NCBI RefSeq assembly: GCF_025685605.1
Contig: NZ_JAGTUT010000006.1
Coordinates: forward strand, 1-64,000
Source of the DNA: Granulicella arctica
GTDB lineage: Bacteria; Acidobacteriota; Terriglobia; Terriglobales; Acidobacteriaceae
DNA: 64,000 nt
Direction: 5' to 3'
The notes below the pieces were generated by a model. The model saw only the letters and a program-made list of their open reading frames with translations. It had not been told where the DNA came from and did not search any database. The position numbers were made by a program, and so were the translations under genes. This document shows, piece by piece, positions 1 to 64,000 of this stretch; position 1 is the first letter of the stretch; each line of letters starts with the position of its first letter.

Positions 1-471
1 CAAAGCGCCGTTCTCTTCACCGCAGGGATCTAGATGCAATCGCACCGTAAAAATGTGCTCCAGGATCGCTGCCGGAGGCTGGACGTGGAGCACATCCGCT
101 TCATCGATCAAGGCCCGACACATGCCCGCACTGAAATTTGTTACGTCCTGATGACACAGACCCTTCCAGTTCGCATCTGGAATTTTGTCGAACAGAATAC
201 TTTGGACGGGAATGAAATGCGCTCGGAGAAGAGGCTCGACCAGCCCGCGGACGGCATCGTAATCTGCCAGTTTCCTTACCTCGGCCGACACGTCCAGGAG
301 ATTGCGGACGGCAAAGACTTCGCAACGCTTTCACACCGATCCCGTGTCGGCAATGTACTCAAGATCGTGCAGGAGATCGTCCACTTTCTGACGCGAGAGA
401 ACATCTTTCACAATCAAAAACTGTCGATCGTCCACAGCGGGTTTGTTGCATATCGATGCTCGCACCATCAT
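1..471 (-). pseudogene. Phytanoyl-CoA dioxygenase-like gene with in-frame stop, 3' end outside window
   Basis: Read from an ATG at 471, the frame gives 46 residues and then a TGA at 331-333. The same frame continues without a shift into a stretch typical of PhyH-family Fe(II)/2-oxoglutarate oxygenases: AVRNLLD, FDKIPDANWK, the iron-ligand HQD, then HVQPPAAILEHIFTVRLHLD and CGEENGAL at the window edge. The segment between HQD and HVQPP looks shorter than in the relatives I recall, so an internal deletion is also likely. CGA to TGA by one transition would explain the stop. I read this as an inactivated gene; recoding is possible but nothing supports it. The C-terminal second His/Arg region lies beyond position 1. 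Confidence 0.75.
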
Positions 472-506
472 CGACTGATGCCCTAAGCTGATGCCAGGAG
501 CTACCA

Positions 507-755
507 ATGCGCGACACCTCCCTGTTCCTCCCCGATGCGATTGAGGACGCATTGCGCTCCAATCTGGAATCCGGCTTGCGTAGCCTTGCGGACGCGATTG
601 CGAGCAAACAATTAGACGGAACATTCCTTGGCTCGATCGCCGCTGCAGGTGGACGGAACGACGACCGCATCCATCTCCGCATCACCATCGACGTTGCCGC
701 ACCGATCCTGAGATCGATAGTAAGCTCGGCTTCTACTTTGAAGCTGACCGAGTAG
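507..755 (+). CDS. Small hypothetical protein (82 aa)
   Basis: An AGGAG at 496-500 stands six bases before the ATG, which favours a real gene. The protein begins MRDTSLFLPDAIEDALRSNL and is mostly amphipathic helix followed by a short IHLRITIDVAAP strand. I see no signal peptide, membrane segment or known motif. It diverges from the broken dioxygenase gene at 471, with about 35 bases between the starts, so both may share a control region. Function unknown. The surrounding genes are decaying, so this could be a remnant as well. Confidence 0.4.
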   Translation: MRDTSLFLPDAIEDALRSNLESGLRSLADAIASKQLDGTFLGSIAAAGGRNDDRIHLRITIDVAAPILRSIVSSASTLKLTE

Positions 756-758
756 CAG

Positions 759-1480
759 TCACGGTTTGTGACTCAGAAGCGCTGGGAAATTGAGATTGAG
801 TGTTGCAGTTTCAGGGTGGATGTCGATGTGGATCTGATCAATAGACGCGATGATCCAATCTGCTTCCTGGAGTTCCTCAGGACGATGCGAAGATGCCACG
901 GCGAGCACCGAACACCCTGCCGCCTTGCCCGCGCGAATCCCTGCCGGCGCATCCTCGATCACGAGGCAATCCTGCGGCTGTCGCGTGAGGATGGCAGCTC
1001 CTCGCAGGTATCCTTCCGTGTTTGGTTTACCGAAACGTACAGTATCGCCTCCGACTGCGTGCTGTGGTGCTGTGATTCCAGCTACAGCAAGCCGGCTCCG
1101 CATCATCGATTCAGAAGCCGAGGTCACAACGGTCCAGCGGTAGGACGGGATCGAAGCCAGCAAGGCGACGACTCCGGGATACGCGACAACTCCATCCAGC
1201 TCTCCGCCGCAAACAAATCAAGCTGCGCAAGATGATCAGCGATCGCTCTCGCGTCCAGGTGGGGACAGTATTCCTGAATTGTGTCGGCAGCACGACGACC
1301 ATGCGTTCGGTGCAGCTCAAAGGTTGCTGCGAAGCCATGATGCGCCGCCCATCGTGTCCAGCATCGTTCGTCCCCATCTGTCGATTGAACGAGTACACCA
1401 TCCATGTCGAAGAGCAGACCGGCGACCGCGATCTCGACCGGGAAGGTTGCATGGGTTGGGAGTACGGCGCTCGCGTTCAT
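759..1480 (-). pseudogene. HAD-superfamily sugar-phosphatase-like gene, frameshifted
   Basis: The N-terminal part (from ATG 1480) carries the HAD nucleophile motif LLFDMDGVL and the cap region. Translation then leaves the expected frame near 1196-1205. In the other frame the text resumes as LDGVVAYPGVVALLASIP, followed by motif II (WTVVTSAS) and the C-terminal motifs GKPNTEGYL and CLVIEDAPAGIRAGKAAG. Joined together this is a full-length HAD-IA phosphatase of about 240 residues. A single-base deletion in the string reading GCGGAGAGCTGG explains the break. Its start overlaps the stop of the small gene at 1477-1716 (ATGA), so the two formed an operon. Substrate cannot be told. Confidence 0.8.
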
Positions 1481-1716
1481 AGGGCGAGAGTATCAGGGTG
1501 CACTTCCCTGTCCGGACGATCCTCCGACCAGAGCGTAGCCTGCCGTGCAGCGACACCCTCCCGGTCCAACGCCGCAATCCGCAGCTTCCATTTGTCAACG
1601 AGTTTGAGTGCCTGGCGGCTCCGCCGCTCAGCGCGGGCCAACATGCGTTCTGCATGAACACGGACGCGGTCTGGAGCGCAGTGGGTCACGGGAGACTCTG
1701 TCATTCTAACTGTCAA
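1477..1716 (-). CDS. Small basic helical protein (79 aa)
   Basis: The core reads AERMLARAERRSRQALKLVDKW, a strongly charged helix that resembles short conserved proteins often found beside genes on large plasmids of acidobacteria and proteobacteria. No enzyme motif is present. Stop and start overlap with the HAD gene downstream (ATGA at 1477-1480). Translation could begin at the first ATG (1716) or at the internal MTESPV methionine. Function unknown. Confidence 0.55.
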   Translation of the reverse strand: MTVRMTESPVTHCAPDRVRVHAERMLARAERRSRQALKLVDKWKLRIAALDREGVAARQATLWSEDRPDREVHPDTLAL

Positions 1717-1795
1717 GCCGAGGACTTCTCTGCCTCTGTCCTTGTCAGACTCTCCTGGTCATCATGACGCCCTATACTACGGCTGAGGTATCCCT

Positions 1796-3403
1796 TTGCC
1801 GCTCCAAACCGATCAATCCCTTGTTTGTCCGAAGTGCGGCGAACCCATCAAGCTCACCGAATCACTGGCTGCGCCTCTGGTCGCAGCAACGCGAGCACAA
1901 TACGAACAGCAGCTTGCCGATCAGGCCAAGACCTTTCAAACAGAGAGGCAGCTGGTTACGAAGCAGCAGGAAGCGAACGATCTCCGTGCTGCTGAATTGG
2001 ACGCAGCGGCCAGGAAACAAGAGCAGGCGGTCGCACACGCTGTACAGGATGGAATCGCAAAACAACTCGCCGGGGAGCGAACGAAGATCGCCGAGCAGGA
2101 GTCCGCCCGAGCACGCCAACAGGTCGAAGACGAACTCAGGACGGAACGGGAGGCTGCCGCTTTTCAGAAGGAACGGATCCAGGATCTGGATCGCAAGCTG
2201 ACCCTGGCACGGGCAGCCGAGACCGGACTTCTCAAGAAACAACAGCTGCTCGAAGACAAGGAGCGCGAACTCGAGCGTGATTTGCAGAAAGGGATCGCGC
2301 TGGCACGAGCTGAGGAACGCGCGAAGGCGCTGTCTGAGGTCCAATCCGACCTCGACCTGAAAGTACGGGACCGAGACAACAAGATCTCGGAACTGCTGAC
2401 TCAAATCGATAGCCTAAAACGCAAGGCAGAGCAAAGTTCACAGCAGTCCCAGGGTGAGTCCCTGGAGCTTGCGCTCGAACATCAGCTGCGCGCTCAGTTC
2501 CCTTTTGACCTGATCGAGCCTGTCGCCAAGGGTGAGTTTGGAGGCGATGTGCTTCAGCACGTTCGCGACCAGGCCGGCCAGCTCTGCGGCAAGATTCTTT
2601 GGGAATCGAAGCGGACCAAGGCCTGGTCGGATTCCTGGCTCGCCAAGCTCAAAGGAGATCAGCGAGCAGCGCATGCTGATCTTGCGGTCATCGTGTCGCA
2701 GACCATGCCCAAGGATGTTACGCGCTTCGACCACATGGAAGGGATCTGGGTGTCGAGCTTGGGTTGCATCCAACCCGTCGCTAATGCCCTGCGCGTGAGC
2801 GTCATCGAACTCGCTGGAGCCCGCCGGTCGAATGATGGACAGGAGACCAAGGCGCAGCAGATCTACGCCTACCTGACCGGGCCACGGTTTAAACACCGCA
2901 TCGAGTGCATCGCTGAGAAGTTCACGGAACTACGCAGTGATCTCGACAAGGAACGGAAGTGGATGAACAAGCAATGGGCGAAACGCGACAGTAAACTCCT
3001 GGCGGTACTCGAAGCCACGTCCGGCATGGATGGCGATCTGCAGGGCATCGCGGGATGTCTTCGCCGCGCGGCCCGCGGACGGCGTTACGTCCATCACTCC
3101 AATATCACCGCCACGACCGCTGTTGATACCGTCGGGGCCCGCGTCCGCGACCGCCTTACGCCCAAAGAGATGCAGATCGTTGCCCTCATCGTGCAGGGTC
3201 GCAAGAACAAGGACATCGCCTTCCAACTCAACACCAAGGAGCAGGTTGTCAAGAACTACCTGCGCGGCATCTACGACAAAACTGGCGTCTCCGATCGTCT
3301 GGAGTTGGCTCTTTTCACGCTTCACCATCGCATCCTGGCCGATGCCGCGGCCAAGGCGGGCAACCTCATCCAGAAGAAACGGCCTAGCAAAACAAGTGGA
3401 TAG
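1796..3403 (+). CDS. DUF2130-type protein fused to a LuxR-type HTH
   Basis: The start is TTG at 1796, after a GAGG. Residues 10-20 form a zinc-knuckle (CPKCGEPI). Residues 25-220 are a long coiled coil rich in Glu, Arg and Lys. Residues about 225-420 match the DUF2130 domain (GEFGGDVLQHV, GKILWESKRTKAWSDSWLAKLKGDQ, ending GDLQGIAG), a family with a presumed nuclease-like fold. From about residue 423 the normal DUF2130 tail is missing. The reading frame instead runs into CLRRAARGRRYV and a full LuxR/NarL helix-turn-helix (LTPKEMQIVALIVQGRKNKD, then EQVVKNYLRGIYDKTGVSDR). The join is in frame, so a chimeric protein can be made. It is probably the product of recombination between a DUF2130 gene and a response-regulator gene. 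Whether it is functional is unknown. Confidence 0.75.
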   Translation: MPLQTDQSLVCPKCGEPIKLTESLAAPLVAATRAQYEQQLADQAKTFQTERQLVTKQQEANDLRAAELDAAARKQEQAVAHAVQDGIAKQLAGERTKIAEQESARARQQVEDELRTEREAAAFQKERIQDLDRKLTLARAAETGLLKKQQLLEDKERELERDLQKGIALARAEERAKALSEVQSDLDLKVRDRDNKISELLTQIDSLKRKAEQSSQQSQGESLELALEHQLRAQFPFDLIEPVAKGEFGGDVLQHVRDQAGQLCGKILWESKRTKAWSDSWLAKLKGDQRAAHADLAVIVSQTMPKDVTRFDHMEGIWVSSLGCIQPVANALRVSVIELAGARRSNDGQETKAQQIYAYLTGPRFKHRIECIAEKFTELRSDLDKERKWMNKQWAKRDSKLLAVLEATSGMDGDLQGIAGCLRRAARGRRYVHHSNITATTAVDTVGARVRDRLTPKEMQIVALIVQGRKNKDIAFQLNTKEQVVKNYLRGIYDKTGVSDRLELALFTLHHRILADAAAKAGNLIQKKRPSKTSG

Positions 3404-3433
3404 GCGCCCCATAAGAGCGCCTATCCACTTGTT
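3391..3433 (+). terminator. Perfect 17-bp inverted repeat at end of DUF2130-LuxR gene
   Basis: Arms AACAAGTGGATAGGCGC (3391-3407) and its exact reverse complement (3417-3433) surround a 9-base loop. The left arm begins inside the last codons of the upstream gene, and the stop TAG is in the stem. No T-run follows, so this could act as a bidirectional terminator or an mRNA-stabilising hairpin rather than a classic intrinsic terminator. Confidence 0.6.
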
Positions 3434-3606
3434 ACCCGCTGAGTGGGCTGCTCTCGTTGACCGGCCTAATTTCCATCAACAGAGTCTTAAAGACATCGAC
3501 GCACTTGAGGGTCCCATGCGACTTGAACTCAACAGCTAAAATGTTGCAAGGGCTGAACTCGCCCCTGCACTTCGCTCCCGTCATATCAAGTAAACAATCT
3601 CAGGAT

Positions 3607-4656
3607 TCAGGGCAGCGCATACCAGCTGCCTTTTCCTGTTCCATGCCTTGCGAGATGCCGCTTCTCGACCAATTGCGCAAGATGTTCCTTGAGCGTGTTC
3701 CGGCTGGCTCCGGTAAGCCGGATGATCTCTCCCATGGTGGCGCGGCCATGCTGCCGGACGTATTCGACGATCTCGACGGAGAGGCTGGGAAGCGCGGCAA
3801 CACTCAACTTCTCGCGCTCAATCTTAACAGCGAGCCGGCGCTTCTGCTGCTCCAGAGAACGCAAGAAGAAGAGGAGCCATGGCTGCCAGTTCGCAACTGG
3901 TCCGCGGATCGTCGCCTGGGTCTGCCGGAGTGCAAGGTAGTAGGCCTCCTTGCTGTTCTCGATGACGCTTTCAAGCGAGCTGTAGGGCACGTAAGCATAT
4001 CCGGCCTGCAGCAAAAGAAGCGTGGTCAACACTCGGCTCAAACGTCCGTTGCCGTCCTGGAACGGATGGATTTCAAGAAAGACGACCGTGAAGACGCCGA
4101 TCAGGAGCAAGGGGTGGAGCTGGTTGTCTTTTCGCGCTTGGTTAAACCAATCGACCAACTCGGACATCAATTGCGGCGTATCGAAGGGCGTGGCCGTCTC
4201 GAAGACGATGCCGATCTGTCTTCCCTGCTCATCGATGGCGGCAACACTGTTCGACAACTTTTTGTACTCGCCGCGATGCCGAGTGTCCTTCCCGTTGTGA
4301 CGAAGAAGATCCCGGTGGAACTGCTTGATGTAATTCTCGCTGAACGGCAGGTCCTCCCACGCGCGAAAGACGGTCTCCATGGCCTCGGCGTAGCCGGCTA
4401 CTTCCTGCTCATCACGGCTGGCGAACGATCCGATTTCGAGATTAGACAGCAGCCGCTCGACCTCTCGATCTGATAGCTTGCTGCCTTCAATCCGAGTGGA
4501 GGAGCCAATGCTTTCGATCGTGGCTACATGGCGGAGAGTGCGGAGCCGCTCAGGAGCAAGCGAGCCTAAAGCTCTCCAGGCACCTTTGAACTCATCGATG
4601 CCTGCGATCAGACTGAGGACTTCGGGCGTGATCTTTAGCGTGTCGATCGTGAACAT
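3607..4656 (-). CDS. Fic-domain AMPylator with C-terminal winged helix
   Basis: Fic proteins transfer AMP from ATP to a hydroxyl side chain of a target protein. The catalytic loop HPFQDGNGRLSR (His about residue 197) is complete. An N-terminal inhibitory helix with STRIEG (the S/T-xxx-E-G motif) marks a class II, self-inhibited Fic enzyme. The last 60 residues (ATMGEIIRLTGASRNTLKEH) are a winged-helix DNA-binding domain, as in the Fic/DUF4172-free family common on bacterial chromosomes and plasmids. I prefer the ATG at 4656 (MFTIDTLKITPEV). The frame is open to an ATG at 4689, but those extra codons are made of a short direct repeat. No antitoxin partner gene is seen, consistent with the built-in inhibitory helix. 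Confidence 0.9.
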   Translation of the reverse strand: MFTIDTLKITPEVLSLIAGIDEFKGAWRALGSLAPERLRTLRHVATIESIGSSTRIEGSKLSDREVERLLSNLEIGSFASRDEQEVAGYAEAMETVFRAWEDLPFSENYIKQFHRDLLRHNGKDTRHRGEYKKLSNSVAAIDEQGRQIGIVFETATPFDTPQLMSELVDWFNQARKDNQLHPLLLIGVFTVVFLEIHPFQDGNGRLSRVLTTLLLLQAGYAYVPYSSLESVIENSKEAYYLALRQTQATIRGPVANWQPWLLFFLRSLEQQKRRLAVKIEREKLSVAALPSLSVEIVEYVRQHGRATMGEIIRLTGASRNTLKEHLAQLVEKRHLARHGTGKGSWYALP

Positions 4657-4663
4657 GGCTCTA

Positions 4664-4689
4664 CCATAAGTACACCCATAAACACCCAT
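4664..4689 (-). promoter_or_regulatory. Direct repeat just upstream of fic start
   Basis: On the minus strand the sequence reads ATGGGTGTTT, ATGGGTGTAC, then TTATGG: two 10-bp direct copies and a partial third. They lie 8-33 bases before the preferred ATG. It may be an operator for autoregulation through the Fic winged helix, or a polymerase-slippage tract. The site is seen; its function is inferred. Confidence 0.35.
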
Positions 4690-5176
4690 ATGGCCAGAAG
4701 AAAAGCTCGATAGCGATCGAACGTCGCGCTCCTTGCATTTGACCCCTATAACGTGTTGTTACGGTTTCCTCTACTGCACAGTGAATCCTACCAAAGGATC
4801 AACTAAGTCAGTCAGACACTAAGTTCCCGCGTGTGTTCCGAAGGCAGCTGTTGAACAAACAAAAAGAGCATACGACGCGGAATGTTTCATCCCCTGGGCA
4901 TGTTTGGTCCGTACCCCTGTAAACCTTTCATCCTCTGTGACAGGAACGATAGATCCCCACCCTCAGAGAACGAAACACCCCCTCCCCCTAGGGTCGTATC
5001 ATCCACTCAATATAGAGAAGCTTCTTAGGACATTTCTTTAGAAATACTTAAGGTATGAAACAGGCCGAACGTCGGCGTTTTCTTGTTCTTATTGGTATAG
5101 CCGAGTGTAACGACAATTTCTGCCGACTAAGCAAAAAACAAACTTTGTCATGGGTTGCGTACTTTTTGCTTGATGA
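4690..5176. other. Intergenic region, candidate plasmid origin or centromere
   Basis: About 490 bases lie without a gene between fic and the partition operon. The stretch holds GTTTCATCCCCTGGG at 4884-4898 and a diverged copy CTTTCATCCTCTGTG at 4925-4939. An A/T-rich segment around 5008-5062 contains a TTTCTTTAGAAA-type inverted repeat. The same 15-mer recurs in reverse inside the replication-type gene at 6388-6402, which ties this region to that gene. I do not see a clear DnaA box. Confidence 0.5.
4884..4939 (+). repeat. Iteron-like repeats upstream of parA operon
   Basis: GTTTCATCCCCTGGG (4884-4898) and CTTTCATCCTCTGTG (4925-4939) are 41 bases apart, about four helical turns. The first is an exact reverse complement of 6388-6402. 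Such spacing and identity suggest binding sites for the replication/partition protein encoded downstream. Confidence 0.55.
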
Positions 5177-5416
5177 ATGACCAATTGTCCATTACGGTTG
5201 TTCTTGATGAGACCTCCAAAACCTCGCAATCCTTCGATTTGGCTAAGATCCTCGGAAGTAGCGTCTATTTTGGGAATATCTCAGCGAACGTTACTGCGGA
5301 AGCTGGCCTCTGGGAAGCTGCTAGAGCCAGGTCGTGATCCGGTGAACAACTATCGCCAATGGCGGCCTGAAGAAGTTCAAGAACTGCAACAACAGCTCCG
5401 GAGAGACAAGAAATGA
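5177..5416 (+). CDS. Small MerR/excisionase-type helix-turn-helix protein (79 aa)
   Basis: Residues 24-60 read SSEVASILGISQRTLLRKLASG followed by NNYRQWRPEEVQEL, the helix-turn-helix plus wing of small MerR-like/excisionase DNA-binding proteins. It is the first gene of an operon with parA (ATGA overlap at 5413-5416) and the replication-type gene. A probable role is control of the operon or DNA binding in partition. The ATG at 5207 (MRPPKPRNPS) is an alternative start. An overlapping frame at 5155-5337 has no such motif and I discard it. Confidence 0.7.
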   Translation: MTNCPLRLFLMRPPKPRNPSIWLRSSEVASILGISQRTLLRKLASGKLLEPGRDPVNNYRQWRPEEVQELQQQLRRDKK

Positions 5417-6195
5417 TCCGACTCGTAATTTCGAATCAACGTGGCGGGGTTTCGAAGACCACTACAACCGCTACCCTTGCCCGTGAATTCGCTGATCGCG
5501 GTAAACGCGTCCTCGTGATCGACACGGATCCTCAGGGATCGATCAGCAGTGTTCTTAACCTCAAACCTGAGTACGGTCTCTATAACTTCGTCATCGAAAA
5601 GTTGAATTTCAATGACTGCATCGTCAAGGTTTCAGACCTGCTGCATGTCATGTGTTCCAGTCGTGAGACTACGAAGGTTGAAACCATTCTCATGGGACAG
5701 GTTGCACGCGAAAATGCCTTTACCCAGATCTTCGGTCAGGTTGAGCAGGACTATGACGTGGTCCTAATCGACGTGAGCCCCTCGATTACGTTGCTCCAGA
5801 CCTGCGCCATGGTGTATGCCAAGCAGGTCTTGATTCCGATTGGCATGGATACCCTGTCCTTCCAAGGTGCTATGGCCTCCATAGAGGCGTCGAAGTCGCT
5901 GAACCAACTCCTTACCACCAACATTCGAACCATCGGCCTCCTGCCCGTTATGGTGGACCGCAGATTGGCGATGACGACTACGGTTCTAGAAGGATTGGAA
6001 GGAATGTCAAAAGGGATGCAAATTCCTCTGCTCCACGCGATCCGCACAGATCAGAGTGTGACCAAGGCAGCGCGTGCCGGCAAATTCCTCGTTGACTTCG
6101 ATCCGAAGTGCAAGGCCTACGAGGATTACCACCAGGTTGCTGATGAACTCGAGAAACTCTTCAAGGAACCCGTAAATGCCGGAAGCAAGACCTAG
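5413..6195 (+). CDS. parA: ParA-family partition ATPase
   Basis: The protein has a deviant Walker A motif, NQRGGVSKTTT (residues 8-18), a switch DTDPQGS, and Walker B VVLIDVSPS. These define the ParA/MinD ATPases that move plasmid copies apart on the nucleoid. The length of 260 residues is typical of the short ParA class without an N-terminal DNA-binding domain. The usual signature lysine before the GG pair is arginine here (RGGVSKT), which is unusual and may affect dimer chemistry. The gene overlaps the helix-turn-helix gene before it by four bases and the downstream gene by about 20. No ParB homologue is visible, so the next gene probably supplies the centromere-binding function. Confidence 0.9.
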   Translation: MIRLVISNQRGGVSKTTTTATLAREFADRGKRVLVIDTDPQGSISSVLNLKPEYGLYNFVIEKLNFNDCIVKVSDLLHVMCSSRETTKVETILMGQVARENAFTQIFGQVEQDYDVVLIDVSPSITLLQTCAMVYAKQVLIPIGMDTLSFQGAMASIEASKSLNQLLTTNIRTIGLLPVMVDRRLAMTTTVLEGLEGMSKGMQIPLLHAIRTDQSVTKAARAGKFLVDFDPKCKAYEDYHQVADELEKLFKEPVNAGSKT

Positions 6196-7693
6196 TTCGA
6201 AGCGCCACCAGAAAATCGAGCCACTGAGTTGGGAGGTAGCTGCTCAGTCCCCTGCCCTGAAGGGCATGACATCATTTCTCGACATTAGCCCGGACGACGT
6301 ACGAAGAAACAATTTTGAGGGATTCGGACCGCTCAGGCTAACGAAAGTGCCCCGAGTCGCAGTAGTTGCCCCTACCATTGTTGTAGACCCAGGGGATGAA
6401 ACGCTCCCAGGGACTCAAACACGCTACGATAATGTTTCATCCAAGCTGCAGAAGACGAAGCCATTCGAACTTCCCAGCGGACGAGGAACGCTGGCGCCCG
6501 GCTTAAAAGAAACTGCTGCAGATTTAGCGATTCCAGTGGCTGAAACCTCCCCTAATAATGAAATAGACGCTACTGCCGTTGTAGTGCCTGCCATTGAATC
6601 AACCTCTGCGCTGTATATGTGGCCTGAGGTGGTTTCGTTCCCTGGGGTTGAAACGTTACCAGTGAATGAACAAAGCGGTGGGGACGAACAAAACCTCGCA
6701 CGCCAGGAGGCACTAACGCCGGGTCGTGGTCGTTCGAAGATTCGACGCTGTGTACTCGCCCAGGATGGACATTCTCTAGGTGAAGAGGCGATTTATCAAG
6801 TGCTCTGGAGGACAGGAAGAGCAGAGAATAGCGATCCAAATGGTTCACGAACCAACCGAATGGGCGCAGCGGATATCGGCTACAAGGTTAATATGGCCAA
6901 AAAGAACGTGCGTCAGAATATTTCACGCCTGTTTGAAAAGCTTGCATTAGAGATTGTTGAAGACTTCGAGACAATCAATTCGCAAGCACGGCTATATCGG
7001 GTGTACTCCTATAAGCAAATTTTGGAGCGGCGGCGTGCTGCAGGTCTTGAATACATTCTGCGAAATAAAGGAGTTGTCTTTTGCACCAAAGATGGCTCCG
7101 AACTCGTCTCATCCCCTGCGTATGTTTCGATCCCAGGGGATGAAATATCCATAAAGCCGGCTCCGCCAAAGAAACGGCGAACAGTCTCTCCCGTCGAACC
7201 ACCTAAATACCCACACGCTGCCCCAACAACGGCGCCAATTGGAGCCTCCGACGAAGCTGATGTGCGAGCAGTGTCTCAGGCTCTGAACCGGTACTGGACG
7301 GTGGATGAGGCAGCAGCGGTGCAATTACTTCGCGCCTGCCGTAAAGTTCGAGCCGACGCGAGAGTTGACGAGATCGCTTTCTTCGTTCAGGAGAAGTTGG
7401 ATCTAGCACGCACAAGTCGAACGATCACTAATCCAACCGGTCTCATCCTCGCCATGGTCCCCCAGTCCTTCAGTGGAGCGGCATTCGAAGACTTCAGGAA
7501 ACGCATGGAGAGCCGCGCAAAGCTTGCTGAGGAAGAAGCTGAACGGAAGACCCAGCAGGAGGCCGAGCTGAATACATGGATGATGAGGGACCGGGAACGC
7601 TACGAGGCCATCGTGGGGGACGCTTCAAAGAGCGATAGAGAACGTGACGAGGCGGAGAAGCGACTCCGGGAGATTGACGCTTGGAATCGATGA
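6176..7693 (+). CDS. Putative replication initiator or centromere-binding protein with winged helix
   Basis: This 505-residue protein is the third gene of the parA operon. Residues 1-180 look disordered and contain recurrent short motifs (DPGDETLPG, FPGVETLP, IPGDEIS) that are the translation of DNA repeats shared with the upstream intergenic region. Residues about 183-290 (SKIRRCVLAQDGHSLGEEAI, VNMAKKNVRQNISRLFEKLA, SQARLYRVYSYKQILERRRA) look like a winged helix that binds DNA, as in plasmid initiators and in acidobacterial partition-linked proteins. The C-terminal third has helices and a charged coiled coil. Place and repeats suggest replication initiation or a ParB-like role; I cannot assign a named family. 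Confidence 0.6.
   Translation: MPEARPSSKRHQKIEPLSWEVAAQSPALKGMTSFLDISPDDVRRNNFEGFGPLRLTKVPRVAVVAPTIVVDPGDETLPGTQTRYDNVSSKLQKTKPFELPSGRGTLAPGLKETAADLAIPVAETSPNNEIDATAVVVPAIESTSALYMWPEVVSFPGVETLPVNEQSGGDEQNLARQEALTPGRGRSKIRRCVLAQDGHSLGEEAIYQVLWRTGRAENSDPNGSRTNRMGAADIGYKVNMAKKNVRQNISRLFEKLALEIVEDFETINSQARLYRVYSYKQILERRRAAGLEYILRNKGVVFCTKDGSELVSSPAYVSIPGDEISIKPAPPKKRRTVSPVEPPKYPHAAPTTAPIGASDEADVRAVSQALNRYWTVDEAAAVQLLRACRKVRADARVDEIAFFVQEKLDLARTSRTITNPTGLILAMVPQSFSGAAFEDFRKRMESRAKLAEEEAERKTQQEAELNTWMMRDRERYEAIVGDASKSDRERDEAEKRLREIDAWNR
6388..6402 (-). repeat. Intragenic iteron (exact inverse of 4884-4898)
   Basis: CCCAGGGGATGAAAC is the exact reverse complement of the upstream site. A partial direct copy, GTTTCATCCAAGCTG, follows at 6434-6448. 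Both lie inside the coding sequence of the replication-type protein. Confidence 0.6.
6632..6654. repeat. Palindromic double iteron
   Basis: A 23-bp near-palindrome: left half GTTTCGTTCCC, right half GGGTTGAAAC, joined at TG. It equals two copies of the 15-mer site fused head to head. Confidence 0.6.
7106..7146. repeat. Iteron pair: half site plus palindrome
   Basis: GTCTCATCCCCTGCG (7106-7120) is followed after three bases by a 23-bp near-palindrome at 7124-7146, left half GTTTCGATCCC and right half GGGGATGAAAT. The second palindrome aligns with that at 6632-6654, giving the consensus GTTTCNTYCCC-WG-GGGWTGAAAY. Confidence 0.6.
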
Positions 7694-7737
7694 TTCGTTT
7701 CGTGAGAATCGGGTAAGCCTAGAGTAGTGCTTTTGCG

Positions 7738-8244
7738 CTAAGATCTTCGCTCTTCGCCGGTCGCTTTTAGCAATTCGAAGCTTTGAGCAAACTCCTCTCC
7801 TTCGGACTCCAGGATGCGGGCGAGAGCAAACATCGCCTCGGCGAGCTCCGTTACAGTCGTGAAGTTGACCTCCATCCTCCCGCGGCTCAGGACGATCGAA
7901 GAGGGAAGGGCATCAAGGCTCACCGGGGGAATATCGGTGCGGACGAGCGAGCGCGGTTTCCGCCGCGAGATCTGCACCTTCTCAGCTAGCAACTCCGCAT
8001 AGAGTGCGGGCACGTCTTCGGCTTCGCGCACTCGCTCCAGGAAGCGCAACAGCACTTCCCGGTCGACGAGGTGGGCATTGCCGATCTGGAGGGTTGGCAG
8101 CATCTCGAGCATCTTCTGGGCGGCCCGGGATTGCAGCTCGAAGAGCTTCTCAAGATCACGGCGGTCGTAGTGCGATCGCGATGAGTTGGATACAGTGCGG
8201 GTGATCTCGTGCAGACGGGGAAGCCAGGACACAGGTCGGGGCAT
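7738..8244 (-). CDS. Conserved acidobacterial hypothetical protein (168 aa)
   Basis: The protein includes SRSHYDRRDLEKLFELQSRA, EMLPTLQIGNAHLVDREVLL and RMEVNFTTVTELAEAMFALA. I recall close relatives scattered in acidobacterial genomes with no known function. The middle region (ELQSRAAQKMLEMLP..LVDREVLLRFLERV) resembles a helix-turn-helix, so a DNA-binding role is possible. No signal peptide or membrane segment is present. It converges with the replication-type gene and diverges from the recombinase gene at 8387. Confidence 0.65.
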   Translation of the reverse strand: MPRPVSWLPRLHEITRTVSNSSRSHYDRRDLEKLFELQSRAAQKMLEMLPTLQIGNAHLVDREVLLRFLERVREAEDVPALYAELLAEKVQISRRKPRSLVRTDIPPVSLDALPSSIVLSRGRMEVNFTTVTELAEAMFALARILESEGEEFAQSFELLKATGEERRS

Positions 8245-8386
8245 TGTTCGCTTCTAACCTCTGTGTTTAGGGTAGTGGAGAACCTTTTTGGCGGGAAGAG
8301 TTGAGTGCGCGATCACGCATTTATTACCCCATTGCGATTGGTATTTTACCCACGACAATGTATATTGTCAGGGGTAAACTCAATTT

Positions 8387-9334
8387 ATGCCATTCTTGCT
8401 CAAAACGGGCCTTCCGGGTACAGATCACGCCGATCCGGCAGGGCAGGGAAGTGCTTTTGCCCTCACGCCGGCCCAGATGATCCTGCGCAGCATGGTTCTG
8501 GACACGGTTCCGTCGACCCACTCGAAGCGGAACTACGCCACCGCCCTCGATGCTCTGTTCCGGTTCGCTGCCAGCCAACCTCTCACCCGGGCGCTCCTCA
8601 TGGAGTACCGGGCGAGTCTTGAAGAGCTCGCGCCGTCAACCATCAACGTCCGGCTCGCCGCCATGCGCCGGATGGTGACCGAAGCCCGGAAGAACGGCAT
8701 GCTCGGGGTCGAGGAGGCAGCGCAGCTCACCTCAATTCCAAACATCAAGCAGGCCGGCACCCGGATGGGGAACTGGCTGACCCGCGAGCAGGCCAAAGAA
8801 CTGCTCGCCGTTCCGGACCGGTCGACCCTCAAGGGCAAGCGTGACTACGTCATCCTGGCGCTGCTGGTCGGCTGCGCCCTGCGCCGGACCGAACTCGCGG
8901 AACTCGAGGTCGAGACGATCCAGCAGCGGGAGGGCCGCTGGGTGCTGGCCGATCTCGAAGGCAAGGGCCGGAGGATCCGGACCGTCGCGATCCCGATCTG
9001 GGTCAAGAAGGGAATTGACGTCTGGCGCGAGGCAGCCGGCATCGAGAGAGGCCGGCTCTTGGTCCGGATCGGGAAGGGCGGCACGATCCGGGGCGAGACC
9101 CTGAGCGACTGGGCCATCTGGTCGGTCGTCGAGCAATCGGCCAAGCAGATCGGGGTCGAGCGCTTCGGTGCTCACGACCTCCGCAGAACCTGTGCCAAAC
9201 TCTGCCGCAAAGGCGGCGGCGACCTCGAGCAGATCAAGTTCCTGCTCGGGCACTCCTCCATCCAGACGACCGAACGGTATCTTGGAGCGGAGCAGGAGAT
9301 CGTCACTGCCGTCAATGACAACCTGGGTCTTTAA
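8387..9334 (+). CDS. Tyrosine recombinase (XerC/D-like integrase)
   Basis: This site-specific recombinase has an N-terminal SAM-like core-binding domain (residues 25-110) and a catalytic domain with every conserved residue in place: Arg166 (CALRRTEL), Lys193 (EGKGRR), His263 and Arg266 (HDLRRTCA), His289 (LLGHSS) and nucleophile Tyr298 (TTERYLG). Length 315 fits a plasmid-dimer resolvase or mobile-element integrase. It lies next to the partition module, which fits resolution of plasmid multimers. The gene is clearly richer in G+C than the parA operon beside it, hinting at separate origin. The dispersed repeats in the 27.8-48.8 kb region are possible substrates of an enzyme of this kind, but no link is shown. 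Confidence 0.9.
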   Translation: MPFLLKTGLPGTDHADPAGQGSAFALTPAQMILRSMVLDTVPSTHSKRNYATALDALFRFAASQPLTRALLMEYRASLEELAPSTINVRLAAMRRMVTEARKNGMLGVEEAAQLTSIPNIKQAGTRMGNWLTREQAKELLAVPDRSTLKGKRDYVILALLVGCALRRTELAELEVETIQQREGRWVLADLEGKGRRIRTVAIPIWVKKGIDVWREAAGIERGRLLVRIGKGGTIRGETLSDWAIWSVVEQSAKQIGVERFGAHDLRRTCAKLCRKGGGDLEQIKFLLGHSSIQTTERYLGAEQEIVTAVNDNLGL

Positions 9335-9371
9335 GTGAGACGGATCGCTCTATCGAGTAGAATAAATAGGT

Positions 9372-9584
9372 ATGGAGGAGTCTATGGCTCAGCCCCAAAG
9401 AATGATCGCGCATGATTCGGTTTGTAAATTAGTGAACAATGGCGACTTGGGCAAGACACTGAATACAGTCAGGACTGTGCCGGGAGCCAAGAATCCCTTC
9501 GTGACTTCCCGACAAGTTGGAAGTTCTGGGTCTGGCGGGTCTAGTTCCACTACAACTTCCTCCGCCCAGAGGAATCCTAAATAA
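9372..9584 (+). CDS. Small hypothetical protein with Ser/Gly-rich tail (70 aa)
   Basis: The reading starts at 9372 (or at the ATG of MAQPQRMIAHDSV, 9384) and ends in the low-complexity tail SSGSGGSSSTTTSSAQ. It lies 15 bases before the membrane-protein gene and probably shares its transcript. No known domain. Confidence 0.5.
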   Translation: MEESMAQPQRMIAHDSVCKLVNNGDLGKTLNTVRTVPGAKNPFVTSRQVGSSGSGGSSSTTTSSAQRNPK

Positions 9585-9598
9585 CTCAGAGGTGACGG

Positions 9599-10402
9599 TT
9601 GAAATTCGACGTTTCAACCATATTGCTTGTAATCGTCGCCGTCATCCCTGGCCTTTTCGCTCAACGAACCCGAAATCAGCTTGTGCCGCGTTCTTTTGCG
9701 CCTCAGGGTGCGAGCGCTGAACTGGCTGAGCTTGTCGCACTCGGAGTTGCGACTCACGGGATCCTCGCGTTTTTGTTGGCCACTGTTTCCTTACTCATAG
9801 GCTGGATACACGAAGGTCAACCAGATTACTACTTTTCAAAGCTCGATTCCCTGATCGTCAGTCAGTGGTTCTCCCAACATATTGTAGAAGCTTGCCTTAT
9901 TGCTTCTGCGTACGTCTTCGTCTCATTCTTCTTCAGCCATTGGCTCGGCTTTCTTTACGGGGTGTGGCGATCGAATAGCCCATTCACAACACGTCTGTTC
10001 GCGAAGGCGACCTGGCTGCGGAAGCGGTTTGGCGTAACCGGCTTGTTGGGCGAACGTCCAATCATCTACGAGGTGCTAAATCCCGCGCTTGATAGAGATG
10101 GAACGAAATCCGTCTTTGTTGAACTTGAGATGAAAGATGGTCTCGGCTTCTATTCTGGACAGCTCAGCCAGTTTGCGATCGTCAAGGATGATGAACCTCA
10201 TAAACCCGTCTACCTCATTGACGTTTGGTATAAAAAAGATCGTAACGACGACTACATTTCCGTTGCTACAGACGGCATTATGATCGATTTGGCAGATGCC
10301 GTTACCCTCCTGGTCAAACAGGTTGATCCTTCACTCCCCGTTGGCGACCAGCCTCCTATCAGCGAGGAAATTGCAGCCTTGGCTTACAAATTTGTGGAGT
10401 GA
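9599..10402 (+). CDS. DUF6338-like membrane protein (267 aa)
   Basis: Three hydrophobic segments (residues 6-20, 43-65, 98-122) anchor the N-terminal half. The rest is a soluble domain including TKSVFVELEMKDGLGFYSGQLS and PVYLIDVWYKK, which resembles the DUF6338 family as I recall it. Translation probably begins at TTG 9599, after AGAGGTG. It sits between two small genes in the same direction, overlapping the downstream one, so the three form a compact operon. Function unknown. Confidence 0.65.
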   Translation: MKFDVSTILLVIVAVIPGLFAQRTRNQLVPRSFAPQGASAELAELVALGVATHGILAFLLATVSLLIGWIHEGQPDYYFSKLDSLIVSQWFSQHIVEACLIASAYVFVSFFFSHWLGFLYGVWRSNSPFTTRLFAKATWLRKRFGVTGLLGERPIIYEVLNPALDRDGTKSVFVELEMKDGLGFYSGQLSQFAIVKDDEPHKPVYLIDVWYKKDRNDDYISVATDGIMIDLADAVTLLVKQVDPSLPVGDQPPISEEIAALAYKFVE

Positions 10403-10404
10403 TG

Positions 10405-10635
10405 ATGGCTGTCTATCAGGGACATCTGAGCGAGATTGGCAACGTGCGGAGCAACTCCTTACACTTTAGCGAACGATCTCTGATTCGGATCTCCATGCCC
10501 GAAGGGAGTTGCTACTCCACCTGCAGCAAACCAGATGATCAGCCCGAAACTTCTCCAAATAGCCTGATCGAAGCTGAACTTGCCCTAGGCAAATTTACTG
10601 ACAACGGTGTGAGTCAACCTAATCGTCTGCTGTGA
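10405..10635 (+). CDS. Small hypothetical protein, third gene of the DUF6338-like operon
   Basis: Start and stop codons overlap with the membrane-protein gene (GTGATGATG at 10399-10407), with GGAG at 10395-10398. I choose the last ATG. The protein (MAVYQGHLSEIGNVRSNSLH) has no hydrophobic segment and no known motif. The tight spacing argues that it is translated with the membrane protein. Confidence 0.5.
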   Translation: MAVYQGHLSEIGNVRSNSLHFSERSLIRISMPEGSCYSTCSKPDDQPETSPNSLIEAELALGKFTDNGVSQPNRLL

Positions 10636-10663
10636 GTACAGCCCACAAAGTATCATCGTTATC

Positions 10664-10982
10664 GTGAAGACAGAACCAACAGACGAGGCCCCAAGACGGT
10701 CCAAGCCTAGCCGCCACACCCTACATCCTGGCAGCAGGCCTGCTAATACTGGCCATCGCTCACGGTGTTGCGCCGAAACGGCTTCTCCTAGATTGGCTTA
10801 TGGTGGCACTTCTTGCAATGGCTGTAGCCCTATGCTTAGTGCCTTTTTCCACCTTGTTGGGCTTGATCGAGAAGCTGAAATACGGCGAGTTTGAAGTCTT
10901 GCCCCGCGACCTAACAAAGCTGAATGCGGCGGTCCAAGTGGTCGCGAATTCCAGCGCAGAATCAGAAAGCCAGGCCGTATCT
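10664..10982 (+). pseudogene. Membrane-protein gene interrupted by Tn3 transposon (5' part)
   Basis: From about 10719 the frame reads PYILAAGLLILAIAHGVAPK and DWLMVALLAMAVALCLVPFS, two membrane segments followed by a soluble tail (EKLKYGEFEVLPRDLTKLNA). The initiation region is in another frame (GTG 10664), so there may be a frameshift near 10715. The gene is cut at 10982 by a Tn3-family element. Skipping the element and one TATCT copy, the frame continues as ESSQSPAEKVSE at 16213-16255 before an IS6 copy ends it. The original 3' end is not in the window. Confidence 0.6.
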
Positions 10983-11020
10983 GGGGGCACCTCAAGAAAG
11001 GGAAATTTATGTACGCTAAG
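10983..11020 (+). repeat. Tn3 left terminal inverted repeat (38 bp)
   Basis: Begins with five G and ends TACGCTAAG, the usual inner end of Tn3-family repeats. It is identical base for base to the reverse complement of 16175-16212. The tnpA stop codon (11016-11018) lies inside it. Confidence 0.95.
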
Positions 11021-13714
11021 GCGCGGTGGAGGAGTTTCTCGGGCTTCGGAGAGGTCTGAAGCCACCCTTGGCCACCCGCTTATTGTTGTGCCAGGTGTAA
11101 TCGCCCGTGAGATTGATGTGCTCCCAGCCAAGCGGAGAGACGTGTTGTAGCAGGGCGGGATCGAACTGCCTTGATTTTGCCATCTGCTCTGTTGCGCGCT
11201 CCAGATAGACGGTGTTCCAGAACGTAATCGCAGCCACAACCAGGTTCAGTCCGCTTGCGCGATGCCGTTGATTCTCAAAGGATCGATCACGGATTTCGCC
11301 CAGCCGATTGAAGAACACGGCTCTGGCAAGAGCGTTGCGCGCCTCACCCTTGTTCAGTCCGGCCGTGACACGCCGGCGCAGCGCTGGATCTTCGAGCCAC
11401 GCCAGCATGAAAAGAGTTCGTTCGATCCTTCCTATCTCGCGCAGCGCGAGAGCAAGACTGTTCTGGCGCGGGTAGGAGCCAAGTTTGTGCAGGATCAGGG
11501 ATGCCGTGACGTTGCCCTGCTGAATGGATGCGGCGAGCCGCATAACCTCGCCGAGCTGCTGTTCGATGATCTTCGTATTGATGGAGCCGCCGATCATCGA
11601 ATTGAGTGCTGGCCACTGTGCAGGCTTCCCCGGCACATAGAGACGCTTGTCCGCCAGGTCACGTATGCGAGGCGCGAAGCGGAAGCCGAGCAGGTGACAG
11701 AGGGCGAAGACGTGATCGGTGAAGCCAGCAGTATCGGTGTAGTGCTCCTCGATTCGCAGCTCGGACTCGTGATAGAGCAGGCCGTCGAGCACATGCGTCG
11801 CGTCGCGAGCGGTGGCATTGATGACCTTGGTATGGAAGGGTGCGTACTGATCGGAGATGTGAGTGTAAAAGGTGACGCCGGGATCATTCCCATATTTGGC
11901 GTTCACCTGGCCAGCCGCTTCGCCGCGGCCGCCCGCGCGGTAGCGCTGACCATCCGAGGAGGAAGTAGTGCCTTCGCCCCAGTGCGTCGCGAACGGAGTG
12001 CGATGTTGATGGTTGACGATTTCGGCCAGAGCTTTTGAGTAGGTCTCATCGCGAATGTGCCAAGCGACCAGCCAGGAGAGCTTCGCAGGGCTTGTGCCTG
12101 GGCATGACTCAGCCATCTTTCCAAGGCCAAGATTGGTAGCATCGGCCAGAATAGCTGTCAGCAGCAGCGCCGGATCTTTCGTCGGCTCGTTCGTCTTGAG
12201 ATGGGTGAAGTGCCGAGTGAATCCAGTCCAACAGTCGACCTCCATCAGCAGATCCGTGATCTTGACGTGTGGAAGCATATTGCTAAGGGCATCCCGGAGA
12301 GCTTCGCCCTCCTTCGGAACACTGTTCTCAAGCGGGCTGATCTTGAGTCCCGCACTGTTCAACTCAGCATCCGGCAATTTATCTTCTCGGGCGAGAGCAT
12401 CGGTCTGGTCGAGAGCACTCCGCAACAGCGACATCCGCTCCTCGATGTACGTGGCTCCAGTCGTAGGCACAGCAACGCGCAGATCGCCTTGTGCAAGTCT
12501 GCGCTCAAACTCGCCGTGAGGCATAAGGTAGTCCTCGAAGTCGCGGAACTGGCGGGAGCCCGCTACCGAGACATCTCCGGAGCGCAGTGAGTTCTTTAGC
12601 TCGGCCATGACGCAGAGTTCATAAAAGCGGCGGTCTATACCTTCAGGGCCCACTACATAGCTTTCCCAACGCCTTCGAATGAATCCCAAAGGAGCGTTCT
12701 GCGGCACCTTCCGCAAACCGTCCCGGTTCATCTCCCGCAGCACTTCGACCGCTTCGATCAACTCCCGCGCAACCGGAGCGGGTCGGAGTTGAAGAGTCTC
12801 GATCAGCGTGGGAGCATAGCGCCGGAGCTGAGGATAGTGTTCGCCGATGAGCGAGAGCGCATCGAAGTCTTCGCCCCGCGCGAGTTCGGCTGCCTCTTTC
12901 ACGCTGGCAGAGAAACTCTCCCACGGCATGACCGCCTCAATTGCAGCGAACGGATCGCGACCTCGCTCCCTGGCGTCGACTAGCGCAGCTCCGACCTTTG
13001 CGTAGAGCCGAACTTTGTCGTTGATAGCTTTGCCTTGCTCAGCAAAGGCCCTCTCGTATTTGTGCTTCGACTTGGTGAAGAAGCTGCCAATCAGTCGGTC
13101 ATTGAGGTCGATAATCTCATCGGTAAGCGTTGCCGCTGTTTCGATCATCAATGCGACCAGTGTGCCGTGACGCCGTGCCTGCTCATACTCTTTGAATTGA
13201 TACACCGCTGTCTGGCCGGCTTCGCGGGCGAGTTGCAGGAGACGGTTCTGATGCAGCTTTTGGCTCACATCGGGCGACAGAGCAAGACCGCGGATCGCAC
13301 TCAGCCGCTCTATATGTCCAAGCACCGCTCGAGGCGTTGGCGCTCCTGGAGGCATTCGCAACCAAGCGAGCGTGCTGTACGGGCTGCCCTCGCGCTGCTC
13401 CAGAAGTTGGTCGAGCTTGGTCCGCTGCTCATCGTCGAGTCCTTCGGTTAGGAGAGCGAAGACTTTTCTCTGCGCGCGCGTCATTACCTCTGCGCAGAGC
13501 CGCTCGATAACTGCCACCGGAGGCAGTACGATCAGTCGTTTCCGAAGTTCCTCCACAACTGCTTGAGCGAGAACAACTCCACGCGTGGTTTGCAACGCCG
13601 TGGGGTCGAGCCAAGCCGAGATGGACCGGTAGTCCTTGGTCCCGAACTGCCCCATTCCCAATCGGGGCAGCAGTTCAAGAAGATGGCTTCGCCGCGTCGC
13701 ATCGCGCTTCGCGT
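11016..13714 (-). pseudogene. tnpA: Tn3-family transposase TnpA, N-terminus removed by IS6
   Basis: About 900 of the normal 990-1000 residues remain. The DDE core is visible: first Asp in LLTAILADATNLGLGKMAES, second in RIEEHYTDTAGFTDHVF, and Glu in the IGRIERTLFMLAWLED helix. The end reads FWNTVYLERATEQMAKSRQF and GWEHINLTGDYTWHNN, standard for the family. The first roughly 90 residues are missing: the frame enters IS6 sequence at 13715, and the only nearby ATG lies in the IS terminal repeat. The DNA-binding N-terminal part that recognises the 38-bp ends is therefore lost or incomplete. Confidence 0.9.
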
Positions 13715-14528
13715 GGCTCTGTTGCATTAACTCGGTACCAGGAGCTTGGGTGGCGTAGAGACGTTAGGATGGCTCATGTTCAAGCGTCGGCGCTTTCCGG
13801 TTGAAATCATCCTGGTGTGTGTTCGCTGGTACTGCAAGTATGGGATCTCCTATCGCGATCTGGCGGAGATGATGGAGGAGCGCGGTGTGGAGGTAGACCC
13901 GTCCACGATCATGCATTGGGTCCATCGCTACGCACCTGAGCTGGAGAAGCGAGTCCGTTGGTACCAAGGCTACCGGGCGACCTCGTGGCGCGTGGACGAG
14001 ACGTATGTGAAGGTTGGCGGCAAGTGGAAGTACCTGTTCCGGGCTGTCGACAGGCATGGCCGGCTGATCGACTTCATGTTGACGGACCGACGAAACACCG
14101 GAGCTGCCTATCGCTTCTTGGGTAAAGCGTTAGCTACGATGCGTCATTGGCCACCATCGTCGATCACGACAGACCAGCTCGGATCTTATCCGGCCGCCAT
14201 CAGCCGGCTGCAACGGGAAGGCAAGTTGTCAGGGTCGACAAAGCATCGCACGTGCAAATACCTGAACAACATCATTGAAGCGGATCATGGAGCACTCAAG
14301 CGAGTTATTCGTCCGACACGGGGCTTTCAGAGGATGAAGACGGCAGCCGCTACCATCAAGGGCTTCGAAGTGATGCGAATGATCCGCAGAGGTCATTGCC
14401 TCACATGCAAGCCGCACGTCAAGGACGAGGTGCGTTTCATCAACAAGCTGTTCGATATCTTCACGGTCGCTGCCTGATTGAACAACGTGAGAGCTAATTG
14501 CACACAAAAGAGTTAATGCAACAGAGCC
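13715..14528 (+). mobile_element. IS6-family insertion sequence, copy A (814 bp)
   Basis: Bounded by the inverted ends GGCTCTGTTGCATTAACTC (13715-13733) and its complement ending at 14528, close to the classic IS26-type GGCACTGTTGCAAA. It contains one transposase gene. The 8-bp flanks (CTTCGCGT and GTCTCAAG) do not match, so there is no target duplication. This is expected if the copy arose by an IS6 deletion or cointegrate event rather than simple insertion. It is identical in encoded protein and terminal sequence to the copy at 24893-25706. Confidence 0.9.
13776..14477 (+). CDS. IS6-family transposase (DDE), copy A
   Basis: The 234-residue protein from MFKRRRFPVEIILV has the length typical of the IS6/IS26 family. 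The N-terminal helix-turn-helix reads ISYRDLAEMMEERGVEVDPS. The DDE triad is in VDETYVKVGGKWKYLF (Asp), SITTDQLGSY (Asp) and NNIIEADHGALKR (Glu). Nothing is broken, so this copy should be active. Such enzymes work by replicative co-integration and cause deletions and inversions next to the element. The frame is open to 13746, but the shorter form fits the family. Confidence 0.92.
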   Translation: MFKRRRFPVEIILVCVRWYCKYGISYRDLAEMMEERGVEVDPSTIMHWVHRYAPELEKRVRWYQGYRATSWRVDETYVKVGGKWKYLFRAVDRHGRLIDFMLTDRRNTGAAYRFLGKALATMRHWPPSSITTDQLGSYPAAISRLQREGKLSGSTKHRTCKYLNNIIEADHGALKRVIRPTRGFQRMKTAAATIKGFEVMRMIRRGHCLTCKPHVKDEVRFINKLFDIFTVAA

Positions 14529-14944
14529 GTCTCAAGAGTCTGCGTGCAGGTGACACGCTCGTGGTTTGGCGCCTTGATCGCTTGGGACGTAACCTCGCCG
14601 ATCTCGTCAGCCTTATTGCAGAACTGGAACAACGCAAGATCAACTTCGAATCGATGACCGAAAAGATCGAAACGGTCTCCCCTGCAGGCCGACTCGTCTT
14701 CCACGTATTTGCCGCCCTTGCTGAGTTTGAGCGAAACCTAATCCGAGAGCGGACGGTGGCCGGACTCAGTGCTGCTCGTGCCCGAGGGCGAACAGGGGGA
14801 CGTCCCTCCAAGCTTTCCGTCAAAGAGATTAGGACTATTCGCGGTCTTCTCAAAAGTGCTGATATGCCGGTCGCCGAAATCGCTGCCCGCTTCGGCATTG
14901 CTCGATCAACACTGTATCGCTCCGTGCTGAAAACGGCTGTCTGA
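14529..14944 (+). pseudogene. tnpR: Tn3 resolvase TnpR (serine recombinase), N-terminus removed by IS6
   Basis: The remaining frame starts in IS6 terminal DNA and continues SRLKSLRAGDTLVVWRLDRL, LVFHVFAALAEFERNLIRER and a C-terminal helix-turn-helix (MPVAEIAARFGIARSTLYRS). About 60 N-terminal residues, including the catalytic serine in the usual YxRVS motif, are absent. The enzyme therefore cannot resolve cointegrates. Together with the cut tnpA this shows that the IS event removed the tnpA start, the res site and the tnpR start in one piece. Confidence 0.9.
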
Positions 14945-14964
14945 TTGTGTCAGGAGTGTCCCGG

Positions 14965-16155
14965 ATGAACGGTATAGGCAAGATTGGCGTGTTGGCTCTT
15001 TTTATCGTGTTCCCGATCCTGGCGCACGGGCAGGATGATCCTGCGGCGTTCAAGACGCCGCCTTCAGCAGACGTGATAGCCCGGTGGGTTCATGGCGGCG
15101 ACCCTCGCGAGATGGCATGGGCTGCGGTATTTGCACTCCAAGAGAAGGACACGTCCTTCCTACCTGAGTTTGCTTTCTTGGCGGAACAATGGCGGCCGCT
15201 GCCTCATAGAAATATTTTGGAACGCGAACACCATCCGCCTCAGCCTCTTACGTCGGAAGAACGGGAACGGCGGGATGCCATGTCAGCACTGCTTGACTCC
15301 ATCATTCAACTAAACGGCAACTTGCCTGCTGCATCAGCTCAGAATCTAGCCTCCGACTTTCCGGTTCAGACGATCATTCTGCTCCATCGTATAACGCCGC
15401 AGGAAGCCGAACCCACTCTGCTAGCTCTATATGGCGAGACGGCACCCGCTTCCTGGTACACCCAACGAGCTGCTGCTGCCTTGCTCGCTCTGCACCCTCC
15501 GGCAGGATTCGCTGCATCGCTATTGAGCAACACCACGGTGACTTCGCATGTCTTTGTGTCTCTGCCAGAAGATCCAAGCCTCGGAATGGGCGCGAGCAGT
15601 GGAGACTGCGGAGGTTATGGTCCGCCGCCCGTGAAAGCAAACTGGCCCGCTATCGGAAAATACTCTATGCGCGAAGCGGGTCCCGGGCGTGATCCTGCAC
15701 CGTACCTGACAATACCTGGACTGAAGCCTATTGATGTTGTGCGAGTAGTGGCCCCAACGCTACAGAGCGACTCCGGAGAGTGCACCGGTTTCACACCGCT
15801 CAACAATGCAATCCGGGCTGCGCTGATTGCCCAAATGCTTGATGAACAGCCGGAACGCATGACCATCAAGTCTCACGTTGATGTGAACATCAAAGCTAAA
15901 GACGATCAGGATTACAAGACACAGTTGGCAGCATATGTGGACCGTGAAGAGGCAACGTTCCGCTCAGTGAAAATGAATCTGGTGGCAAAGCAGTTGATCT
16001 CGCCTGCGGAGGCCAGCGACGATGCCGTTCTACCATGCCTGTTGCTGGTTATTAGTGATAGCAGGTCTGCAAAGGTCTTCCCGCTCCAAGAAATGCAATT
16101 CCGTAGCCCTAAGGTGAAGTGGGAAACCGAACATCTGGGCGTGCTCTACGAGTAG
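14965..16155 (+). CDS. Secreted protein of unknown function, Tn3 passenger gene
   Basis: The ATG at 14965 follows GGAG with good spacing, and a clear signal peptide follows (GKIGVLALFIVFPILAHG, cleavage near AHG-QDD). The mature part is mostly helical with possible HEAT-like repeats (DPREMAWAAVFALQEKDTSF, QRAAAALLALHPPAGFAASL). It has several cysteines (GDCGGYG, SGECTG, VLPCLL). It matches no resistance or enzyme family I know. It lies just after tnpR and inside the 38-bp ends, so it is cargo moved by the transposon. A periplasmic or outer-membrane role is inferred from the signal peptide. Confidence 0.7.
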   Translation: MNGIGKIGVLALFIVFPILAHGQDDPAAFKTPPSADVIARWVHGGDPREMAWAAVFALQEKDTSFLPEFAFLAEQWRPLPHRNILEREHHPPQPLTSEERERRDAMSALLDSIIQLNGNLPAASAQNLASDFPVQTIILLHRITPQEAEPTLLALYGETAPASWYTQRAAAALLALHPPAGFAASLLSNTTVTSHVFVSLPEDPSLGMGASSGDCGGYGPPPVKANWPAIGKYSMREAGPGRDPAPYLTIPGLKPIDVVRVVAPTLQSDSGECTGFTPLNNAIRAALIAQMLDEQPERMTIKSHVDVNIKAKDDQDYKTQLAAYVDREEATFRSVKMNLVAKQLISPAEASDDAVLPCLLLVISDSRSAKVFPLQEMQFRSPKVKWETEHLGVLYE

Positions 16156-16174
16156 CTAAAGGCGTTTGTCGGCC

Positions 16175-16212
16175 CTTAGCGTACATAAATTTCCCTTTCT
16201 TGAGGTGCCCCC
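16175..16212 (-). repeat. Tn3 right terminal inverted repeat (38 bp)
   Basis: Exact reverse complement of 10983-11020; reads CTTAGCGTA inward to GCCCCC at the outer end. It is followed directly by the target duplication TATCT. Confidence 0.95.
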
Positions 16213-16255
16213 TATCTGAGAGCTCTCAATCCCCAGCTGAGAAGGTTTCAGAGAT
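16213..16255 (+). pseudogene. Continuation of the Tn3-interrupted membrane-protein gene
   Basis: Starting with the TATCT copy, the frame carried over from 10982 reads ESSQSPAEKVSE. It then meets the terminal repeat of an IS6 copy at 16256. The remainder of the gene is not found here. Confidence 0.5.
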
Positions 16256-17045
16256 GGCTCTGTTGCATTAACTAAGATAAGCCAGACGAGCCCTTCGCTA
16301 CTTGCGCTTACGCGGCACGCTGGAAGAGCTGGTTCACGAAGCGGATCTCGTTATGGACACCTCGTTTGCAAGTGAGGCAGTGGCCGCGCCGGATCATGCG
16401 CATGATCTCGAAGCCCTTGATGGTGGCAGTTGCTGTCTTCATCGTCTGGAAGCCGCGCGTAGGCTTAATGACTCGCTTCAGTGCGCCATGATCTGCCTCA
16501 ATGATGTTGTTCAGGTATTTCGATGTTCGATGCCTTGTGCTCCTCGGAAGCTTACCACTGTCCTTGAGACGCTCGATCGCTTCAGGATAGGAGCGGAGCT
16601 TGTCCGTGGTGATCGATGACGGTGGCCAATCCCGCATGATTGTCAATGCTTTAGCGAGGAAACGTTGCGCCGCGCGTGTGTTTCTGCGGTCTGAAAGCAT
16701 GAAGTCGATCAGCACGCCATACTTGTCGACAGCGCGGAACAGATACTTCCACTTGCCGCCCACCTTGATGTACGTCTCATCGCTCGCCACGATGTCGAGC
16801 CATAGCGTTGATAAGCCCGCACTCGCTTCTCGAGCTCAGGAGCGTAGCGATGAACCCAGCGCATGATCGTGGATGGATCCACCTCCACCCCGCGTTCCTG
16901 CATCATCTCAGCCAGGTCCCGGTAGGAGATCCCATACTTGCAGTACCAACGAACGCAAACCAGGATGATCGCGACTGGGAACCGACGACGCTTGAACATG
17001 AGCTTCATGCTAACGCTCAGACCAACGCGTTAATGCAACAAAGCC
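16256..17045 (-). mobile_element. IS6-family insertion sequence, copy B (790 bp, decayed)
   Basis: Ends are GGCTCTGTTGCATTAAC (16256-16272) and a complement with one mismatch (GTTAATGCAACAAAGCC, 17029-17045). It is related to but clearly diverged from copies A and C. The 8-bp flanks TCAGAGAT and CAGAGTTT share CAGAG but are not a true duplication. The transposase gene is frameshifted, so this copy is inactive. Confidence 0.85.
16308..16999 (-). pseudogene. IS6-family transposase, frameshifted (copy B)
   Basis: The N-terminal part (MFKRRRFPVAIILVCVRWYC) runs to STSWRA. One base is then missing near 16785-16795. The second part resumes at SDETYIKVGGKWKYLFRAVD, with the remaining Asp (TTDKLRSYPEA) and Glu (NNIIEADHGALKR). 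The deletion falls directly before the first catalytic Asp. Confidence 0.88.
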
Positions 17046-17066
17046 CAGAGTTTCCCTAAGTGATTC

Positions 17067-20000
17067 TTACCAGCTTATTTTGGCTGAGAGTTGCATTTGA
17101 CGGGGTAGATTGCTCTGACCTGCACCGGCACCCTTTTCGATTAAGCCGAATGTCGAATCATTGGTGTTGTTATCAGGATTCTCGGACCACAAAGGATGGT
17201 TCAACACATTAAAGGCTTCGAGGCGTATCTGCAGGCTGAGTCTTTCAAACAGCGCGAAGTTCTTCGATAGATTTGTGTCAAATTGGTGGCTGCGCGGAAG
17301 ACGAATGCCTGTGTAGGTCGTGTTTTGTGTCTCTCCATAATTAGGGACCTGCAGGAAGTTGGCCTGGCTGCAGGTGCCATCATAATCAACTGGCACCTGC
17401 ACAAGAGGATATGCGCCAGAGTTATTCTCCTGATACTTTTCCGTACACGGAGAAACAAGGCGAATAAACCCGTTATCCTTCTGGATGTGGGGGTGCACAT
17501 AAGGACTGGCGAGTATGTTAGTTCCTGCTGGTATAGCCCACGGTGTACCGGTCTGATAGACGTACAAACTTCCTATCTCCCATCCGCCGATCACACCATC
17601 AACAATGCGATTCGTACTACCTAGAAATGTACGTCCTCGGCCAACTGGTAAAAGATAAACTCCTGAGAGAGTGATGCGGTGGGTTCTATCGTTGCCATCA
17701 AGACTCCTTGACGGCACACGATACGTCGTATCAGCAAACCCTCCTGCGTCCATCTGCTTCGACCAGGTCCAAGTGCCATGCATGGTGAGGGACTTGTTCC
17801 ATTTGTGAGCTGCGGTGACTTGGAGAGAGTTATACCAGGTACGCTCATTGTTGAGCTGGTACTCCGTTATATCTCCGAACTGAGGAAAGGAGCGAGTGAA
17901 GTTCAGCTGACTGATGGTTGTTGAATTGTAGTAATTCGATCCTTGGAATCCATTAATTCCTTGAAATGGATTAATAGGATTGTTATTCGTGCAGACTTCA
18001 TACCTTCCACCTAATGCTGGATTACAAGGCGCGTATGCCGCCGCACTCTGGTGATTGATATTGTCACTGCTGTCTCCATTGTAGAGGCGGCTTCCGACAT
18101 AGGCGATGCTGATCGTGTCATTTCTGCGAAACTGCTGCTCTATCCCGAGAGAGTATGTCCAGAAGCTCGGAATCTTGTAGTGTGGGTTTAGAAAAAATGG
18201 ACTTTGTCCTAACTGCTCAAGCATCCCGAGAGAAGATCCAGTAGGTTGAATCACTGAGGGATAGAGGTGACTGATGGGATTCGCAAGATTGGGATACGAC
18301 GTGCTCGGTCGTGTTGGGTCACTTGCCTGGTAGTTTGTCGTAGCGCTGAAGCCATAGGTTGACGGGGCGGCTTGCTGACTTCGAAACGATTCACCAAAAC
18401 CTCCACGCAGGACCATTCTGTCGTTTAGAGCGTAGGCAAAACCAACGCGCGGCTGAACATTGCCCTTCGTGAGAGCGAACGGTGCACGGGGATTGCCGTT
18501 AACACCTAAGTAGGTTATGCCACCAAGGAGTTGGCCGTGACCTGGAACAGTCACTTGGGAATTGATGGGGTTCGTGGCCGTCGTGTTGAATGCGTAATTG
18601 GCAAAGTTGTTTCGCTCGGTCTGGGCAGGGGCGAAATCCCAACGCACTCCAAGATTTAGGGTTAGCTTCCTGGTGACCTTCCAGTCGTCCTGAACGAACG
18701 GCGCCCAGTAGTGCGAGGAGAAGAATGTTTTCACATTGATGGTGTTACTGCCCGAGGTGAGGTTGCCGAGCAGCAATGAAGCGATAGAATTCCCACTGGC
18801 AACATCATACGGTCCACAGCAGTTGGTCTGCGTCCACTGACGATCAACATAAAGACTGTTGCCGCCGCCTACAATGTTGTTCCCCGATTGCTGGAAACGC
18901 GCATCAACTCCGGCGTGAATGGTTTGTTTGTTCTTCACCCAGGTTACTGACGGGAAAAGGAGCAGAGAGTTGCTGACCGTTTGCGAATTGTTGTTTGTAC
19001 CAAGAGAGGCGAACTCGCTGACTTGGATATACGGAAACTCAACTGCGGCTGCAGGGCCCATACCAGCCAGGTCTGCTGAAGATAGACCAAGAGTCGTAGG
19101 ATCAAAGCGCGGCCCTCCAAACGAATAATCAGCTCTGATGGATACGTTACTGCGAAAGTCCAACAACAGATTGGGGCTGACTGTGTGAGTCTCCTCGAGC
19201 GTGAAGGTATGGCTGCGTTCTCCGTGTGGCAGTTGACCGTTGTCTGCCGCGTTGCTGAAGCCGACATAGCTTCGCCTCTCGACTCGTTCCCAATATCCGT
19301 AGTGAAAGCTGAATCGATCTTTGGACGATATGTTCTCATCCCACTTCCCGAGGACATTGCGATACCTGTCAGTATCTGCAGCAGCAACGGTGTAGTTATT
19401 GGCGAAGGGATTGGAACCTGCGGCAGTTTGCGTGTTGGGCGCGGGATAGTAGGAGAGGATCTTCTGGGCTACAGCATTAATGCGGGATGCTGGAATGACG
19501 TTTGCAGCGGGTGTTGGGTTGATAGCGTCAGTTGGACCGAATGGAACGCGTACGTAGGTTCCGTTAGCGTTTTGCGAAATGTTCTGAGGATCTAAAAGAC
19601 TGATTGGGGCATACGAAGAGCCGGTGTAGTAGACCAGGTTTGTAAAGTCGCCTTTCAGCCAGGCCGGACTTGGGACGGAGTCAGTAACGGTATTTGGTTC
19701 GACCTCGTTCCAGTTTTCATACTGCATTGTAAAAAAAGACTTGTCTCGTCCGTTGTAGAGCTTGGGAATGACAATTGGGCCGTCCAATTCGAAGCCATAT
19801 TGGTCCAACTTGTGCTTTTGGGTGCCGAACTGAGACGTGTCTGTACCGGGCAGCGCTGTAGCTATTTTGTAATTGTTTTGCCATAGGTTGGCGTCGAGAA
19901 ACGTACGTCGGGCGTACTCATATACATCGCCGTGAATAAGATTGGTGCCCGACTTAAGGATGACGTCCTCGACACCGCCAGAGTTGCGACCAAACCGGGC

Positions 20001-20684
20001 ATCATAAGCATTGGTGACGATCTTGAACTCCTGCACCGAATCAACAGGCGGCACATACGCTATACGTGCGTTTCCTGTGTTATTTGTCGAAGCTGCCTCA
20101 TTGGAGACTCCATCCAACATCAGCTCTACATTGCCTGAGCCTCCACCGTTGATAGCGGTGTTTGCCTGCGTATCATCAAACGGTCGCTGATATTGGGTCG
20201 CTCCCTGGTTCCAGGTCACACCAGCACTCAAAATCGACAGCATGCCAGGATCGCGACCGTTGAGGGGAAGCTCGGCAACACGAGTATTTTCTACGACCTC
20301 GCCGGCATCCGCCTTTCCGAAATCGATGAGTGGATCACTGTTAACCGTTACAGTCTCGGAGCTACTCCCAACCTTCAGAGTGAAATTCACAGTTGCTGTT
20401 TGATCGACCTGTAAGTTAATTCCCGTATGTACTGCTGTCTCGAAACCTTTTTCTTCGATTGATAGTGTGTAGTTACCCACTTTCAAATAGGGAATGGTGT
20501 AGTCCCCTGATTTTGTAGATGTTGTCTTTGTCACTATGTTGGTGTCCACGTTGAGCGCGGTGATCGTAGCCTTCGGAATGACAGCTCCAGTGGAATCGGT
20601 CACACGTCCTGTAAACTGCTGAGCGCTCAATAAGCTAGCTGATAGCAATAATATTAATATTAGTGGTACACGAACTACGATCAT
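17067..20684 (-). CDS. Oar-like TonB-dependent receptor with carboxypeptidase-regulatory domain
   Basis: This is an outer-membrane beta-barrel receptor of 1205 residues. It has a signal peptide (VVRVPLILILLLSASLLSA), an N-terminal Ig-like carboxypeptidase-regulatory domain (residues 22-105, FTGRVTDSTGAVIPKATITA), a plug (ELPLNGRDPGMLSILSAG and the GNVELMLDGVSNE region), and a long barrel. The barrel ends NLPRQMQLSAKISW, with an aromatic C-terminal residue as expected for barrel insertion. This large class is typical of acidobacteria and takes up oligosaccharides or other polymers with TonB energy. It lies downstream of, and in the same direction as, a GH59 glycosidase gene. LacI-type operator-like sites stand upstream, consistent with sugar control. 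Confidence 0.93.
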   Translation of the reverse strand: MIVVRVPLILILLLSASLLSAQQFTGRVTDSTGAVIPKATITALNVDTNIVTKTTSTKSGDYTIPYLKVGNYTLSIEEKGFETAVHTGINLQVDQTATVNFTLKVGSSSETVTVNSDPLIDFGKADAGEVVENTRVAELPLNGRDPGMLSILSAGVTWNQGATQYQRPFDDTQANTAINGGGSGNVELMLDGVSNEAASTNNTGNARIAYVPPVDSVQEFKIVTNAYDARFGRNSGGVEDVILKSGTNLIHGDVYEYARRTFLDANLWQNNYKIATALPGTDTSQFGTQKHKLDQYGFELDGPIVIPKLYNGRDKSFFTMQYENWNEVEPNTVTDSVPSPAWLKGDFTNLVYYTGSSYAPISLLDPQNISQNANGTYVRVPFGPTDAINPTPAANVIPASRINAVAQKILSYYPAPNTQTAAGSNPFANNYTVAAADTDRYRNVLGKWDENISSKDRFSFHYGYWERVERRSYVGFSNAADNGQLPHGERSHTFTLEETHTVSPNLLLDFRSNVSIRADYSFGGPRFDPTTLGLSSADLAGMGPAAAVEFPYIQVSEFASLGTNNNSQTVSNSLLLFPSVTWVKNKQTIHAGVDARFQQSGNNIVGGGNSLYVDRQWTQTNCCGPYDVASGNSIASLLLGNLTSGSNTINVKTFFSSHYWAPFVQDDWKVTRKLTLNLGVRWDFAPAQTERNNFANYAFNTTATNPINSQVTVPGHGQLLGGITYLGVNGNPRAPFALTKGNVQPRVGFAYALNDRMVLRGGFGESFRSQQAAPSTYGFSATTNYQASDPTRPSTSYPNLANPISHLYPSVIQPTGSSLGMLEQLGQSPFFLNPHYKIPSFWTYSLGIEQQFRRNDTISIAYVGSRLYNGDSSDNINHQSAAAYAPCNPALGGRYEVCTNNNPINPFQGINGFQGSNYYNSTTISQLNFTRSFPQFGDITEYQLNNERTWYNSLQVTAAHKWNKSLTMHGTWTWSKQMDAGGFADTTYRVPSRSLDGNDRTHRITLSGVYLLPVGRGRTFLGSTNRIVDGVIGGWEIGSLYVYQTGTPWAIPAGTNILASPYVHPHIQKDNGFIRLVSPCTEKYQENNSGAYPLVQVPVDYDGTCSQANFLQVPNYGETQNTTYTGIRLPRSHQFDTNLSKNFALFERLSLQIRLEAFNVLNHPLWSENPDNNTNDSTFGLIEKGAGAGQSNLPRQMQLSAKISW

Positions 20685-21502
20685 TTGGCCTCACATCCAA
20701 GTTGGCAATCATGGCCACTCGAGTGCTCCTTACTTGATACCTGCGGTTTGCCGTGTTCAACGCGGAAGTTGGGCTGATAACGAACGCGGATGCGGTCACC
20801 GAACTCGGAGCGCATCAAGTTGAGTGAAATTCTGGTAAGAGGGAACAGTCGATTCGCCTGCATCCAAATTGTGGCGGTATGCCGCTTGTGGTTTGATCAG
20901 TTCGTTTGATACTGGGGATCAAGAACACACTAAGGAAAAAGTAGCAGCATCCGTTGAATAAACACCCTTGTTTACGATCACGTTTACGAACAGTGAGAGC
21001 GTTTACGTCAATTTGCCTCCAGACACTTACGGGTTACATACATTGGCAACAGTTTTTTGGAAACGTTTTCAGCGAGCAGAAATTTATTCCCCTGATGAGA
21101 AGCTTGTCAACTTAAATATGGAGAGCTATGTTTGCGTTTGATAAGCAAAAGAAAACTTGATCTGAAATCCGATATCCGAATCCATTGCAGCTTCGAGGGC
21201 AGGACTCCCTTTTCTTGCTGTGCCGATCGTGCGCTTCCATCCTCTTATGATTAGGAGGATCTGAAGACCCGCGAGTCGCCTCCAGACGCACGCCTGCATT
21301 TTCGGTCTTCGGTTCGAGATAATTGCATTCGTTCCAGGAGCTGAGAGTGACCAGGTACGTCAGTGCAACGTATACAACTGCCCTGCCCCGGAAACTTGTG
21401 TTCCCGGCGGTGATAATGCTCGTTCGGTCAAGGGCCCCAAAAGTTCGTGCACGCAAAACGGTGTCTTCAGTGACAACGACCGAACTCGCCGAAAACGACG
21501 AT
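20685..21502. other. Intergenic region without a convincing gene
   Basis: Apart from the operator-like sites described separately, I find no frame with good start signal or recognisable motif in these 800 bases. The probable promoter of the TonB receptor lies here. Confidence 0.5.
20965..21072. promoter_or_regulatory. LacI-family operator-like sites upstream of the TonB receptor
   Basis: About 300-390 bases before the receptor start there are two direct copies of the half site GTTTACGA (20969-20994), another GTTTACG at 21001, and a near-palindrome TGGAAACGTTTTCA at 21058-21071 with the CG centre typical of LacI/CcpA-type operators. No LacI-type gene is in the window. Sites are seen; regulation is inferred. 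Confidence 0.4.
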
Positions 21503-21780
21503 TTATCGGGAGTGGCCCACGTCTTGAAGTATCTGTAGGAACAGATCTATAGTCGTTCCGCGTGGCTGCTTGCCATGTCTTCGCTTACGAACGATCACGA
21601 CGCTCCAGGTCTGCATGGCCTTACCTGAGGATCGAAGCTTCAGAATCGCGATCTTTCCGGTGATGGCAAATGACTGCGCTATCGCACGCGGGGCAATGGC
21701 CACACCAAGCCCCCTATCAAGAGAGATCGCCTTACAGCCAAGTTCCTCCATCATGGGCGGCAATGCTTGGTCGATCTCCC
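21503..21780 (-). pseudogene. LysR-type regulator, C-terminal fragment
   Basis: The fragment reads CKAISLDRGLGVAIAPRAIA and KAMQTWSVVIVRKRRHGKQP, which fits the end of a LysR substrate-binding domain. The N-terminal helix-turn-helix and most of the effector domain are missing. It lies beside other gene scraps, so I treat it as a relic. Confidence 0.5.
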
Positions 21781-21790
21781 AATCCGCCAC

Positions 21791-22391
21791 AGGTTCGAGA
21801 ACTGCTATGCGGACGACGCGTGGACCATCAAATCCGGCCTCAAGGCCGCGGCGCCCAAGACGCTGCTCTACCCTCAGGCGCCACGCAAGTGGGAGGTTGA
21901 GCCTTTCCTAATGACCGCGATCGCACTGCGGATAGCAATTACGGTGACCGTCGCCGTGCACCACGCGGGAACCAGTCCCGCCACTTGCGTTAGTTGTCAG
22001 AACGAGCTGCATGTTCGACCAAGGGTAATTGCCGTCTTCGCCAGACTTGCACTCGGCATTCTGTAGACCGCCGAGGATGAACGAATCGCAGCCTACAGCT
22101 TGTGGGGAGGAGGTCGCTGATCTCATCTTCTCGAACGCCGTAGGCGTGGAACTTCCTAATGTAGTACGTGGCATTTACGATCAAAACTGGCACACGCACT
22201 GGTTCCGGAGGGCGAACGAGGGAACCATTGTGCCACGGCCTTGATCGAGTGCAGGCTATCGTTAGCCTTGCCCAAGCTTGGCAGGACCGGCAAATGAAAC
22301 CTTAATGTCAGCATGATTCTAACCGGGAAATTGACTACACCTAATTGGTCATCTCGCCCCGCACGGCGACACGAGACAATTGACTAGCTGT
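21791..22391. other. Mixed gene remnants
   Basis: Short open frames exist on both strands (for example 21908-22174 minus, ending GDGHRNCYPQCDRG), but none shows a start signal or family I can name. Parts may belong to genes lost when the LysR gene was cut. Confidence 0.35.
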
Positions 22392-24419
22392 TTATTGGCG
22401 GCTTGTGGGGGTTATCGAGAGATTGTCGAATTGATCGGTGTCGTAGTCGAGAAACCCCAGCCCGATCTGACCGGTCTGGAATGGTATGTCGGAAAGAGCC
22501 GTCACTTTCTCTGCGTCGATATAAGCCGTGATCTGGTCCTTGTTGAAGGACAAGCGGTATGTATGCCACGAACCAACACCAATGGAAGTGACCGATCCTT
22601 GAGCCAAGTCGGTGTGCTTGCCGTGCGTGTCGGTTTTGAAAAGACTCCAACTGCCCGTATCCGAGACGCGGAAGTAATACCCCTGTTGATGGGACTGCGG
22701 GCGCTCTTGGATGCCCGCGCGGCCGATCAGTTCGACGGTGCCGGGTTTGGTGAGAATCGCGTCGACAGATAGCGTGTAGTTCTCCCACGACGGATCGCCG
22801 AGCAGCGTGAAAGCGTCGCTATCGTCTTGCCATTCGATAGGCTTCATGCTGTCCATCAGCTGCAGGCACTTGCCCGGCCGTCCCGCGGCGCATCGCTGAA
22901 TTTCAAAGGAGCCCTGCATGTCGGAGAGATAACGCGCCTCCTGACCAACCTGGTATCCTTCGAAGTTTTCGGAGTAGGGCAGCCTGAGTTCACCCGGTGG
23001 CGGAGCTGTCGCCGTTCCTTTCCCGGCGCCAGTCACGGTGCTAAAGGTATAAACGTAACCGGGCAAGAGCTTGAACTGATAGCGGCCCGTGCCGTCCGCA
23101 TTCAGTTCGGGCAGATGAACGAAGAAGTCGTGGTCGGAGTTCCCATCAATGTTCGTCGCCCAGACCTGAACGGGCTTCGTCGCCGGATTTCCGCTGACGC
23201 TGAACGTCAGCAGCGACGGCTCTTTGGCCGCCGCGGTCTCGATAATAGTGCTGTACTCGGCTCCGTCCGGCGATTTCAGCGTGATGTAGCTGCCGTTGGC
23301 GCGGTCACCGTCCAAATATCCGCTTGCGCTGTTGAGGAATTGCCAGCCTGGCTGCGTAAATTGAGTCACGTGGGCCGTCGCCCACAAGCTCGTTCCGATA
23401 CTGTAATTCCCCGACCAAGGCTGCGAAGCCACCATCAACCCCACCGTCGGATAGGGCAGATTGGCCGTAATCGCGGCGACGAGCGGCCAGTTCAAGAAAC
23501 CGGTCATCTTGGCATCCACATATCCGCGAATGATCGCGCGAATCAGCGGTCCAGTTCCGCTGTTGTCGTCCTGCGAGCCACTTTCACTGTCCCACAGCGG
23601 CTTGTGCGTGGCGAGCGCTTCCGGGGTGGAATGGCAGTGGTTCGCGTTACCGCCATCGCCACCTTCGCATGAATAATGAGCAGCGACAATGTCTATGGAG
23701 CTGGCAAAGCCCACATCCTTAACCATTTCTTTGGCTTCATCCCAATCGGAGTCGTCTCCAACCACTTGAGTCGCGTAGTGCTTGGCGGCCAGCGCGGCAT
23801 GCAGATCCTCGTACCACAGCTTGTTAAATCCTCTTTCGTTCCATCCCCCAAGATAATCGATCTTCAGGCCGTGGGATTGCGCGCAACCCATCCAGGTCAT
23901 TAAGTAGTCAATCGTGTCCTTTGACCAGAAGTTGCTGCCATAGTCGATCCAACCCGGCGCGGTCCAGGCCAGTCCGTACAACTTGATGTTTGGGTTGCGT
24001 AATCTAGCCTGCTCCGCCAGCCAGAACTCGTAGCCGGCATTGCAGTTCACCGCGCCACGGGTATGCTCCACACTCGGCTCGGAACCATCCGTGGAGTTAG
24101 CGTCTCCGCCGATCTCCAGCTTCAAAATCTGCAGTGCCGCGCCGTATCCCGGCTTGAAGAGATAATCGAGAATCTGGTCGCGCTGGGCCGGAGGATAATC
24201 GATCAACAATCGCGAGTTGCCGCCGCCGCCGCTGATCGCGCCTACCCCGCCGAAGACTAGGCCGCTCTCTGCGGTGTCGATATGGACTTGCGTGCTAATT
24301 CGCTGCGACGTCTCGCGCGGGGTTGGCGCAGTTTGTTGCGAAGTAGCTGCTTCGCCATAAGACGCAACCGCTATCGCCAGCGACATCACAAGAACAACTC
24401 CAACTCGCAGACTATGCAT
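22392..24419 (-). CDS. GH59 galactosylceramidase-like glycoside hydrolase, secreted
   Basis: The signal peptide (residues 1-25) precedes a catalytic barrel with clear likeness to animal galactocerebrosidase: FGGVGAISGGGGNSRLLIDY, DYLFKPGYGAALQILKLEIG and SSIDIVAAHYS. The acid/base Glu is in GGWNERGFNK (Glu195) and the nucleophile in PLWDSESGS (Glu279). A PWSGNYSIGTSLWATAHVTQ stretch follows, then a beta domain and a C-terminal lectin-like sandwich (SFEIQRCAAGRPGKCLQLMD ... QFDNLSI). GH59 enzymes release galactose from galactosylceramide and related beta-galactosides. In a soil bacterium the real substrate is probably another beta-galactoside. It lies in the same direction as the TonB receptor, which could import the products. 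Confidence 0.9.
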   Translation of the reverse strand: MHSLRVGVVLVMSLAIAVASYGEAATSQQTAPTPRETSQRISTQVHIDTAESGLVFGGVGAISGGGGNSRLLIDYPPAQRDQILDYLFKPGYGAALQILKLEIGGDANSTDGSEPSVEHTRGAVNCNAGYEFWLAEQARLRNPNIKLYGLAWTAPGWIDYGSNFWSKDTIDYLMTWMGCAQSHGLKIDYLGGWNERGFNKLWYEDLHAALAAKHYATQVVGDDSDWDEAKEMVKDVGFASSIDIVAAHYSCEGGDGGNANHCHSTPEALATHKPLWDSESGSQDDNSGTGPLIRAIIRGYVDAKMTGFLNWPLVAAITANLPYPTVGLMVASQPWSGNYSIGTSLWATAHVTQFTQPGWQFLNSASGYLDGDRANGSYITLKSPDGAEYSTIIETAAAKEPSLLTFSVSGNPATKPVQVWATNIDGNSDHDFFVHLPELNADGTGRYQFKLLPGYVYTFSTVTGAGKGTATAPPPGELRLPYSENFEGYQVGQEARYLSDMQGSFEIQRCAAGRPGKCLQLMDSMKPIEWQDDSDAFTLLGDPSWENYTLSVDAILTKPGTVELIGRAGIQERPQSHQQGYYFRVSDTGSWSLFKTDTHGKHTDLAQGSVTSIGVGSWHTYRLSFNKDQITAYIDAEKVTALSDIPFQTGQIGLGFLDYDTDQFDNLSITPTSRQ

Positions 24420-24590
24420 TGCTTCCTAATCTCCTACCGCGTGACCTGTCGCAATCCGGGTACTTGTCAAGACAGCCTAACAGAGAGCCCAGGCGCAACA
24501 GCGGGCGTCATGCTAAGGGATTTCACCCTTGGGAAAACCATTAGCCGCCGCGCTACCCCCAACAAACAAAATTTGTCGTGGGGAACGCAG

Positions 24591-24892
24591 AGGCCGCGCG
24601 TATGGGTCGGGTATAAGGTGCACCTCACGGAGAGTTGTGACGACGATGCCCCTCGACTGATCACGAACGTCGAAACTACGCCGGCCACAACCCCGGACGA
24701 CAATATGGCCGAGGTGGTGCATCGATCGCTTCACGGTCGCAATCTACTCCCCGCGATGCACCTGGTGGACAAGGGATACACCGACGCCAAAGTGCTGGTG
24801 AATAGCAATCGCGAGCATGGCATCAACATCATCGGCCCCGTCGCACAGGATCCAGGCTGGCAGGCTAGAGAAAAGTCGGGCTTCGACAAAAG
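24591..24892 (+). pseudogene. IS1182-type transposase fragment
   Basis: The frame reads WVGYKVHLTESCDDDAPRLI, TTPDDNMAEVVHRSLHGRNL and HLVDKGYTDAKVLV, the middle of an IS1182-family DDE transposase with one catalytic Asp (LVDKGY). The 5' part is absent, and the 3' part ends at the IS6 terminal repeat at 24893. The sequence between the GH59 gene and about 24590 may contain further diverged parts of it. Confidence 0.75.
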
Positions 24893-25706
24893 GGCTCTGT
24901 TGCATTAACTCTTTTGTGTGCAATTAGCTCTCACGTTGTTCAATCAGGCAGCGACCGTGAAGATATCGAACAGCTTGTTGATGAAACGCACCTCGTCCTT
25001 GACGTGCGGCTTGCATGTGAGGCAATGACCTCTGCGGATCATTCGCATCACTTCGAAGCCCTTGATGGTAGCGGCTGCCGTCTTCATCCTCTGAAAGCCC
25101 CGTGTCGGACGAATAACTCGCTTGAGTGCTCCATGATCCGCTTCAATGATGTTGTTCAGGTATTTGCACGTGCGATGCTTTGTCGACCCTGACAACTTGC
25201 CTTCCCGTTGCAGCCGGCTGATGGCGGCCGGATAAGATCCGAGCTGGTCTGTCGTGATCGACGATGGTGGCCAATGACGCATCGTAGCTAACGCTTTACC
25301 CAAGAAGCGATAGGCAGCTCCGGTGTTTCGTCGGTCCGTCAACATGAAGTCGATCAGCCGGCCATGCCTGTCGACAGCCCGGAACAGGTACTTCCACTTG
25401 CCGCCAACCTTCACATACGTCTCGTCCACGCGCCACGAGGTCGCCCGGTAGCCTTGGTACCAACGGACTCGCTTCTCCAGCTCAGGTGCGTAGCGATGGA
25501 CCCAATGCATGATCGTGGACGGGTCTACCTCCACACCGCGCTCCTCCATCATCTCCGCCAGATCGCGATAGGAGATCCCATACTTGCAGTACCAGCGAAC
25601 ACACACCAGGATGATTTCAACCGGAAAGCGCCGACGCTTGAACATGAGCCATCCTAACGTCTCTACGCCACCCAAGCTCCTGGTACCGAGTTAATGCAAC
25701 AGAGCC
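24893..25706 (-). mobile_element. IS6-family insertion sequence, copy C (814 bp, inverted to copy A)
   Basis: The same 814-bp element as at 13715-14528, in opposite orientation, with GGCTCTGTTGCATTAACTC ends. The flanks (GACAAAAG on the left, GTTTCTTG on the right) differ, so no target duplication is present. On the left it truncates an IS1182-type gene and on the right a membrane-protein gene. With copy A it brackets a 10.4-kb block carrying the tnpR fragment, passenger gene, TonB receptor and GH59 enzyme. Confidence 0.92.
24944..25645 (-). CDS. IS6-family transposase (DDE), copy C
   Basis: Protein identical over its length to copy A (MFKRRRFPVEIILV to NKLFDIFTVAA), intact DDE triad. Identity of the two copies implies recent duplication, so this IS is or was recently active. 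Confidence 0.92.
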   Translation of the reverse strand: MFKRRRFPVEIILVCVRWYCKYGISYRDLAEMMEERGVEVDPSTIMHWVHRYAPELEKRVRWYQGYRATSWRVDETYVKVGGKWKYLFRAVDRHGRLIDFMLTDRRNTGAAYRFLGKALATMRHWPPSSITTDQLGSYPAAISRLQREGKLSGSTKHRTCKYLNNIIEADHGALKRVIRPTRGFQRMKTAAATIKGFEVMRMIRRGHCLTCKPHVKDEVRFINKLFDIFTVAA

Positions 25707-26211
25707 GTTTCTTGCGCTGGTCTCCGTCATCAGCGCCTATCTTGCCTTCTCCGGCTATCGTGTTCTGAAGTTAAAGGATCTTGCTCGTGGTGGTTCAGCA
25801 CGACCGATCGACTGGGCAGCCGCCTGCATAGCCCTCGCCGCATCAGCTTTCCTTGTTGGCTTGGGTTGGTTACGTCCTGCAGCGGTACAGCATATGCAGG
25901 TAGTCGCCATAGTGCTCGGAAGCCTGGGTACGCGTGGGATTGTCGCGGACATTTGGCGTTTTATCCGGAAGCCAACTGAAAAGATGTTTTGGTGGTACTC
26001 GCATTTGACGAAGTTCATCGCCAGTTACATTGCGGCGTGGACGGCCTTCTCCACCGCTACCCTGAGCCACATCTTCCGGCACGCCGGCATCATTCTCTGG
26101 CTTTGGCCCGCAGCGATAGGAATTCCTGCCATTATCCTCACTATGGCTTATTACAAAAGGAAGTTCGCCGTTCGCACAGCTTCTGTTGCCAACGGTCTTG
26201 CTCCTGTCTGA
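25707..26211 (+). pseudogene. DUF2306-like membrane protein, 5' end removed by IS6
   Basis: The frame leaves the IS directly into FLALVSVISAYLAFSGYRVL. It continues through membrane segments (WAAACIALAASAFLVGLGWL, MQVVAIVLGSLG, KFIASYIAAWTAFSTATL, AGIILWLWPAAIGIPAIILT) with the His/Arg pattern of DUF2306 proteins (WRFIRKPTEKMFWWYSHLTK). An ATG at 25861 could start a shortened product, but the N-terminal segments are missing. Function of the family is unknown. Confidence 0.65.
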
Positions 26212-26368
26212 CAGATTTGAGATCGAGCTTGCGTTGCCGACGATAAGTCCTCATAAACGCAGCTGTCACCAGCTAAGCCGGTTTTGTTGGGGTATACGCT
26301 AACCATCCACGTTCAATCAGACACTTTTCCGTATTAATAGAATCCCTATTCCTGTATTCTGACGCAAG

Positions 26369-27013
26369 ATGAGGAAGCCTAGAGAACCTATTTCTACGAA
26401 GAAGTCGGCCCGGAGAGCAGGGAAGGGCCTGCAGATAGGGTACCTGCGCGTAAGCGCCGTCGACCAGAGCGAACTTCGTCAGCTCGAAGGCCTTAAACTC
26501 GACAAGACGTTTACCGACAAAGCTTCCGGTAAGGACGTTCATCGGCCGCAGTTCGAACTGCTGCTCTCCTTCATTCGGGAAGGGGATACGCTGATTTGTC
26601 ATTCGATGGATCGGCTGGCTCGCAACCTGGACGACCTGCGCCGAATCGTTCTGGAATTGACCCGGCGTGGCGTCCACGTCCAGTTCAGGAAGGAGCAGCT
26701 GACGTTTACCGGCGAAGATTCCCCGATGGCTAATCTCCTGTTGAGTGTCATGGGAGCCTTTGCTCAGTTTGAACGGGAGCTTATCCGAGAACGGCAACGC
26801 GAAGGAATTGCCCTGGCGAAGAAGCGAGGAGCGTACGTTGGACGGAAGCGCGCCCTGACACCGGTTCAGGCTGTGGCTTTGCTGAAGCGGGTAGCTGACG
26901 GCGAGTCGAAGGCCGCCCTCGCTCGCGAGCTTGGGCTGACCCGGGATACGGTCTACCGTTATATGAGGCGCGGAACGCAAGACAAACCAGCAGGGAGGAG
27001 AGGTCAGCGATGA
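26369..27013 (+). CDS. Serine recombinase of resolvase/invertase type
   Basis: The catalytic Ser29 is in QIGYLRVSAVDQ. The arginines are in MDRLARNLDDLRR. The long E-helix (ANLLLSVMGAFAQFERELIR) is followed by a C-terminal helix-turn-helix (SKAALARELGLTRDTVYRYM). At 214 residues it is a typical small resolvase/invertase with a 20-residue basic N-terminal addition. The 3' end overlaps the next gene by four bases, so they are co-transcribed. The A/T-rich stretch before it (26300-26360), with TCAGA/TCTGA half sites, may be its recombination site. No transposase accompanies it. Confidence 0.88.
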   Translation: MRKPREPISTKKSARRAGKGLQIGYLRVSAVDQSELRQLEGLKLDKTFTDKASGKDVHRPQFELLLSFIREGDTLICHSMDRLARNLDDLRRIVLELTRRGVHVQFRKEQLTFTGEDSPMANLLLSVMGAFAQFERELIRERQREGIALAKKRGAYVGRKRALTPVQAVALLKRVADGESKAALARELGLTRDTVYRYMRRGTQDKPAGRRGQR

Positions 27014-27351
27014 TGGATTACGGGATGGATGCCTCGGCACTCGAAGAGTACAGCCTCGGCTATCGGGCGAGACTGGCCGGCATGATGTTGTTGGAGGGCG
27101 CTACTGTTGCCTGGTGCTCGGGTTGGGACCATGCGGACACGGATCGCCTGGAGTCTGCACGGCATCGCAAGGTAGTGGACGAAGGCCTGGAAGACAGCTA
27201 CGAAGCGACTTGGGCCGTCCTCTTCGACGCCGGCAGGGAGGCACGGCTGCATGGAATCGGGTTCGATGAGGGACGAACGCAGCCTTGGCAGGCGGGTTGG
27301 GTGAAGACCGACATCAGCGTGGGTGTGTCAGGAAGAGAAGGCAAGGGATGA
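27010..27351 (+). CDS. Hypothetical protein (113 aa) in recombinase-HNH operon
   Basis: Overlaps the recombinase stop (ATGATGG at 27010) and the HNH start (ATGA at 27348-27351), so the three genes form one operon. The protein is acidic and helical (MDASALEEYSLGYRARLAGM, KVVDEGLEDSYEATWAVLFD) without signal peptide or known motif. The order recombinase-hypothetical-HNH suggests a mobile module, but this protein's role is unknown. Confidence 0.6.
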   Translation: MMDYGMDASALEEYSLGYRARLAGMMLLEGATVAWCSGWDHADTDRLESARHRKVVDEGLEDSYEATWAVLFDAGREARLHGIGFDEGRTQPWQAGWVKTDISVGVSGREGKG

Positions 27352-27802
27352 AGAAGGGAATTCAGCGGGCGCTGCACTGCCGGTGTGGACGGGAGAAGAT
27401 CCTGGCCCAGGTATGTGCTCAACCTGCTACACCTTGAAGCGGCAGGACGAAGCGTACTTTGGCGGTCTCAGAGAGCAGGTTCTCGAACGAGACGGCTATG
27501 CCTGTAGGGTATGTGGAGCGTCCGGACGGCGGAAGCGATCGATTGTTGTCCACCACCGGGTTCCCGGCAAGTCGGTGCTAGGCCTCATGATCTCGCTCTG
27601 TCCTGCATGCCACGCCAAGATGAGCCGTACCAGGGCTGTCCTCTCCCACATGCCCCCGCTCCTGTTGGAACTGTGGCGCGAACAGCATCCACGAGCTCAT
27701 GAACAGACCACGCTGAACTTCAAAGTACGACCTCATCCCTTCAGAACGGAACCACTCTTTGAGGAAGAAAGGGAAGCGGCGACTGCTTCTGCTGGTTCGT
27801 AG
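27348..27802 (+). pseudogene. HNH endonuclease, probable one-base frameshift near the N-terminus
   Basis: From ATG 27348 the frame gives MKKGIQRALHCRCGREKILA. It then has to shift by one base near 27410 to continue as CSTCYTLKRQDEAYFGGLRE. The HNH domain follows, with cysteines CRVCGASGRR, the catalytic IVVHHRVPGKS, and CPACHAKM. Relatives I recall in acidobacteria carry both parts in one frame, so a G lost from a GGG run would explain it. The second frame can also start at GTG 27323 or later, so a shorter active enzyme is possible. HNH enzymes nick or cut DNA and often travel with mobile elements. Confidence 0.7.
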
Positions 27803-27807
27803 GCTAA

Positions 27808-27860
27808 GGTGGCGACATTGCCGATAACCCGTTTCCGAAAACCATAAATCTTGCGACTTT
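27808..27860 (+). repeat. Diverged copy of the ~60-bp dispersed repeat
   Basis: Contains GCGACATTGCCGATAACCCG and then TTGCGACTTTAG, sharing the TTGCCGATAAC and CGACTTT blocks of the copies at 46971 and 47664. It lies in the gap between the HNH gene and the DUF2975 gene. Confidence 0.4.
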
Positions 27861-27961
27861 AGATTGTTGAACGAAATTATCGATAAACAGTAAAAATACA
27901 TTGACAAAGGTGATCCTAACCATCAAATTGAGTGCATAAAGGCATCTCAAGGAGACGATCA

Positions 27962-28507
27962 ATGATGCGACCTGAAAACGAAGCGAGGCTGACCAAGATC
28001 AAGAGGATCAGCGTCTTTCTGCGCGTGCTGAGCGTGCTTTATATGGTCAGTTGGGCGTGGATTCTCTGGCTTTTCGCTAGAGGACCTATCTTTTGGCAGG
28101 GACCCAATTGGGGCATTGGAACCGCTTGGTATAGCTACAACGGCGTTGAATTCAAGGTGTACAGCCTTGTCACTCGCGAACGCATCCTCGCAGCCATTTT
28201 CTTTGCTTTTTACTGGGGAAGCGCCATCCTGTGCGGCCTTCAGCTCTTTCGTTTGCTCGGCTTCTACTCCCGCGGAGAAATCTTCACGAGGAAGTCTGCC
28301 GGCCAGCTCCGTCAATGGGGTTTCGCCTGTTTGGCACTGGGCATCTCCAAGCTTAGCTACGCTCTCCTGCCGCTCCTGCTTGCCAACGCCCGGAGCACGC
28401 AGGAGGGAGACCTCAGCATGATCGTGAATGGATTCAGCATCGTGGCGATCTCATGGTTCATGGAGATGGCCGCGGAGATGCGGGAAGAAAACGAACTCAC
28501 GGTCTGA
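27962..28507 (+). CDS. DUF2975-family membrane protein
   Basis: The ATG at 27962 follows GGAG at 27951-27954. Four hydrophobic segments are present (YMVSWAWILWLFA, ILAAIFFAFYWGSAILCGLQ, ACLALGISKLSYALLPLLLA, VNGFSIVAISWFMEMA). The loop GFYSRGEIFTRKSAGQLRQW is typical of DUF2975. These proteins nearly always sit before a small XRE regulator of the YozG type, as here, 11 bases downstream. The pair is thought to be a membrane sensor/regulator unit; its signal is unknown. Confidence 0.85.
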   Translation: MMRPENEARLTKIKRISVFLRVLSVLYMVSWAWILWLFARGPIFWQGPNWGIGTAWYSYNGVEFKVYSLVTRERILAAIFFAFYWGSAILCGLQLFRLLGFYSRGEIFTRKSAGQLRQWGFACLALGISKLSYALLPLLLANARSTQEGDLSMIVNGFSIVAISWFMEMAAEMREENELTV

Positions 28508-28518
28508 CGGAGAACTCA

Positions 28519-28758
28519 ATGCCCATTGTTGTAAACATCGATGTCATGCTGGCACGGCGAAAAATGCGCTTGAATACGTTGGCAGACCTAGTTGGAATCA
28601 CGGCGCAAAACCTGTCCGTGCTCAAGACAGGACGTGCCAAGGCCATTCGCTTCAGCACGCTCGAACGTCTCTGCGTGGCGTTGGAATGCAAACCAGGGGA
28701 CTTGCTGGCGTACGAGCAAGGGTCTGCTTCAAATCTAGCTAGAGAGAACCTCAGGTAA
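28519..28758 (+). CDS. Small XRE (YozG-like) transcriptional regulator
   Basis: The protein is MPIVVNIDVMLARRKMRLNT followed by LADLVGITAQNLSVLKTGRA and LERLCVALECKPGDLLAYE, a complete Cro/C1-type helix-turn-helix of about 70 residues. It is paired with the DUF2975 gene. The C-terminal tail is short. The open frame reaches back to 28453 inside the upstream gene, but ATG 28519 gives the canonical form. Confidence 0.85.
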   Translation: MPIVVNIDVMLARRKMRLNTLADLVGITAQNLSVLKTGRAKAIRFSTLERLCVALECKPGDLLAYEQGSASNLARENLR

Positions 28759-28762
28759 TCTC

Positions 28763-28867
28763 TGTCGTGGGTGATCGTTACAAAGCGGTTGGTGCGTCGG
28801 CTCATGGAAAACGGAGTTTTCGGAAACAACAAAAATCGAAGTCGCCGAAAACACCGACTTTCGCGGA
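28763..28867 (+). repeat. Dispersed repeat, strong copy (cassette-boundary-like)
   Basis: The core at 28806-28867 runs from GGAAAACGG through CGGAAAC and GTCGCCGAAAACACCGACTT to CGCGGA. It includes the inverted pair AAGTCG/CGACTT. Upstream, TGTCGTGGGTGAT...AAAGCGGTT (28763-28790) is shared with 31886-31912. The copy lies between the XRE gene and the next gene. Confidence 0.6.
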
Positions 28868-28991
28868 GGCGCGCCGCCACGCAGGCGCGGGCTGGGGTCA
28901 ATCGAAGACCTAATCGAAGTTGTCGCGGGTCATTTTGGGGCGGCGGGCCATGCAGTTTGCGTAAAACGATTGCACCCGGTACGGTGTTCGC

Positions 28992-29402
28992 ATGCGACTT
29001 CCACTGAGAAAGATAGTTGCGACTCTCACCCTATGCGCTTTGAGTTCCACGATAATGGCGGCGCAACAGCCAGTCCAGTCCTCGTCTAGACAATCAGCTG
29101 TGGCAACAAAGGTTGCGACGCTTAGAGCCGGTGACAAAATCAGTGTCCTATTCATGCATGATGCTGAACGTTACGGAACGTTTCAATCTTCGCAACAGGA
29201 TGAATTTACCTTCCGTGACGTAGACCAGAACGTTGATGTGACGTTCCCTTATGCGGATGTTAAGAAGGTGAAGAGTGGGTATGGCGGTTACAATTCTGTC
29301 ACCCATAAACACACTGACCACGCCAAGGCATATATAGGAATCGGAATAGCGACTGGCCTAATTGTCGGAGTTGTTGTTGCCGCTGCAGCTGCCAAGAACT
29401 AG
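28992..29402 (+). CDS. Secreted or membrane-anchored small protein (136 aa)
   Basis: Signal peptide (LRKIVATLTLCALSSTIMAA), then a domain LRAGDKISVLFMHDAERYGT...FPYADVKKVKSGYGG. This resembles small SH3/Sm-like beta domains common in acidobacterial secreted proteins. A final glycine/alanine-rich hydrophobic helix (YIGIGIATGLIVGVVVAAAA) could anchor it in the membrane. No enzymatic motif. It stands alone between two copies of the dispersed repeat, as a gene cassette would. Confidence 0.7.
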   Translation: MRLPLRKIVATLTLCALSSTIMAAQQPVQSSSRQSAVATKVATLRAGDKISVLFMHDAERYGTFQSSQQDEFTFRDVDQNVDVTFPYADVKKVKSGYGGYNSVTHKHTDHAKAYIGIGIATGLIVGVVVAAAAAKN

Positions 29403-29538
29403 TAGTTGTGTCAAACCAGAAGCCTAGGCCACGCTTGATTGCAAAGCTTGTACTATCTGTAACCAGTCCTCTAGACGGTGACAGGCCGCTCTTATTTCGG
29501 CTGCAGAGGACGGTTCAGCGGGTAAAGCGTTGTGCACG

Positions 29539-29785
29539 CAAAACGGCATTAGCGGAAAGAACAGCATTGCAGCAGAGGCAAGGTCTGCGCCCGACCGTTA
29601 CTCGCAGACGGTGCCCAAGTGCCTGGGCGCGGTCAGCATTACCCTCTGGCCCCTTTCGGGGCGGCCCTTCCCCCCTGCTGCACCGACAGAATATCCCAGA
29701 GTTAGAGGGAGACCTCACTTGTACGCGGAAAACGGCATTCGCGGCAACTTCGGCTTGTTGTTGCCGAAGACCCGACTTTGCGGAA
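29539..29785 (+). repeat. Dispersed repeat, half copy plus strong copy
   Basis: A half copy, AAAACGGCATTAGCGGAAAG, occurs at about 29539-29558. A full copy follows at 29727-29785: GGAAAACGGCATTCGCGGCA, then TTGTTGCCGAAGACCCGACT and TTGCGGAA. The 170 bases between hold no clear gene. The order of blocks matches the copy at 28806-28867. Confidence 0.6.
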
Positions 29786-29841
29786 GCTACTCGAAACGCC
29801 GCCTTGTCTGTGGCAGCACGAGCAGAGCGGAACTCAACAGG

Positions 29842-30243
29842 CTAGGAATCAAAAAGCAGAGCGAGATGAAGAAGCCGAACCCGCCTTCCGACCGTTGCGA
29901 AGTCATCCCTCGGGTGAAGGGTGGCGAACAAGAGCCACAATGCAATGCAAAGGATTGTTATGCCTGCTGTCAATGACAGCCACCAAGCCCACGGTTTTCG
30001 CCGAGCTAAGCTGACTATCAGGTATCCGGCTACGGCAGCAGCAAGCGCGAAAACCGCACTGTCTCGAAATCGAGATCCGAAGAATGGGATCGCCTGTTTG
30101 TCCAACCAAGGCGATGCAGCATAGAAAAGCAAGAGTGAGAAGAACGTGACACCGAACAAACAGACGATTGCTATCGCTGCGTTCCCAGCACTATTTGAAG
30201 TCGAAGAGCGATTTTTCGTGTGTTGCTCAGGTTCACCGTCCAT
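29842..30243 (-). CDS. Small integral membrane protein (133 aa)
   Basis: Three hydrophobic segments: AAIAIVCLFGVTFFSLLLFY, DSAVFALAAAVAGYLIVSLA and WWLSLTAGITILCIALWLLF. The N-terminal 25 residues are polar and cytoplasmic. No family assigned. The 3' end approaches the dispersed repeat at 29727-29785. Confidence 0.6.
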   Translation of the reverse strand: MDGEPEQHTKNRSSTSNSAGNAAIAIVCLFGVTFFSLLLFYAASPWLDKQAIPFFGSRFRDSAVFALAAAVAGYLIVSLARRKPWAWWLSLTAGITILCIALWLLFATLHPRDDFATVGRRVRLLHLALLFDS

Positions 30244-30420
30244 CCTCGTACAGTTTAGCTGAACCTCGACACTCCTTGGAAACGGAGTTATGGGAAACTA
30301 GGCCCCTTGCAGCGCAACTAGCGCCTCTCCCGACGCGCTACTCTTTGCAAGCCGCTGAGCGCCGGGAGCTCAACAGCGGGCCCCCACTACTAACCTCATC
30401 AGTCGTTTATACTTTCGCAC

Positions 30421-31701
30421 ATGCAACGAACCGGACTGTGTTGCTCGGTGTGGATGTGGCTTGCCAGCATCATCCTTGTATTATCGGTCGTCACGAGTGT
30501 TTCGGGGTGGGGTGCAGGACAGACGACCATCCAGCATCGTTTAGTGACGCCGGGATCGATAAGCGGCCGCGTGACTCTTGACGATACAAACGGTCCAGCG
30601 CGGTTTGCCGCCGTTTCGATCCAGCCGGTCGAGCCTTCTTCATCTGTGGCCGATGCAGCAAAGCAGAAGGACGGCGATCCGGGCATCCTAACCGTATCGC
30701 GCATCGTGCGTACCACAGTGGATGGGAGCTTTCTGATTTCCCACGTTGCACCCGGTACTTACTACGTAATGGTCGACGCGGATCCGTATCTTTCTGCAGC
30801 CGGCTTGCTGACACGCGAGCAGCTGGATCACCCAACCAAGAAGATCGCCGATCTTATGGCAAGGTTGCTCGTCCCGGTTGTTGTGATGTCAGGTAGGAAC
30901 TCAACGGCGGATGTGCGGCTACATCGGGGAGGCAGCCTTAGCGGAACCGTTCGCTTTGACGACGGGGCGCCGTTCGAGGCAAGTGTGCGGCTTTTCCGCA
31001 TGGAGGACAAGGGCGTGTGGAAGGAGTTCCATGCCCATCTTTCAGGAGGCAATGCTTCTGTCGACGACCTGGGGCGCTTTCGCTTTGTGGGGCTACCAGA
31101 GGGATCGTACCGCGTGAGTGCCACTTTGTCGGTAGATGAGGAGTTCATGTCTCGACGTCGCACTACGATAGAGGGCTGGATGTCACGGAGCCTCTACTCA
31201 CTCCAGATCTATAGCCCGAATACGACGCGGGAGAAGGATGCGAAGATCTATCAGCTCTCGGATGGACAGGACGAAGAGGGTGTTCAGATTGAGGTGCCTC
31301 TTGGAAAACTGCACTCACTTGCGGGATCACTGGTAGAAAAAGCATCAGGACGCCCGATCAATGCCGGCCATGTTTCGGTGTTGTTTGCTGACGACGGGAA
31401 GGAACTCATGTCAACGGATGTGAGTGCAGAGGACGACGCATTTCACCTAGCGTTTGTACCGGAAGGGAGCTACACCCTTAGAGTCACCAACGCACGGGAT
31501 GCCGACAGAATCGAAGTGCTCAACCCATCCGGAGCGGTTCCTCCGTCTAATACAAAGGAGAAGACGTTGCAGAGCTTTGGCCAGACGACACAATCCATCA
31601 CCGTGACGACCGATGTGCAAGGCCTGCTGATCGCTGTTCCATCGTCCAACCACACTGACGCGGCGGCGGTAGTCAGTCCGGGAGCAGACTCTCTCCCATA
31701 G
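30421..31701 (+). CDS. Secreted protein with carboxypeptidase-regulatory (Cna-B-like) domains
   Basis: An N-terminal signal segment (WMWLASIILVLSVVTSVSGW) precedes repeated beta-sandwich modules with the hallmark GSISGRVTLDDTNGPARFAA ... VAPGTYYVMVDA, then GSLSGTVRFDDGAPF ... LPEGSYRVSATL, then HSLAGSLVEKASGRPINAGH ... VPEGSYTLRV. Three such modules in 426 residues indicate a structural or adhesive extracellular protein, common in acidobacteria. No catalytic domain is present. It is the last gene before a repeat-rich gap. Confidence 0.8.
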   Translation: MQRTGLCCSVWMWLASIILVLSVVTSVSGWGAGQTTIQHRLVTPGSISGRVTLDDTNGPARFAAVSIQPVEPSSSVADAAKQKDGDPGILTVSRIVRTTVDGSFLISHVAPGTYYVMVDADPYLSAAGLLTREQLDHPTKKIADLMARLLVPVVVMSGRNSTADVRLHRGGSLSGTVRFDDGAPFEASVRLFRMEDKGVWKEFHAHLSGGNASVDDLGRFRFVGLPEGSYRVSATLSVDEEFMSRRRTTIEGWMSRSLYSLQIYSPNTTREKDAKIYQLSDGQDEEGVQIEVPLGKLHSLAGSLVEKASGRPINAGHVSVLFADDGKELMSTDVSAEDDAFHLAFVPEGSYTLRVTNARDADRIEVLNPSGAVPPSNTKEKTLQSFGQTTQSITVTTDVQGLLIAVPSSNHTDAAAVVSPGADSLP

Positions 31702-31828
31702 CGTTGGCAGACGGGAGTACAACTGCGCGGAGACCACGTATGAGTCCTAAGGAGTCGACCGGTCCTAAGTCCGGACAAGGAAGATCCGTCCGTTTAACAG
31801 AGTGCTTCAATGTTTAGCAGCTTTGACT

Positions 31829-31948
31829 CCCCCGTCGTTGCCCAAAGTACCGACGTGGCGGGAGTCTCCCGCCGAAGACCGGAGTTGTCGTGGGTGATGC
31901 TTTATAGCGGTTACCGCTTGTTCTGACGAGAGATAACGCCGTTTTCAG
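31829..31948. repeat. Dispersed-repeat cluster
   Basis: Includes ACCGGAGTTGTCG (shared with 48830-48843) and TGTCGTGGGTGAT...TAGCGGTT at 31886-31912 (shared with 28763-28790). The inverted left block AACGCCGTTTTC (31936-31947) is the complement of the GAAAACGGCxT start of other copies. A short inverted repeat GGCGGGAGTCTCCCGCC lies at 31857-31873. Confidence 0.5.
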
Positions 31949-32135
31949 TCTTTATTGAAATTCGGTCGTGGCACCGTGTGACATAGATAAGTTCTTTGCT
32001 GTCGAGCGAGAACCGCAGCGAATCCCCAGCAAACCAACGAGGATTGCCACCAAACTTCCTAAATTGCGTGTCGGCTCGGCCCTGAGGATGGAGTTCTTTT
32101 TCCGTCCAGAGATCTTCCAACGTGAAGCGCTGCAC
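31911..32135 (-). CDS. Possible small protein or fragment (74 aa)
   Basis: MQRFTLEDLWTEKELHPQGR continues with GGNPRWFAGDSLRFSLDSKE, a beta-rich text that could be part of a larger protein. Its last dozen residues are translated from the dispersed repeat, so the C-terminus may be accidental. No start signal is clear. Confidence 0.3.
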   Translation of the reverse strand: MQRFTLEDLWTEKELHPQGRADTQFRKFGGNPRWFAGDSLRFSLDSKELIYVTRCHDRISIKTENGVISRQNKR

Positions 32136-32290
32136 AACAGTTCCCCCGTCGGGGCGCCTATGCCTTCGATCCCCGGCGCGTGGCGCTGCTGTTGCTGGGA
32201 GGCGATAAGACCGGCGATGGTCGATGGTATGAGAAGGCCATACCGCGGGCCGAGAAGATCTATGCGAAGCACCTGGAGGAGTTGGGATGA
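32126..32290 (+). pseudogene. HigB-like toxin, C-terminal fragment
   Basis: The frame reads YAFDPRRVALLLLGGDKTGD followed by GRWYEKAIPRAEKIYAKHLE, the conserved end of RelE/HigB-type (phage Gp49-like) toxins. The first half of the toxin is missing; an upstream stop lies at 32123. Its stop overlaps the antitoxin start (ATGA at 32287-32290) as in intact modules. Confidence 0.75.
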
Positions 32291-32589
32291 AAAGCTGGGC
32301 AAAGATTCGTGGAGAAATGCCGCTGGAGAGTCAGGCGCGCCTGGATGCTCGCCTAGAGGAAACGCTGGCGTCGATGCCGCTGGACAAGATGCGGAAGGCT
32401 CCTAGCTTGACCCAGGTAGCCGTAGCGGAACGTCTGCATGTCGATCAGGGTTCCGTATCCAAACTCGAAGGCCGAACCGATATGTACCTCAGTACCCTGC
32501 GGGAGTACGTGGAGGCTCTCGGAGGCACGCTGGAGCTGAGAGCAGACTTCCCCGATGGGTCGATCAATATCGACCTGCACGCTTCCTAA
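32287..32589 (+). CDS. higA: HigA-like XRE antitoxin
   Basis: An N-terminal helix (LESQARLDARLEETLASMPL) is followed by a Cro/C1 helix-turn-helix (LTQVAVAERLHVDQGSVSKL) and the typical continuation DMYLSTLREYVEALGGTLEL. This order matches antitoxins of HigBA modules with the toxin gene first. The toxin gene before it is truncated, so the antitoxin is an orphan. A strong terminator follows. Confidence 0.8.
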   Translation: MKSWAKIRGEMPLESQARLDARLEETLASMPLDKMRKAPSLTQVAVAERLHVDQGSVSKLEGRTDMYLSTLREYVEALGGTLELRADFPDGSINIDLHAS

Positions 32590-32641
32590 ACTTCCCCGTC
32601 GTCGGAGCTGTGGGCAAAGTGGGCGGCGCGTAGCGACGTCC

Positions 32642-32667
32642 ACGGCGGCTTCTGCCGCCGTCTTTTC
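32642..32667 (+). terminator. Intrinsic terminator after higA
   Basis: An 8-bp GC-rich stem ACGGCGGC/GCCGCCGT (32642-32649, 32654-32661) with a TTCT loop, followed by CTTTTCC. Good rho-independent form. Confidence 0.8.
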
Positions 32668-32888
32668 CATAGCTAAGTCTTTGCTTGGGTTGGGGTGGAG
32701 TAGTCGCCTGCCAAAGAGAAACGAAGAACACAACATGATTGCTGCACATGTGACCGCACCATAGCCTGTCGTCTTTGAAGCGGTCCAGTGAATGTCCATG
32801 CCAAGAGACCCCAGTAGGACTCCGAAGAAACGAACCGTCGCAAGCAGTAATAAAGGGAAAGAGCAGCAGACGTAAGCCGAGCGCAGAT

Positions 32889-33125
32889 CTACTTGTCGAG
32901 ATGGCCGTTGCCTCGAAAACCCCGGAGCGTAAGCACAGCACCCGCTACTATGAGCAACGCTGGGAAGGCGAAGAACAACAGGCCTACCGCAGAATGCACA
33001 CCCATGATGAACATGTGGTGGAGGAATAAACCTAACGTGGCATATGCCGCGACAAGGCCAAAGCCCAATGTCATCAGGCTGCCGCCCACAAATCCGAGCA
33101 GAGTATGCCTTGTGGATGGGTTCAT
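32889..33125 (-). CDS. Small membrane protein (78 aa)
   Basis: Two hydrophobic segments (LLGFVGGSLMTLGFGLVAAY, and HSAVGLLFFAFPALLIVAGA) joined by a short loop FLHHMFIMG. No family recognised. It lies 24 bases downstream of the neighbouring minus-strand gene and is probably co-transcribed with it. Confidence 0.5.
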   Translation of the reverse strand: MNPSTRHTLLGFVGGSLMTLGFGLVAAYATLGLFLHHMFIMGVHSAVGLLFFAFPALLIVAGAVLTLRGFRGNGHLDK

Positions 33126-33148
33126 GACTTCAATCCTGTTCCTGGTTG

Positions 33149-34087
33149 CTAGCTGATTTCTTTAACGTGAGAGTCAATCCCGAAGAGCGAGACCTTGAGA
33201 CATTTGAATGAATCCGAAGAGAACTCTTCGAGCAGTGTCTTGAAGTTTAGAAGTGCACGACGCTCGATTTCCTCACGCCCTTGGCAAGGAGCGCAGGAGG
33301 AACTGCACCACATCGCATCTGTAATGGTGATGCAAAATTTAGGCAACTCCGGTCGGTTTTCAAGGTGCTTAAGCGTAGCTTCTTTCATGTCGACCGATTC
33401 CCAGGGCAGGGCTGATCGACGTAAGTAGGCACGGGCATACTCGGCAACAAGTCGCGCTAGGTGATCGTTGTGAAGGCGTGGGATGTCACATAATGCAGCG
33501 AGTACGACCTTGGCATCTCGATTCTCTGCGTTGGCCAAGCGAACCTGCTGCGCTACATACGTCGCTGCGCTTTTGCGTAACTGCAACTCTGCCCCGTAAT
33601 GATCGGGGTCGGTGCCAGCGATCTCCCCGTCGGCAAACATGACGAAGTCAATTTCGAACATCAGCTCGACAGCCTGGTAGTCGAGGGAGGAAGTTGAACC
33701 TGCTGCCATGATGCCGCCGCCTGCTAACACACGATTGATGAGAGCTTCGTCCACACTGCCAGCCTGAGTCACAAGTAGCCGAGATCCGGGCGACATCACT
33801 GGGCGATAGACATCAACCGCATAGCTGTCGCTCGAACTAGTCTTCTTTCGGTTTTTACCCTCAGCATCAACGAACACCCACCGGTAACGCAACGCGGTGA
33901 TCTCTTTTTCAGATTGATTTTCAATGACAATAGCGGTTTCAGCGGCCTCTGGATCTTGGGCGAAATGTCGAAGGGGAGAGTCTTCCTGCATCTTCTCGAA
34001 GACCTTCCGAAAGACGAGGGAATCCTTCTCTCGGTAGGGTGTGAGCACTACGTAATCACTCGGACTAGGAATGAGCTGTAATCGCAT
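33149..34087 (-). CDS. Hypothetical protein (312 aa)
   Basis: No signal peptide. The N-terminal half contains immunoglobulin-like strands (AAETAIVIENQSEKEITALR, RWVFVDAEGK). The C-terminal half is helical and ends near CSSSCAPCQGREEIERRALL, a cysteine cluster that could bind metal. Relatives may exist in acidobacteria, but I cannot name a family. It is adjacent in the same direction to the secreted protein gene upstream. Confidence 0.6.
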   Translation of the reverse strand: MRLQLIPSPSDYVVLTPYREKDSLVFRKVFEKMQEDSPLRHFAQDPEAAETAIVIENQSEKEITALRYRWVFVDAEGKNRKKTSSSDSYAVDVYRPVMSPGSRLLVTQAGSVDEALINRVLAGGGIMAAGSTSSLDYQAVELMFEIDFVMFADGEIAGTDPDHYGAELQLRKSAATYVAQQVRLANAENRDAKVVLAALCDIPRLHNDHLARLVAEYARAYLRRSALPWESVDMKEATLKHLENRPELPKFCITITDAMWCSSSCAPCQGREEIERRALLNFKTLLEEFSSDSFKCLKVSLFGIDSHVKEIS

Positions 34088-34116
34088 GGGAGATCACTCT
34101 GCAAAGAACACTCCTA

Positions 34117-34992
34117 TTATGGCGTTTTCAAATCGCCTTTCGCTATGCACGAATCGCCCGGCATCTTTTCCCATTCGGTCGCTCTTGGTGCCTGGTTTGG
34201 ACCAGAGGGCCAGGCACCGGAAAAGGTCATCCCATCCTCCGCAATCTTTGCGGTGAATGAGTGAGAGCAACACATCGCTGTATAAGCTCGCAGCTCGACC
34301 GTAATCTGATCGGGGGCGTCCAGTTTTGCTTTTGCAATCTCTCCATAATGCTCTCGCGTCTGTGCCGGGGGCTGGATGCCATTTGCATATCGCACCCGTC
34401 CGGGGATCATGATGTCGTCGGACCACGCGGCCAAAGTTTCATCCTGCTGCTGAGCAATATGCACACAGTTGTTCATCATGCCGCCGCCCTTCTGGAACCA
34501 CGTTCCCACAAAAGGACTTTTCGTCAATTTTGAGGCTGGGCGCTTGAGCACAACCTCTTTTTGGAACGGGCCTCGCTCGAACAGGCCGGTCCATGTCTGC
34601 GATTCTGGGTGCCAGACCAGTTCCACATCCGTTGTAGGGAGATCGGCTTTACCAGTCAGGTGAATCCCTAGCCGATGCCCGTCCCAGCTCGCACCGCCAT
34701 TCGGTGCGTTGAAAAAGTTGAAGCCAAAGGGCTCTACATCTGGACCCGCGCGTTGGTAGAGGCCGACGGTGAACTCTCCCTCCAATTGAGGCTGGCCTGC
34801 GAGACTTGCGGGTGTCCCGTGAATGTATGTGGTCAGGATGATGTTCATGCCCACTGCGCCACCATGACCGTCCGAAACCTCCCATCGCCCGGCCAAGGCT
34901 TCTGGGTTAGGTACCAGGGAGGCGTCCTGCTGCGCGTTTCCTACTCCACTCGCAAGCAACACCATCAGGCTAAGACGTATCCAGGTGCGCAT
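34117..34992 (-). CDS. Secreted hypothetical protein (291 aa)
   Basis: The start at 34992 gives a good signal peptide (MRTWIRLSLMVLLASGVGNA) and a predicted cut before QQD. The mature protein begins with GRWEVSDGHGG and ends in a region with FVGTWFQKGGGMMNNC and AMCCSHSF. Two repeats of a lipocalin-like GxW pattern (LAGRWEVSDG, FVGTWFQKGG) suggest two beta-barrel or sandwich domains. The frame is open to 35076, but the longer form hides the signal peptide. Function unknown. Confidence 0.65.
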   Translation of the reverse strand: MRTWIRLSLMVLLASGVGNAQQDASLVPNPEALAGRWEVSDGHGGAVGMNIILTTYIHGTPASLAGQPQLEGEFTVGLYQRAGPDVEPFGFNFFNAPNGGASWDGHRLGIHLTGKADLPTTDVELVWHPESQTWTGLFERGPFQKEVVLKRPASKLTKSPFVGTWFQKGGGMMNNCVHIAQQQDETLAAWSDDIMIPGRVRYANGIQPPAQTREHYGEIAKAKLDAPDQITVELRAYTAMCCSHSFTAKIAEDGMTFSGAWPSGPNQAPRATEWEKMPGDSCIAKGDLKTP

Positions 34993-35024
34993 GGGGAATC
35001 CTTTAGAACCGTCTGCAAGTGACT

Positions 35025-35453
35025 CTAAATCTGATTCGCGAGTCGTGCCGTTCCTATCGAACGTTTGCGCTTCCAACGCAGGAATCGTTGGAAACTAAAG
35101 GTGACTGCGAAGAGCACTAGAGCTGTAGAGATATAGCCGCCAATAAATATGATGATCCATCCCCAATGATGCGAAGGGCTAACGGGGGGAAGTGAGCCTG
35201 GCGGCAAAACTACGATAGTACGCGGCCCTGAGACACCGCGACGATCAAACCAGTCAAGAGCTAACAACCCTGCTGCGTGCAGGACAGTCCATTGGAATGC
35301 GAGTATTTGGAGATACCATGGCATCTCCGTCGAGGAGCCGGGATCGAGAGCCAAGGCTCCGCATCGAAAGTTCGCTGCTTCTACCGCCAATGCAGCAAGC
35401 AAAATGAACGCTGCCTGCCACTTTTTCCCAAGCCGTGAAGCGGCTATGCTCAT
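35025..35453 (-). CDS. Membrane protein (142 aa)
   Basis: Hydrophobic segments AAFILLAALAVEAANF, YLQILAFQWTVLHAAGLLAL and WIIIFIGGYISTALVLFAVT. A basic C-terminal tail (RFLRWKRKRSIG) would face the cytoplasm. No family recognised. It is in line with the two genes downstream on the minus strand. Confidence 0.55.
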   Translation of the reverse strand: MSIAASRLGKKWQAAFILLAALAVEAANFRCGALALDPGSSTEMPWYLQILAFQWTVLHAAGLLALDWFDRRGVSGPRTIVVLPPGSLPPVSPSHHWGWIIIFIGGYISTALVLFAVTFSFQRFLRWKRKRSIGTARLANQI

Positions 35454-35605
35454 GCAACAAATCTAGCACTTAAGTTTCTGGCAACATCAGACATACGCTG
35501 GGGAACGTGACTTAGCTGCTGCCAACGAATACCTATAGAAATATCTGCCAGCGGTCTGTGGCAAAAGTTGCGATGCTTTAGCACTATTCGGGGTCACTAC
35601 ACCGG

Positions 35606-36400
35606 TTAACGTGGGGCTGGATGCGTCACCTGAATGCGGTAGCCCACCGGCGGATAGAAAAGTCTCAGATCAGGCTCCACGCGGTGAATGTCCGACAGCA
35701 TTATGCTGTCGTTGCTGTCACACAGACAAATGACTTCCTTCAGGTCAGGCGAATGCCAATTTTTACCTACGGTCGTTATTGGCTTTCCGGGCTGATTTGT
35801 GTAGGTGGTCGTCACACGTTGCCGTTCTACCGTATTCCGTCGATGTGGAGGGGCGGCAGCCGTTCGACCAGAGTGTCCGAATCGCCTTGCTTTGTTTCTC
35901 CTAGAGGTATTTGCTCCATGATCTTCGCCATCGTCAATCCCTCGGCGTACTTCAAGGTTTGTGGAGCGCAGGTTACATTTGCCACGTGCGAGACGTTGTC
36001 TGGCGGATCGGGCCGAGCCTCGCTCCAGTTGAAATTGCAATGCGAGACCGGATCGGAAACCAAAACGGTATAGATACCCACGGAGGAACCGTCTGACAAG
36101 CCCATACTGCCGCTCCTGAACTCGGACCGCGTGCGGCCAAGGCTATCCCGTAGCTGCGGGCTGCGCGTGACGGTTTCGATAACTTCGCCGTTAGCCAATT
36201 TTGACCTGCTGGTCTCAACGGAGACAGCAGTATACGGAAGTCCAGTGATCGGCCCAGGAGACTCATTTTTCTCGCCACCTTGATCGGCGGGGTACCAGCG
36301 TGCCGGAAACTTATCCGAAGGGTCGGGTGCTCTGTGCACATAATCATGCGGATCAAGAGAGTGGAAGTCTTGTGCTGCGGAGGTCCCTAGCGCAGCCGTA
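35606..36400 (-). pseudogene. Acidobacterial secreted protein, frameshifted and 5'-truncated
   Basis: The first part reads QDFHSLDPHDYVHRAPDPSD, GEVIETVTRSPQLRDSLGRT and TLKYAEGLTMAKIMEQIPLG, ending LPPLHIDG. The second part, in another frame from about 35840, reads RQRVTTTYTNQPGKPITTVG, NWHSPDLKEVI and HRVEPDLRLFYPPVGYRI. Together they match a common family of secreted acidobacterial proteins of unknown role. The signal peptide start is lost where the sequence meets a TonB-receptor fragment near 36405. One indel at about 35835 breaks the frame. Confidence 0.65.
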
Positions 36401-36411
36401 GTCAGCACACC

Positions 36412-36807
36412 TGGAACATCAGCCCGACCTACGATAAGAAGCGGCTCTCTATGCGGCTTGGCCTCTCGTATAACGCCGCGAACATCTTCGCGTACAACTA
36501 TAGCGACGGCAACGCCGGCCCGCTCGTCTTCAACCACAAGGGAGTTGTTCAACCCACCGGCGATACGGCGAGTGGCGGTGGGATTACCGGCCCCAATGGG
36601 GATCAATACCTTTACGCCCACCTCCAGACCGACCTGCAAGGAAGCTACCGTCTGGGTAAAGGTTTCACCGCAGTAGTCTATGGACTCAACCTGAACAATG
36701 AAGTCTTTGGCTTCTATCAGGGCAATACAGACTCGCCGATTCAGCGCGAGTTCTACAAGCCCACCTTTGGCGGCGGACTGCGCTGGTCGCCAACGCACGA
36801 GCACTAA
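36412..36807 (+). pseudogene. TonB-dependent receptor, barrel fragment (C-terminal part)
   Basis: The frame reads WNISPTYDKKRLSMRLGLSY, GPNGDQYLYAHLQTDLQGSY and LNLNNEVFGFYQGN, then FYKPTFGGGLRWSP. This is the last part of a TonB-receptor barrel of the type with one carboxypeptidase-regulatory domain. Plug and N-terminal barrel are absent. The break at about 36409 coincides with the truncated start of the opposing gene, so one recombination event cut both. Confidence 0.75.
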
Positions 36808-37062
36808 ACGCGAGGGTTTAAAGAAGCGCCGTATACGTAACAGTCACTTTAAGGCTGCCTGTACCTGTGGTGGTGATGGGCCGCTGTGACTGTCGCAATC
36901 TGATGCCTTATTAGAGATTGCCTATTGAAGTCGGTGCTCGCTTCCAGAATGAGCTTCGGAGCGCCATTCCTCGTGCCGTCAGTGGATAAAGATGATCTCG
37001 TTTGACCGAGTCTCTATCGCAGTCAACCACTGCCAATCAACTTTGACAGGCGGGCGAAATTG

Positions 37063-37788
37063 CTAAAACCAGGTTTTTTTCGAGTATTGGAAGTACCTAA
37101 TTCTAAATGCGGTAAATAGCGTTTTGCGCTCCGCACGGATGCGTTGTACCTGAATTGGAACAAGTACCAGGAGACCTAGAAGAAGCCATGACTTATCAAG
37201 ATAAATTACGAGACTTGCCAGACTCACACCGCGAAACAAGTAAATTGGGTTTTGTATTCTTGAATAAAGGCCATCGGTAACTAGCTGCCGTGCCTCTGTC
37301 ATTGGGGTAAAGCTCGAGCCGAGTTGCCAGCGCGCTATAGTCCAAAGGATTTGCGAGCAGGTCCATAGTGTGAGCGCAACCCATCGTAGTGGAGTCCACG
37401 GCAACTGCACGTTCCAAGCCGCTACAGCGACTGCCGCAATTGTGACCAGGATGACGGTGCGACGTTTAGAACGTCGCTTTCTTAGTTGCTTGCGCTTGTC
37501 ATCGAAAGCATCATCCTCACTTTGAGCGTTCACCAGCGCTGAGGATGCCTCGGCGTCGGACATCATTGCTTCAGTAGGCACTTCTTCCCAGTGCTCTCCA
37601 CAGTGCTCACAGAACCAGCAATTCCCTTCCCGCAACGCTTCCAGACTCATGGAATCAGTTCCACACGATCGACACGTTGGCGCGACGACCCTGCTGGATT
37701 CAAATTCAGCTACGATCCGTTGTGCATGTTCTGCTGAGATACCCTCCGCGATCAGTTTCGCGGCATGTTCGGCGTTGTCGAGCCCCAC
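37063..37788 (-). CDS. Zinc-ribbon protein fused to an isoprenylcysteine-methyltransferase-like membrane domain
   Basis: Residues 38-66 have two CxxC pairs (CRSCGTDS and CWFCEHCGEHW), a zinc ribbon. After an acidic and basic linker come four membrane segments (TVILVTIAAVAVAAWNVQLP, WVALTLWTCSQILWTIARWQ, FRGVSLASLVIYLD, WLLLGLLVLVPIQV). The motif GLYSRIQNPIYLFRGVS and the C-terminal RIRAERKTLFTAF are features of the ICMT/PEMT phospholipid-type methyltransferase fold. The usual RHP of the family is QNP here, so activity is uncertain. The zinc-ribbon fusion is not typical. Confidence 0.7.
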   Translation of the reverse strand: MGLDNAEHAAKLIAEGISAEHAQRIVAEFESSRVVAPTCRSCGTDSMSLEALREGNCWFCEHCGEHWEEVPTEAMMSDAEASSALVNAQSEDDAFDDKRKQLRKRRSKRRTVILVTIAAVAVAAWNVQLPWTPLRWVALTLWTCSQILWTIARWQLGSSFTPMTEARQLVTDGLYSRIQNPIYLFRGVSLASLVIYLDKSWLLLGLLVLVPIQVQRIRAERKTLFTAFRIRYFQYSKKTWF

Positions 37789-37839
37789 CGTGACTTGGAG
37801 CCGATGGGATGCCCTCTCCCTTGAACCGGCACTAGACTG

Positions 37840-39325
37840 GTTGCGATGTCCACACTAGCTTTATCGGCTCCGCCTCGTATCGCCAGCAGGACACCGCCGC
37901 TGTGGTCAATGCGGTTGGACCGAACGGTCCCATCGTACAGAACGTCCTTACCCCAAACCGCAACTCGCAGTACTCCATCCGGGTCACCAATGACCTGTCG
38001 CCGACGCATCAACTTTCCCTCGCCTATAACTTCGAGCACAGCAGCAGCGCCAACGCCGGCGTGGGCGGAATCGTTCTGCCGGAGGCAGGCTTTAATCTGC
38101 AATCGCGCGAGGATGACTTCATCATCAACGATCGCATCATCGTCTCACCGAACCTTATAAACCAGCTTCAGATTACGTTTGAAAAAGATGAAGACCTCAC
38201 GCGCAGCGTAAGCAGTGCGCCGTCCATCCAGGTGAGCGGCTCTTTTATCGGCGGGGGCGTGCAGGCCGCTACGAGTGGCAAACCTTTCTGCCGGACGATA
38301 ACAACTTCGCGCCACGCATTTCGCTTGCTTATGCGCCGGGCAAAAGCACGACGGTCGTCCGTGCGGGTGCCGGCATCTTCTATGATCGAACCGGCGGTGA
38401 TTTTCCGGGCACCGTAAAGGTCCATGATGGTGTCGTACTCCATTCGGTGCAGATTCAGAATCCCACCTTCCCTCTCGCGCAGGGCGTCAGCTACAGCGCT
38501 CTTCCAACCAACCTGGTGCGGTTCGATCCCCACGTGCGAACCCCTTACGCCATGCAGTACAGCTTCGGTGTGGAACGGCAACTGAGTCACTCCGTGACCG
38601 TCACGGCCGCATATCGCGGCCAGGTGCAGGCGAAGAGCTTTCGCTCGCGCGATGCGAATGCACCGATACTTCCAACGAATCCTGACCTTGCGGCGACTTA
38701 CTCGCGGCCGGACTCAAGCTACGGCGAGATTCAGCAGATCGAATCGGGCGGGCGCACGCTTCTCAACGCCTTCGATCTCTCGTATCGGGGCCGCGCGGGA
38801 CGCTGGTTTTCCGGACAGGCGCAATACACGTTCTCTCGCTTCGCCGGCAATACCGGCGGCATCAATGCATTCCCCCAGAACCAATATTTACCGAATGATG
38901 AGTGGGGCCGGGCCGACCAGGACCGGCGTCAACGCTTCAACCTGATTGGCAACATCAACCCGGACCACTGGCTATCTCTCGGGGTCAATGCCACACTGTA
39001 TTCAGGGCTGCCCTTCACGGCGACGACCGGCGACGATTTCTTCCACACAGGACTCGGCAACGCGCGACCAGCGGGGATAGGCCGGAACACATTTCAAGGA
39101 GGAGGTGTCGCTTCGCTCGACCTGATCTACAATCACGACTTCTTCCTGAGCAAGGAGAAAGGCGACAACGCCAGATTTCTGTCCGCGGGCGTCTCGGGAT
39201 TCAACGTACTCAACCGCACGAACTATACCAGCTATATCGGCACACTCAGCTCGTCGTGCTTCGGTGAACCCACCGCCGCTCTGGCTACCCGGCAGATCCA
39301 GTTCTCTCTGGGCTACAGGTTCTAA
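37840..39325 (+). pseudogene. Oar-like TonB receptor, barrel fragment with internal deletion
   Basis: The first frame (DVHTSFIGSASYRQ, LSPTHQLSLAYNFEHSSSAN, NDRIIVSPNLINQL) stops matching at GSFIGGGVQA near 38265. It resumes in another frame as YEWQTFLPDDNNFAPRISLA and GAGIFYDRTGGDFPG, then VRTPYAMQYSFGVERQLSHS, to the barrel end QIQFSLGYRF. The N-terminal domain and plug are missing, and about one third of the barrel is deleted at the junction. It is a relic. The C-terminal 290 residues remain open from 38447. Confidence 0.8.
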
Positions 39326-39392
39326 GGCTGCTTCTGTTATTCAGGGCGGGGGGGGATTCTTGCAGATCGATGCCGTCACTTCGCAAAGCAAA

Positions 39393-39440
39393 TCGTCTAC
39401 AAGACACATTGTCTACAAGACATCTCGCCTACCAGACACA
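39393..39440 (+). repeat. Three tandem 16-bp repeats before the VWFA gene
   Basis: TCGTCTACAAGACACA, TTGTCTACAAGACATC and TCGCCTACCAGACACA lie end to end, 15 bases before the start codon. Each holds the dyad GTCTnnnAGAC or a near form. GTCTAC/GTAGAC-type sites recall BlaI/MecI-family operators. It is likely an operator that covers the ribosome-binding or promoter region. Confidence 0.55.
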
Positions 39441-39455
39441 CAGGGGAACTCACGA

Positions 39456-40421
39456 GTGGAACACTTTCGTCCTTGGTTGCGAAAGACGCTGTTGATTGCT
39501 TCATTGGTGCAGTTTTCGTTCGCACAGGCTGTTACTCCTGCTCCAGAGGCCGCAGGATCTTCACCGACGTACCTGCTGCACCAGAATGTTGAAGAGGTGC
39601 TGCTCTACTGCACGGTGCTTGACCATCAGGGCAACCTTGTCACCGACCTCGAGCGCTCCGCATTCAAGGTGGCCGAAGACAAGGCGTCTGTCGCCATCAC
39701 CCACTTCGACCACAGGGATGTCCCGGTCTCACTCGCGCTGGTTCTCGACGGCTCGGGTTCCATGAAGGAGAAGCGTTCGGCTGTGCAGGCGGCTGCCGTC
39801 GATCTCATCAAGGCGTCGAACCCCGACGACGAGACCTCCGTGACGAACTTCGCCGACACAAGCTACCTCGACCAGGACTTCACAAGCGATCTACCTCGAT
39901 TGCAGTCGGCTTTAGGGCAGAGCAAAACGGTCTCCGGTGGAACCGCGTTGTTCGATACCGTCATCTCGGCGGCAAACCACCTGGCCGAAGCCTCACACCG
40001 GAACAAAGAGGTCATCGTGGTGGTGACGGACGGACGGGACAACGCTTCTGCCGCCGACCTTTCCTCCGCGATCCGTCGTGTGCAGACTGCGAACGGCCCG
40101 GTCATCTACAGCATCGGCCTGCTGTACGACCTGCCGGGCTCGGACGCACGGCGGGCGCGTCATGATCTGCAGGCCCTTTCGGACGAGACCGGCGGCATCG
40201 CCTTCTTTCCTGCCTCGGTGCAGGAGGTCGACAGGATCGCCGCCGAGGTCTCAAAGGATATTCGCAACCAATACACCATCGGCTACCGGCCTCCGTCCAA
40301 CACATCGAGTGATGGATATCGGACGATCGCCGTGCAGGCGGCTTCCTCAAGCCACCGCGACCTGGTCGTCCGGACACGTAAGGGATACCTTCGCACAAAG
40401 GCTTCCACCTCCAACAACTAG
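39456..40421 (+). CDS. VWFA-related secreted protein (acidobacterial family)
   Basis: The GTG at 39456 with GGGGA before it gives a signal peptide (LRKTLLIASLVQFSFAQA). After a short beta domain (VEEVLLYCTVLDHQGNLVTD) comes a von Willebrand A domain with a near-MIDAS motif LVLDGSGSMKE, threonine-type site SGGTALFDT and VVVTDGRDN. It closes with IRNQYTIGYRPPSNTSSDG, a hallmark of the acidobacterial VWFA-related domain family. The role is probably protein-protein binding at the cell surface. It is followed 60 bases later by another secreted protein gene. Confidence 0.9.
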   Translation: MEHFRPWLRKTLLIASLVQFSFAQAVTPAPEAAGSSPTYLLHQNVEEVLLYCTVLDHQGNLVTDLERSAFKVAEDKASVAITHFDHRDVPVSLALVLDGSGSMKEKRSAVQAAAVDLIKASNPDDETSVTNFADTSYLDQDFTSDLPRLQSALGQSKTVSGGTALFDTVISAANHLAEASHRNKEVIVVVTDGRDNASAADLSSAIRRVQTANGPVIYSIGLLYDLPGSDARRARHDLQALSDETGGIAFFPASVQEVDRIAAEVSKDIRNQYTIGYRPPSNTSSDGYRTIAVQAASSSHRDLVVRTRKGYLRTKASTSNN

Positions 40422-40480
40422 CTCCAGTCAGCAAGTGTGTCAGTATCGAGAACAACCAGAGTTGTCAGGTCAAGGAGCTT

Positions 40481-41782
40481 ATGCAGAGATCGTACGGAGC
40501 TATTTTCGCGGGCGGCATCTTCACAGTCGCGGCTTGCTCCATGCCGGCGCAGCAGGCGACACTGCCACCCGGCACCGCACTGCGCATCGAATTGGACCAT
40601 AGTCTTCGGAGCCATAGGGGAGCGTCTGTCCGAGGGCATCTTACCGAACCGCTCTACCTTGTGGATCACCAGCTCATTCCCGCTAATTCGCTTGTGTCTG
40701 GAAAGATTGGCGGCACGCATCCCGGCTCCCGGCAGGAGCATGTACAACGCCTGCTCGCCGCTGATTTTACGCCGCCCAGGGTGCCGGACATCGTCTTCAG
40801 CTCCATTACGGTGCCTGCACAGGGCAGCGTGGCGGCTTACACCATCCCGATCGATGCGCCGGCCGTGCGGACCGATGCGAGCGTGCTTACACTCGGCACG
40901 AAGACTAAGAAGCAATCCATCAAGGAGCGGATCGGCGCGGCGTTCCGCAAGAGCAAGCAGGATGTCAGCGAGGGTGTGAAGGATCGCCATTACAGTGAAA
41001 TTGTTGAAAAGTGGGCAATCGGCCAGTTGCCGTATCACCCAGAAATCCTCTGGAGAAAGACGAGGTACAACGCCGACCTTGCGACGCCGGCGATCGCACA
41101 AGATACCTCACAACCTGAGCTGCCGCTTGAGGACCTTCACGGACGCCTGCCACAGGGTGCGCTGCACGCTCGTCTCACCTCGCCGCTCACCTCGGAGACG
41201 GCACGGCGCGACGACCCGGTCGAAGCCATCATCACCAGGCCGCTGCTCTCGGCTGACGGCTCCCGGCTATTGGTGCCGGAAGGAACGCATCTGCACGGCA
41301 AGGTCGTGCAGACCAAGGCCGCGCGCCGCTTCGGGCACAATGGCGACCTGCGCTTCGCCTTTCGCAACCTTGATCTTCCGACAGCAGACGGACCTACGCA
41401 ACTTACCGAGATTCACGGCCGGCTCTCCGCAGCCGAGACGGCTCCCGGCCAGCATGTCACCATCGACGAGGAAGGTGAGGTCAAAGCAAGCGATGGCCCC
41501 GCCAAGTACGCTGAACCGCTGCTCCTGGGTGTCCTTGCAGCCGCAGCCGGGCCGGACGATGAGCATCCAGGCACACCCCGTCCAGGCGCCGCAACCGTCT
41601 CTTCCAACGGCTTCGGTCTGATCGCCCGCGTTGTCTCGCTCAGTACGAGAAACACCAGCGTCATTCAAGGCTTTGCCTACTACTCCCTCGCCAAGTCTGT
41701 TTATTTTCACTTTATCGCCAAAGGGCATGACACGACCTTTCCGCACGATACCGAGATTGAGGTGACGCTGTCGGAACGATGA
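40481..41782 (+). CDS. Secreted protein of unknown function (433 aa)
   Basis: Begins with a hydrophobic signal containing FTVAACSMPAQQA, so it may be a lipoprotein (Cys19) or a cleaved signal. Two similar beta modules are present: LPPGTALRIELDHSLRSHRG ... LIPANSLVSGKIGG, and LPQGALHARLTSPLTSETAR ... LVPEGTHLHGKVVQTKAARR. They resemble the repeated SAF/TrbI-like beta domains of acidobacterial secreted proteins. The C-terminal IQGFAYYSLAKSVYFHFIAK is hydrophobic. It follows the VWFA gene closely and is probably in the same operon. Confidence 0.7.
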   Translation: MQRSYGAIFAGGIFTVAACSMPAQQATLPPGTALRIELDHSLRSHRGASVRGHLTEPLYLVDHQLIPANSLVSGKIGGTHPGSRQEHVQRLLAADFTPPRVPDIVFSSITVPAQGSVAAYTIPIDAPAVRTDASVLTLGTKTKKQSIKERIGAAFRKSKQDVSEGVKDRHYSEIVEKWAIGQLPYHPEILWRKTRYNADLATPAIAQDTSQPELPLEDLHGRLPQGALHARLTSPLTSETARRDDPVEAIITRPLLSADGSRLLVPEGTHLHGKVVQTKAARRFGHNGDLRFAFRNLDLPTADGPTQLTEIHGRLSAAETAPGQHVTIDEEGEVKASDGPAKYAEPLLLGVLAAAAGPDDEHPGTPRPGAATVSSNGFGLIARVVSLSTRNTSVIQGFAYYSLAKSVYFHFIAKGHDTTFPHDTEIEVTLSER

Positions 41783-41795
41783 GGATTTGCGTCTT

Positions 41796-42188
41796 TTACG
41801 AGTGCTGGAAGAGCCATTCGAGATCAGGAATCTTCTCAGAGACCTCTTTGCGGAGAGCTTCCGCCTGACGAGCGGCGTCTGCTTCGCTTGTGGCTGAGGT
41901 CGCTGGAATCTCCATCACGAGAATGCCAATCGGGCGGCTCTTCGTATCGAACATCAGCATCTTCATGTTGTAGAAAGCGCCGTCCGTATTGAGCGGGCCG
42001 TAGGTCTTGCCATCTTTAGTAGCCGCGAAGTCGCCGATGGAGGTATGGATGCCGATTCTGCTTGCGTTCCCATTCGCAATGAGAATCATCTCCTTCTGAC
42101 GCGGCGGGATGACGTGAAGTCCTATCCTGGGGTCCCGGCAGAATTCGGAGATAGGGCACGATAATCTCGGCAGGCTCATTGAGAACAA
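41796..42188 (-). CDS. Hypothetical protein, probably 5'-truncated (130 aa)
   Basis: The part from about residue 25 (GLHVIPPRQKEMILIANGNA, RIGIHTSIGDFAATKDGKTY, FDTKSRPIGILVMEIPATSA) looks like a real conserved domain with a PAS/cache-like strand pattern. The first 24 residues look like junk read through a junction. The true start is thus probably lost. No function can be given. Confidence 0.5.
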   Translation of the reverse strand: MFSMSLPRLSCPISEFCRDPRIGLHVIPPRQKEMILIANGNASRIGIHTSIGDFAATKDGKTYGPLNTDGAFYNMKMLMFDTKSRPIGILVMEIPATSATSEADAARQAEALRKEVSEKIPDLEWLFQHS

Positions 42189-42311
42189 AGGGTTTAGCTC
42201 AGCACTGGTACTTTACATCAAGGCTCGCGTGACGTGACTGTATGTTGTTGATTTCATTGGCAGACTCTGCCACTAACGTGCTTTACTTTCCGAATTCTGA
42301 CGGGCCCCCTG

Positions 42312-42349
42312 CTTAGCGTACATAAATTACCCTTTCTTGAACTGTCCCC
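42312..42349 (-). repeat. Diverged Tn3 terminal repeat (34 of 38 bases match)
   Basis: Same orientation as the right end at 16175-16212, differing at four positions. It marks the end of a second, lost Tn3-family element. No partner end or target duplication is seen. Confidence 0.75.
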
Positions 42350-42563
42350 TATGTACGAAAGCCGCAACTCAAATATGTTCCGGGAGACGATAGGCCTTTG
42401 ACGCACGATGCTTACAGGGCATCCACGTCCAATACCGTCCAGGTACCGGCACCTTCGGCAACCAAGACACTGGTCACCAAGAAGGGGGCCGTCAACTAAG
42501 CTGATCACAAACAGCACTAACTAACCGGCCCAACAACAAAGCTCCTCCCATCGAAAACAGTCT
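42350..42563. other. Gene scrap and hairpin
   Basis: A short plus-strand frame ending at 42499 reads STSNTVQVPAPSATKTLVTK and stops with TAA, resembling the tail of a secreted protein cut by the Tn3 end. A perfect 10-bp stem GCTCCTCCCA/TGGGAGGAGC (42541-42550, 42565-42574) follows and may terminate it. Confidence 0.4.
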
Positions 42564-42632
42564 GTGGGAGGAGCCTTGCATCTAAAGAGAGATAAAGCGG
42601 TGCGACGAACGGTGTCCTCTGAGGTTGAAACG

Positions 42633-42902
42633 ATGAGCAGAAGAATGGATGAAGCCCTCGTTCTGCGAGTGCAAGAACATCTTCACCGTAAGCTGGCAGA
42701 AGAGTTTCCTGGGACGATCAATGTTGCTGCGCTCTTCCTGGAATGTCCTGTAGGGATCGAACTCTGGATGGAACACTGCACACGGAAACCCAATGCTTCT
42801 CTTCTCGCACCCCTCAGTGCCGAAGACGATCCGGACGCCCATGGGGACTCGGTCAAGTTTTGGAACCATGTCAATGAGTGTGCGGAGTGCAACCCGGTAT
42901 AG
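42633..42902 (+). CDS. Small hypothetical protein (89 aa)
   Basis: The ATG at 42633 follows GAGG with eight bases between. The text MSRRMDEALVLRVQEHLHRK ends with HVNECAECNPV, a cysteine pair that could bind metal. No known family. The longer frame from 42564 begins inside the hairpin and is less likely. Confidence 0.5.
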   Translation: MSRRMDEALVLRVQEHLHRKLAEEFPGTINVAALFLECPVGIELWMEHCTRKPNASLLAPLSAEDDPDAHGDSVKFWNHVNECAECNPV

Positions 42903-42946
42903 CCACATGTTGCCTTTCGACAACGATGGACACCCTTACTGCACCG

Positions 42947-43285
42947 TTATTTAGTATTGATGGCGGCTAGTCCCAGCACTGTATGAATCTGCTGGTAAGC
43001 GTTTCGATTGTCTCTCATGGCGCCTCTGGATACATCGCAGGGAATGTGCTGGTTCTGCAACTTTTTCGCGAAGTAGACATGCCGATGTCCATTCGAACAA
43101 CGGAACACGCCATAAGAAGGAATGCTGCTCATCGATCCGAATTCAGGATCTCCATGTTTACCGAAGACATAGGTCGTCTGGCAGGTTCTGCATCGAATTC
43201 CCCAACATGGACAATCTGAATGGAGCAAACAGCACGGATAGGAGAACTCGATCGGAGAAGCAACAGCCATTTCACTTGGATGCAA
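42947..43285 (-). CDS. Hypothetical cysteine/histidine-rich protein (112 aa)
   Basis: The protein contains a probable zinc site (CPCWGIRCRTCQTTYVFGKH and CSNGHRHVYFAKKL). It is free of membrane segments and has no catalytic motif I know. It lies on the minus strand some 220 bases downstream of another zinc-ribbon gene. Confidence 0.5.
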   Translation of the reverse strand: MHPSEMAVASPIEFSYPCCLLHSDCPCWGIRCRTCQTTYVFGKHGDPEFGSMSSIPSYGVFRCSNGHRHVYFAKKLQNQHIPCDVSRGAMRDNRNAYQQIHTVLGLAAINTK

Positions 43286-43507
43286 TTCGATGTCTCGTAG
43301 GCAGCGTTTGAAGACAACACGTTCCTCTGCTTTGCCGTGCCCAGAAGGATTGCTCTTGATCTTAAGAACTGAAGCTGATCCACGAATACATGGGTGTGCG
43401 GAGTTGGCAGAGAGTCAAACCAGGCACTGCAATTGTTCTCACCGCACGAAGCCTTTCGATTCGAAAGCGAAGGGGAACAAAGACTTCTCTTGGTTAGGCT
43501 ACTGCTT

Positions 43508-43684
43508 CTATGAGCGGTGTCGGGTGCGGAAGTGGCTGCTACAGTTGGCGCAGCGATACGGCCAATACCCGGCAAGGTTCCAGAATCGATCGATGCCATG
43601 ACGGTGCACGCGGACTGCGCTCTGGTTTTTACACTTTGGACAAATCACGGGTTCGCGATCCACAATCTTCGATGATTTCCGCAT
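43508..43684 (-). CDS. Short zinc-ribbon protein (58 aa)
   Basis: Reading from ATG 43684: MRKSSKIVDREPVICPKCKN, then VRVHRHGIDRFWNLAGYWPY and RCANCSSHFRTRHRS. Two CxxC pairs flank a basic helix, a form common among short acidobacterial proteins. Length and composition are intact. Probably binds nucleic acid or acts as a regulator; not shown. Confidence 0.65.
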   Translation of the reverse strand: MRKSSKIVDREPVICPKCKNQSAVRVHRHGIDRFWNLAGYWPYRCANCSSHFRTRHRS

Positions 43685-43756
43685 AGGCGATAGTAGCAGC
43701 GTTGCTGCAGTGAAATCCGTTCTGCTTACCTGCTCTCGTCCCCCTTTACTTCGTCC

Positions 43757-43812
43757 GCCGAGACGGCGCTTTGCTCAATACGACCGAAGTTGCCGAAAGA
43801 CTCTGCGGGAAA
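43757..43812 (+). repeat. Dispersed repeat, moderate copy
   Basis: CCGAGACGGCGCTTTG followed by CGAAGTTGCCGAAAGACTCT and GCGGGAA. Same block order as the strong copies, with a shorter middle. Confidence 0.45.
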
Positions 43813-44230
43813 GAGATACCGGCGACGTGCTTGAGCGGGCCTGCTACACCAAATTGCGCTAAATGATGGTCAATGTGTTTTGTACTGAATCGCCCATTGA
43901 TGCGGTTTGAGCGGCTCAAAGAAAGGATGTCGCGAGAAGCTCTTTCAATGCCTCTGGTGTGAATGTGCTGGCAGCGAGTACCACCTCCACTTCGTGAGGT
44001 CCTTCAGCCTCCGCGCCGCTTCTAGTGGGCGATAGACATCGATAAGAAAAAACGAAAGTCGGCAAGAGCATACAGAAACGGGCTACTGGATTTGGAATAA
44101 CTTTAGTATGAAGCCGATTGCGAATTGGATAGGCTCATCCCTCTCATGGCTGACTCTCAACCTCTTTTGGAAAGGCTTGACTCATTAGAAACGACTTCCG
44201 CGCAATTCGTTGGTTTATGGCATGCCAGCT
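43813..44230. other. No convincing gene
   Basis: Short frames only. I see no start signals or family motifs in this stretch. Confidence 0.4.
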
Positions 44231-44521
44231 TTAACGTTGTTTCTGCGCTACAGCGGCTTTTCTCAATGCAAATCCGCTTGAGGACGGACGCACTGCCAGG
44301 TAGACGAAAGCAGCCACGATGATCGCCAGCATGAAGAAGAATAGGAAAGGGTTACAGCGAATGCTGTGTGTCCCTGAAGGACTCTTCTTGAGGATCGGCT
44401 TACCTGGTTGCATCATCATCAGATGCGAGGGTGCTTTATTGGGTTTTCGAGGCAAATGACCGAATTGTTGAGGTGTCCAGTACGCAGTGCCTAGCGTTGC
44501 GTTTGTGAGCAAGAACTTCAA
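44231..44521 (-). CDS. Small single-pass membrane protein
   Basis: One strong hydrophobic segment (PFLFFFMLAIIVAAFVYLAV) with a polar N-terminal part. The start may be 44521 or one of the internal methionines of MMMQPGKPILKK. Unknown function. Confidence 0.4.
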   Translation of the reverse strand: MKFLLTNATLGTAYWTPQQFGHLPRKPNKAPSHLMMMQPGKPILKKSPSGTHSIRCNPFLFFFMLAIIVAAFVYLAVRPSSSGFALRKAAVAQKQR

Positions 44522-44565
44522 TGTCGTCTTCGGAGTCTTTGACGATCTCGGCTTAATCTAAGGTT

Positions 44566-44847
44566 TTATGCAGAAGAGAGGCTGAATACAGCGCATTGGC
44601 CATCGTCGAACGTCATGATCACGTCGCCATTGAGTCTCTCCGCCGATAGCAGGCGCGGCACTGATGGAATCTTTATGCATCCATGCTCGTTGAAGTGCTT
44701 GGGGTTCGTCAGTACGCATAGAAGCGCTTGGTCTACACGATGTTTTTGGAGTGAATTTGATTCCGTCGCAGAGTGTTTCAGCTTGTCGTAATCGGCTTCG
44801 TCTATCTGACGTTCTGGATGAGAGGTCGTTACTCTAGCGCAGAATGA
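44566..44847 (-). pseudogene. DUF2442-like gene, 5'-truncated by a Tn3 fragment
   Basis: The C-terminal text VPRLLSAERLNGDVIMTFDD and GQCAVFSL fits the small DUF2442 fold (often an antitoxin-like partner). The frame continues upstream into transposase DNA at 44848, with no start codon in between except inside the transposase piece. I therefore call it truncated. Confidence 0.4.
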
Positions 44848-44976
44848 GACGGCACCGGCAAGCGGTCTGAATTTGATTGTGGCTGCGATCACGCACTGGA
44901 ATACCGTCTATCTCGAACGCGCGGCAGAGCAGATGGCCGAATCGCGGCAGTTCGATTTTGCGTTGCTCCGCACGAG
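44848..44976 (+). pseudogene. Tn3-family tnpA fragment
   Basis: The frame reads LNLIVAAITHWNTVYLERAA and EQMAESRQFDFALLRT, matching residues near the end of the intact-family TnpA at 11016-13714 (LNLVVAAITFWNTVYLERAT). It is only 43 codons long and cut at both sides. Together with the repeat at 42312 it proves a second, older Tn3 element. Confidence 0.85.
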
Positions 44977-46251
44977 CTATCTTTCATCGCTACGAACTGT
45001 CATAAAAGTTCTTGCTTTCCGCAGGGTGAGCGAGGAGAAGCGGCCTAGCTGAAGGAACCGCGGAAAATGCCTTGGGGTGGGCACAGGGAATTCGGCGCCA
45101 ACGAGCCACTGTGTCTCTGGCGAGGATGCGAGCACGCGGGTAATGAGCAGCGACCCCGTATATGTCAAGACCAATACCAAAATCCAAAGAAACACCCCTT
45201 CCTCCCCCTGATTCATATGGAGTCGCGCTGTGAGGAAAGGCGGAATCCTGCGACAAGCTTTACAACATAGGTCCATGACAATGCTGTGTGTTAGGTACAG
45301 GCCGAACGTATCGCGGCGCACGTTCACAAAGCGTGGCCAGCTCGCGGTGGGGATCTTCATCAAGAAAAGAACGACCATGATGGAGTAGATTTGATTGGTG
45401 AATCGGAGTGTGTTGCTGGGATCGACGGAATGTAGATGTACGAGCAACAGTGTTTCCGCGTAGGCCATTGTCAGGCTTACAAGCGTCAGCGCAACCATCG
45501 TGTTGAGTGAGATTTCGCTTATCCATTGGGTCATTTTGACGATGTGCTTTGAAGCGAACGAGCCTAGCCACAGATCAAAGACGAACCCGAACAGAGCTTC
45601 GAGATGCGAGCTAGGTATCCACAGTCTGTAGATGTTCACTACATAAAACAGGTGAACGGCCAAAAGAACCAATCCAAGACGGATATCGTACAGGTATCGA
45701 CGCAATGCAAGCAGAACAAGAAGTGCAAGCAGCAGATTTGGAACGAACCAGAATGATGTCGAAAGCAGGCAATCCCTCAATCGACCAAATAGGACAGGTA
45801 GCAGGTTGTGCAGGCTTAGTACAAATCGATGGTGAAGGAGATCAAGGCTTATTGTGTAGGTAATGAATACCGTCACCCAGATGAGCCATGGAAGAAAAAC
45901 CTTCTTGACGCGTCGACCGAAATAGTGGGTTCGGCGGCTTGTTTGAAGACGCTCCCCAAGGAGGAAGCCGGAGATGAGAAAGAATCCAACAGTTCCGAAC
46001 TTCAATGGAACTTTCAGTGCATCTTTCCATGAAGAAGGCGCATTGACAAGATCAAATGCGCCGGTGGCATGTATTGCGATGATCGCAAGCATAGACCAGA
46101 AGCGAACGTTATCAACAAAAACATGCCATCCCACTTGAGCAGTTCGAGACGAAACAAGCAATGGCTCCGCACGCATCTTGCGCATGGTGTCGAAGTCTTT
46201 CACGGGTGTTTCGAGGATCGATTCTGTTACCTGTGAGTTCGGGTTATCCAT
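44977..46251 (-). CDS. Acyltransferase-3-family membrane protein
   Basis: About ten membrane segments are present. The N-terminal signature VDNVRFWSMLAIIAIHATGA carries the Arg and the catalytic His of the AT3 family (OafA/NodX type), which transfer acetyl or other acyl groups to exported sugars. FLISGFLLGERLQTSRRTHY and VKKVFLPWLIWV are also typical. Length 424 is normal. The C-terminus runs to the border of the tnpA fragment, so the last few residues may be altered. Candidate role: acylation of an extracellular or lipid-linked polysaccharide. Confidence 0.85.
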   Translation of the reverse strand: MDNPNSQVTESILETPVKDFDTMRKMRAEPLLVSSRTAQVGWHVFVDNVRFWSMLAIIAIHATGAFDLVNAPSSWKDALKVPLKFGTVGFFLISGFLLGERLQTSRRTHYFGRRVKKVFLPWLIWVTVFITYTISLDLLHHRFVLSLHNLLPVLFGRLRDCLLSTSFWFVPNLLLALLVLLALRRYLYDIRLGLVLLAVHLFYVVNIYRLWIPSSHLEALFGFVFDLWLGSFASKHIVKMTQWISEISLNTMVALTLVSLTMAYAETLLLVHLHSVDPSNTLRFTNQIYSIMVVLFLMKIPTASWPRFVNVRRDTFGLYLTHSIVMDLCCKACRRIPPFLTARLHMNQGEEGVFLWILVLVLTYTGSLLITRVLASSPETQWLVGAEFPVPTPRHFPRFLQLGRFSSLTLRKARTFMTVRSDER

Positions 46252-46970
46252 CTGCGCGTCTGGGCAAGAGGTCAGGTCTTCTGCAAGTTGAGTCCAAAAT
46301 AGAAACCTCTTCGTTCTCGCAACTCTCGATCGAATTCCTTCTCAGGCTTCGTGGCTCTCTGAAACAACTTTATGAGACCACTTCTCAAAACCACTCAGAA
46401 TAAACAGTTCTTTTTACGTCCAAACGCGCGGATCAAGGCTCCGATAAACCTTTGAGGTTGGTTACTGTTATACGACAACTTGCCTTCGTGGTGTAGTACT
46501 TGTCAACAGAAACGTAAGATACACCTGTTTACCTTGCAGTTTGTTTTACTCGCTGGGCGACTTGATAGTAAAGCTTAGGTCTTCGGCCTTGTGTACTCTC
46601 CATGACCTTTCGCAAGGCTGATCGCAGAGCTCGCGACCCACGGCGGTTCGGAATTTGCACTCTGGCAAAGACTGCTGCCCCACAAGCCTTCGGCGATTTC
46701 CGGGAGCGTGCTTTGGGGTTCAACAATAAGCAACAAGCCTAGAATTAACACCCGGCATGAACAGAGCCGCATATTCACCTCACCATCTACACCTAAATAC
46801 TCACAAATGTTGTTTTCGCCGGGTTACCTTACTCAGTTCGTTCCTTTATCCATGGTTTGAGGAATGCTAGCGGAACATTCGAATTCACGATTACCATGCT
46901 GGAGGTCCTTTCGCATGAGGAGCGGCACTGTTTTATCACCTTCATCTTGGAGGTGGTACTCGACACCTAT
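46252..46970. other. Intergenic region, no firm gene
   Basis: Contains the promoter side of the acyltransferase gene. A minus-strand frame at 46575-46778 has a signal-like start (RLCSCRVLILGLLLIVEPQS) but no motif or ribosome site and is probably spurious. Confidence 0.4.
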
Positions 46971-47033
46971 CGAAAACGGTCTTTTTGGGAAACTACGAAA
47001 TCGACGTTGCCGATAACACCGACTTTTACGGAA
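46971..47033 (+). repeat. Dispersed repeat, strong copy
   Basis: CGAAAACGGTCTTTTTGGGA, then AACTACGAAATCGACGTTGC, then CGATAACACCGACTTTTACG and GAA. It aligns along its whole length with 28806-28867, ahead of the gene starting at 47077. Confidence 0.6.
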
Positions 47034-47076
47034 TATCGGGTATCGTCTCTCTATGTATGCTGCTCACGAGGGCTCA

Positions 47077-47577
47077 ATGCGACGGTCAATATTATTAACG
47101 AGTGCTGCCGTTGTCTTGGTGAGCATGGCATTAGCTTGGAAGGTATTTGTCGTTCTTGGCTGGAGAGCTACCCACCCAAACCGGATCACGTATCCATTCA
47201 GTGCTTCATTTGCTTTTCCATGGATGGTCGTTTCGCAGTCAGAGAATGGAGTCAAAGTGGAGAGATTCACTCACCTATTTCCCACATTTCGAACTTCGTA
47301 CTCCGAGGTAGTTCTCCAGAATGAGCCGCCTAAACTCGCTGCCCAGCCGGACGACTTATGGTTGGCTGAGCGGTCGGCAATGTTTAGGCAGAAGGCACTT
47401 GCTCGTCGTTATCGCAACGGGTCAATCCTATGTGCCGAGTGGCAGATGGGTCGATCGCAGGCCGACTATTGCCGTTCTCGGGGAGGCACCGCTACTTACG
47501 CGGGCACGGGAGCTGACTTCATGAACGCGATAGATGTTCTTGCCGACCTTTCTTCCGAGGAGACAGTCGTTCGCTAA
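47077..47577 (+). CDS. Hypothetical secreted or anchored protein (166 aa)
   Basis: Start at the second methionine gives MRRSILLTSAAVVLVSMALA, a signal or anchor segment, followed by a polar domain (FPWMVVSQSENGVKVERFTH, LFPTFRTSYSEVVLQNEPPK) and a helical end. No family recognised. It is framed by two copies of the dispersed repeat (46971-47033 and 47664-47716), as a mobile cassette would be. Confidence 0.55.
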   Translation: MRRSILLTSAAVVLVSMALAWKVFVVLGWRATHPNRITYPFSASFAFPWMVVSQSENGVKVERFTHLFPTFRTSYSEVVLQNEPPKLAAQPDDLWLAERSAMFRQKALARRYRNGSILCAEWQMGRSQADYCRSRGGTATYAGTGADFMNAIDVLADLSSEETVVR

Positions 47578-47663
47578 TGGGGTAAGGACGTCGAGCTTGG
47601 ACAGAGGATAGTTCCAATCGAAGCAGGTATGAGAGACGGGATTATGGCCAACCTGAGCCCAAT

Positions 47664-47716
47664 CCGCCGTTCTGAATGGCCGACGTTGCCGATAACACCG
47701 CCAAGACTTTGCGGAA
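47664..47716 (+). repeat. Dispersed repeat, strong right half
   Basis: CCGCCGTTCTGAATGG, CCGACGTTGCCGATAACACC, then AAGACTTTGCGGAA. Right block identical to the copy at 46971 over GACGTTGCCGATAACACCG. Confidence 0.55.
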
Positions 47717-47761
47717 CTTACCTACAATCAGGGAGCCGCATTCTCTCCGTGTGCCAAGCCC

Positions 47762-48676
47762 TTACTCTCGGGCCTGTTGCTCCGTTGGAAACAGAAAGCT
47801 CACCGCGGGGCCGAATCTCTCGCTCCAATACTTCGGTTGATGTTGGCCGCCCGGTTGCACGGTCAGTCTCACGTCCGGATGGTTCATCAGACTTTTCTGA
47901 AAATTGTTAGCCAGCGTCTGGCTCATTGTGACAAAGGCACCATCGAATCTAGGAAATCCATGTGCGGCAGCTTCCGCCGGCGGAACCTCCGCCGTTCCGA
48001 CTCCTATGGATATCCGTATTGGCCCTTGCACCACCTGAGATGTCTCCTGCAGGATTCTGCCATTCCCATTTTGGAGTGACGTGCTCTCCAGCAGGCCCAA
48101 GCCAAATGTATCCGGTTGATCGAGCAGCAGAGTCAGCGCGGCGAGGGACGCCAGAGAAGCGCCGCCGACTCCACGGTGTGCTCGATCCGCTGTCGTCCGA
48201 TACTTCCCATCGATCAGCGGAAGAACTTCAGTCGTCATGAAGGCAGACAGCTTTTGTGGTGCGTTCGATACCTCGCCGTATCGGGAATACTCGTCTTCGC
48301 GCACACCAGGCCCAGCATTATCAATACCAACAACGATCAAGGGCGCGAGTGTTCTCTTAAGGATGAGGTCTGTCACGATCTCGTCAACGTGCCATTCATC
48401 TGGAAACGGTTGCGAGGTGCAGCGATCGAAGAGGAACTGCCCGTCGAAGAGGTAGAGCACCGGATAGCGCTTTGATGCCAGAGCCGAGTCGGAGTAGCCG
48501 GGCGGCAGCCACACACGAAGAAAACGCTTCTTGCCGTAGACTCTGCTCTCGAGTGGAATCGTCTCAAGATGACCGGTAACCGTGCTCTTGCAGGCCTGGG
48601 CCGGGACTTGCGATTCCAACTTGGCATCGAGCATTAATCCGCAAGTCAGCAGGACCAACGCCGCGCGAAGAATCAT
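47762..48676 (-). CDS. Secreted esterase of the enterochelin-esterase/PF00756 type
   Basis: A signal peptide (LRAALVLLTCGLMLDAKLES) precedes an alpha/beta-hydrolase: FLRVWLPPGYSD and RYPVLYLFDGQFLFDR, then PLIVVGIDNAGPGVREDEYS. The nucleophile elbow region RGVGGASLASLAAL has Ser in a G-x-S-x-A context. The C-terminal His is in QPGGQHQPKYWSERF. The family hydrolyses ester bonds of siderophores, feruloyl or acetyl esters. The exact substrate is not evident. Confidence 0.8.
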   Translation of the reverse strand: MILRAALVLLTCGLMLDAKLESQVPAQACKSTVTGHLETIPLESRVYGKKRFLRVWLPPGYSDSALASKRYPVLYLFDGQFLFDRCTSQPFPDEWHVDEIVTDLILKRTLAPLIVVGIDNAGPGVREDEYSRYGEVSNAPQKLSAFMTTEVLPLIDGKYRTTADRAHRGVGGASLASLAALTLLLDQPDTFGLGLLESTSLQNGNGRILQETSQVVQGPIRISIGVGTAEVPPAEAAAHGFPRFDGAFVTMSQTLANNFQKSLMNHPDVRLTVQPGGQHQPKYWSERFGPAVSFLFPTEQQARE

Positions 48677-48798
48677 AGAACCTCTCCTGCAATCGCCGAT
48701 ACGATCGCTATGGCTGCGCGATGATTATCCAACGCTCAGTAGATGAAGTTCAAACTCCGTTGAGGATGACCCATCGCAAACATTCAATCCGCATCCCT

Positions 48799-48848
48799 GA
48801 AACTGGCGTTTTCGGCAACACCCCCTACAACCGGAGTTGTCGGCGTTG
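48799..48848 (-). repeat. Dispersed repeat, reverse orientation, moderate copy
   Basis: AAACTGGCGTTTTCGGCAAC followed by AACCGGAGTTGTCGGCG. It shares ACCGGAGTTGTCG with 31879-31891 and the inverted left block with other copies. It lies between the esterase and the membrane-protein gene. Confidence 0.45.
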
Positions 48849-48906
48849 AAGTCACTTTGAGCGAGCTCAACGCAATTTAGATCATTCTTACTTTGATTTT
48901 GCCCGT

Positions 48907-49392
48907 TCACCCAACACCCATGAGGAAGACAACCGCGAAGTTCACCAAGACGGCGGAAGCCTGAACAGAAAGAACTTTGACAGCCTGACCGGGTAATCGA
49001 CGCAACCACTTGAACGCGAAGAACGCGATGACCGGAAGCTGGCCCGCTATTAGGATTTGCCAGATATGCGCTGTAGGTCCTTCGTCCTTGGCACGAAAAT
49101 CTCCAAAAACCCATGGCCCTAACGCCATTGTCGCTAATGCAAGAAGAGACATGGTCAACGGCAGGAACGCGCTGGGCTGCTTCGAAAGTGCGCTAAACGT
49201 CTGTGGTGATTTGGTCATGTCTGCTCCGAAAGTGGGTGAAATAAGCTCTGAAAAGGCGGAACGCACCAAGTCGGCTGATGTTCGAAGGCCCGCCGGCCGC
49301 AAGTAAAGGAACTCTTCAAACTCTTCTCCATAACGGGTGCGCCAACGCCGAGGATAGAGACGCAAATGCAAGCGCGCCAAAATGCGGTTCAT
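48907..49392 (-). CDS. Membrane protein downstream of PadR
   Basis: The N-terminal 45 residues (LARLHLRLYPRRWRTRYGEE) are typical of small acidobacterial membrane proteins placed after a PadR regulator. Three hydrophobic segments follow (LPLTMSLLALATMALGPWVF, IWQILIAGQLPVIAFFAFKW, VLSVQASAVLVNFAVVFLMG). The start overlaps the padR stop (ATGA). Likely regulated by the PadR partner; function unknown. Confidence 0.75.
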   Translation of the reverse strand: MNRILARLHLRLYPRRWRTRYGEEFEEFLYLRPAGLRTSADLVRSAFSELISPTFGADMTKSPQTFSALSKQPSAFLPLTMSLLALATMALGPWVFGDFRAKDEGPTAHIWQILIAGQLPVIAFFAFKWLRRLPGQAVKVLSVQASAVLVNFAVVFLMGVG

Positions 49393-49709
49393 CTCACCTC
49401 CAGCCTGCTCAACCCCACCTGCGCAAGCTGTTTCATCGCAGAAAGGCGAGCACGGAGTACGCTACGACCTTGGGTCGTAATGCGATAGGGTTGGCGCCGC
49501 TCTTCCGGTGGAAGGGGTTCAATCCAGCCCTCCTGCTCCAGCCGGCTGATCGCTCCATATAGAGTTCCTGGTCCCAATCGCGTTCCACAGAGGCGCGCAA
49601 CGTCCTCGATCATGGCATGACCGTGCTTTGGACCACTGGCTAGGCTCGCAAGTACGAGCAAAGGAGGATCGGAATATTGGCCAAGATCCTTTGTGTGGTT
49701 AGGCATCAT
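49389..49709 (-). CDS. PadR-family transcriptional regulator
   Basis: A winged-helix repressor: PPLLVLASLASGPKHGHAMI, GPGTLYGAISRLEQEGWIEP and RRQPYRITTQGRSVLRARLS. The 106-residue form from MMPNHTKDLGQYSD is the family size. The longer open frame would run through the operator. The gene overlaps a membrane-protein gene and is preceded by a dyad operator, so it probably represses its own operon. Confidence 0.9.
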   Translation of the reverse strand: MMPNHTKDLGQYSDPPLLVLASLASGPKHGHAMIEDVARLCGTRLGPGTLYGAISRLEQEGWIEPLPPEERRQPYRITTQGRSVLRARLSAMKQLAQVGLSRLEVR

Positions 49710-49718
49710 CGTGCTCCG

Positions 49719-49741
49719 ACTACTACGTGTTGCGTAGTAGT
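49719..49741. promoter_or_regulatory. Operator-like dyad upstream of padR
   Basis: Perfect 9-bp arms ACTACTACG (49719-49727) and CGTAGTAGT (49733-49741) around five bases, ten bases before the padR start. It is typical of a PadR autoregulatory site; binding is inferred. Confidence 0.65.
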
Positions 49742-49916
49742 ATTGCACGGCCGCTGCGATGGGCCAAGTTGATTTTGCAAAAAAACGCACATCCATACGC
49801 CCGAAGCTTTTGCAAAGGCCGAGTAAAGTGGTCAGCCAGTTAGCCGAATCGACTTTGCACTCTCTGAAACCACCGTCTCAGCAAGGTACACTCGCTGTGA
49901 ACACAGCGGAGGTTCT

Positions 49917-50303
49917 ATGAAGCGAGTCACTGATATCGGCGGCATCTTTTTCAAGGCAAAGGATGCACCTGCGCTGCAGGCCTGGTACAAGCGTCATCTT
50001 GGCATCGATGTTCAGACGTGGGGCGGTGCAGCATTCGACTGGACCGACTCGGATGGCAAGCCTACGGGTGGAACGACCGCCTGGTCTGTTGCTCCGGAAG
50101 AAAGCGCCCAGTTTGCTCCAAGCAAAGCCTCATTCATGGTCAACTATCGCGTTGAAGACCTTCACGCTCTCATCGAGGCTCTCAAAGCGGAGGGCTGCAA
50201 CGTCCTCGACAAGATCGACGACTCTGAGTACGGGAAGTTTGGTTGGGTCATCGATCCTGAAGGAAACAAGGTCGAGTTATGCCAACCACCCGCTGGTCAA
50301 TGA
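49917..50303 (+). CDS. VOC-family (glyoxalase-like) protein
   Basis: A 128-residue protein with the two babbab units of the vicinal-oxygen-chelate fold: ITDIGGIFFKAKDAPALQAW-like start, WYKRHLGIDV, SFMVNYRVEDLHALIEALKA, and GKFGWVIDPEGNKVELCQPP with the metal-ligand Glu near the end. The ribosome site GGAGG precedes the ATG. Members include glyoxalases, dioxygenases and fosfomycin-type proteins. This short form is of unknown specificity. Confidence 0.85.
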   Translation: MKRVTDIGGIFFKAKDAPALQAWYKRHLGIDVQTWGGAAFDWTDSDGKPTGGTTAWSVAPEESAQFAPSKASFMVNYRVEDLHALIEALKAEGCNVLDKIDDSEYGKFGWVIDPEGNKVELCQPPAGQ

Positions 50304-50384
50304 AGCGAGTAGGTCATATGATGAAGTCGCCTCCACCGCAAACTTACATACGATAAAGGACGTTGTTCTGAGAATAGATAGCTC

Positions 50385-51617
50385 CTACTCGACCGCAAAG
50401 GTGTTGTATCCGAGTTTCTTCAAGCAGCGTATGTGGTGCTGGGCGCGTTCGACATCCCTGTCGTTCGGAGTTATCAAAGGTTCTTCTCGGTAGGGCATCT
50501 TCGCTGAGAGAACTGCGTGGATTGTCTTAAGCAGCGTGTGCCCGAGCGCCACGATGGCGCGTTTGTTTCCGCAGCGCGATCTCAGTGCGTGGTAACGCGA
50601 CTGCAGCCGTGAACCCTTTCGGTTGGTGGCTGCCCATGCGCTTTGCGTCAGCGTTGTTTTCAGCCAGACGTTTCCCCGGTTCGTACGAACGCTCTTCTTG
50701 ACGCCAGCACTTTCGTGGTTCGCCGGGCACAGGCCAGCCCATGAACTGAGTTGCGCTACTGTTGGGAACTGTTCCATGTCCGCTCCTATCTCGGCCAGGA
50801 TGCTGGCGGCGGATTCTTCCTTGATGCCCGGAATGCTCTGGAGCAGATGGAACGCTTCGGCAAGTGCCGAGTCCGTCAAGTGCCGTCGGATCTCGGTGTT
50901 GAGCGCTTCTACCTGTTCATCAAGGAACTCGAGATGACGAAGAGCATGCCGGATGAGAAAGCGCTGATGGTCGCTCAACCGATGATCGGCAACGGAAGCC
51001 GTAATTTGTGGGATCTTTTCTCGGGCCTTCTTCTTGGCCAAATCAGCGATCTGCTCTGCGGTCATCCGGCCGTCGAGAAGCGCTGCGAGCATCAACTTGC
51101 CCGACACACAGAAGACGTCTGACAACACGTCACCGAGCTTGATGTTCGCATCTTCAAGCACCTTCTGAACCCGGTTCCGTTCCCTCGAGTTCTCCCCGAT
51201 GAGCTGCCTGCGACGACGCGTGAGGTCTCGTAGTTCACGAAACGCCAACGGAGGGATGAAGCTTGGCCGGATCATGCCGTGGCGAAGAAGATGAGCCAGC
51301 CAGCGGCTATCGTTTGGATCGGTCTTGTGTCCGCGCCTGTTCTGCACGTCCACAGCGTTCGCCAGGATCACACGGACGTGCGCCTCAAGCAGGTTGAAGA
51401 CCGGCTTCCAGTAGCTGCCGGTGCTCTCCATCACGGCATGAGTGCAACCTTCGGCGACCAGCCATTCGGCGAGCCGTTGAAGCTCGCTCACAATCGTGCC
51501 GAACTTCTTGATCTGCGTGTGGGGTTCGTCTCTTGCGCCACCGGTCATGACGCAGACCACGACGAACTTCTTGCCGACATCGATGCCGGCACATCGCTCT
51601 AGAATCGTTTCGATCAT
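50385..51617 (-). CDS. IS110-family transposase
   Basis: The RuvC-like DEDD domain shows CAGIDVGKKFVVV, HAVMESTGSYWKPVFN and HKTDPNDSRWLAHLLRHG. The C-terminal Transposase-20 domain shows LLQSIPGIKEESAASILAEI and GADMEQFPTVAQLSSWAGLC, including the catalytic serine region. ATG 51617 follows GGAGGAG. The gene is intact at about 410 residues. IS110 elements insert without terminal repeats and use a bridge RNA encoded in a non-coding end. The likely place is the stretch at about 51640-51760, not verified. Confidence 0.92.
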   Translation of the reverse strand: MIETILERCAGIDVGKKFVVVCVMTGGARDEPHTQIKKFGTIVSELQRLAEWLVAEGCTHAVMESTGSYWKPVFNLLEAHVRVILANAVDVQNRRGHKTDPNDSRWLAHLLRHGMIRPSFIPPLAFRELRDLTRRRRQLIGENSRERNRVQKVLEDANIKLGDVLSDVFCVSGKLMLAALLDGRMTAEQIADLAKKKAREKIPQITASVADHRLSDHQRFLIRHALRHLEFLDEQVEALNTEIRRHLTDSALAEAFHLLQSIPGIKEESAASILAEIGADMEQFPTVAQLSSWAGLCPANHESAGVKKSVRTNRGNVWLKTTLTQSAWAATNRKGSRLQSRYHALRSRCGNKRAIVALGHTLLKTIHAVLSAKMPYREEPLITPNDRDVERAQHHIRCLKKLGYNTFAVE

Positions 51618-51639
51618 CTGCTCCTCCAATGCGGACAAG

Positions 51640-52317
51640 CAGCCGGCGGCGAGTTGGGCATATTGTTCTACGGGCTCAAGAGAGCACCAGTCAGATGTAC
51701 GTGAGCCGCCGGCGGGTCAGATTATCATTCGGGGTCAGACCACCAATAAGTCCGCGACCCTTTACCTGTTCGCCCCTGAAGTCTCCACCACCCCACGCTT
51801 CAGGTCAACGAAAACCCTTCTCATCCTCAAGTGCGGCCGCGTCGCGGCCATCGCTGATTATCATGCCTAGTAAAAGGGAAACAACTGACAATAGGGGCAC
51901 TCAGTGTTTAGCTGCTCAGCATCGAGACAGTGATTGCTTTCGCGATTCAATTCGCTAGCTCTGATGCAAGCAACTTTACTGTTCTGCTTTCAGTTGTTGC
52001 GCTTAGGTAATTAACTACCAGTAAGAACTCCCGCACAGATGCTTCGTCGCACCCCCGAACTGTGTGTAGCAAAGGCAAACTTTCGTTTGACATGAGTTCC
52101 GTCCTAGGTTAGTTTCTGCCTATCGGTAATCTAACATCTAAACGGAAGTGCTCCCGGGCAGCAGTGGCTCACCTATTTCTAGCGTTTTGCTGATGATACG
52201 GTTTCGTCGAAGCACATTCCTATAACGCCTGCATATGAATCTGAATGGAACCATTGACGACCATAGATCGCCCGTTCGTGGATAGTAGAGCAACAACACC
52301 ACTACAAAGGAATCGTG
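51640..52317. other. Intergenic region between IS110 and RHS gene
   Basis: The left 100-150 bases probably belong to the IS110 element. The rest is A/T-richer and holds the promoter of the RHS gene. No gene is supported. Confidence 0.45.
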
Positions 52318-55300
52318 ATGATTACTAGGCGCAACTTTGGGAAGCTGGGTATGGGACTGGCTGCCACAAGCAGATTTTCTCCTTTTCTATTAGTTTCGAG
52401 CGCTGATGCTCAAGGACACAGTACGACAGGCGAAGGCGCAGATATCCGCCGTGTAGGCGTACGAAGCAACGGTGCATATTGGGGGCATGGAGGTGAGAAA
52501 ATCGATCTGCTCTCAGGCAATCTTTCTTACTCAATGTCGTTGCTGCGTGCAATGAGTCGATCTTGCAGTGTGCCTGTCTCATTGACCTACAACTCGCAGA
52601 TATGGAAGCAAGGGCTAGCAGGCTCGAAGTCTTATGGGAGCGACTCCTGTGTGGGCTATGCGTGGCGTCTGCATATTTCATCCGTTATTCCTGAGACGAA
52701 CGGCACTACCGCCAGTGGTTTTACATTCGTCGACGGTTCTGGCGCAGAGTACCGCATGACGCAAAGCGGAAATGTATGGCGGTCACTTAATGGTCACTAT
52801 GTAACCTGGGATCCGGCACAGTCGACGCTTTGGCTCGCAAACGGCTCGTCAATGACGTTCGGATCGGTCGCAGGGCCACATGAGGACGACGCAGGAACAA
52901 TGTATCCAACCTTAATTCAGGATACAAATGGTAATCAGATAGTGGTTAGCTACCTGGCTGGGATCGGTCAGACAGGTAGCAACTCAAGCGGAAGGATTTC
53001 GCAAATTCAAGATGCCCGTGCTGGCTTTGCTGGAGACGGCCAATTCAGCTACATCTTTATGTATAGTTCTGGCCAGTTGCCGCGGTTGCACTCGATTGTC
53101 AACACAGTCGGCAGTTTAGAGAACTATTCGTTTTCTTATGTGCAACAACAAGTATCGTCCCCTTTTGCGGAAGCTAACAGCGTCAGCATCCAGGTAACGA
53201 TGCTCGCTTCTGTGACAGATGGAACCGGGCTAAAGCATATCTTTGAATACAATCTTCACGGAGAATTGACCCAAGGCCAAAAGCCGCAAGGGGGGGTTCT
53301 GGGGTGGGACTACCGGACCTACAGCTTCCACAACGGCCGTGCCATTCGAGAGGTGTCAAGTCGCTCACTGTTGGATCCTCATTCGCCTTCAAACTCACAT
53401 ACACATTCGTTTGATAGAGACCCTTCCGATAGTGGCGAAGAGGTTCACAGTTCTGCAATTGTGAGCGGACCGACTGTCGGCGCACGAAAAATATGGAGCT
53501 TTTCCAGTGCTTCTGGATCAGCCCATTTGGGGCATGCGTTGTCGGTTTCCTCATTGAGTGGAGCAAAGGTTGCGCGGCAGAAGTCATTTGCATGGAGCAA
53601 CACGGATACAGGGATTCCATACATCTCGAATCAAACCACCGTACTTGATCCGGGCACTGCCGGCCAAAAAACATCGAGCCATCAGATTTCCCGTGATGCC
53701 TATGGAAATCTAGCGTCACACGAGCTGCTCGACTATGACAAAAGTGCGAGTCCTGCTCGGACTATCAAGCACACGCATGTGACCGATCAGGCTTATCTTG
53801 CTCGCCATATCCTTAATTTGCGGAACTCGACCGAGGTGCAAGGCGGTGGGAAGGCGGTGAATACTCGCAGCTTGAAGTATGACACTACTCCGATCATCGA
53901 CCGTCCAGGCCTTACGAAACACGATTCGACAACATTCAATGTTGGAAACGCCTTGCGTGGCAACATAACCGAGAGCTATGTAGGAGGTGTCTATCGTCGC
54001 GTTCAATACGACATCACTGGTACTCCAAGTGTCATACAGGACAGCACTCAGGGTCAGATCTCCTTGGTTCCAGCAGAAGACAGCAATAACACTCGGCTAG
54101 GAATAATCATCCCGAACAGCAACGAAAATCTGGCCATGCAGATGGGCTACTCCGGCGGAAAGCTGACGACGGTGACCCGTCCGAATGGAAACCAAACGGC
54201 TCTATCCTATGACAGTCTAGGCAGACCCGCTACTACAGCCGACTCGAACGGACGGCTTGTCACCTTCGGGTACGATAATGGCCCATCTACGGTCACCAGT
54301 TCACTCAATGGCAGGTGGCGGAGAGCAATCTACGGCGGCTTCGGCCAAGTGATCAAAACCGAGAAGGGCGATGAGTCAGGTACCCATAGTTTAGTGCTAA
54401 ACACCTATGGGCCGGCAGCGAACGCCCCTATGGGTAATCTCGTGCAGACATCACTGCCGCAAGCACCGGGAGACGAACCACAGTGGATGAATACCGCTTA
54501 CGACGATCTCGGTAGAAAGATATCTCAGGATTCAGTAAAGACGGGCGCCCCCACCACGTTTTCCTACTCTGGAAACTCGGTGAAAATCGCCAGTCCTTCA
54601 GGTCGATGGAAGAAGGTCTTTAGAAATGCAACTGGCCAGATCCAAAAAGTTGTGATGCCGGATGCAAGCAACACCACAACTGTAGAGACCCAGTACTCGT
54701 ACAACGCTCTAGGAAAGCTGATCTCGGTTACGATGCCAAGAGCCGGTGCCACACAGACTCGAAGTTTTTCCTATGACTCCGGTGGCCGAGTGACCCAGAA
54801 GCATCATCCCGAGAGCGGTCTTAAAAACCTAGTCTACAATCAAGATGGTACTTTAGCGTCGACAATGGATGCTAAAGGTCAGAGTTGTGTGTATACCAGG
54901 GATGCCAATAAACGGATCACCCTGGTTAATCGAGTTACTGCCAAGGGCGATCCACTTCCGAATGAATCCTATTCCTATTATTACGATAGCAATTCGTTCG
55001 ATTCAGCCTTTTCCAAAAATACTCAAGGACGTATTGCGGCGGTGCAATGGGGAAATGCTAACACCTTGCCTGGTCTTATGACTGAGATGTACAGCTATAC
55101 CGTCTCCGGTCAACTAGCTGCAAAGCGTCTCAGGGTGAATCGCGGTGGCAACAATGCCGATCTTGAGTTGCACATAACTTACGACGGGGAAGGCCGGGTT
55201 GCATCGGTAACGTACCCCTTCGGAGATCCAACTCTGTCCTATACCTACGATTCCATGGGGCGTCTAAGTGGCGTTTCGACTGCCTCCGATGCAACCGTCA

Positions 55301-56937
55301 AGGATGTCGCGTACGACAGCTCAGGGAATCTGACCTCGATGAAACTCTATGCCAAAAACATAGGCCAATACCTCATTCAGGGATATCAGTACAACACTCG
55401 TAACCGGGCTACACGTTTGATCGCTGCACCGGCAGACCCAACATCCGGAGGCGGGCAGCTTCCTACTGTCGATCTCGCCTATACCTACCGTTCCAATGAC
55501 GGCAAAGTGATCTCCGAAACAGATAACATTACAGGGACATCAGTATCCTACGGCTACGACAGCCAAGACAGGCTTGCTGCAGCCGTAAGTAGCGATGGAG
55601 CGTGGGGCTTAGGCTACACGTATGATGAATTCGGCAATCGAACCAGTCAGACCTTGACCCAGGGTCGGGGCTATTCTCAACAGGTTGTGTACGACCCTGC
55701 GAACAACCGGATCGTAGATTCTAAGACTGACTACGACGCGAGCGGCAACCTCGTTCAACTTCCGTATATGCAGATGAAGTACGACGCAAATAACCGGCTT
55801 ACTCGGCTTGAGAGTCCGAGCGGGGTAGAGCATTTTGGCTACGACTACAAGAATCTGCGTGTTTGGAAGGTGGCACCGGATGGCACGGAGAGCTTCGATT
55901 TTTATAGTGGGACCATAAATCTCGCGACCTATATCTTGGCAAAGGATAAGTCAGGAAATCTCGCTTTCAGTGTTGCCAAAACCGACATCTACTTCGGCAG
56001 ACGACTCGCCCAGTCGGCAGGGGATGTGGTTGTCACCGATCGACTTGGATCAACTCGTGCTTGGAGCGCAAAGAAAGGTGCGAAGACGGCCAACTACATG
56101 CCTTTCGGCGAGAAAATTAAGAGTCAGGACGACGAACGAAGCAAATTCGATGGGTATGAAGATGATGTCAACACGGACCTGAAGTACGCCGAGCAACGCT
56201 ACTATTCAAGTACCCTCGGCCGGTTCATGTCGCCTGACCCCTATGAAGGAAGCGCAAATCTTTCCAGCCCGGAAAGTTGGAACCGGTACGCATTCGTGGC
56301 CAACGATCCCATCAATCGTGTTGACCCCCATGGACTCATCATATCCGGGACTTCAGGCCCATCCGGCGATCCTGGCAACACCGGCAGCGGCGGCAAAGGA
56401 GGCGGAGGCGACAGCAGCCCCAGTCATGGTAGCGGTGGCAGTGGCGCAATCGGTACAAATGATCCCGAGCTAGATGATGGTACACCAGCCACATCGGGCT
56501 GGACTCAATCTGTCCATTACGATTCCAATGGATCTTACGAAGTTACAAATGACTATACGGGTGTTTATGGCAACACTCTAGAAGTCATAAATGACTATAG
56601 CGCCGATGGCACGATGAATGAACTCCAAGTCTACGATAACAACGGGAATCAGATATTTGGAGGAAGCGACGCCGATTTCACTTCAAGCCTGAATCAAAGC
56701 TTGCTCTCTCTTCAGAACGCCATGGCTAAAGATACCTCTGGACAAAATCTCATAATTGGGATTGGAACAGTTGGCACATCTGTCGACGCGGTTCTTTCGC
56801 CTGCTGTTGCAGCCTTAATTGCGATGTTCACTGCTGCGGACGCAACTCCCTATGCTGTTACCGCGACTGCGGCACAGATTTTAATAAATAACTGCCAGGC
56901 GTGGATTACGTGGGCGACAAGCGCCGCGAAGCATTAG
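52318..56937 (+). CDS. RHS-repeat protein with Tat signal and variable hydrophobic C-terminus
   Basis: The ATG at 52318 is preceded by AAGG. The start MITRRNFGKLGMGLAATSRF is a twin-arginine signal. Residues about 30-460 carry a SpvB/TcaC-like N-terminal part (GEKIDLLSGNLSYSMSLLRA). Residues about 600-1330 hold many RHS/YD repeats (YDSLGRPATTADSNGRLVTF, YDSMGRLSGVS). The conserved core ends with YSSTLGRFMSPDPYEGSANL and WNRYAFVANDPINRVDPHGL. The last roughly 195 residues follow a Gly/Ser linker. They contain VTNDYTGVYGNTLEVINDYS and a long hydrophobic tract (IGIGTVGTSVDAVLSPAVAA, LIAMFTAADATPYAVTATAA). The layout is that of polymorphic toxins, but the tip is not a nuclease I know. Confidence 0.9.
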   Translation: MITRRNFGKLGMGLAATSRFSPFLLVSSADAQGHSTTGEGADIRRVGVRSNGAYWGHGGEKIDLLSGNLSYSMSLLRAMSRSCSVPVSLTYNSQIWKQGLAGSKSYGSDSCVGYAWRLHISSVIPETNGTTASGFTFVDGSGAEYRMTQSGNVWRSLNGHYVTWDPAQSTLWLANGSSMTFGSVAGPHEDDAGTMYPTLIQDTNGNQIVVSYLAGIGQTGSNSSGRISQIQDARAGFAGDGQFSYIFMYSSGQLPRLHSIVNTVGSLENYSFSYVQQQVSSPFAEANSVSIQVTMLASVTDGTGLKHIFEYNLHGELTQGQKPQGGVLGWDYRTYSFHNGRAIREVSSRSLLDPHSPSNSHTHSFDRDPSDSGEEVHSSAIVSGPTVGARKIWSFSSASGSAHLGHALSVSSLSGAKVARQKSFAWSNTDTGIPYISNQTTVLDPGTAGQKTSSHQISRDAYGNLASHELLDYDKSASPARTIKHTHVTDQAYLARHILNLRNSTEVQGGGKAVNTRSLKYDTTPIIDRPGLTKHDSTTFNVGNALRGNITESYVGGVYRRVQYDITGTPSVIQDSTQGQISLVPAEDSNNTRLGIIIPNSNENLAMQMGYSGGKLTTVTRPNGNQTALSYDSLGRPATTADSNGRLVTFGYDNGPSTVTSSLNGRWRRAIYGGFGQVIKTEKGDESGTHSLVLNTYGPAANAPMGNLVQTSLPQAPGDEPQWMNTAYDDLGRKISQDSVKTGAPTTFSYSGNSVKIASPSGRWKKVFRNATGQIQKVVMPDASNTTTVETQYSYNALGKLISVTMPRAGATQTRSFSYDSGGRVTQKHHPESGLKNLVYNQDGTLASTMDAKGQSCVYTRDANKRITLVNRVTAKGDPLPNESYSYYYDSNSFDSAFSKNTQGRIAAVQWGNANTLPGLMTEMYSYTVSGQLAAKRLRVNRGGNNADLELHITYDGEGRVASVTYPFGDPTLSYTYDSMGRLSGVSTASDATVKDVAYDSSGNLTSMKLYAKNIGQYLIQGYQYNTRNRATRLIAAPADPTSGGGQLPTVDLAYTYRSNDGKVISETDNITGTSVSYGYDSQDRLAAAVSSDGAWGLGYTYDEFGNRTSQTLTQGRGYSQQVVYDPANNRIVDSKTDYDASGNLVQLPYMQMKYDANNRLTRLESPSGVEHFGYDYKNLRVWKVAPDGTESFDFYSGTINLATYILAKDKSGNLAFSVAKTDIYFGRRLAQSAGDVVVTDRLGSTRAWSAKKGAKTANYMPFGEKIKSQDDERSKFDGYEDDVNTDLKYAEQRYYSSTLGRFMSPDPYEGSANLSSPESWNRYAFVANDPINRVDPHGLIISGTSGPSGDPGNTGSGGKGGGGDSSPSHGSGGSGAIGTNDPELDDGTPATSGWTQSVHYDSNGSYEVTNDYTGVYGNTLEVINDYSADGTMNELQVYDNNGNQIFGGSDADFTSSLNQSLLSLQNAMAKDTSGQNLIIGIGTVGTSVDAVLSPAVAALIAMFTAADATPYAVTATAAQILINNCQAWITWATSAAKH

Positions 56938-56968
56938 AGAAAAAACACTTGAGAAATAGGGGCAAACA

Positions 56969-57337
56969 ATGGTGACAAACAACATACTGAAATGCAGTCT
57001 TCTGGCATGGATTCTGTTATTCGCTCCCGTTCGAAAAAGTGAGGCCCAAAATAATATCCAACCATCCGAGGTCACCCCGATTCCGCCGCCGCCGGCTCTT
57101 CGCATCGTTCATGGCCACGCTGTAGATTGCAGTAAAGGAACGGCATGTTATGGCTTATCCGGTAAGGTGAGAGTGCATGTTGTAATCGGAAAGGATGGTA
57201 GGGCTGCTTCGATAATTCCATTAGGGGGGGACAAGCGCTTCTTTGACGCGGTTGTGAATGCGGTGCGCTTATACCGTTTTAAATCTTGTACCGAAGGTCG
57301 GGATGAATGCGGTTACGATTTTACAGTCAATCCTTAG
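56969..57337 (+). CDS. Secreted TonB-C-domain protein following the RHS gene
   Basis: Signal peptide (LKCSLLAWILLFAPVRKSEA), a proline-rich linker (VTPIPPPPALR), then the TonB C-terminal fold: GLSGKVRVHVVIGKDGRAAS, IPLGGDKRFFDAVVNAVRLY, RFKSCTEGRDECGYDF. It lacks the N-terminal membrane anchor of true TonB. It starts 31 bases after the RHS stop. It may be an energy-coupling-like partner or an immunity protein for the RHS tip; the latter is inference from position only. Confidence 0.7.
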   Translation: MVTNNILKCSLLAWILLFAPVRKSEAQNNIQPSEVTPIPPPPALRIVHGHAVDCSKGTACYGLSGKVRVHVVIGKDGRAASIIPLGGDKRFFDAVVNAVRLYRFKSCTEGRDECGYDFTVNP

Positions 57338-57736
57338 CTGCATACTTGGGAAATCTGTGCATCCGATGCGAACACTGCTTTCTTGATAAGGCAGTGCAAA
57401 TGATGAAGGCAGGAGCCAACGAGGGATGCCATCATATGGCGTCTTGTAATCGCTTCTTCTGACGACAAGATATATTTGCTGCGGATTATACGCGACCAAT
57501 ATGGCGATGGTCCTATTGAGTTATCAACGATTCCCATAAGGTAGAAGCCTGCGCATAGACTTAGCAATGAGTAGTAGACGACACACAGCCAAGAACCGCC
57601 ACAACTTGATACTTCATAGCGTTGTTCCCGAACCTATCCATCATAAACAATTGGGAGCATTTATCAATTGCCGCCTGGTGAGCATGTTGTTACTAGAGGA
57701 GCCTATGAATAATTTTAGCGATCGAGGAGAGTACTC
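57338..57736. other. Intergenic region without a supported gene
   Basis: Short frames on both strands lack start signals. It carries the promoter of the APS-kinase gene. Confidence 0.45.
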
Positions 57737-58642
57737 GTGCTAACACGCCACGGACATGTAATTTGGTTCACCGGGTTGAGCGGTTCCGGCAAGTCCACGC
57801 TGTGTGCGTCGACAGCAGTATTGCTTGCAGCCCAGATGAGACCAGTGCAGATTCTTGACGCTGATAAGGTGAGAGAGGAACTATGCTCCGATCTTGGTTT
57901 CAGCTTGGACGATCGCTTTGAAAACGTACGTCGTCTCACCTACGTTGCGAAACTCTTGGCACAAAACGGAATCGTAGTCCTCGTAGCTGCTATCAGCCCA
58001 CTTAACACGATGAGAGAAATGGTGCGATCAACAATACCAGATGTTATAGATATTTTTGTCGATGCTCCGCTTGCGGCTTGCGAGTTCCGAGACCCAAAAG
58101 GGCTCTACAGACGGGCACGTAAAGGACTAATTACGCAAGTCACAGGAATCGACTCGCCCTTTGAGCCGCCATCAAATCCAACAGTGACGTGCCACACCGC
58201 AATAGAAAGTATTGCCGAAAGTACGCAAAAGGTATTCGCGGCACTCGAATCTCGTGAGGGAATATCCGTTTCGATTCCGTCATCCCGTCGTAAAACCCTA
58301 GCAGTAGATTTCGACGGCGTTATTGCTGACTATACCGGCTGGAAGGGGGAGGGAGTACATGGACTTCCCCGGCGCGATGTCTTGGAAGCTCTGGCAGCCC
58401 TGCAGCGTGAAGGTTGGAAGATTGTGATTCACACGACTCGCTCAGAAACTGATATCAGAAATTACCTAATTAATCACAAAGTGCCCTATGACGAGATTAA
58501 CAGAAACTCGGACTACCGGAACCTCGGTGACAAGCCAGTCGCAACGATCTACTGGGATGATCGTGCTCTTCGTTATTCCGGCGACGCTACCCGAGATCTA
58601 CGTACGATTCGGCAGTTTGCGACCTGGAGCGGCCGGGAGTAG
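57737..58642 (+). CDS. APS kinase fused to a HAD-like phosphatase domain
   Basis: Residues 1-175 are an adenylylsulfate kinase: Walker A GLSGSGKST (13-21), DADKVREELCSDLGFSLDDR, ISPLNTMR, FVDAPLAACEFRDPKGLYRR and TGIDSPFEPP. It phosphorylates APS to make PAPS, the activated sulfate donor. Residues 185-301 are a HAD-type domain with AVDFDGVIADY (Asp191, Asp193), VIHTTR and YWDDRALRY, probably a nucleotide or sugar phosphatase. GTG 57737 follows GGAGAG. No ATP sulfurylase is nearby, so APS must come from elsewhere. The gene converges with a sulfotransferase gene ten bases on. Confidence 0.88.
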   Translation: MLTRHGHVIWFTGLSGSGKSTLCASTAVLLAAQMRPVQILDADKVREELCSDLGFSLDDRFENVRRLTYVAKLLAQNGIVVLVAAISPLNTMREMVRSTIPDVIDIFVDAPLAACEFRDPKGLYRRARKGLITQVTGIDSPFEPPSNPTVTCHTAIESIAESTQKVFAALESREGISVSIPSSRRKTLAVDFDGVIADYTGWKGEGVHGLPRRDVLEALAALQREGWKIVIHTTRSETDIRNYLINHKVPYDEINRNSDYRNLGDKPVATIYWDDRALRYSGDATRDLRTIRQFATWSGRE

Positions 58643-58651
58643 TACATGTAG

Positions 58652-59644
58652 TTAAAGCGAGAATATCGACGCCTCAAGCAATTTTTGGTATGGTTCAAGC
58701 GTCCATTGTGCAGCCAGCCTGCGAACTGAAACTGGCGCATTGCTCAGCTTCCAATCGCGGTCATCCACATGGATGCGGATTGCTGCTGGGTCTTTGGAAT
58801 ACGTCTGGAACGCACTTGCAATCTGTTTTGCATGAGTATCAGGCATCTCTAGATTTATTAGCTGTGCTGCCTTGTAGATGTTTGCGAGATTCATGTGTTG
58901 GTAATCAAGGACCCAGCATCGATCATCGAGATCTCTATGCGCTGCTTTTAAAAATCTTCCCAGACCCCGTGCGCAATACTCTTCCATCGACATTTGTCTC
59001 GTCTCGGGTCCAGTGAATCCAAAGACGTTTTCTTCGTCATAAGGAGCAAGGATAGTTTTCAACCAATCTGCGGGGCCTGCCAGATTCGATGCGATAACCT
59101 CAATAGGATTTCTGACATTCACAATGAAAGGAACAGACGGCCAAACTGAACGCATATGTGAGATTCGCAGAATGTTAGCAGTATGAGCCTTGATCACGAC
59201 TGGCAATCCAAAGCATGCGGTGTATAGGCTTACAACCGCGCGAAGAAGCAGAGCGCGAATGTTATCCGCACCTTCGACACCAAGTGCAATACCTTGAAAT
59301 GTATTTTCCCTAATAAGGCTTTCGATAACGGATGCTTCGGACAAAGTGGTACACTCTCCGCCTGCTTTAAACGCATTCGTGAGAAGAGTTGAGCCACATC
59401 TGGAAACGTGAAAAATTATGCAAGCAGGATCTATAGAAGGAAATGAAGCGGCGATTTGAACCAGTTCCTCAATGCCAGTGGTTCGTTCGGACGTTGAAGG
59501 TGCTAATCGAAGGTTCCGTATTGTTTGGTTGTAAAACGGTTCCGACATCTTCTTAGATTCAACGTCCAGCCATGTAACCGACGGCACGGGTAAGCTGAAG
59601 TTGAAATATATAGGTAACCAACGATCCCACCGTTCACTGCCCAT
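58652..59644 (-). CDS. Sulfotransferase-family protein
   Basis: The PAPS-binding 5' motif is IIFHVSRCGSTLLTNAFKAG; the 3' phosphate-binding motif is PFIVNVRNPIEVIASNLAGP. The rest has the helices and C-terminal RIHVDDRDWKLSN region of the family. It would transfer sulfate from PAPS to a hydroxyl or amine. Start at ATG 59644 fits a GGGAG at proper distance. The frame is open to GTG 59650. With the facing APS kinase it forms a candidate sulfation unit. The acceptor is unknown; an extracellular glycan, lipid or small molecule are all possible. Confidence 0.85.
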   Translation of the reverse strand: MGSERWDRWLPIYFNFSLPVPSVTWLDVESKKMSEPFYNQTIRNLRLAPSTSERTTGIEELVQIAASFPSIDPACIIFHVSRCGSTLLTNAFKAGGECTTLSEASVIESLIRENTFQGIALGVEGADNIRALLLRAVVSLYTACFGLPVVIKAHTANILRISHMRSVWPSVPFIVNVRNPIEVIASNLAGPADWLKTILAPYDEENVFGFTGPETRQMSMEEYCARGLGRFLKAAHRDLDDRCWVLDYQHMNLANIYKAAQLINLEMPDTHAKQIASAFQTYSKDPAAIRIHVDDRDWKLSNAPVSVRRLAAQWTLEPYQKLLEASIFSL

Positions 59645-59802
59645 CTGCACTCGCTCCCTTTGTGTTCAATATCACAATAGTCATGCCACCCTGCCAAAAC
59701 CGTAATGGTTTCCGCCGTCGAGACTGTAGTTTATGGAACGCGGGCTTTATCCACGTTCCAAGCTCGAAGAGCGTCAAATTTATAGCTTGCTCTCTTTGAT
59801 AA

Positions 59803-60969
59803 TCACTTCACTCTAATCAAATTGCGCCTTTCCAAAGGACCTTGTGCGCCAAGCTGTTTGCCTCCGTCAACTCTTCCGAACGCGAGTCCAAGCAATAGAT
59901 CATCAAGCTCTGTCATGTTAACGCAGAGATCCTTTGCGACTTGTTGACGAGTAATGCCCTCTTCCTGAAGCGCGGAAAATGCTTTCGCGAGCAATTGCGA
60001 GGCTTCGTGACGTCCTGGATCGGGCTCATTCTTGGTGTAACCGCGCTTTGAGAGCTCCACATAAATGGTTCGATAATGCCAATCGCTCAAAATCTTCAGA
60101 GTGTGAAAACGATAGGCGAGTGCAGCCGCTGAGACGGACCAGATCTTCTTCAGACGAACAAGGGTTTCTGTAGTTGTGAATTTTGGGGCATGAGCAAGGA
60201 CGCTAGCACGCGGCATCAAGAAGGCTGAAGCAAAGGCGTCCGCTTCCTTTTCGGCCTGTCGACCTTGAGGGGCAGCATGCCTATGCAGAACCAAGTGACC
60301 TAGTTCATGCGCTGCATCGAATCGGCTGTGCTCCGCTGTTTTCTGGGTGTTCAGAAATACAAAGGGAGTTCCGCCCCTCCACATTGAAAAAGCGTCAACT
60401 TCCTTTGCTTTAACCGAGAGCGCAAAAATGCGTACGCCCTTACTCTCCAGCAGGTGGACCGTATTTCGCACTTCGCCAACACCGAGGCCCCATTCACGAC
60501 GGAGCGCCTCAGCAGCCGCTTCCGGACTTTGATCGCGTCCAATCTCTGGAATATCCGGATGAGGGAGCTCGAACCGTTTTTCCAACCAACTATTCAAGTG
60601 CAGTGCGATTGCCCCTTGGCTTAGAGCCATGTCGCGCTGCCAAGCGTTCATTTTTGATTGAGCACGAAAACTGGCGGTGTCAGGGGTCGGCTCATTCAGA
60701 TCTTCCCCAAAAAAGAAGGCTACAGGAAATTTAAGAACACGGCCCAGATCTGCTACAGCTTTGGTACTTGGTTTAAACTCGCCTGCCTCATAGGCAGAAA
60801 TCGTGCGCAGCTCAAGGCCAACTTCGCTCGCCAAGTCGGTTTTGGTCATGCCACGACGTCTACGCGCAACAGCAAGTCTATTGGGATTGAACCCTGGGGC
60901 TTCACGCTCGTCGTCTAACCTCAACGTGAATTGTGTCGTCGCTTCCGGTCTCTGCTGATCCACTTCCAT
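59803..60969 (-). CDS. XRE regulator with ImmA/IrrE metallopeptidase domain
   Basis: The start MEVDQQRPEATTQFTLRLDD (ATG 60969) leads to an XRE helix-turn-helix (LAVARRRRGMTKTDLASEVG, LELRTISAYEAGE). A COG2856 metallopeptidase follows, with the zinc motif RFDAAHELGHLVLHRHA and third ligand QAEKEADAFASAFLMPR. Such proteins cleave repressors to switch on mobile elements or stress genes. The gene overlaps the end of the upstream gene by about 70 bases (or more if started at 61056). The C-terminal KDLCVNMTELDDLLLGL resembles a second small helix-turn-helix. Confidence 0.88.
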   Translation of the reverse strand: MEVDQQRPEATTQFTLRLDDEREAPGFNPNRLAVARRRRGMTKTDLASEVGLELRTISAYEAGEFKPSTKAVADLGRVLKFPVAFFFGEDLNEPTPDTASFRAQSKMNAWQRDMALSQGAIALHLNSWLEKRFELPHPDIPEIGRDQSPEAAAEALRREWGLGVGEVRNTVHLLESKGVRIFALSVKAKEVDAFSMWRGGTPFVFLNTQKTAEHSRFDAAHELGHLVLHRHAAPQGRQAEKEADAFASAFLMPRASVLAHAPKFTTTETLVRLKKIWSVSAAALAYRFHTLKILSDWHYRTIYVELSKRGYTKNEPDPGRHEASQLLAKAFSALQEEGITRQQVAKDLCVNMTELDDLLLGLAFGRVDGGKQLGAQGPLERRNLIRVK

Positions 60970-61597
60970 CCCCGCCTCTATCGTTGTCATGTACGAGCAA
61001 TACTTCATCACCATCGAATGGGATAGAAGCAAGGATGATGCGCTCAGCCCATCCATCTACTCTTCCGTCAATCCCAATAGCGATAGGTCGGGACAATTCA
61101 CATCGAACGCTTCTAGTCATCGTGTCCCGGTAGGTGAGGAGAAGCCAAGTCGACCATTCCTCAATTGCCTCGAGGTCGATCGGGTCCGGAGGTGCGTCCA
61201 TGTCTGAAAACAATCCTAGCTGAGCCCGATTTGAACTGGTTGCATCCTTAATCGTCACGCCCTTGGGATTTCGCGTGCGTGGAACCATCCCTTCGATACC
61301 TGTGCACTCATCGCCAGAAGAGACCGTAAGCGCGATTCCAGTCTCTCGCATAATGGTAAGCGGCAGGTTGCGATCGTTATGGCGTTCCCAACCTCGTGGG
61401 ACGAGCCCCTCCCGAAGCCCACAATTTGCTTCACCCCAAGCCATGATGCCAGCAAAAGCGGGTGGATGATTTTGCGTGCAGTTTAGCCAAGCAAAGAAGC
61501 CGCGCTTAACGGGATCTAGCAAGAGCTGCTCAGTCAGACCGAGTTTCCTCAATCTGTCTTCGACTTCGACTGGCTTTGTAAAGACTCGTTGTTCCAA
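60902..61597 (-). CDS. Hypothetical partner of the XRE-ImmA protein (231 aa)
   Basis: A soluble acidic protein (DRLRKLGLTEQLLLDPVKRG, TIMRETGIALTVSSGDECTG, LEAIEEWSTWLLLTYRDTMT) with no family I can name. It is upstream of, and overlaps, the ImmA/IrrE gene, which implies translational coupling. The arrangement of a variable gene plus an XRE-ImmA protein recalls toxin-antitoxin-like or stress modules carried on mobile DNA. Its exact role is not known. Confidence 0.7.
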   Translation of the reverse strand: MEQRVFTKPVEVEDRLRKLGLTEQLLLDPVKRGFFAWLNCTQNHPPAFAGIMAWGEANCGLREGLVPRGWERHNDRNLPLTIMRETGIALTVSSGDECTGIEGMVPRTRNPKGVTIKDATSSNRAQLGLFSDMDAPPDPIDLEAIEEWSTWLLLTYRDTMTRSVRCELSRPIAIGIDGRVDGWAERIILASIPFDGDEVLLVHDNDRGGDGSGSAETGSDDTIHVEVRRRA

Positions 61598-61681
61598 GCA
61601 ACCTCCAGGACATCGCTTCCTATATTCTTACCACAAATGAGGGAGAAAAATCGGAACTACTATCAGTTCGCAGTAAACGAG

Positions 61682-64000
61682 TTACATGCCAAGTCCATAC
61701 CCGTGCGAGCGCTCGGGCACAATCTCAATTTTAGGCTCAATTTTCAACTCGGGCGCATGAGCACTCTGGTGCGAAACGTCATGCCCAAGCGCCGCTCCCA
61801 GCCCTGCTCGATCATTTGTAAAGAGCTGCGCATCATGCGCTCCGCGCGAGACGGCGACATAGGCCATGCGGTTGTTGAGCAGGTCCTTGGCTCCCAGCTC
61901 CGTATCAACATTAATCAGCACCCGGTCGGCAGTCTGTCCCTGGCTGGAATGGCTGGTCACGGCATAGCCGTGGTCAAGATGCGGATGCTTCGCTGGGTCA
62001 ACCTCGACCGACCGACCGCTATCCATCTTCAGGGTCATCCGGCTCTCGCCGATGTTCTCGACCGTCCCCAGCTCCCGGTTTGCCAGCTTCAACTCTGATG
62101 ACGGAGCGGTAAGCTGCACCCGGTCCCCGACGGAAAACTCTCGATCCTGCTCGCGATAGATCGAAACACCCTGCTGCCGGCGCGGGTCGTAGCTCTTCTC
62201 TGTGCCGTCCTGCAGCTCGACTGTGAGCCGGTTGTTTGGAGCGTCGATGCTCTTGACCCTGGCATACTCGCCTTTGGCGATGCCGGTCTCCTGCGAACTC
62301 CGACTATAGAGAAGCACGTCGCCGGCGTCGTACCTGGCTGCCCAGATTCGGTCTGCCCCAGTGAGATCCTGACGCGGCACCAGCACCTGGGTCCGATGCT
62401 CCTCCTGGCCGACGATTCCCCTGGACTGCAGCTCGGCGTGAATCGCCTGATTGATCTCCATGCGGGAACGATTGTCGGGCGAGACGACCAGCGTACTCTC
62501 AGGCGACCGGGCATACTCCTTTGCGATGGCCCCGATCCGCTCTTTATTTCCCTTCACCTCATGGATGCGGCCCTGACGCTCCAGGCCGGCAATCGCCTCC
62601 CCAACCTGGCCATGGGCGAGCTGCTCGACGGTCTGCTTCAACTCCGGGTCTTTCTGGCGCACGATCTCATCGAGCTTCACCGTCTTCATGCCGCCGTCCT
62701 GCATCTGAGCGAAGATTCGGCCAGCCTCCACCGATTCATGTTGCCGGGTGTCGCCGACCAGGAGAACGCGGTCGTTCGGGTGCAGGCGCCCGATGAACTC
62801 GTGCATCTGCCGGGTGGAGGTCAGCGAACTCTCGTCAACCACATAGAGCCGCTGCTCGCCGGTGTCTCTCTGCTGGCCTCGGGCGAGATGCTTCTGCAAA
62901 GTTGAAGTCTCAATCCCTGCCTCGGCCAGCTTCGCCGCCGCGCCGCTCGTCGGCGCAAAACCCTCGATCCTGATTCCATCCCGCTCGACGCCTTCCCGGA
63001 TCACCGCAAGAGTGGTCGTCTTCCCTGCCCCGGCAACGCCATCCAAGCCAATGATCTTTTCCCGGCTCAAGAAAACCTGATCGACGGCCTCCCACTGGGC
63101 TGCGTTTAGTTGCGGATGTCGGTCCTCGGTCTCGATCCGCGTCCGACCCTCCACCAGCATCGGGTCGTCATAGCCACGTCGGGTTCCTTTCTCAACGTGC
63201 GCGAGGATCTCGCGTTCCATCTTCACCATCGTAGCCGTCGTATAGTGCTGGCCCTCGTGTTTTGGACCGTGATCGACGGTGCGGAACTCCCCAGCCTGCT
63301 TCCTTCGGTCGAACTCTTGACGTACCTGGCTGAACGAGGCCTCCCCCATGCTCCGGTCCAGGGCCGCTGTCAGGATCGATCGCCCGCTCTCGACCGCCGA
63401 TCGCTCGAAGAGATGATCGCGGGCATAGGTGACACCCTGCCGTGCTGCCAGCTCCGGTTCCCGACTGACCTTCTGCGTATGCTCCCGCGCTTCAGCCACA
63501 ACCCGGTCTGCCTGATGGCCAAACCGCTCGGCCAGTTCGCGGTGCTGCTGCAACACCTCTCCTTGCGACAGGAGCTCCTTCGAATCCCGCGTCCGGTGAG
63601 CGGCAACCTGTGCCGCGGCTGGTCCGTCCAGACCTTCGGCGCGGAGATGGTCCTTAATCTGTTCGCGACGTGGGCTCGATGCTTCGAGGTACTGCTTCGT
63701 GTAGCCCTTGATCTCCGGCTGGCCATACTCCCCGCGCTCGACCGTGTAACCGAGATCCTTAAGCCGCACCGCCAGCTCGGTCTGATAGACCTTGGTCGCG
63801 TAGGTCTGCGAGCTGTACATCTGGTGGGTTTGGAGAGAGCGTGTCTGGCCGTTCTCCCGCTCGGTCACATTGAAGATCACGGCATGGGTGTGGAGCTGGG
63901 GCGCGGCATAGCCGTCGACCGGCCGCGCGGTGTCGTGCTCAAAGGTCGCGGCGGCAAACTTGCCCGTCGTCTCCGGCTCCCGGACGTTGCCGATTCGTGC
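61682..64000 (-). CDS. MobF-family conjugative relaxase-helicase, 5' end outside window
   Basis: At the window edge the frame still reads the relaxase HUH signature FEHDTARPVDGYAAPQLHTH followed by AVIFNVTERENGQTRSLQ. The middle carries a RecD-like superfamily I helicase: Walker A GLDGVAGAGKTTTLAVIREG, Walker B RLYVVDESSLTS, then LLVGDTRQHESVEAGRIFAQ, and the C-terminal GYAVTSHSSQGQTADRVLIN with AYVAVSRGAHDAQLFTND. The relaxase nicks oriT and its helicase unwinds the strand for transfer. The nicking tyrosines and start are beyond 64000; an ATG at 63880 is internal. The C-terminal part after the helicase is short. Confidence 0.92.
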   Translation of the reverse strand, partial: ARIGNVREPETTGKFAAATFEHDTARPVDGYAAPQLHTHAVIFNVTERENGQTRSLQTHQMYSSQTYATKVYQTELAVRLKDLGYTVERGEYGQPEIKGYTKQYLEASSPRREQIKDHLRAEGLDGPAAAQVAAHRTRDSKELLSQGEVLQQHRELAERFGHQADRVVAEAREHTQKVSREPELAARQGVTYARDHLFERSAVESGRSILTAALDRSMGEASFSQVRQEFDRRKQAGEFRTVDHGPKHEGQHYTTATMVKMEREILAHVEKGTRRGYDDPMLVEGRTRIETEDRHPQLNAAQWEAVDQVFLSREKIIGLDGVAGAGKTTTLAVIREGVERDGIRIEGFAPTSGAAAKLAEAGIETSTLQKHLARGQQRDTGEQRLYVVDESSLTSTRQMHEFIGRLHPNDRVLLVGDTRQHESVEAGRIFAQMQDGGMKTVKLDEIVRQKDPELKQTVEQLAHGQVGEAIAGLERQGRIHEVKGNKERIGAIAKEYARSPESTLVVSPDNRSRMEINQAIHAELQSRGIVGQEEHRTQVLVPRQDLTGADRIWAARYDAGDVLLYSRSSQETGIAKGEYARVKSIDAPNNRLTVELQDGTEKSYDPRRQQGVSIYREQDREFSVGDRVQLTAPSSELKLANRELGTVENIGESRMTLKMDSGRSVEVDPAKHPHLDHGYAVTSHSSQGQTADRVLINVDTELGAKDLLNNRMAYVAVSRGAHDAQLFTNDRAGLGAALGHDVSHQSAHAPELKIEPKIEIVPERSHGYGLGM

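Follow-up and report, generated by a model that had tools for sequence, protein, structure and literature searches.

The repeats that separate small accessory genes in this stretch of Granulicella arctica DNA probably mark the boundaries of gene cassettes in a capture system of Terriglobia that resembles integrons and has a dedicated XerC-like recombinase. The window, by which we mean the whole stretch of DNA analysed, comprises 64,000 nt (assembly GCF_025685605.1, contig NZ_JAGTUT010000006.1, positions 1–64,000, forward strand). The evidence, all of it at the level of sequence, consists of the anatomy of the sites, their arrangement in arrays, cassettes shared between arrays, breakpoints in the core centres, a recombinase gene at some array heads and the co-occurrence of recombinase and sites. 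The first-pass annotation had proposed a recombination-site array with the logic of an integron, a different sequence and no integron integrase, and this is supported outside the window too. Searches of an open-access library turned up no description of such a cassette system.

Anatomy of the repeat

The repeat, initially described as about 60 bp long with imperfect dyads, is real and measures about 66 bp; it is better described as a pair of inverted copies of a core site, L and R. The cores have the form CCGCAAA, 6 or 7 bp, TTT(T/G)CGG, which is that of a classical tyrosine-recombinase core, and L and R differ in their centres. The box gaps between the cores peak at 38, 47 and 59 bp, a helically phased spacing of the arms with a period of 10.5 bp: 57 pairs fall at 35–41 bp, 18 at 46–49 bp and 52 at 53–62 bp, with a single pair in between, against 0, 1 and 3 pairs in the control for these classes. 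Single strands of the sites fold as hairpins (z -1.8 to -3.5), and the top strands of three folded sites form one hairpin each, with a conserved asymmetry (ACGG versus GTC). The arms keep their sequence, beyond mere pairing. No covariation was found within junctions or within cassettes, the matches being 9.10 for cassette pairs, 9.27 for random pairs from the same genome and 9.34 for junction pairs, which had been selected for matching.

Sites and cassettes in the window

The covariance model R1 was built from 26 sites, two of which lie in the window (Table 1). The sites that it finds in the window, the composites and the borderline site at 47624–47716, are all on the plus strand. Three of the four copies first annotated as strong (28806, 29727 and 46971) are R1 composites, while the fourth, at 47664, is borderline (E 0.028). 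Five weaker copies had also been listed (27808, 29539, 31829, 43757 and 48799). By eye they can be recognised as a lone L half (29539), a lone R half (31829), an R-like fragment (27808) and degenerate composites (43757 and 48799), but none is among the R1 matches up to E 5; the copy at 48799, formerly read as reversed, is on the plus strand. The composite at 21446–21511 is absent from the first-pass annotation. A 21-base motif of the repeat has 2 matches in the window, where 100 shuffles gave 0; genome-wide it has 49, and the reversed control pattern has 0.

The genes between the copies had been assigned correctly, as a pair encoding DUF2975 and Cro/C1-type HTH proteins and as an esterase (PF11188, PF13443 and PF00756). 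The 174-residue protein has a homologue in E. modestus (L327) that is 40% identical, the gene of which has the remnant of an R core on one side and, in the same orientation, an L core on the other. The stretch in the window looks like an array without a recombinase of its own.

Table 1. Sites and cassette genes in the window, recombinase genes at array heads and breakpoints between shared cassettes.
Feature	Location	Strand	Score or remark
Diverged composite site (L core, spacer, R core)	21446–21511	+	R1 38.3 bits, E 2.3e-7
Cassette content: DUF2975 protein (PF11188) and Cro/C1-type HTH protein (PF13443)	27962–28758	+	
Composite site	28799–28867	+	R1 74.4 bits, E 9e-17; training-set member
L core, then spacer, then R core	~28800–28829 (L), ~28837–28867 (R)	+	within composite 28799–28867
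Cassette gene, 136 aa	28992–29402	+	without Pfam family
Lone L-type half, weak	29536–29560	+	direct-repeat family D8 and sequence; missed by R1
Composite site	29720–29785	+	R1 40.7 bits, E 5.4e-8; outside training set
Lone R-type half, weak	31838–31863	+	5 mismatches to R half
Composite site	46965–47032	+	R1 60.1 bits, E 5e-13; training-set member
Cassette gene, 174 aa	47053–47577	+	without Pfam family
Probable composite site, R core with 5-base disturbance	47624–47716	+	R1 18.7 bits, E 0.028 (borderline)
Cassette gene, putative esterase	47762–48676	-	PF00756
Recombinase at array head	own genome L042, ORFs 6398–7027 and 7024–7353		frameshifted
Recombinase at array head	G. aggregans L199		intact, 318 aa
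Recombinase at array head	pACIX905 L200		intact, 335-aa ORF
Breakpoint in L centre	pACIX905 L200:15520/L201		99% identity
Breakpoint in L centre	G. aggregans L230:4593/L231		
Breakpoint in L centre	G. aggregans L199:14363/L231		
Breakpoints in L centre, cross-species	own genome L042:16064 and 16417 versus G. aggregans L196		97.2%
Breakpoint in L centre	L031/L042		88%
Breakpoints in L centres	L201/L227		both ends of 131-bp unit
Breakpoint in R centre	L200:14876		
Breakpoint in R centre	L200:18341		
Breakpoint in R centre	L201:9801/L212		85%
Breakpoint in R centre	start of L038/L042		

Distribution of the sites

The genome of Granulicella arctica contains dozens of copies in same-orientation arrays, and related Granulicella and Edaphobacter genomes contain many, the conjugative plasmid pACIX905 included. 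Among adjacent sites less than 4 kb apart, 43 pairs are on the same strand and 3 on opposite strands. The sites are not evenly distributed, being clustered in islands and plasmids, and three arrays of the own genome begin next to an unrelated gene of 220 codons. The relation to gene borders that had been reported holds: on pACIX905, 0 of 10 sites overlap a listed gene, in a gene table that is incomplete by its own note. This is a complete plasmid, carrying arrays as well as an intact recombinase. Hairpin-forming, intergenic repeats are also what duplication of RAYT/REP-like elements, or of regulatory (terminator) hairpins, would leave; the clustering in islands and plasmids, the distinct conserved centres of the two halves, the helical phasing and the recombinase at array heads make this origin scarcely credible.

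Exchange of cassettes

Cassettes that are 93–99% identical are present in different arrays with unrelated neighbours, one of them in two species, and the homology between shared cassettes ends inside the core centres. The gene content between copies is therefore mobile, as had been suggested. A crossover within the spacer between the arms was considered and dropped, as the breakpoints, at the level of single bases, are in the core centres. One cassette (L197/L198) is joined to an L core at one place and to an R core at the other, so the separation of L and R is not absolute.

Elements that we take to be IS30-like (rve and HTH_38) and IS91-like are located in or beside cores. The element in the core centres had at one stage been regarded as an IS110, an assignment that was dropped, its transposase being IS30-like. 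Among nine cassette proteins examined, no shared transposase was found. Short, palindromic, dispersed and intergenic repeats might be MITEs, or the ends of one ordinary transposon inserting between genes, a possibility that the first-pass annotation had itself raised. Each array has one orientation, however, the genes between copies are exchanged with breakpoints inside the repeat, and the IS30-like elements are insertions into the repeat and hence not the repeat itself; these observations leave the transposon explanation with next to no probability.

The recombinase

Some array heads adjoin a gene for a XerC-like tyrosine recombinase; in G. tundricola the recombinase is WP_013573308.1. An enzyme of this class had been named as candidate; the one found is of non-integron type and, in the own genome, is frameshifted and encoded outside the window, on another contig. 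In four genomes (L042, L199, L200 and E. modestus L254) single R cores facing outward flank the gene, one directly 3' of the stop codon and the other upstream of the start, and the gene is oriented towards the former. A second array is present behind the recombinase in L199 and L200, while L031 and L041 retain remnants of the end of the recombinase gene with head sequence. Among 78 homologues with sequence available there, 13 have an R motif within 110 bp past the stop (control rate 4.3%), counted with a pattern that did not detect the E. modestus core; the motif is absent from L246 and L277. With 13 of 78 only, an R motif after the stop was rejected as a family-wide rule, and the claim is limited to the four genomes.

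Judged by its Phage_integrase domain (PF00589, 86 bits) and its complete catalytic R-K-H-R-H-Y set (R162, K189, H259, R262, H285 and Y294), the protein is a member of the tyrosine recombinase superfamily. Its best relatives are Xer enzymes. The two intact recombinases score 30.9 and 33.9 bits with TIGR02249 (IntI), against a cut-off of 265. A structure comparison of the predicted model (pLDDT 77), on which no claim rests, ranks XerA, Cre and XerH above the integron IntI4. In integron integrases an extra stretch (I2) of about 20 residues is inserted into the catalytic core (PMC4792948); no net insertion of this type was found in the alignments to the XerC-like 4a8e (155 query versus 149 chain residues) and to XerD (210 versus 205). 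There are 270 phage records with a match, all below 60% identity. With its copy of the enzyme frameshifted, the own genome may no longer support cassette movement, unless an intact relative at 63% identity (contig C3:42601) takes its place.

At least 18 model hits are present in 6 of 6 genus genomes with a recombinase relative of at least 77% identity, versus 2 of 54 without (Fisher 5.6e-7); the six include the sources of the model (own genome) and of the query (G246), minus which the count is 4 of 4, and three of them (G017, G243 and G264) are listed as 7–8% contaminated. Hit counts per genome may score one site on both strands. Arrays without a close recombinase relative are found in G262 (61 hits) and G013 (20 hits).

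The kinship with Xer enzymes, together with the known gene modules with dif-like boundaries (PMC9455709), would also fit host XerC and XerD acting on the sites as they do on Acinetobacter pdif modules, the nearby recombinase being a passenger. This we regard as very improbable: the recombinase at the heads is dedicated, has an R core on either side and co-occurs with arrays, and the inner half-sites vary by lineage. Around the recombinase of the own genome and of G. aggregans, the R cores have the same inner version as the array; this is not so in E. modestus L254, where the two composite sites seen have inner half-sites unlike the cores flanking the recombinase.

Proposed mechanism

The XerC-like recombinase, encoded between two outward-facing, attI-like single R cores, would recombine core sites, each consisting of a half-site, a centre of 6 or 7 bp and an inverted half-site. 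A cassette would extend from R core to L core, and the junction of two cassettes would consist of L, spacer and R. One cassette would be inserted, deleted or moved by exchange of R with R at the core next to the recombinase gene, or of L with L or R with R between two junctions, and the differing centres of L and R would hold the arrays in one orientation. Catalysis by this enzyme, circles as the intermediate and action on double-stranded cores are what we infer. It is about as likely as not that the system originated independently of integrons, with a XerC-like enzyme acting on paired inverted double-stranded cores and a gene between two attI-like cores that lets the arrays grow both ways.

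The main alternative, a rather unlikely one, retains cassettes and enzyme but has the inverted cores forming a hairpin on a single strand, the outer and inner boxes of which mimic one core, with one strand exchanged with a double-stranded attI-like R core. In integrons it is the folded bottom strand of attC, with extrahelical bases, that is recombined. The folded top strands are indeed single hairpins, with a conserved asymmetry resembling extrahelical bases, the head sites are single cores, like attI, and breakpoints in L or R centres could be the cleavage points of the two strands. Against this, the phasing of about 10.5 bp is unexpected for a hairpin loop, the arm sequence itself is conserved without covariation in junctions or cassettes, both cores are used and the enzyme has no IntI-like insertion compared with Xer; phasing and missing covariation weigh against the hairpin without being decisive.

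Comparison with known systems

In shufflons (Rci), too, a tyrosine recombinase serves core sites arranged in an array; there, segments of one gene are inverted, whereas the present arrays gain, lose and move separate genes in one orientation. IS1111/IS110 elements target integron attC, and here too IS elements strike the recombination site, although these are presumably IS30-like and IS91-like instead. The pdif modules of Acinetobacter plasmids (PMC9455709) are gene modules bounded by dif-like sites and served by XerC/XerD; they share with our arrays the dif-like core sites around modules and the accessory genes on plasmids, while the present system differs in having a recombinase of its own, two cores at each boundary and one-orientation arrays with a head.

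A TIGR02249 search found 0 of 8 genomes with a hit above the 265-bit cut-off. Ten sub-threshold loci (E. modestus, G243 and own genome) encode integrases that mostly precede a transposase, by our assumption IS91-like; two adjoin sites in E. modestus (L328 and L329), and the other eight have no site at E <0.1. An integron integrase elsewhere in the genome was rejected, the sub-threshold hits being mostly such IS91-like neighbours. None of 109 sites has canonical attC boxes (RYYYAAC ... GTTRRRY), whichever strand is read, with 0.2 expected from shuffling. These results support an integron-like gene-cassette system that is not an integron.

Integrons are regarded as the cassette-capture system of bacteria. 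Our analysis suggests a second, previously unnoticed one, apparently driven by a tyrosine recombinase distinct from that of integrons. If true, a capture system with an enzyme and a site type of its own would be present in several genera of a phylum common in soil, and on a conjugative plasmid, and with it an extra pool of mobile, mostly uncharacterised genes that attC-based tools should miss. Like integrons, it has a dedicated tyrosine recombinase at the head, whose gene adjoins an attachment site, same-orientation arrays of single genes, most of them of no known function, a site sequence typical of the lineage, recombinase-less arrays (CALIN, in integrons) and cassettes common to several species. 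Unlike in integrons, the enzyme is XerC-like and far below the IntI cut-off, the site consists of two sequence-conserved inverted cores at a helically phased distance, with breakpoints in both, and the recombinase points into the array, with an attI-like core on each side, where intI is transcribed away from it. The system would also be a natural comparison for the evolution of single-strand attC recombination from double-strand Xer-type recombination; the paired core, being a hairpin already, may illustrate the type of site from which the former could have evolved.

Anatomy of the composite sites

The ~60-bp repeats that the first-pass annotation had reported do exist: a 21-base right-half motif has 49 matches in the 5.85-Mb Granulicella arctica genome (at most 3 mismatches; reversed control, 0) and two in the window (100 shuffles, 0). 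When the sites are aligned, the two halves, L and R, are versions of a single core of ~27-30 bp, inverted relative to each other. The L core of G. arctica reads ..CCGCAAA-ACGGCG-TTTTCGGCAAC and the R core, on the other strand, ..CCGCAAA-GTCGGTG-TTTTCGGCAAC. In Granulicella aggregans, TTTGCGGAA is present in the L and R halves alike, so the two halves change together between these genomes; the two lineages agree in the outer boxes, AAACGG in L and CGACTT in R. This build, two inverted half-sites round 6-7 bp, is that of a tyrosine-recombinase core.

A covariance model trained on 26 short-spacer sites from G. arctica gives 86 matches in that genome at E <= 1, many of them a single site counted on both strands. 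In the window it recovers four clear sites and a weak one, and misses the five weaker copies proposed in the same annotation, which are lone halves or degenerate. A 2.9-kb stretch of the window is 84% identical to the chromosomal locus L043, with composite sites in the neighbourhood of both.

Counted as exact hexamers in 1.00 Mb of array loci, AAACGG and CGACTT are separated by gaps of 35-41 (57 pairs), 46-49 (18) or 53-62 (52); of the two intervening intervals, 42-45 has a single pair and 50-52 is empty. The reversed box order gives 0, 1 and 3 pairs in the three populated ranges. The strongest period among those tried for the 109 detected sites is 10.5 bp (R 0.715). With similar spacers collapsed into 37 clusters, R is 0.615, reached by 0 of 20,000 uniform draws, a test limited by the 32-66 bp detection window and the common ancestry of the spacers. 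A single-strand hairpin mechanism is a possible alternative for such sites; the helix phasing of the spacing argues for both cores being bound as double-stranded DNA.

Arrays and cassette content

Of 46 pairs of neighbouring detected sites spaced by less than 4 kb, 43 share a strand. The 38 cassettes between detected sites have a median length of 715 bp; the longest ORF (at least 80 aa) is oriented with the array in 24 cassettes and opposite to it in 12. Of the 12 model matches on pACIX905, a complete plasmid from Granulicella tundricola MP5ACTX9, 10 fall within the annotated stretch examined, and none of these 10 overlaps a listed gene (24% of random 80-bp placements are gene-free). Among nine proteins examined from cassettes of a G. 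arctica array, seven gave no Pfam match at E <= 0.001; the matches of the remaining two are below the curated cut-offs.

In three G. arctica arrays (L035, L036, L038) the start adjoins a copy of a 220-aa gene that matches no Pfam family, the upstream stretch common to the copies forming the head in place of a recombinase. At L032, with the fourth copy, the first site lies ~0.9 kb past the shared stretch. A relative of the cassette enzyme, at ~60%, is present in fragments ~8 kb beyond the L035 head.

Coordinates of features (plain numbers, window; L031-L043, G. arctica loci; L196, L199, L230, L231, G. aggregans; L200, L201, pACIX905; L327-L329, Edaphobacter modestus; other L numbers, further analysed loci)
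Feature	Position	Remarks
Composite sites, clear	21446, 28799, 29720, 46965	+ strand
Composite site, weak	47624	+ strand
Stretch shared with chromosome	17067-19988; L043:10079-12999	
220-aa gene	L036:8297-8959; copies in L032, L035, L038	87-96% alike to L036 copy
Identity ends in L-core centre	L200:15520/L201; L230:4593/L231; L199:14363/L231; L042:16064 and 16417/L196; L031:3464/L042	
Identity ends in L-core centre	L201:6116-6246/L227	both ends
Identity ends in R-core centre	L200:14876; L200:18341; L201:9801/L212; L038/L042 start	
Array-head site, contig C3	L042:7359	
Recombinase, G. aggregans	L199:11972-12928	318 aa, intact
Related recombinase	8387-9334 (+)	49% identity to cassette enzyme
rve + HTH_38 element	L218:4300-5553	junctions in L196, L198, L223, L229, L231, L327
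Elements adjoining sites	L328:5474-6271; L329:3914-4735	
IS copies, 814 bp	13715-14528; 24893-25706	identical, inverted
IS240-type DDE transposase	24944-25675	
Third IS copy	16323-17015	77% alike

Probable cassette exchange

Comparison across arrays finds whole cassettes again beside unrelated neighbours. A 523-bp unit, 93% identical, occurs in two G. arctica arrays; pACIX905 has two recurring units of 645 and 708 bp (98-99% identical), the former encoding WP_157478416.1 in both places; and a 354-bp unit common to G. arctica and G. aggregans is 97.2% identical. Read from a base-by-base display of recurring units, identity ends in core centres (see table). The core preceding one unit (L197:4034/L198:2314) is of type L at one of its two positions and of type R at the other. 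The set excludes IS30-like-element junctions in core centres (L196/L223, L198/L218/L229, L218/L223, end of L230/L231), L195/L197, displayed in the same comparison, and L212/L218 (96%, G240/G258), which breaks near an L core. The window gene at 47053-47577 has a single homologue at E <= 1e-8 among 61 other genus genomes, in E. modestus (40% identity), in the same orientation and with the remnant of an R core on one side and an L core on the other.

Elements with rve and HTH_38, which we take to be IS30-like, are inserted in core-site centres and thus hit the cassette sites. Two E. modestus elements immediately adjoining composite sites, presumably IS91-like, have their own integrase, which resembles IntI below threshold. 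The window also holds three copies of an IS240-type element.

The proposed cassette recombinase

The head site of the C3 array (L042) immediately follows the stop codon of a frameshifted tyrosine-recombinase gene; the G. arctica arrays L031 and L041 carry recombinase remnants, 89-94% identical, with the same head sequence. Intact relatives stand at the array heads of G. aggregans (L199, a contig 100% identical to NZ_JACHIP010000022.1) and pACIX905 (WP_013573308.1). The top matches of the enzyme are XerC/XerD models and Xer structures, and its catalytic residues are present.

At L042 and in G. aggregans, pACIX905 and E. modestus, an R core lies ~5-10 bp past the recombinase stop codon and a second, outward-facing R core at most ~100 bp upstream of the start. 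Site orientations are opposite on the two sides of the gene in G. aggregans and pACIX905, so these arrays appear to grow both ways. The flanking cores share their inner half-site with the local array in G. arctica and G. aggregans; at E. modestus L254, two nearby composite sites have an inner half-site unlike that of the flanking cores. By eye, a G+C-rich inverted repeat (e.g. GGAGGCGGCCTCC) directly precedes the start codon at L042, L245, L200 and L254, and possibly regulates the recombinase.

The window encodes a recombinase of a related subfamily, relatives of which occur on contigs C3 and C4; no adjoining composite site was found. The window contains no recombinase of the cassette-enzyme type, and its array may therefore be fixed.

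Among 60 genomes of the genus, all six that encode a recombinase relative at 77% identity or more reach at least 18 model matches (G. arctica 63, G246 41, G243 26, G017 19, G240 18, G264 18), counts that may include one site on both strands, three of the six genomes being 7-8% contaminated. Only two of the 54 others reach 18, G262 (61) and G013 (20), which would be arrays having lost or lacking their enzyme (Fisher, 5.6e-7, in a sample where G. arctica is the source of the model and G246 that of the query). Model matches at E <= 0.05 occur in 27 of the 60. At E <= 0.01 they occur in at least 15 of 250 family genomes and at least 5 of 79 genera, an undercount because filters were stricter and only 20 candidates were scored per genome. 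In 1.17 Mb round recombinase homologues (~60-100% identity) there are 16 composite sites (reversed control, 0), including four again in G. aggregans, three that share a contig (L140) from another genus, and some in MAG contigs L266, L270 and L317; with G. aggregans excluded, the gaps are 33-35 and 57.

Comparison with integrons

No description of the cassette system was found in searches of an open-access library, subscription papers and preprints lying outside this scope. The acidobacterial genome papers PMC5900883, PMC3174227 and PMC4148992 lack the word 'integron', and the first two also 'cassette'; passages of PMC8618304 count Acidobacteriota among the phyla with true integrons. Integron and pdif features for comparison were taken from parts of PMC4792948, PMC9455709 and PMC8618304. 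The integron IntI model scores 30.9 and 33.9 bits against the cassette recombinases (cut-off, 265), with no IntI above the cut-off in the eight genomes searched. Unlike integron integrases, the cassette recombinase has no 20-residue net insertion relative to Xer, and canonical attC boxes are present in 0 of 109 sites. Judged from sequence, the cassette system would function like an integron, yet by these features would stand outside the integrons.
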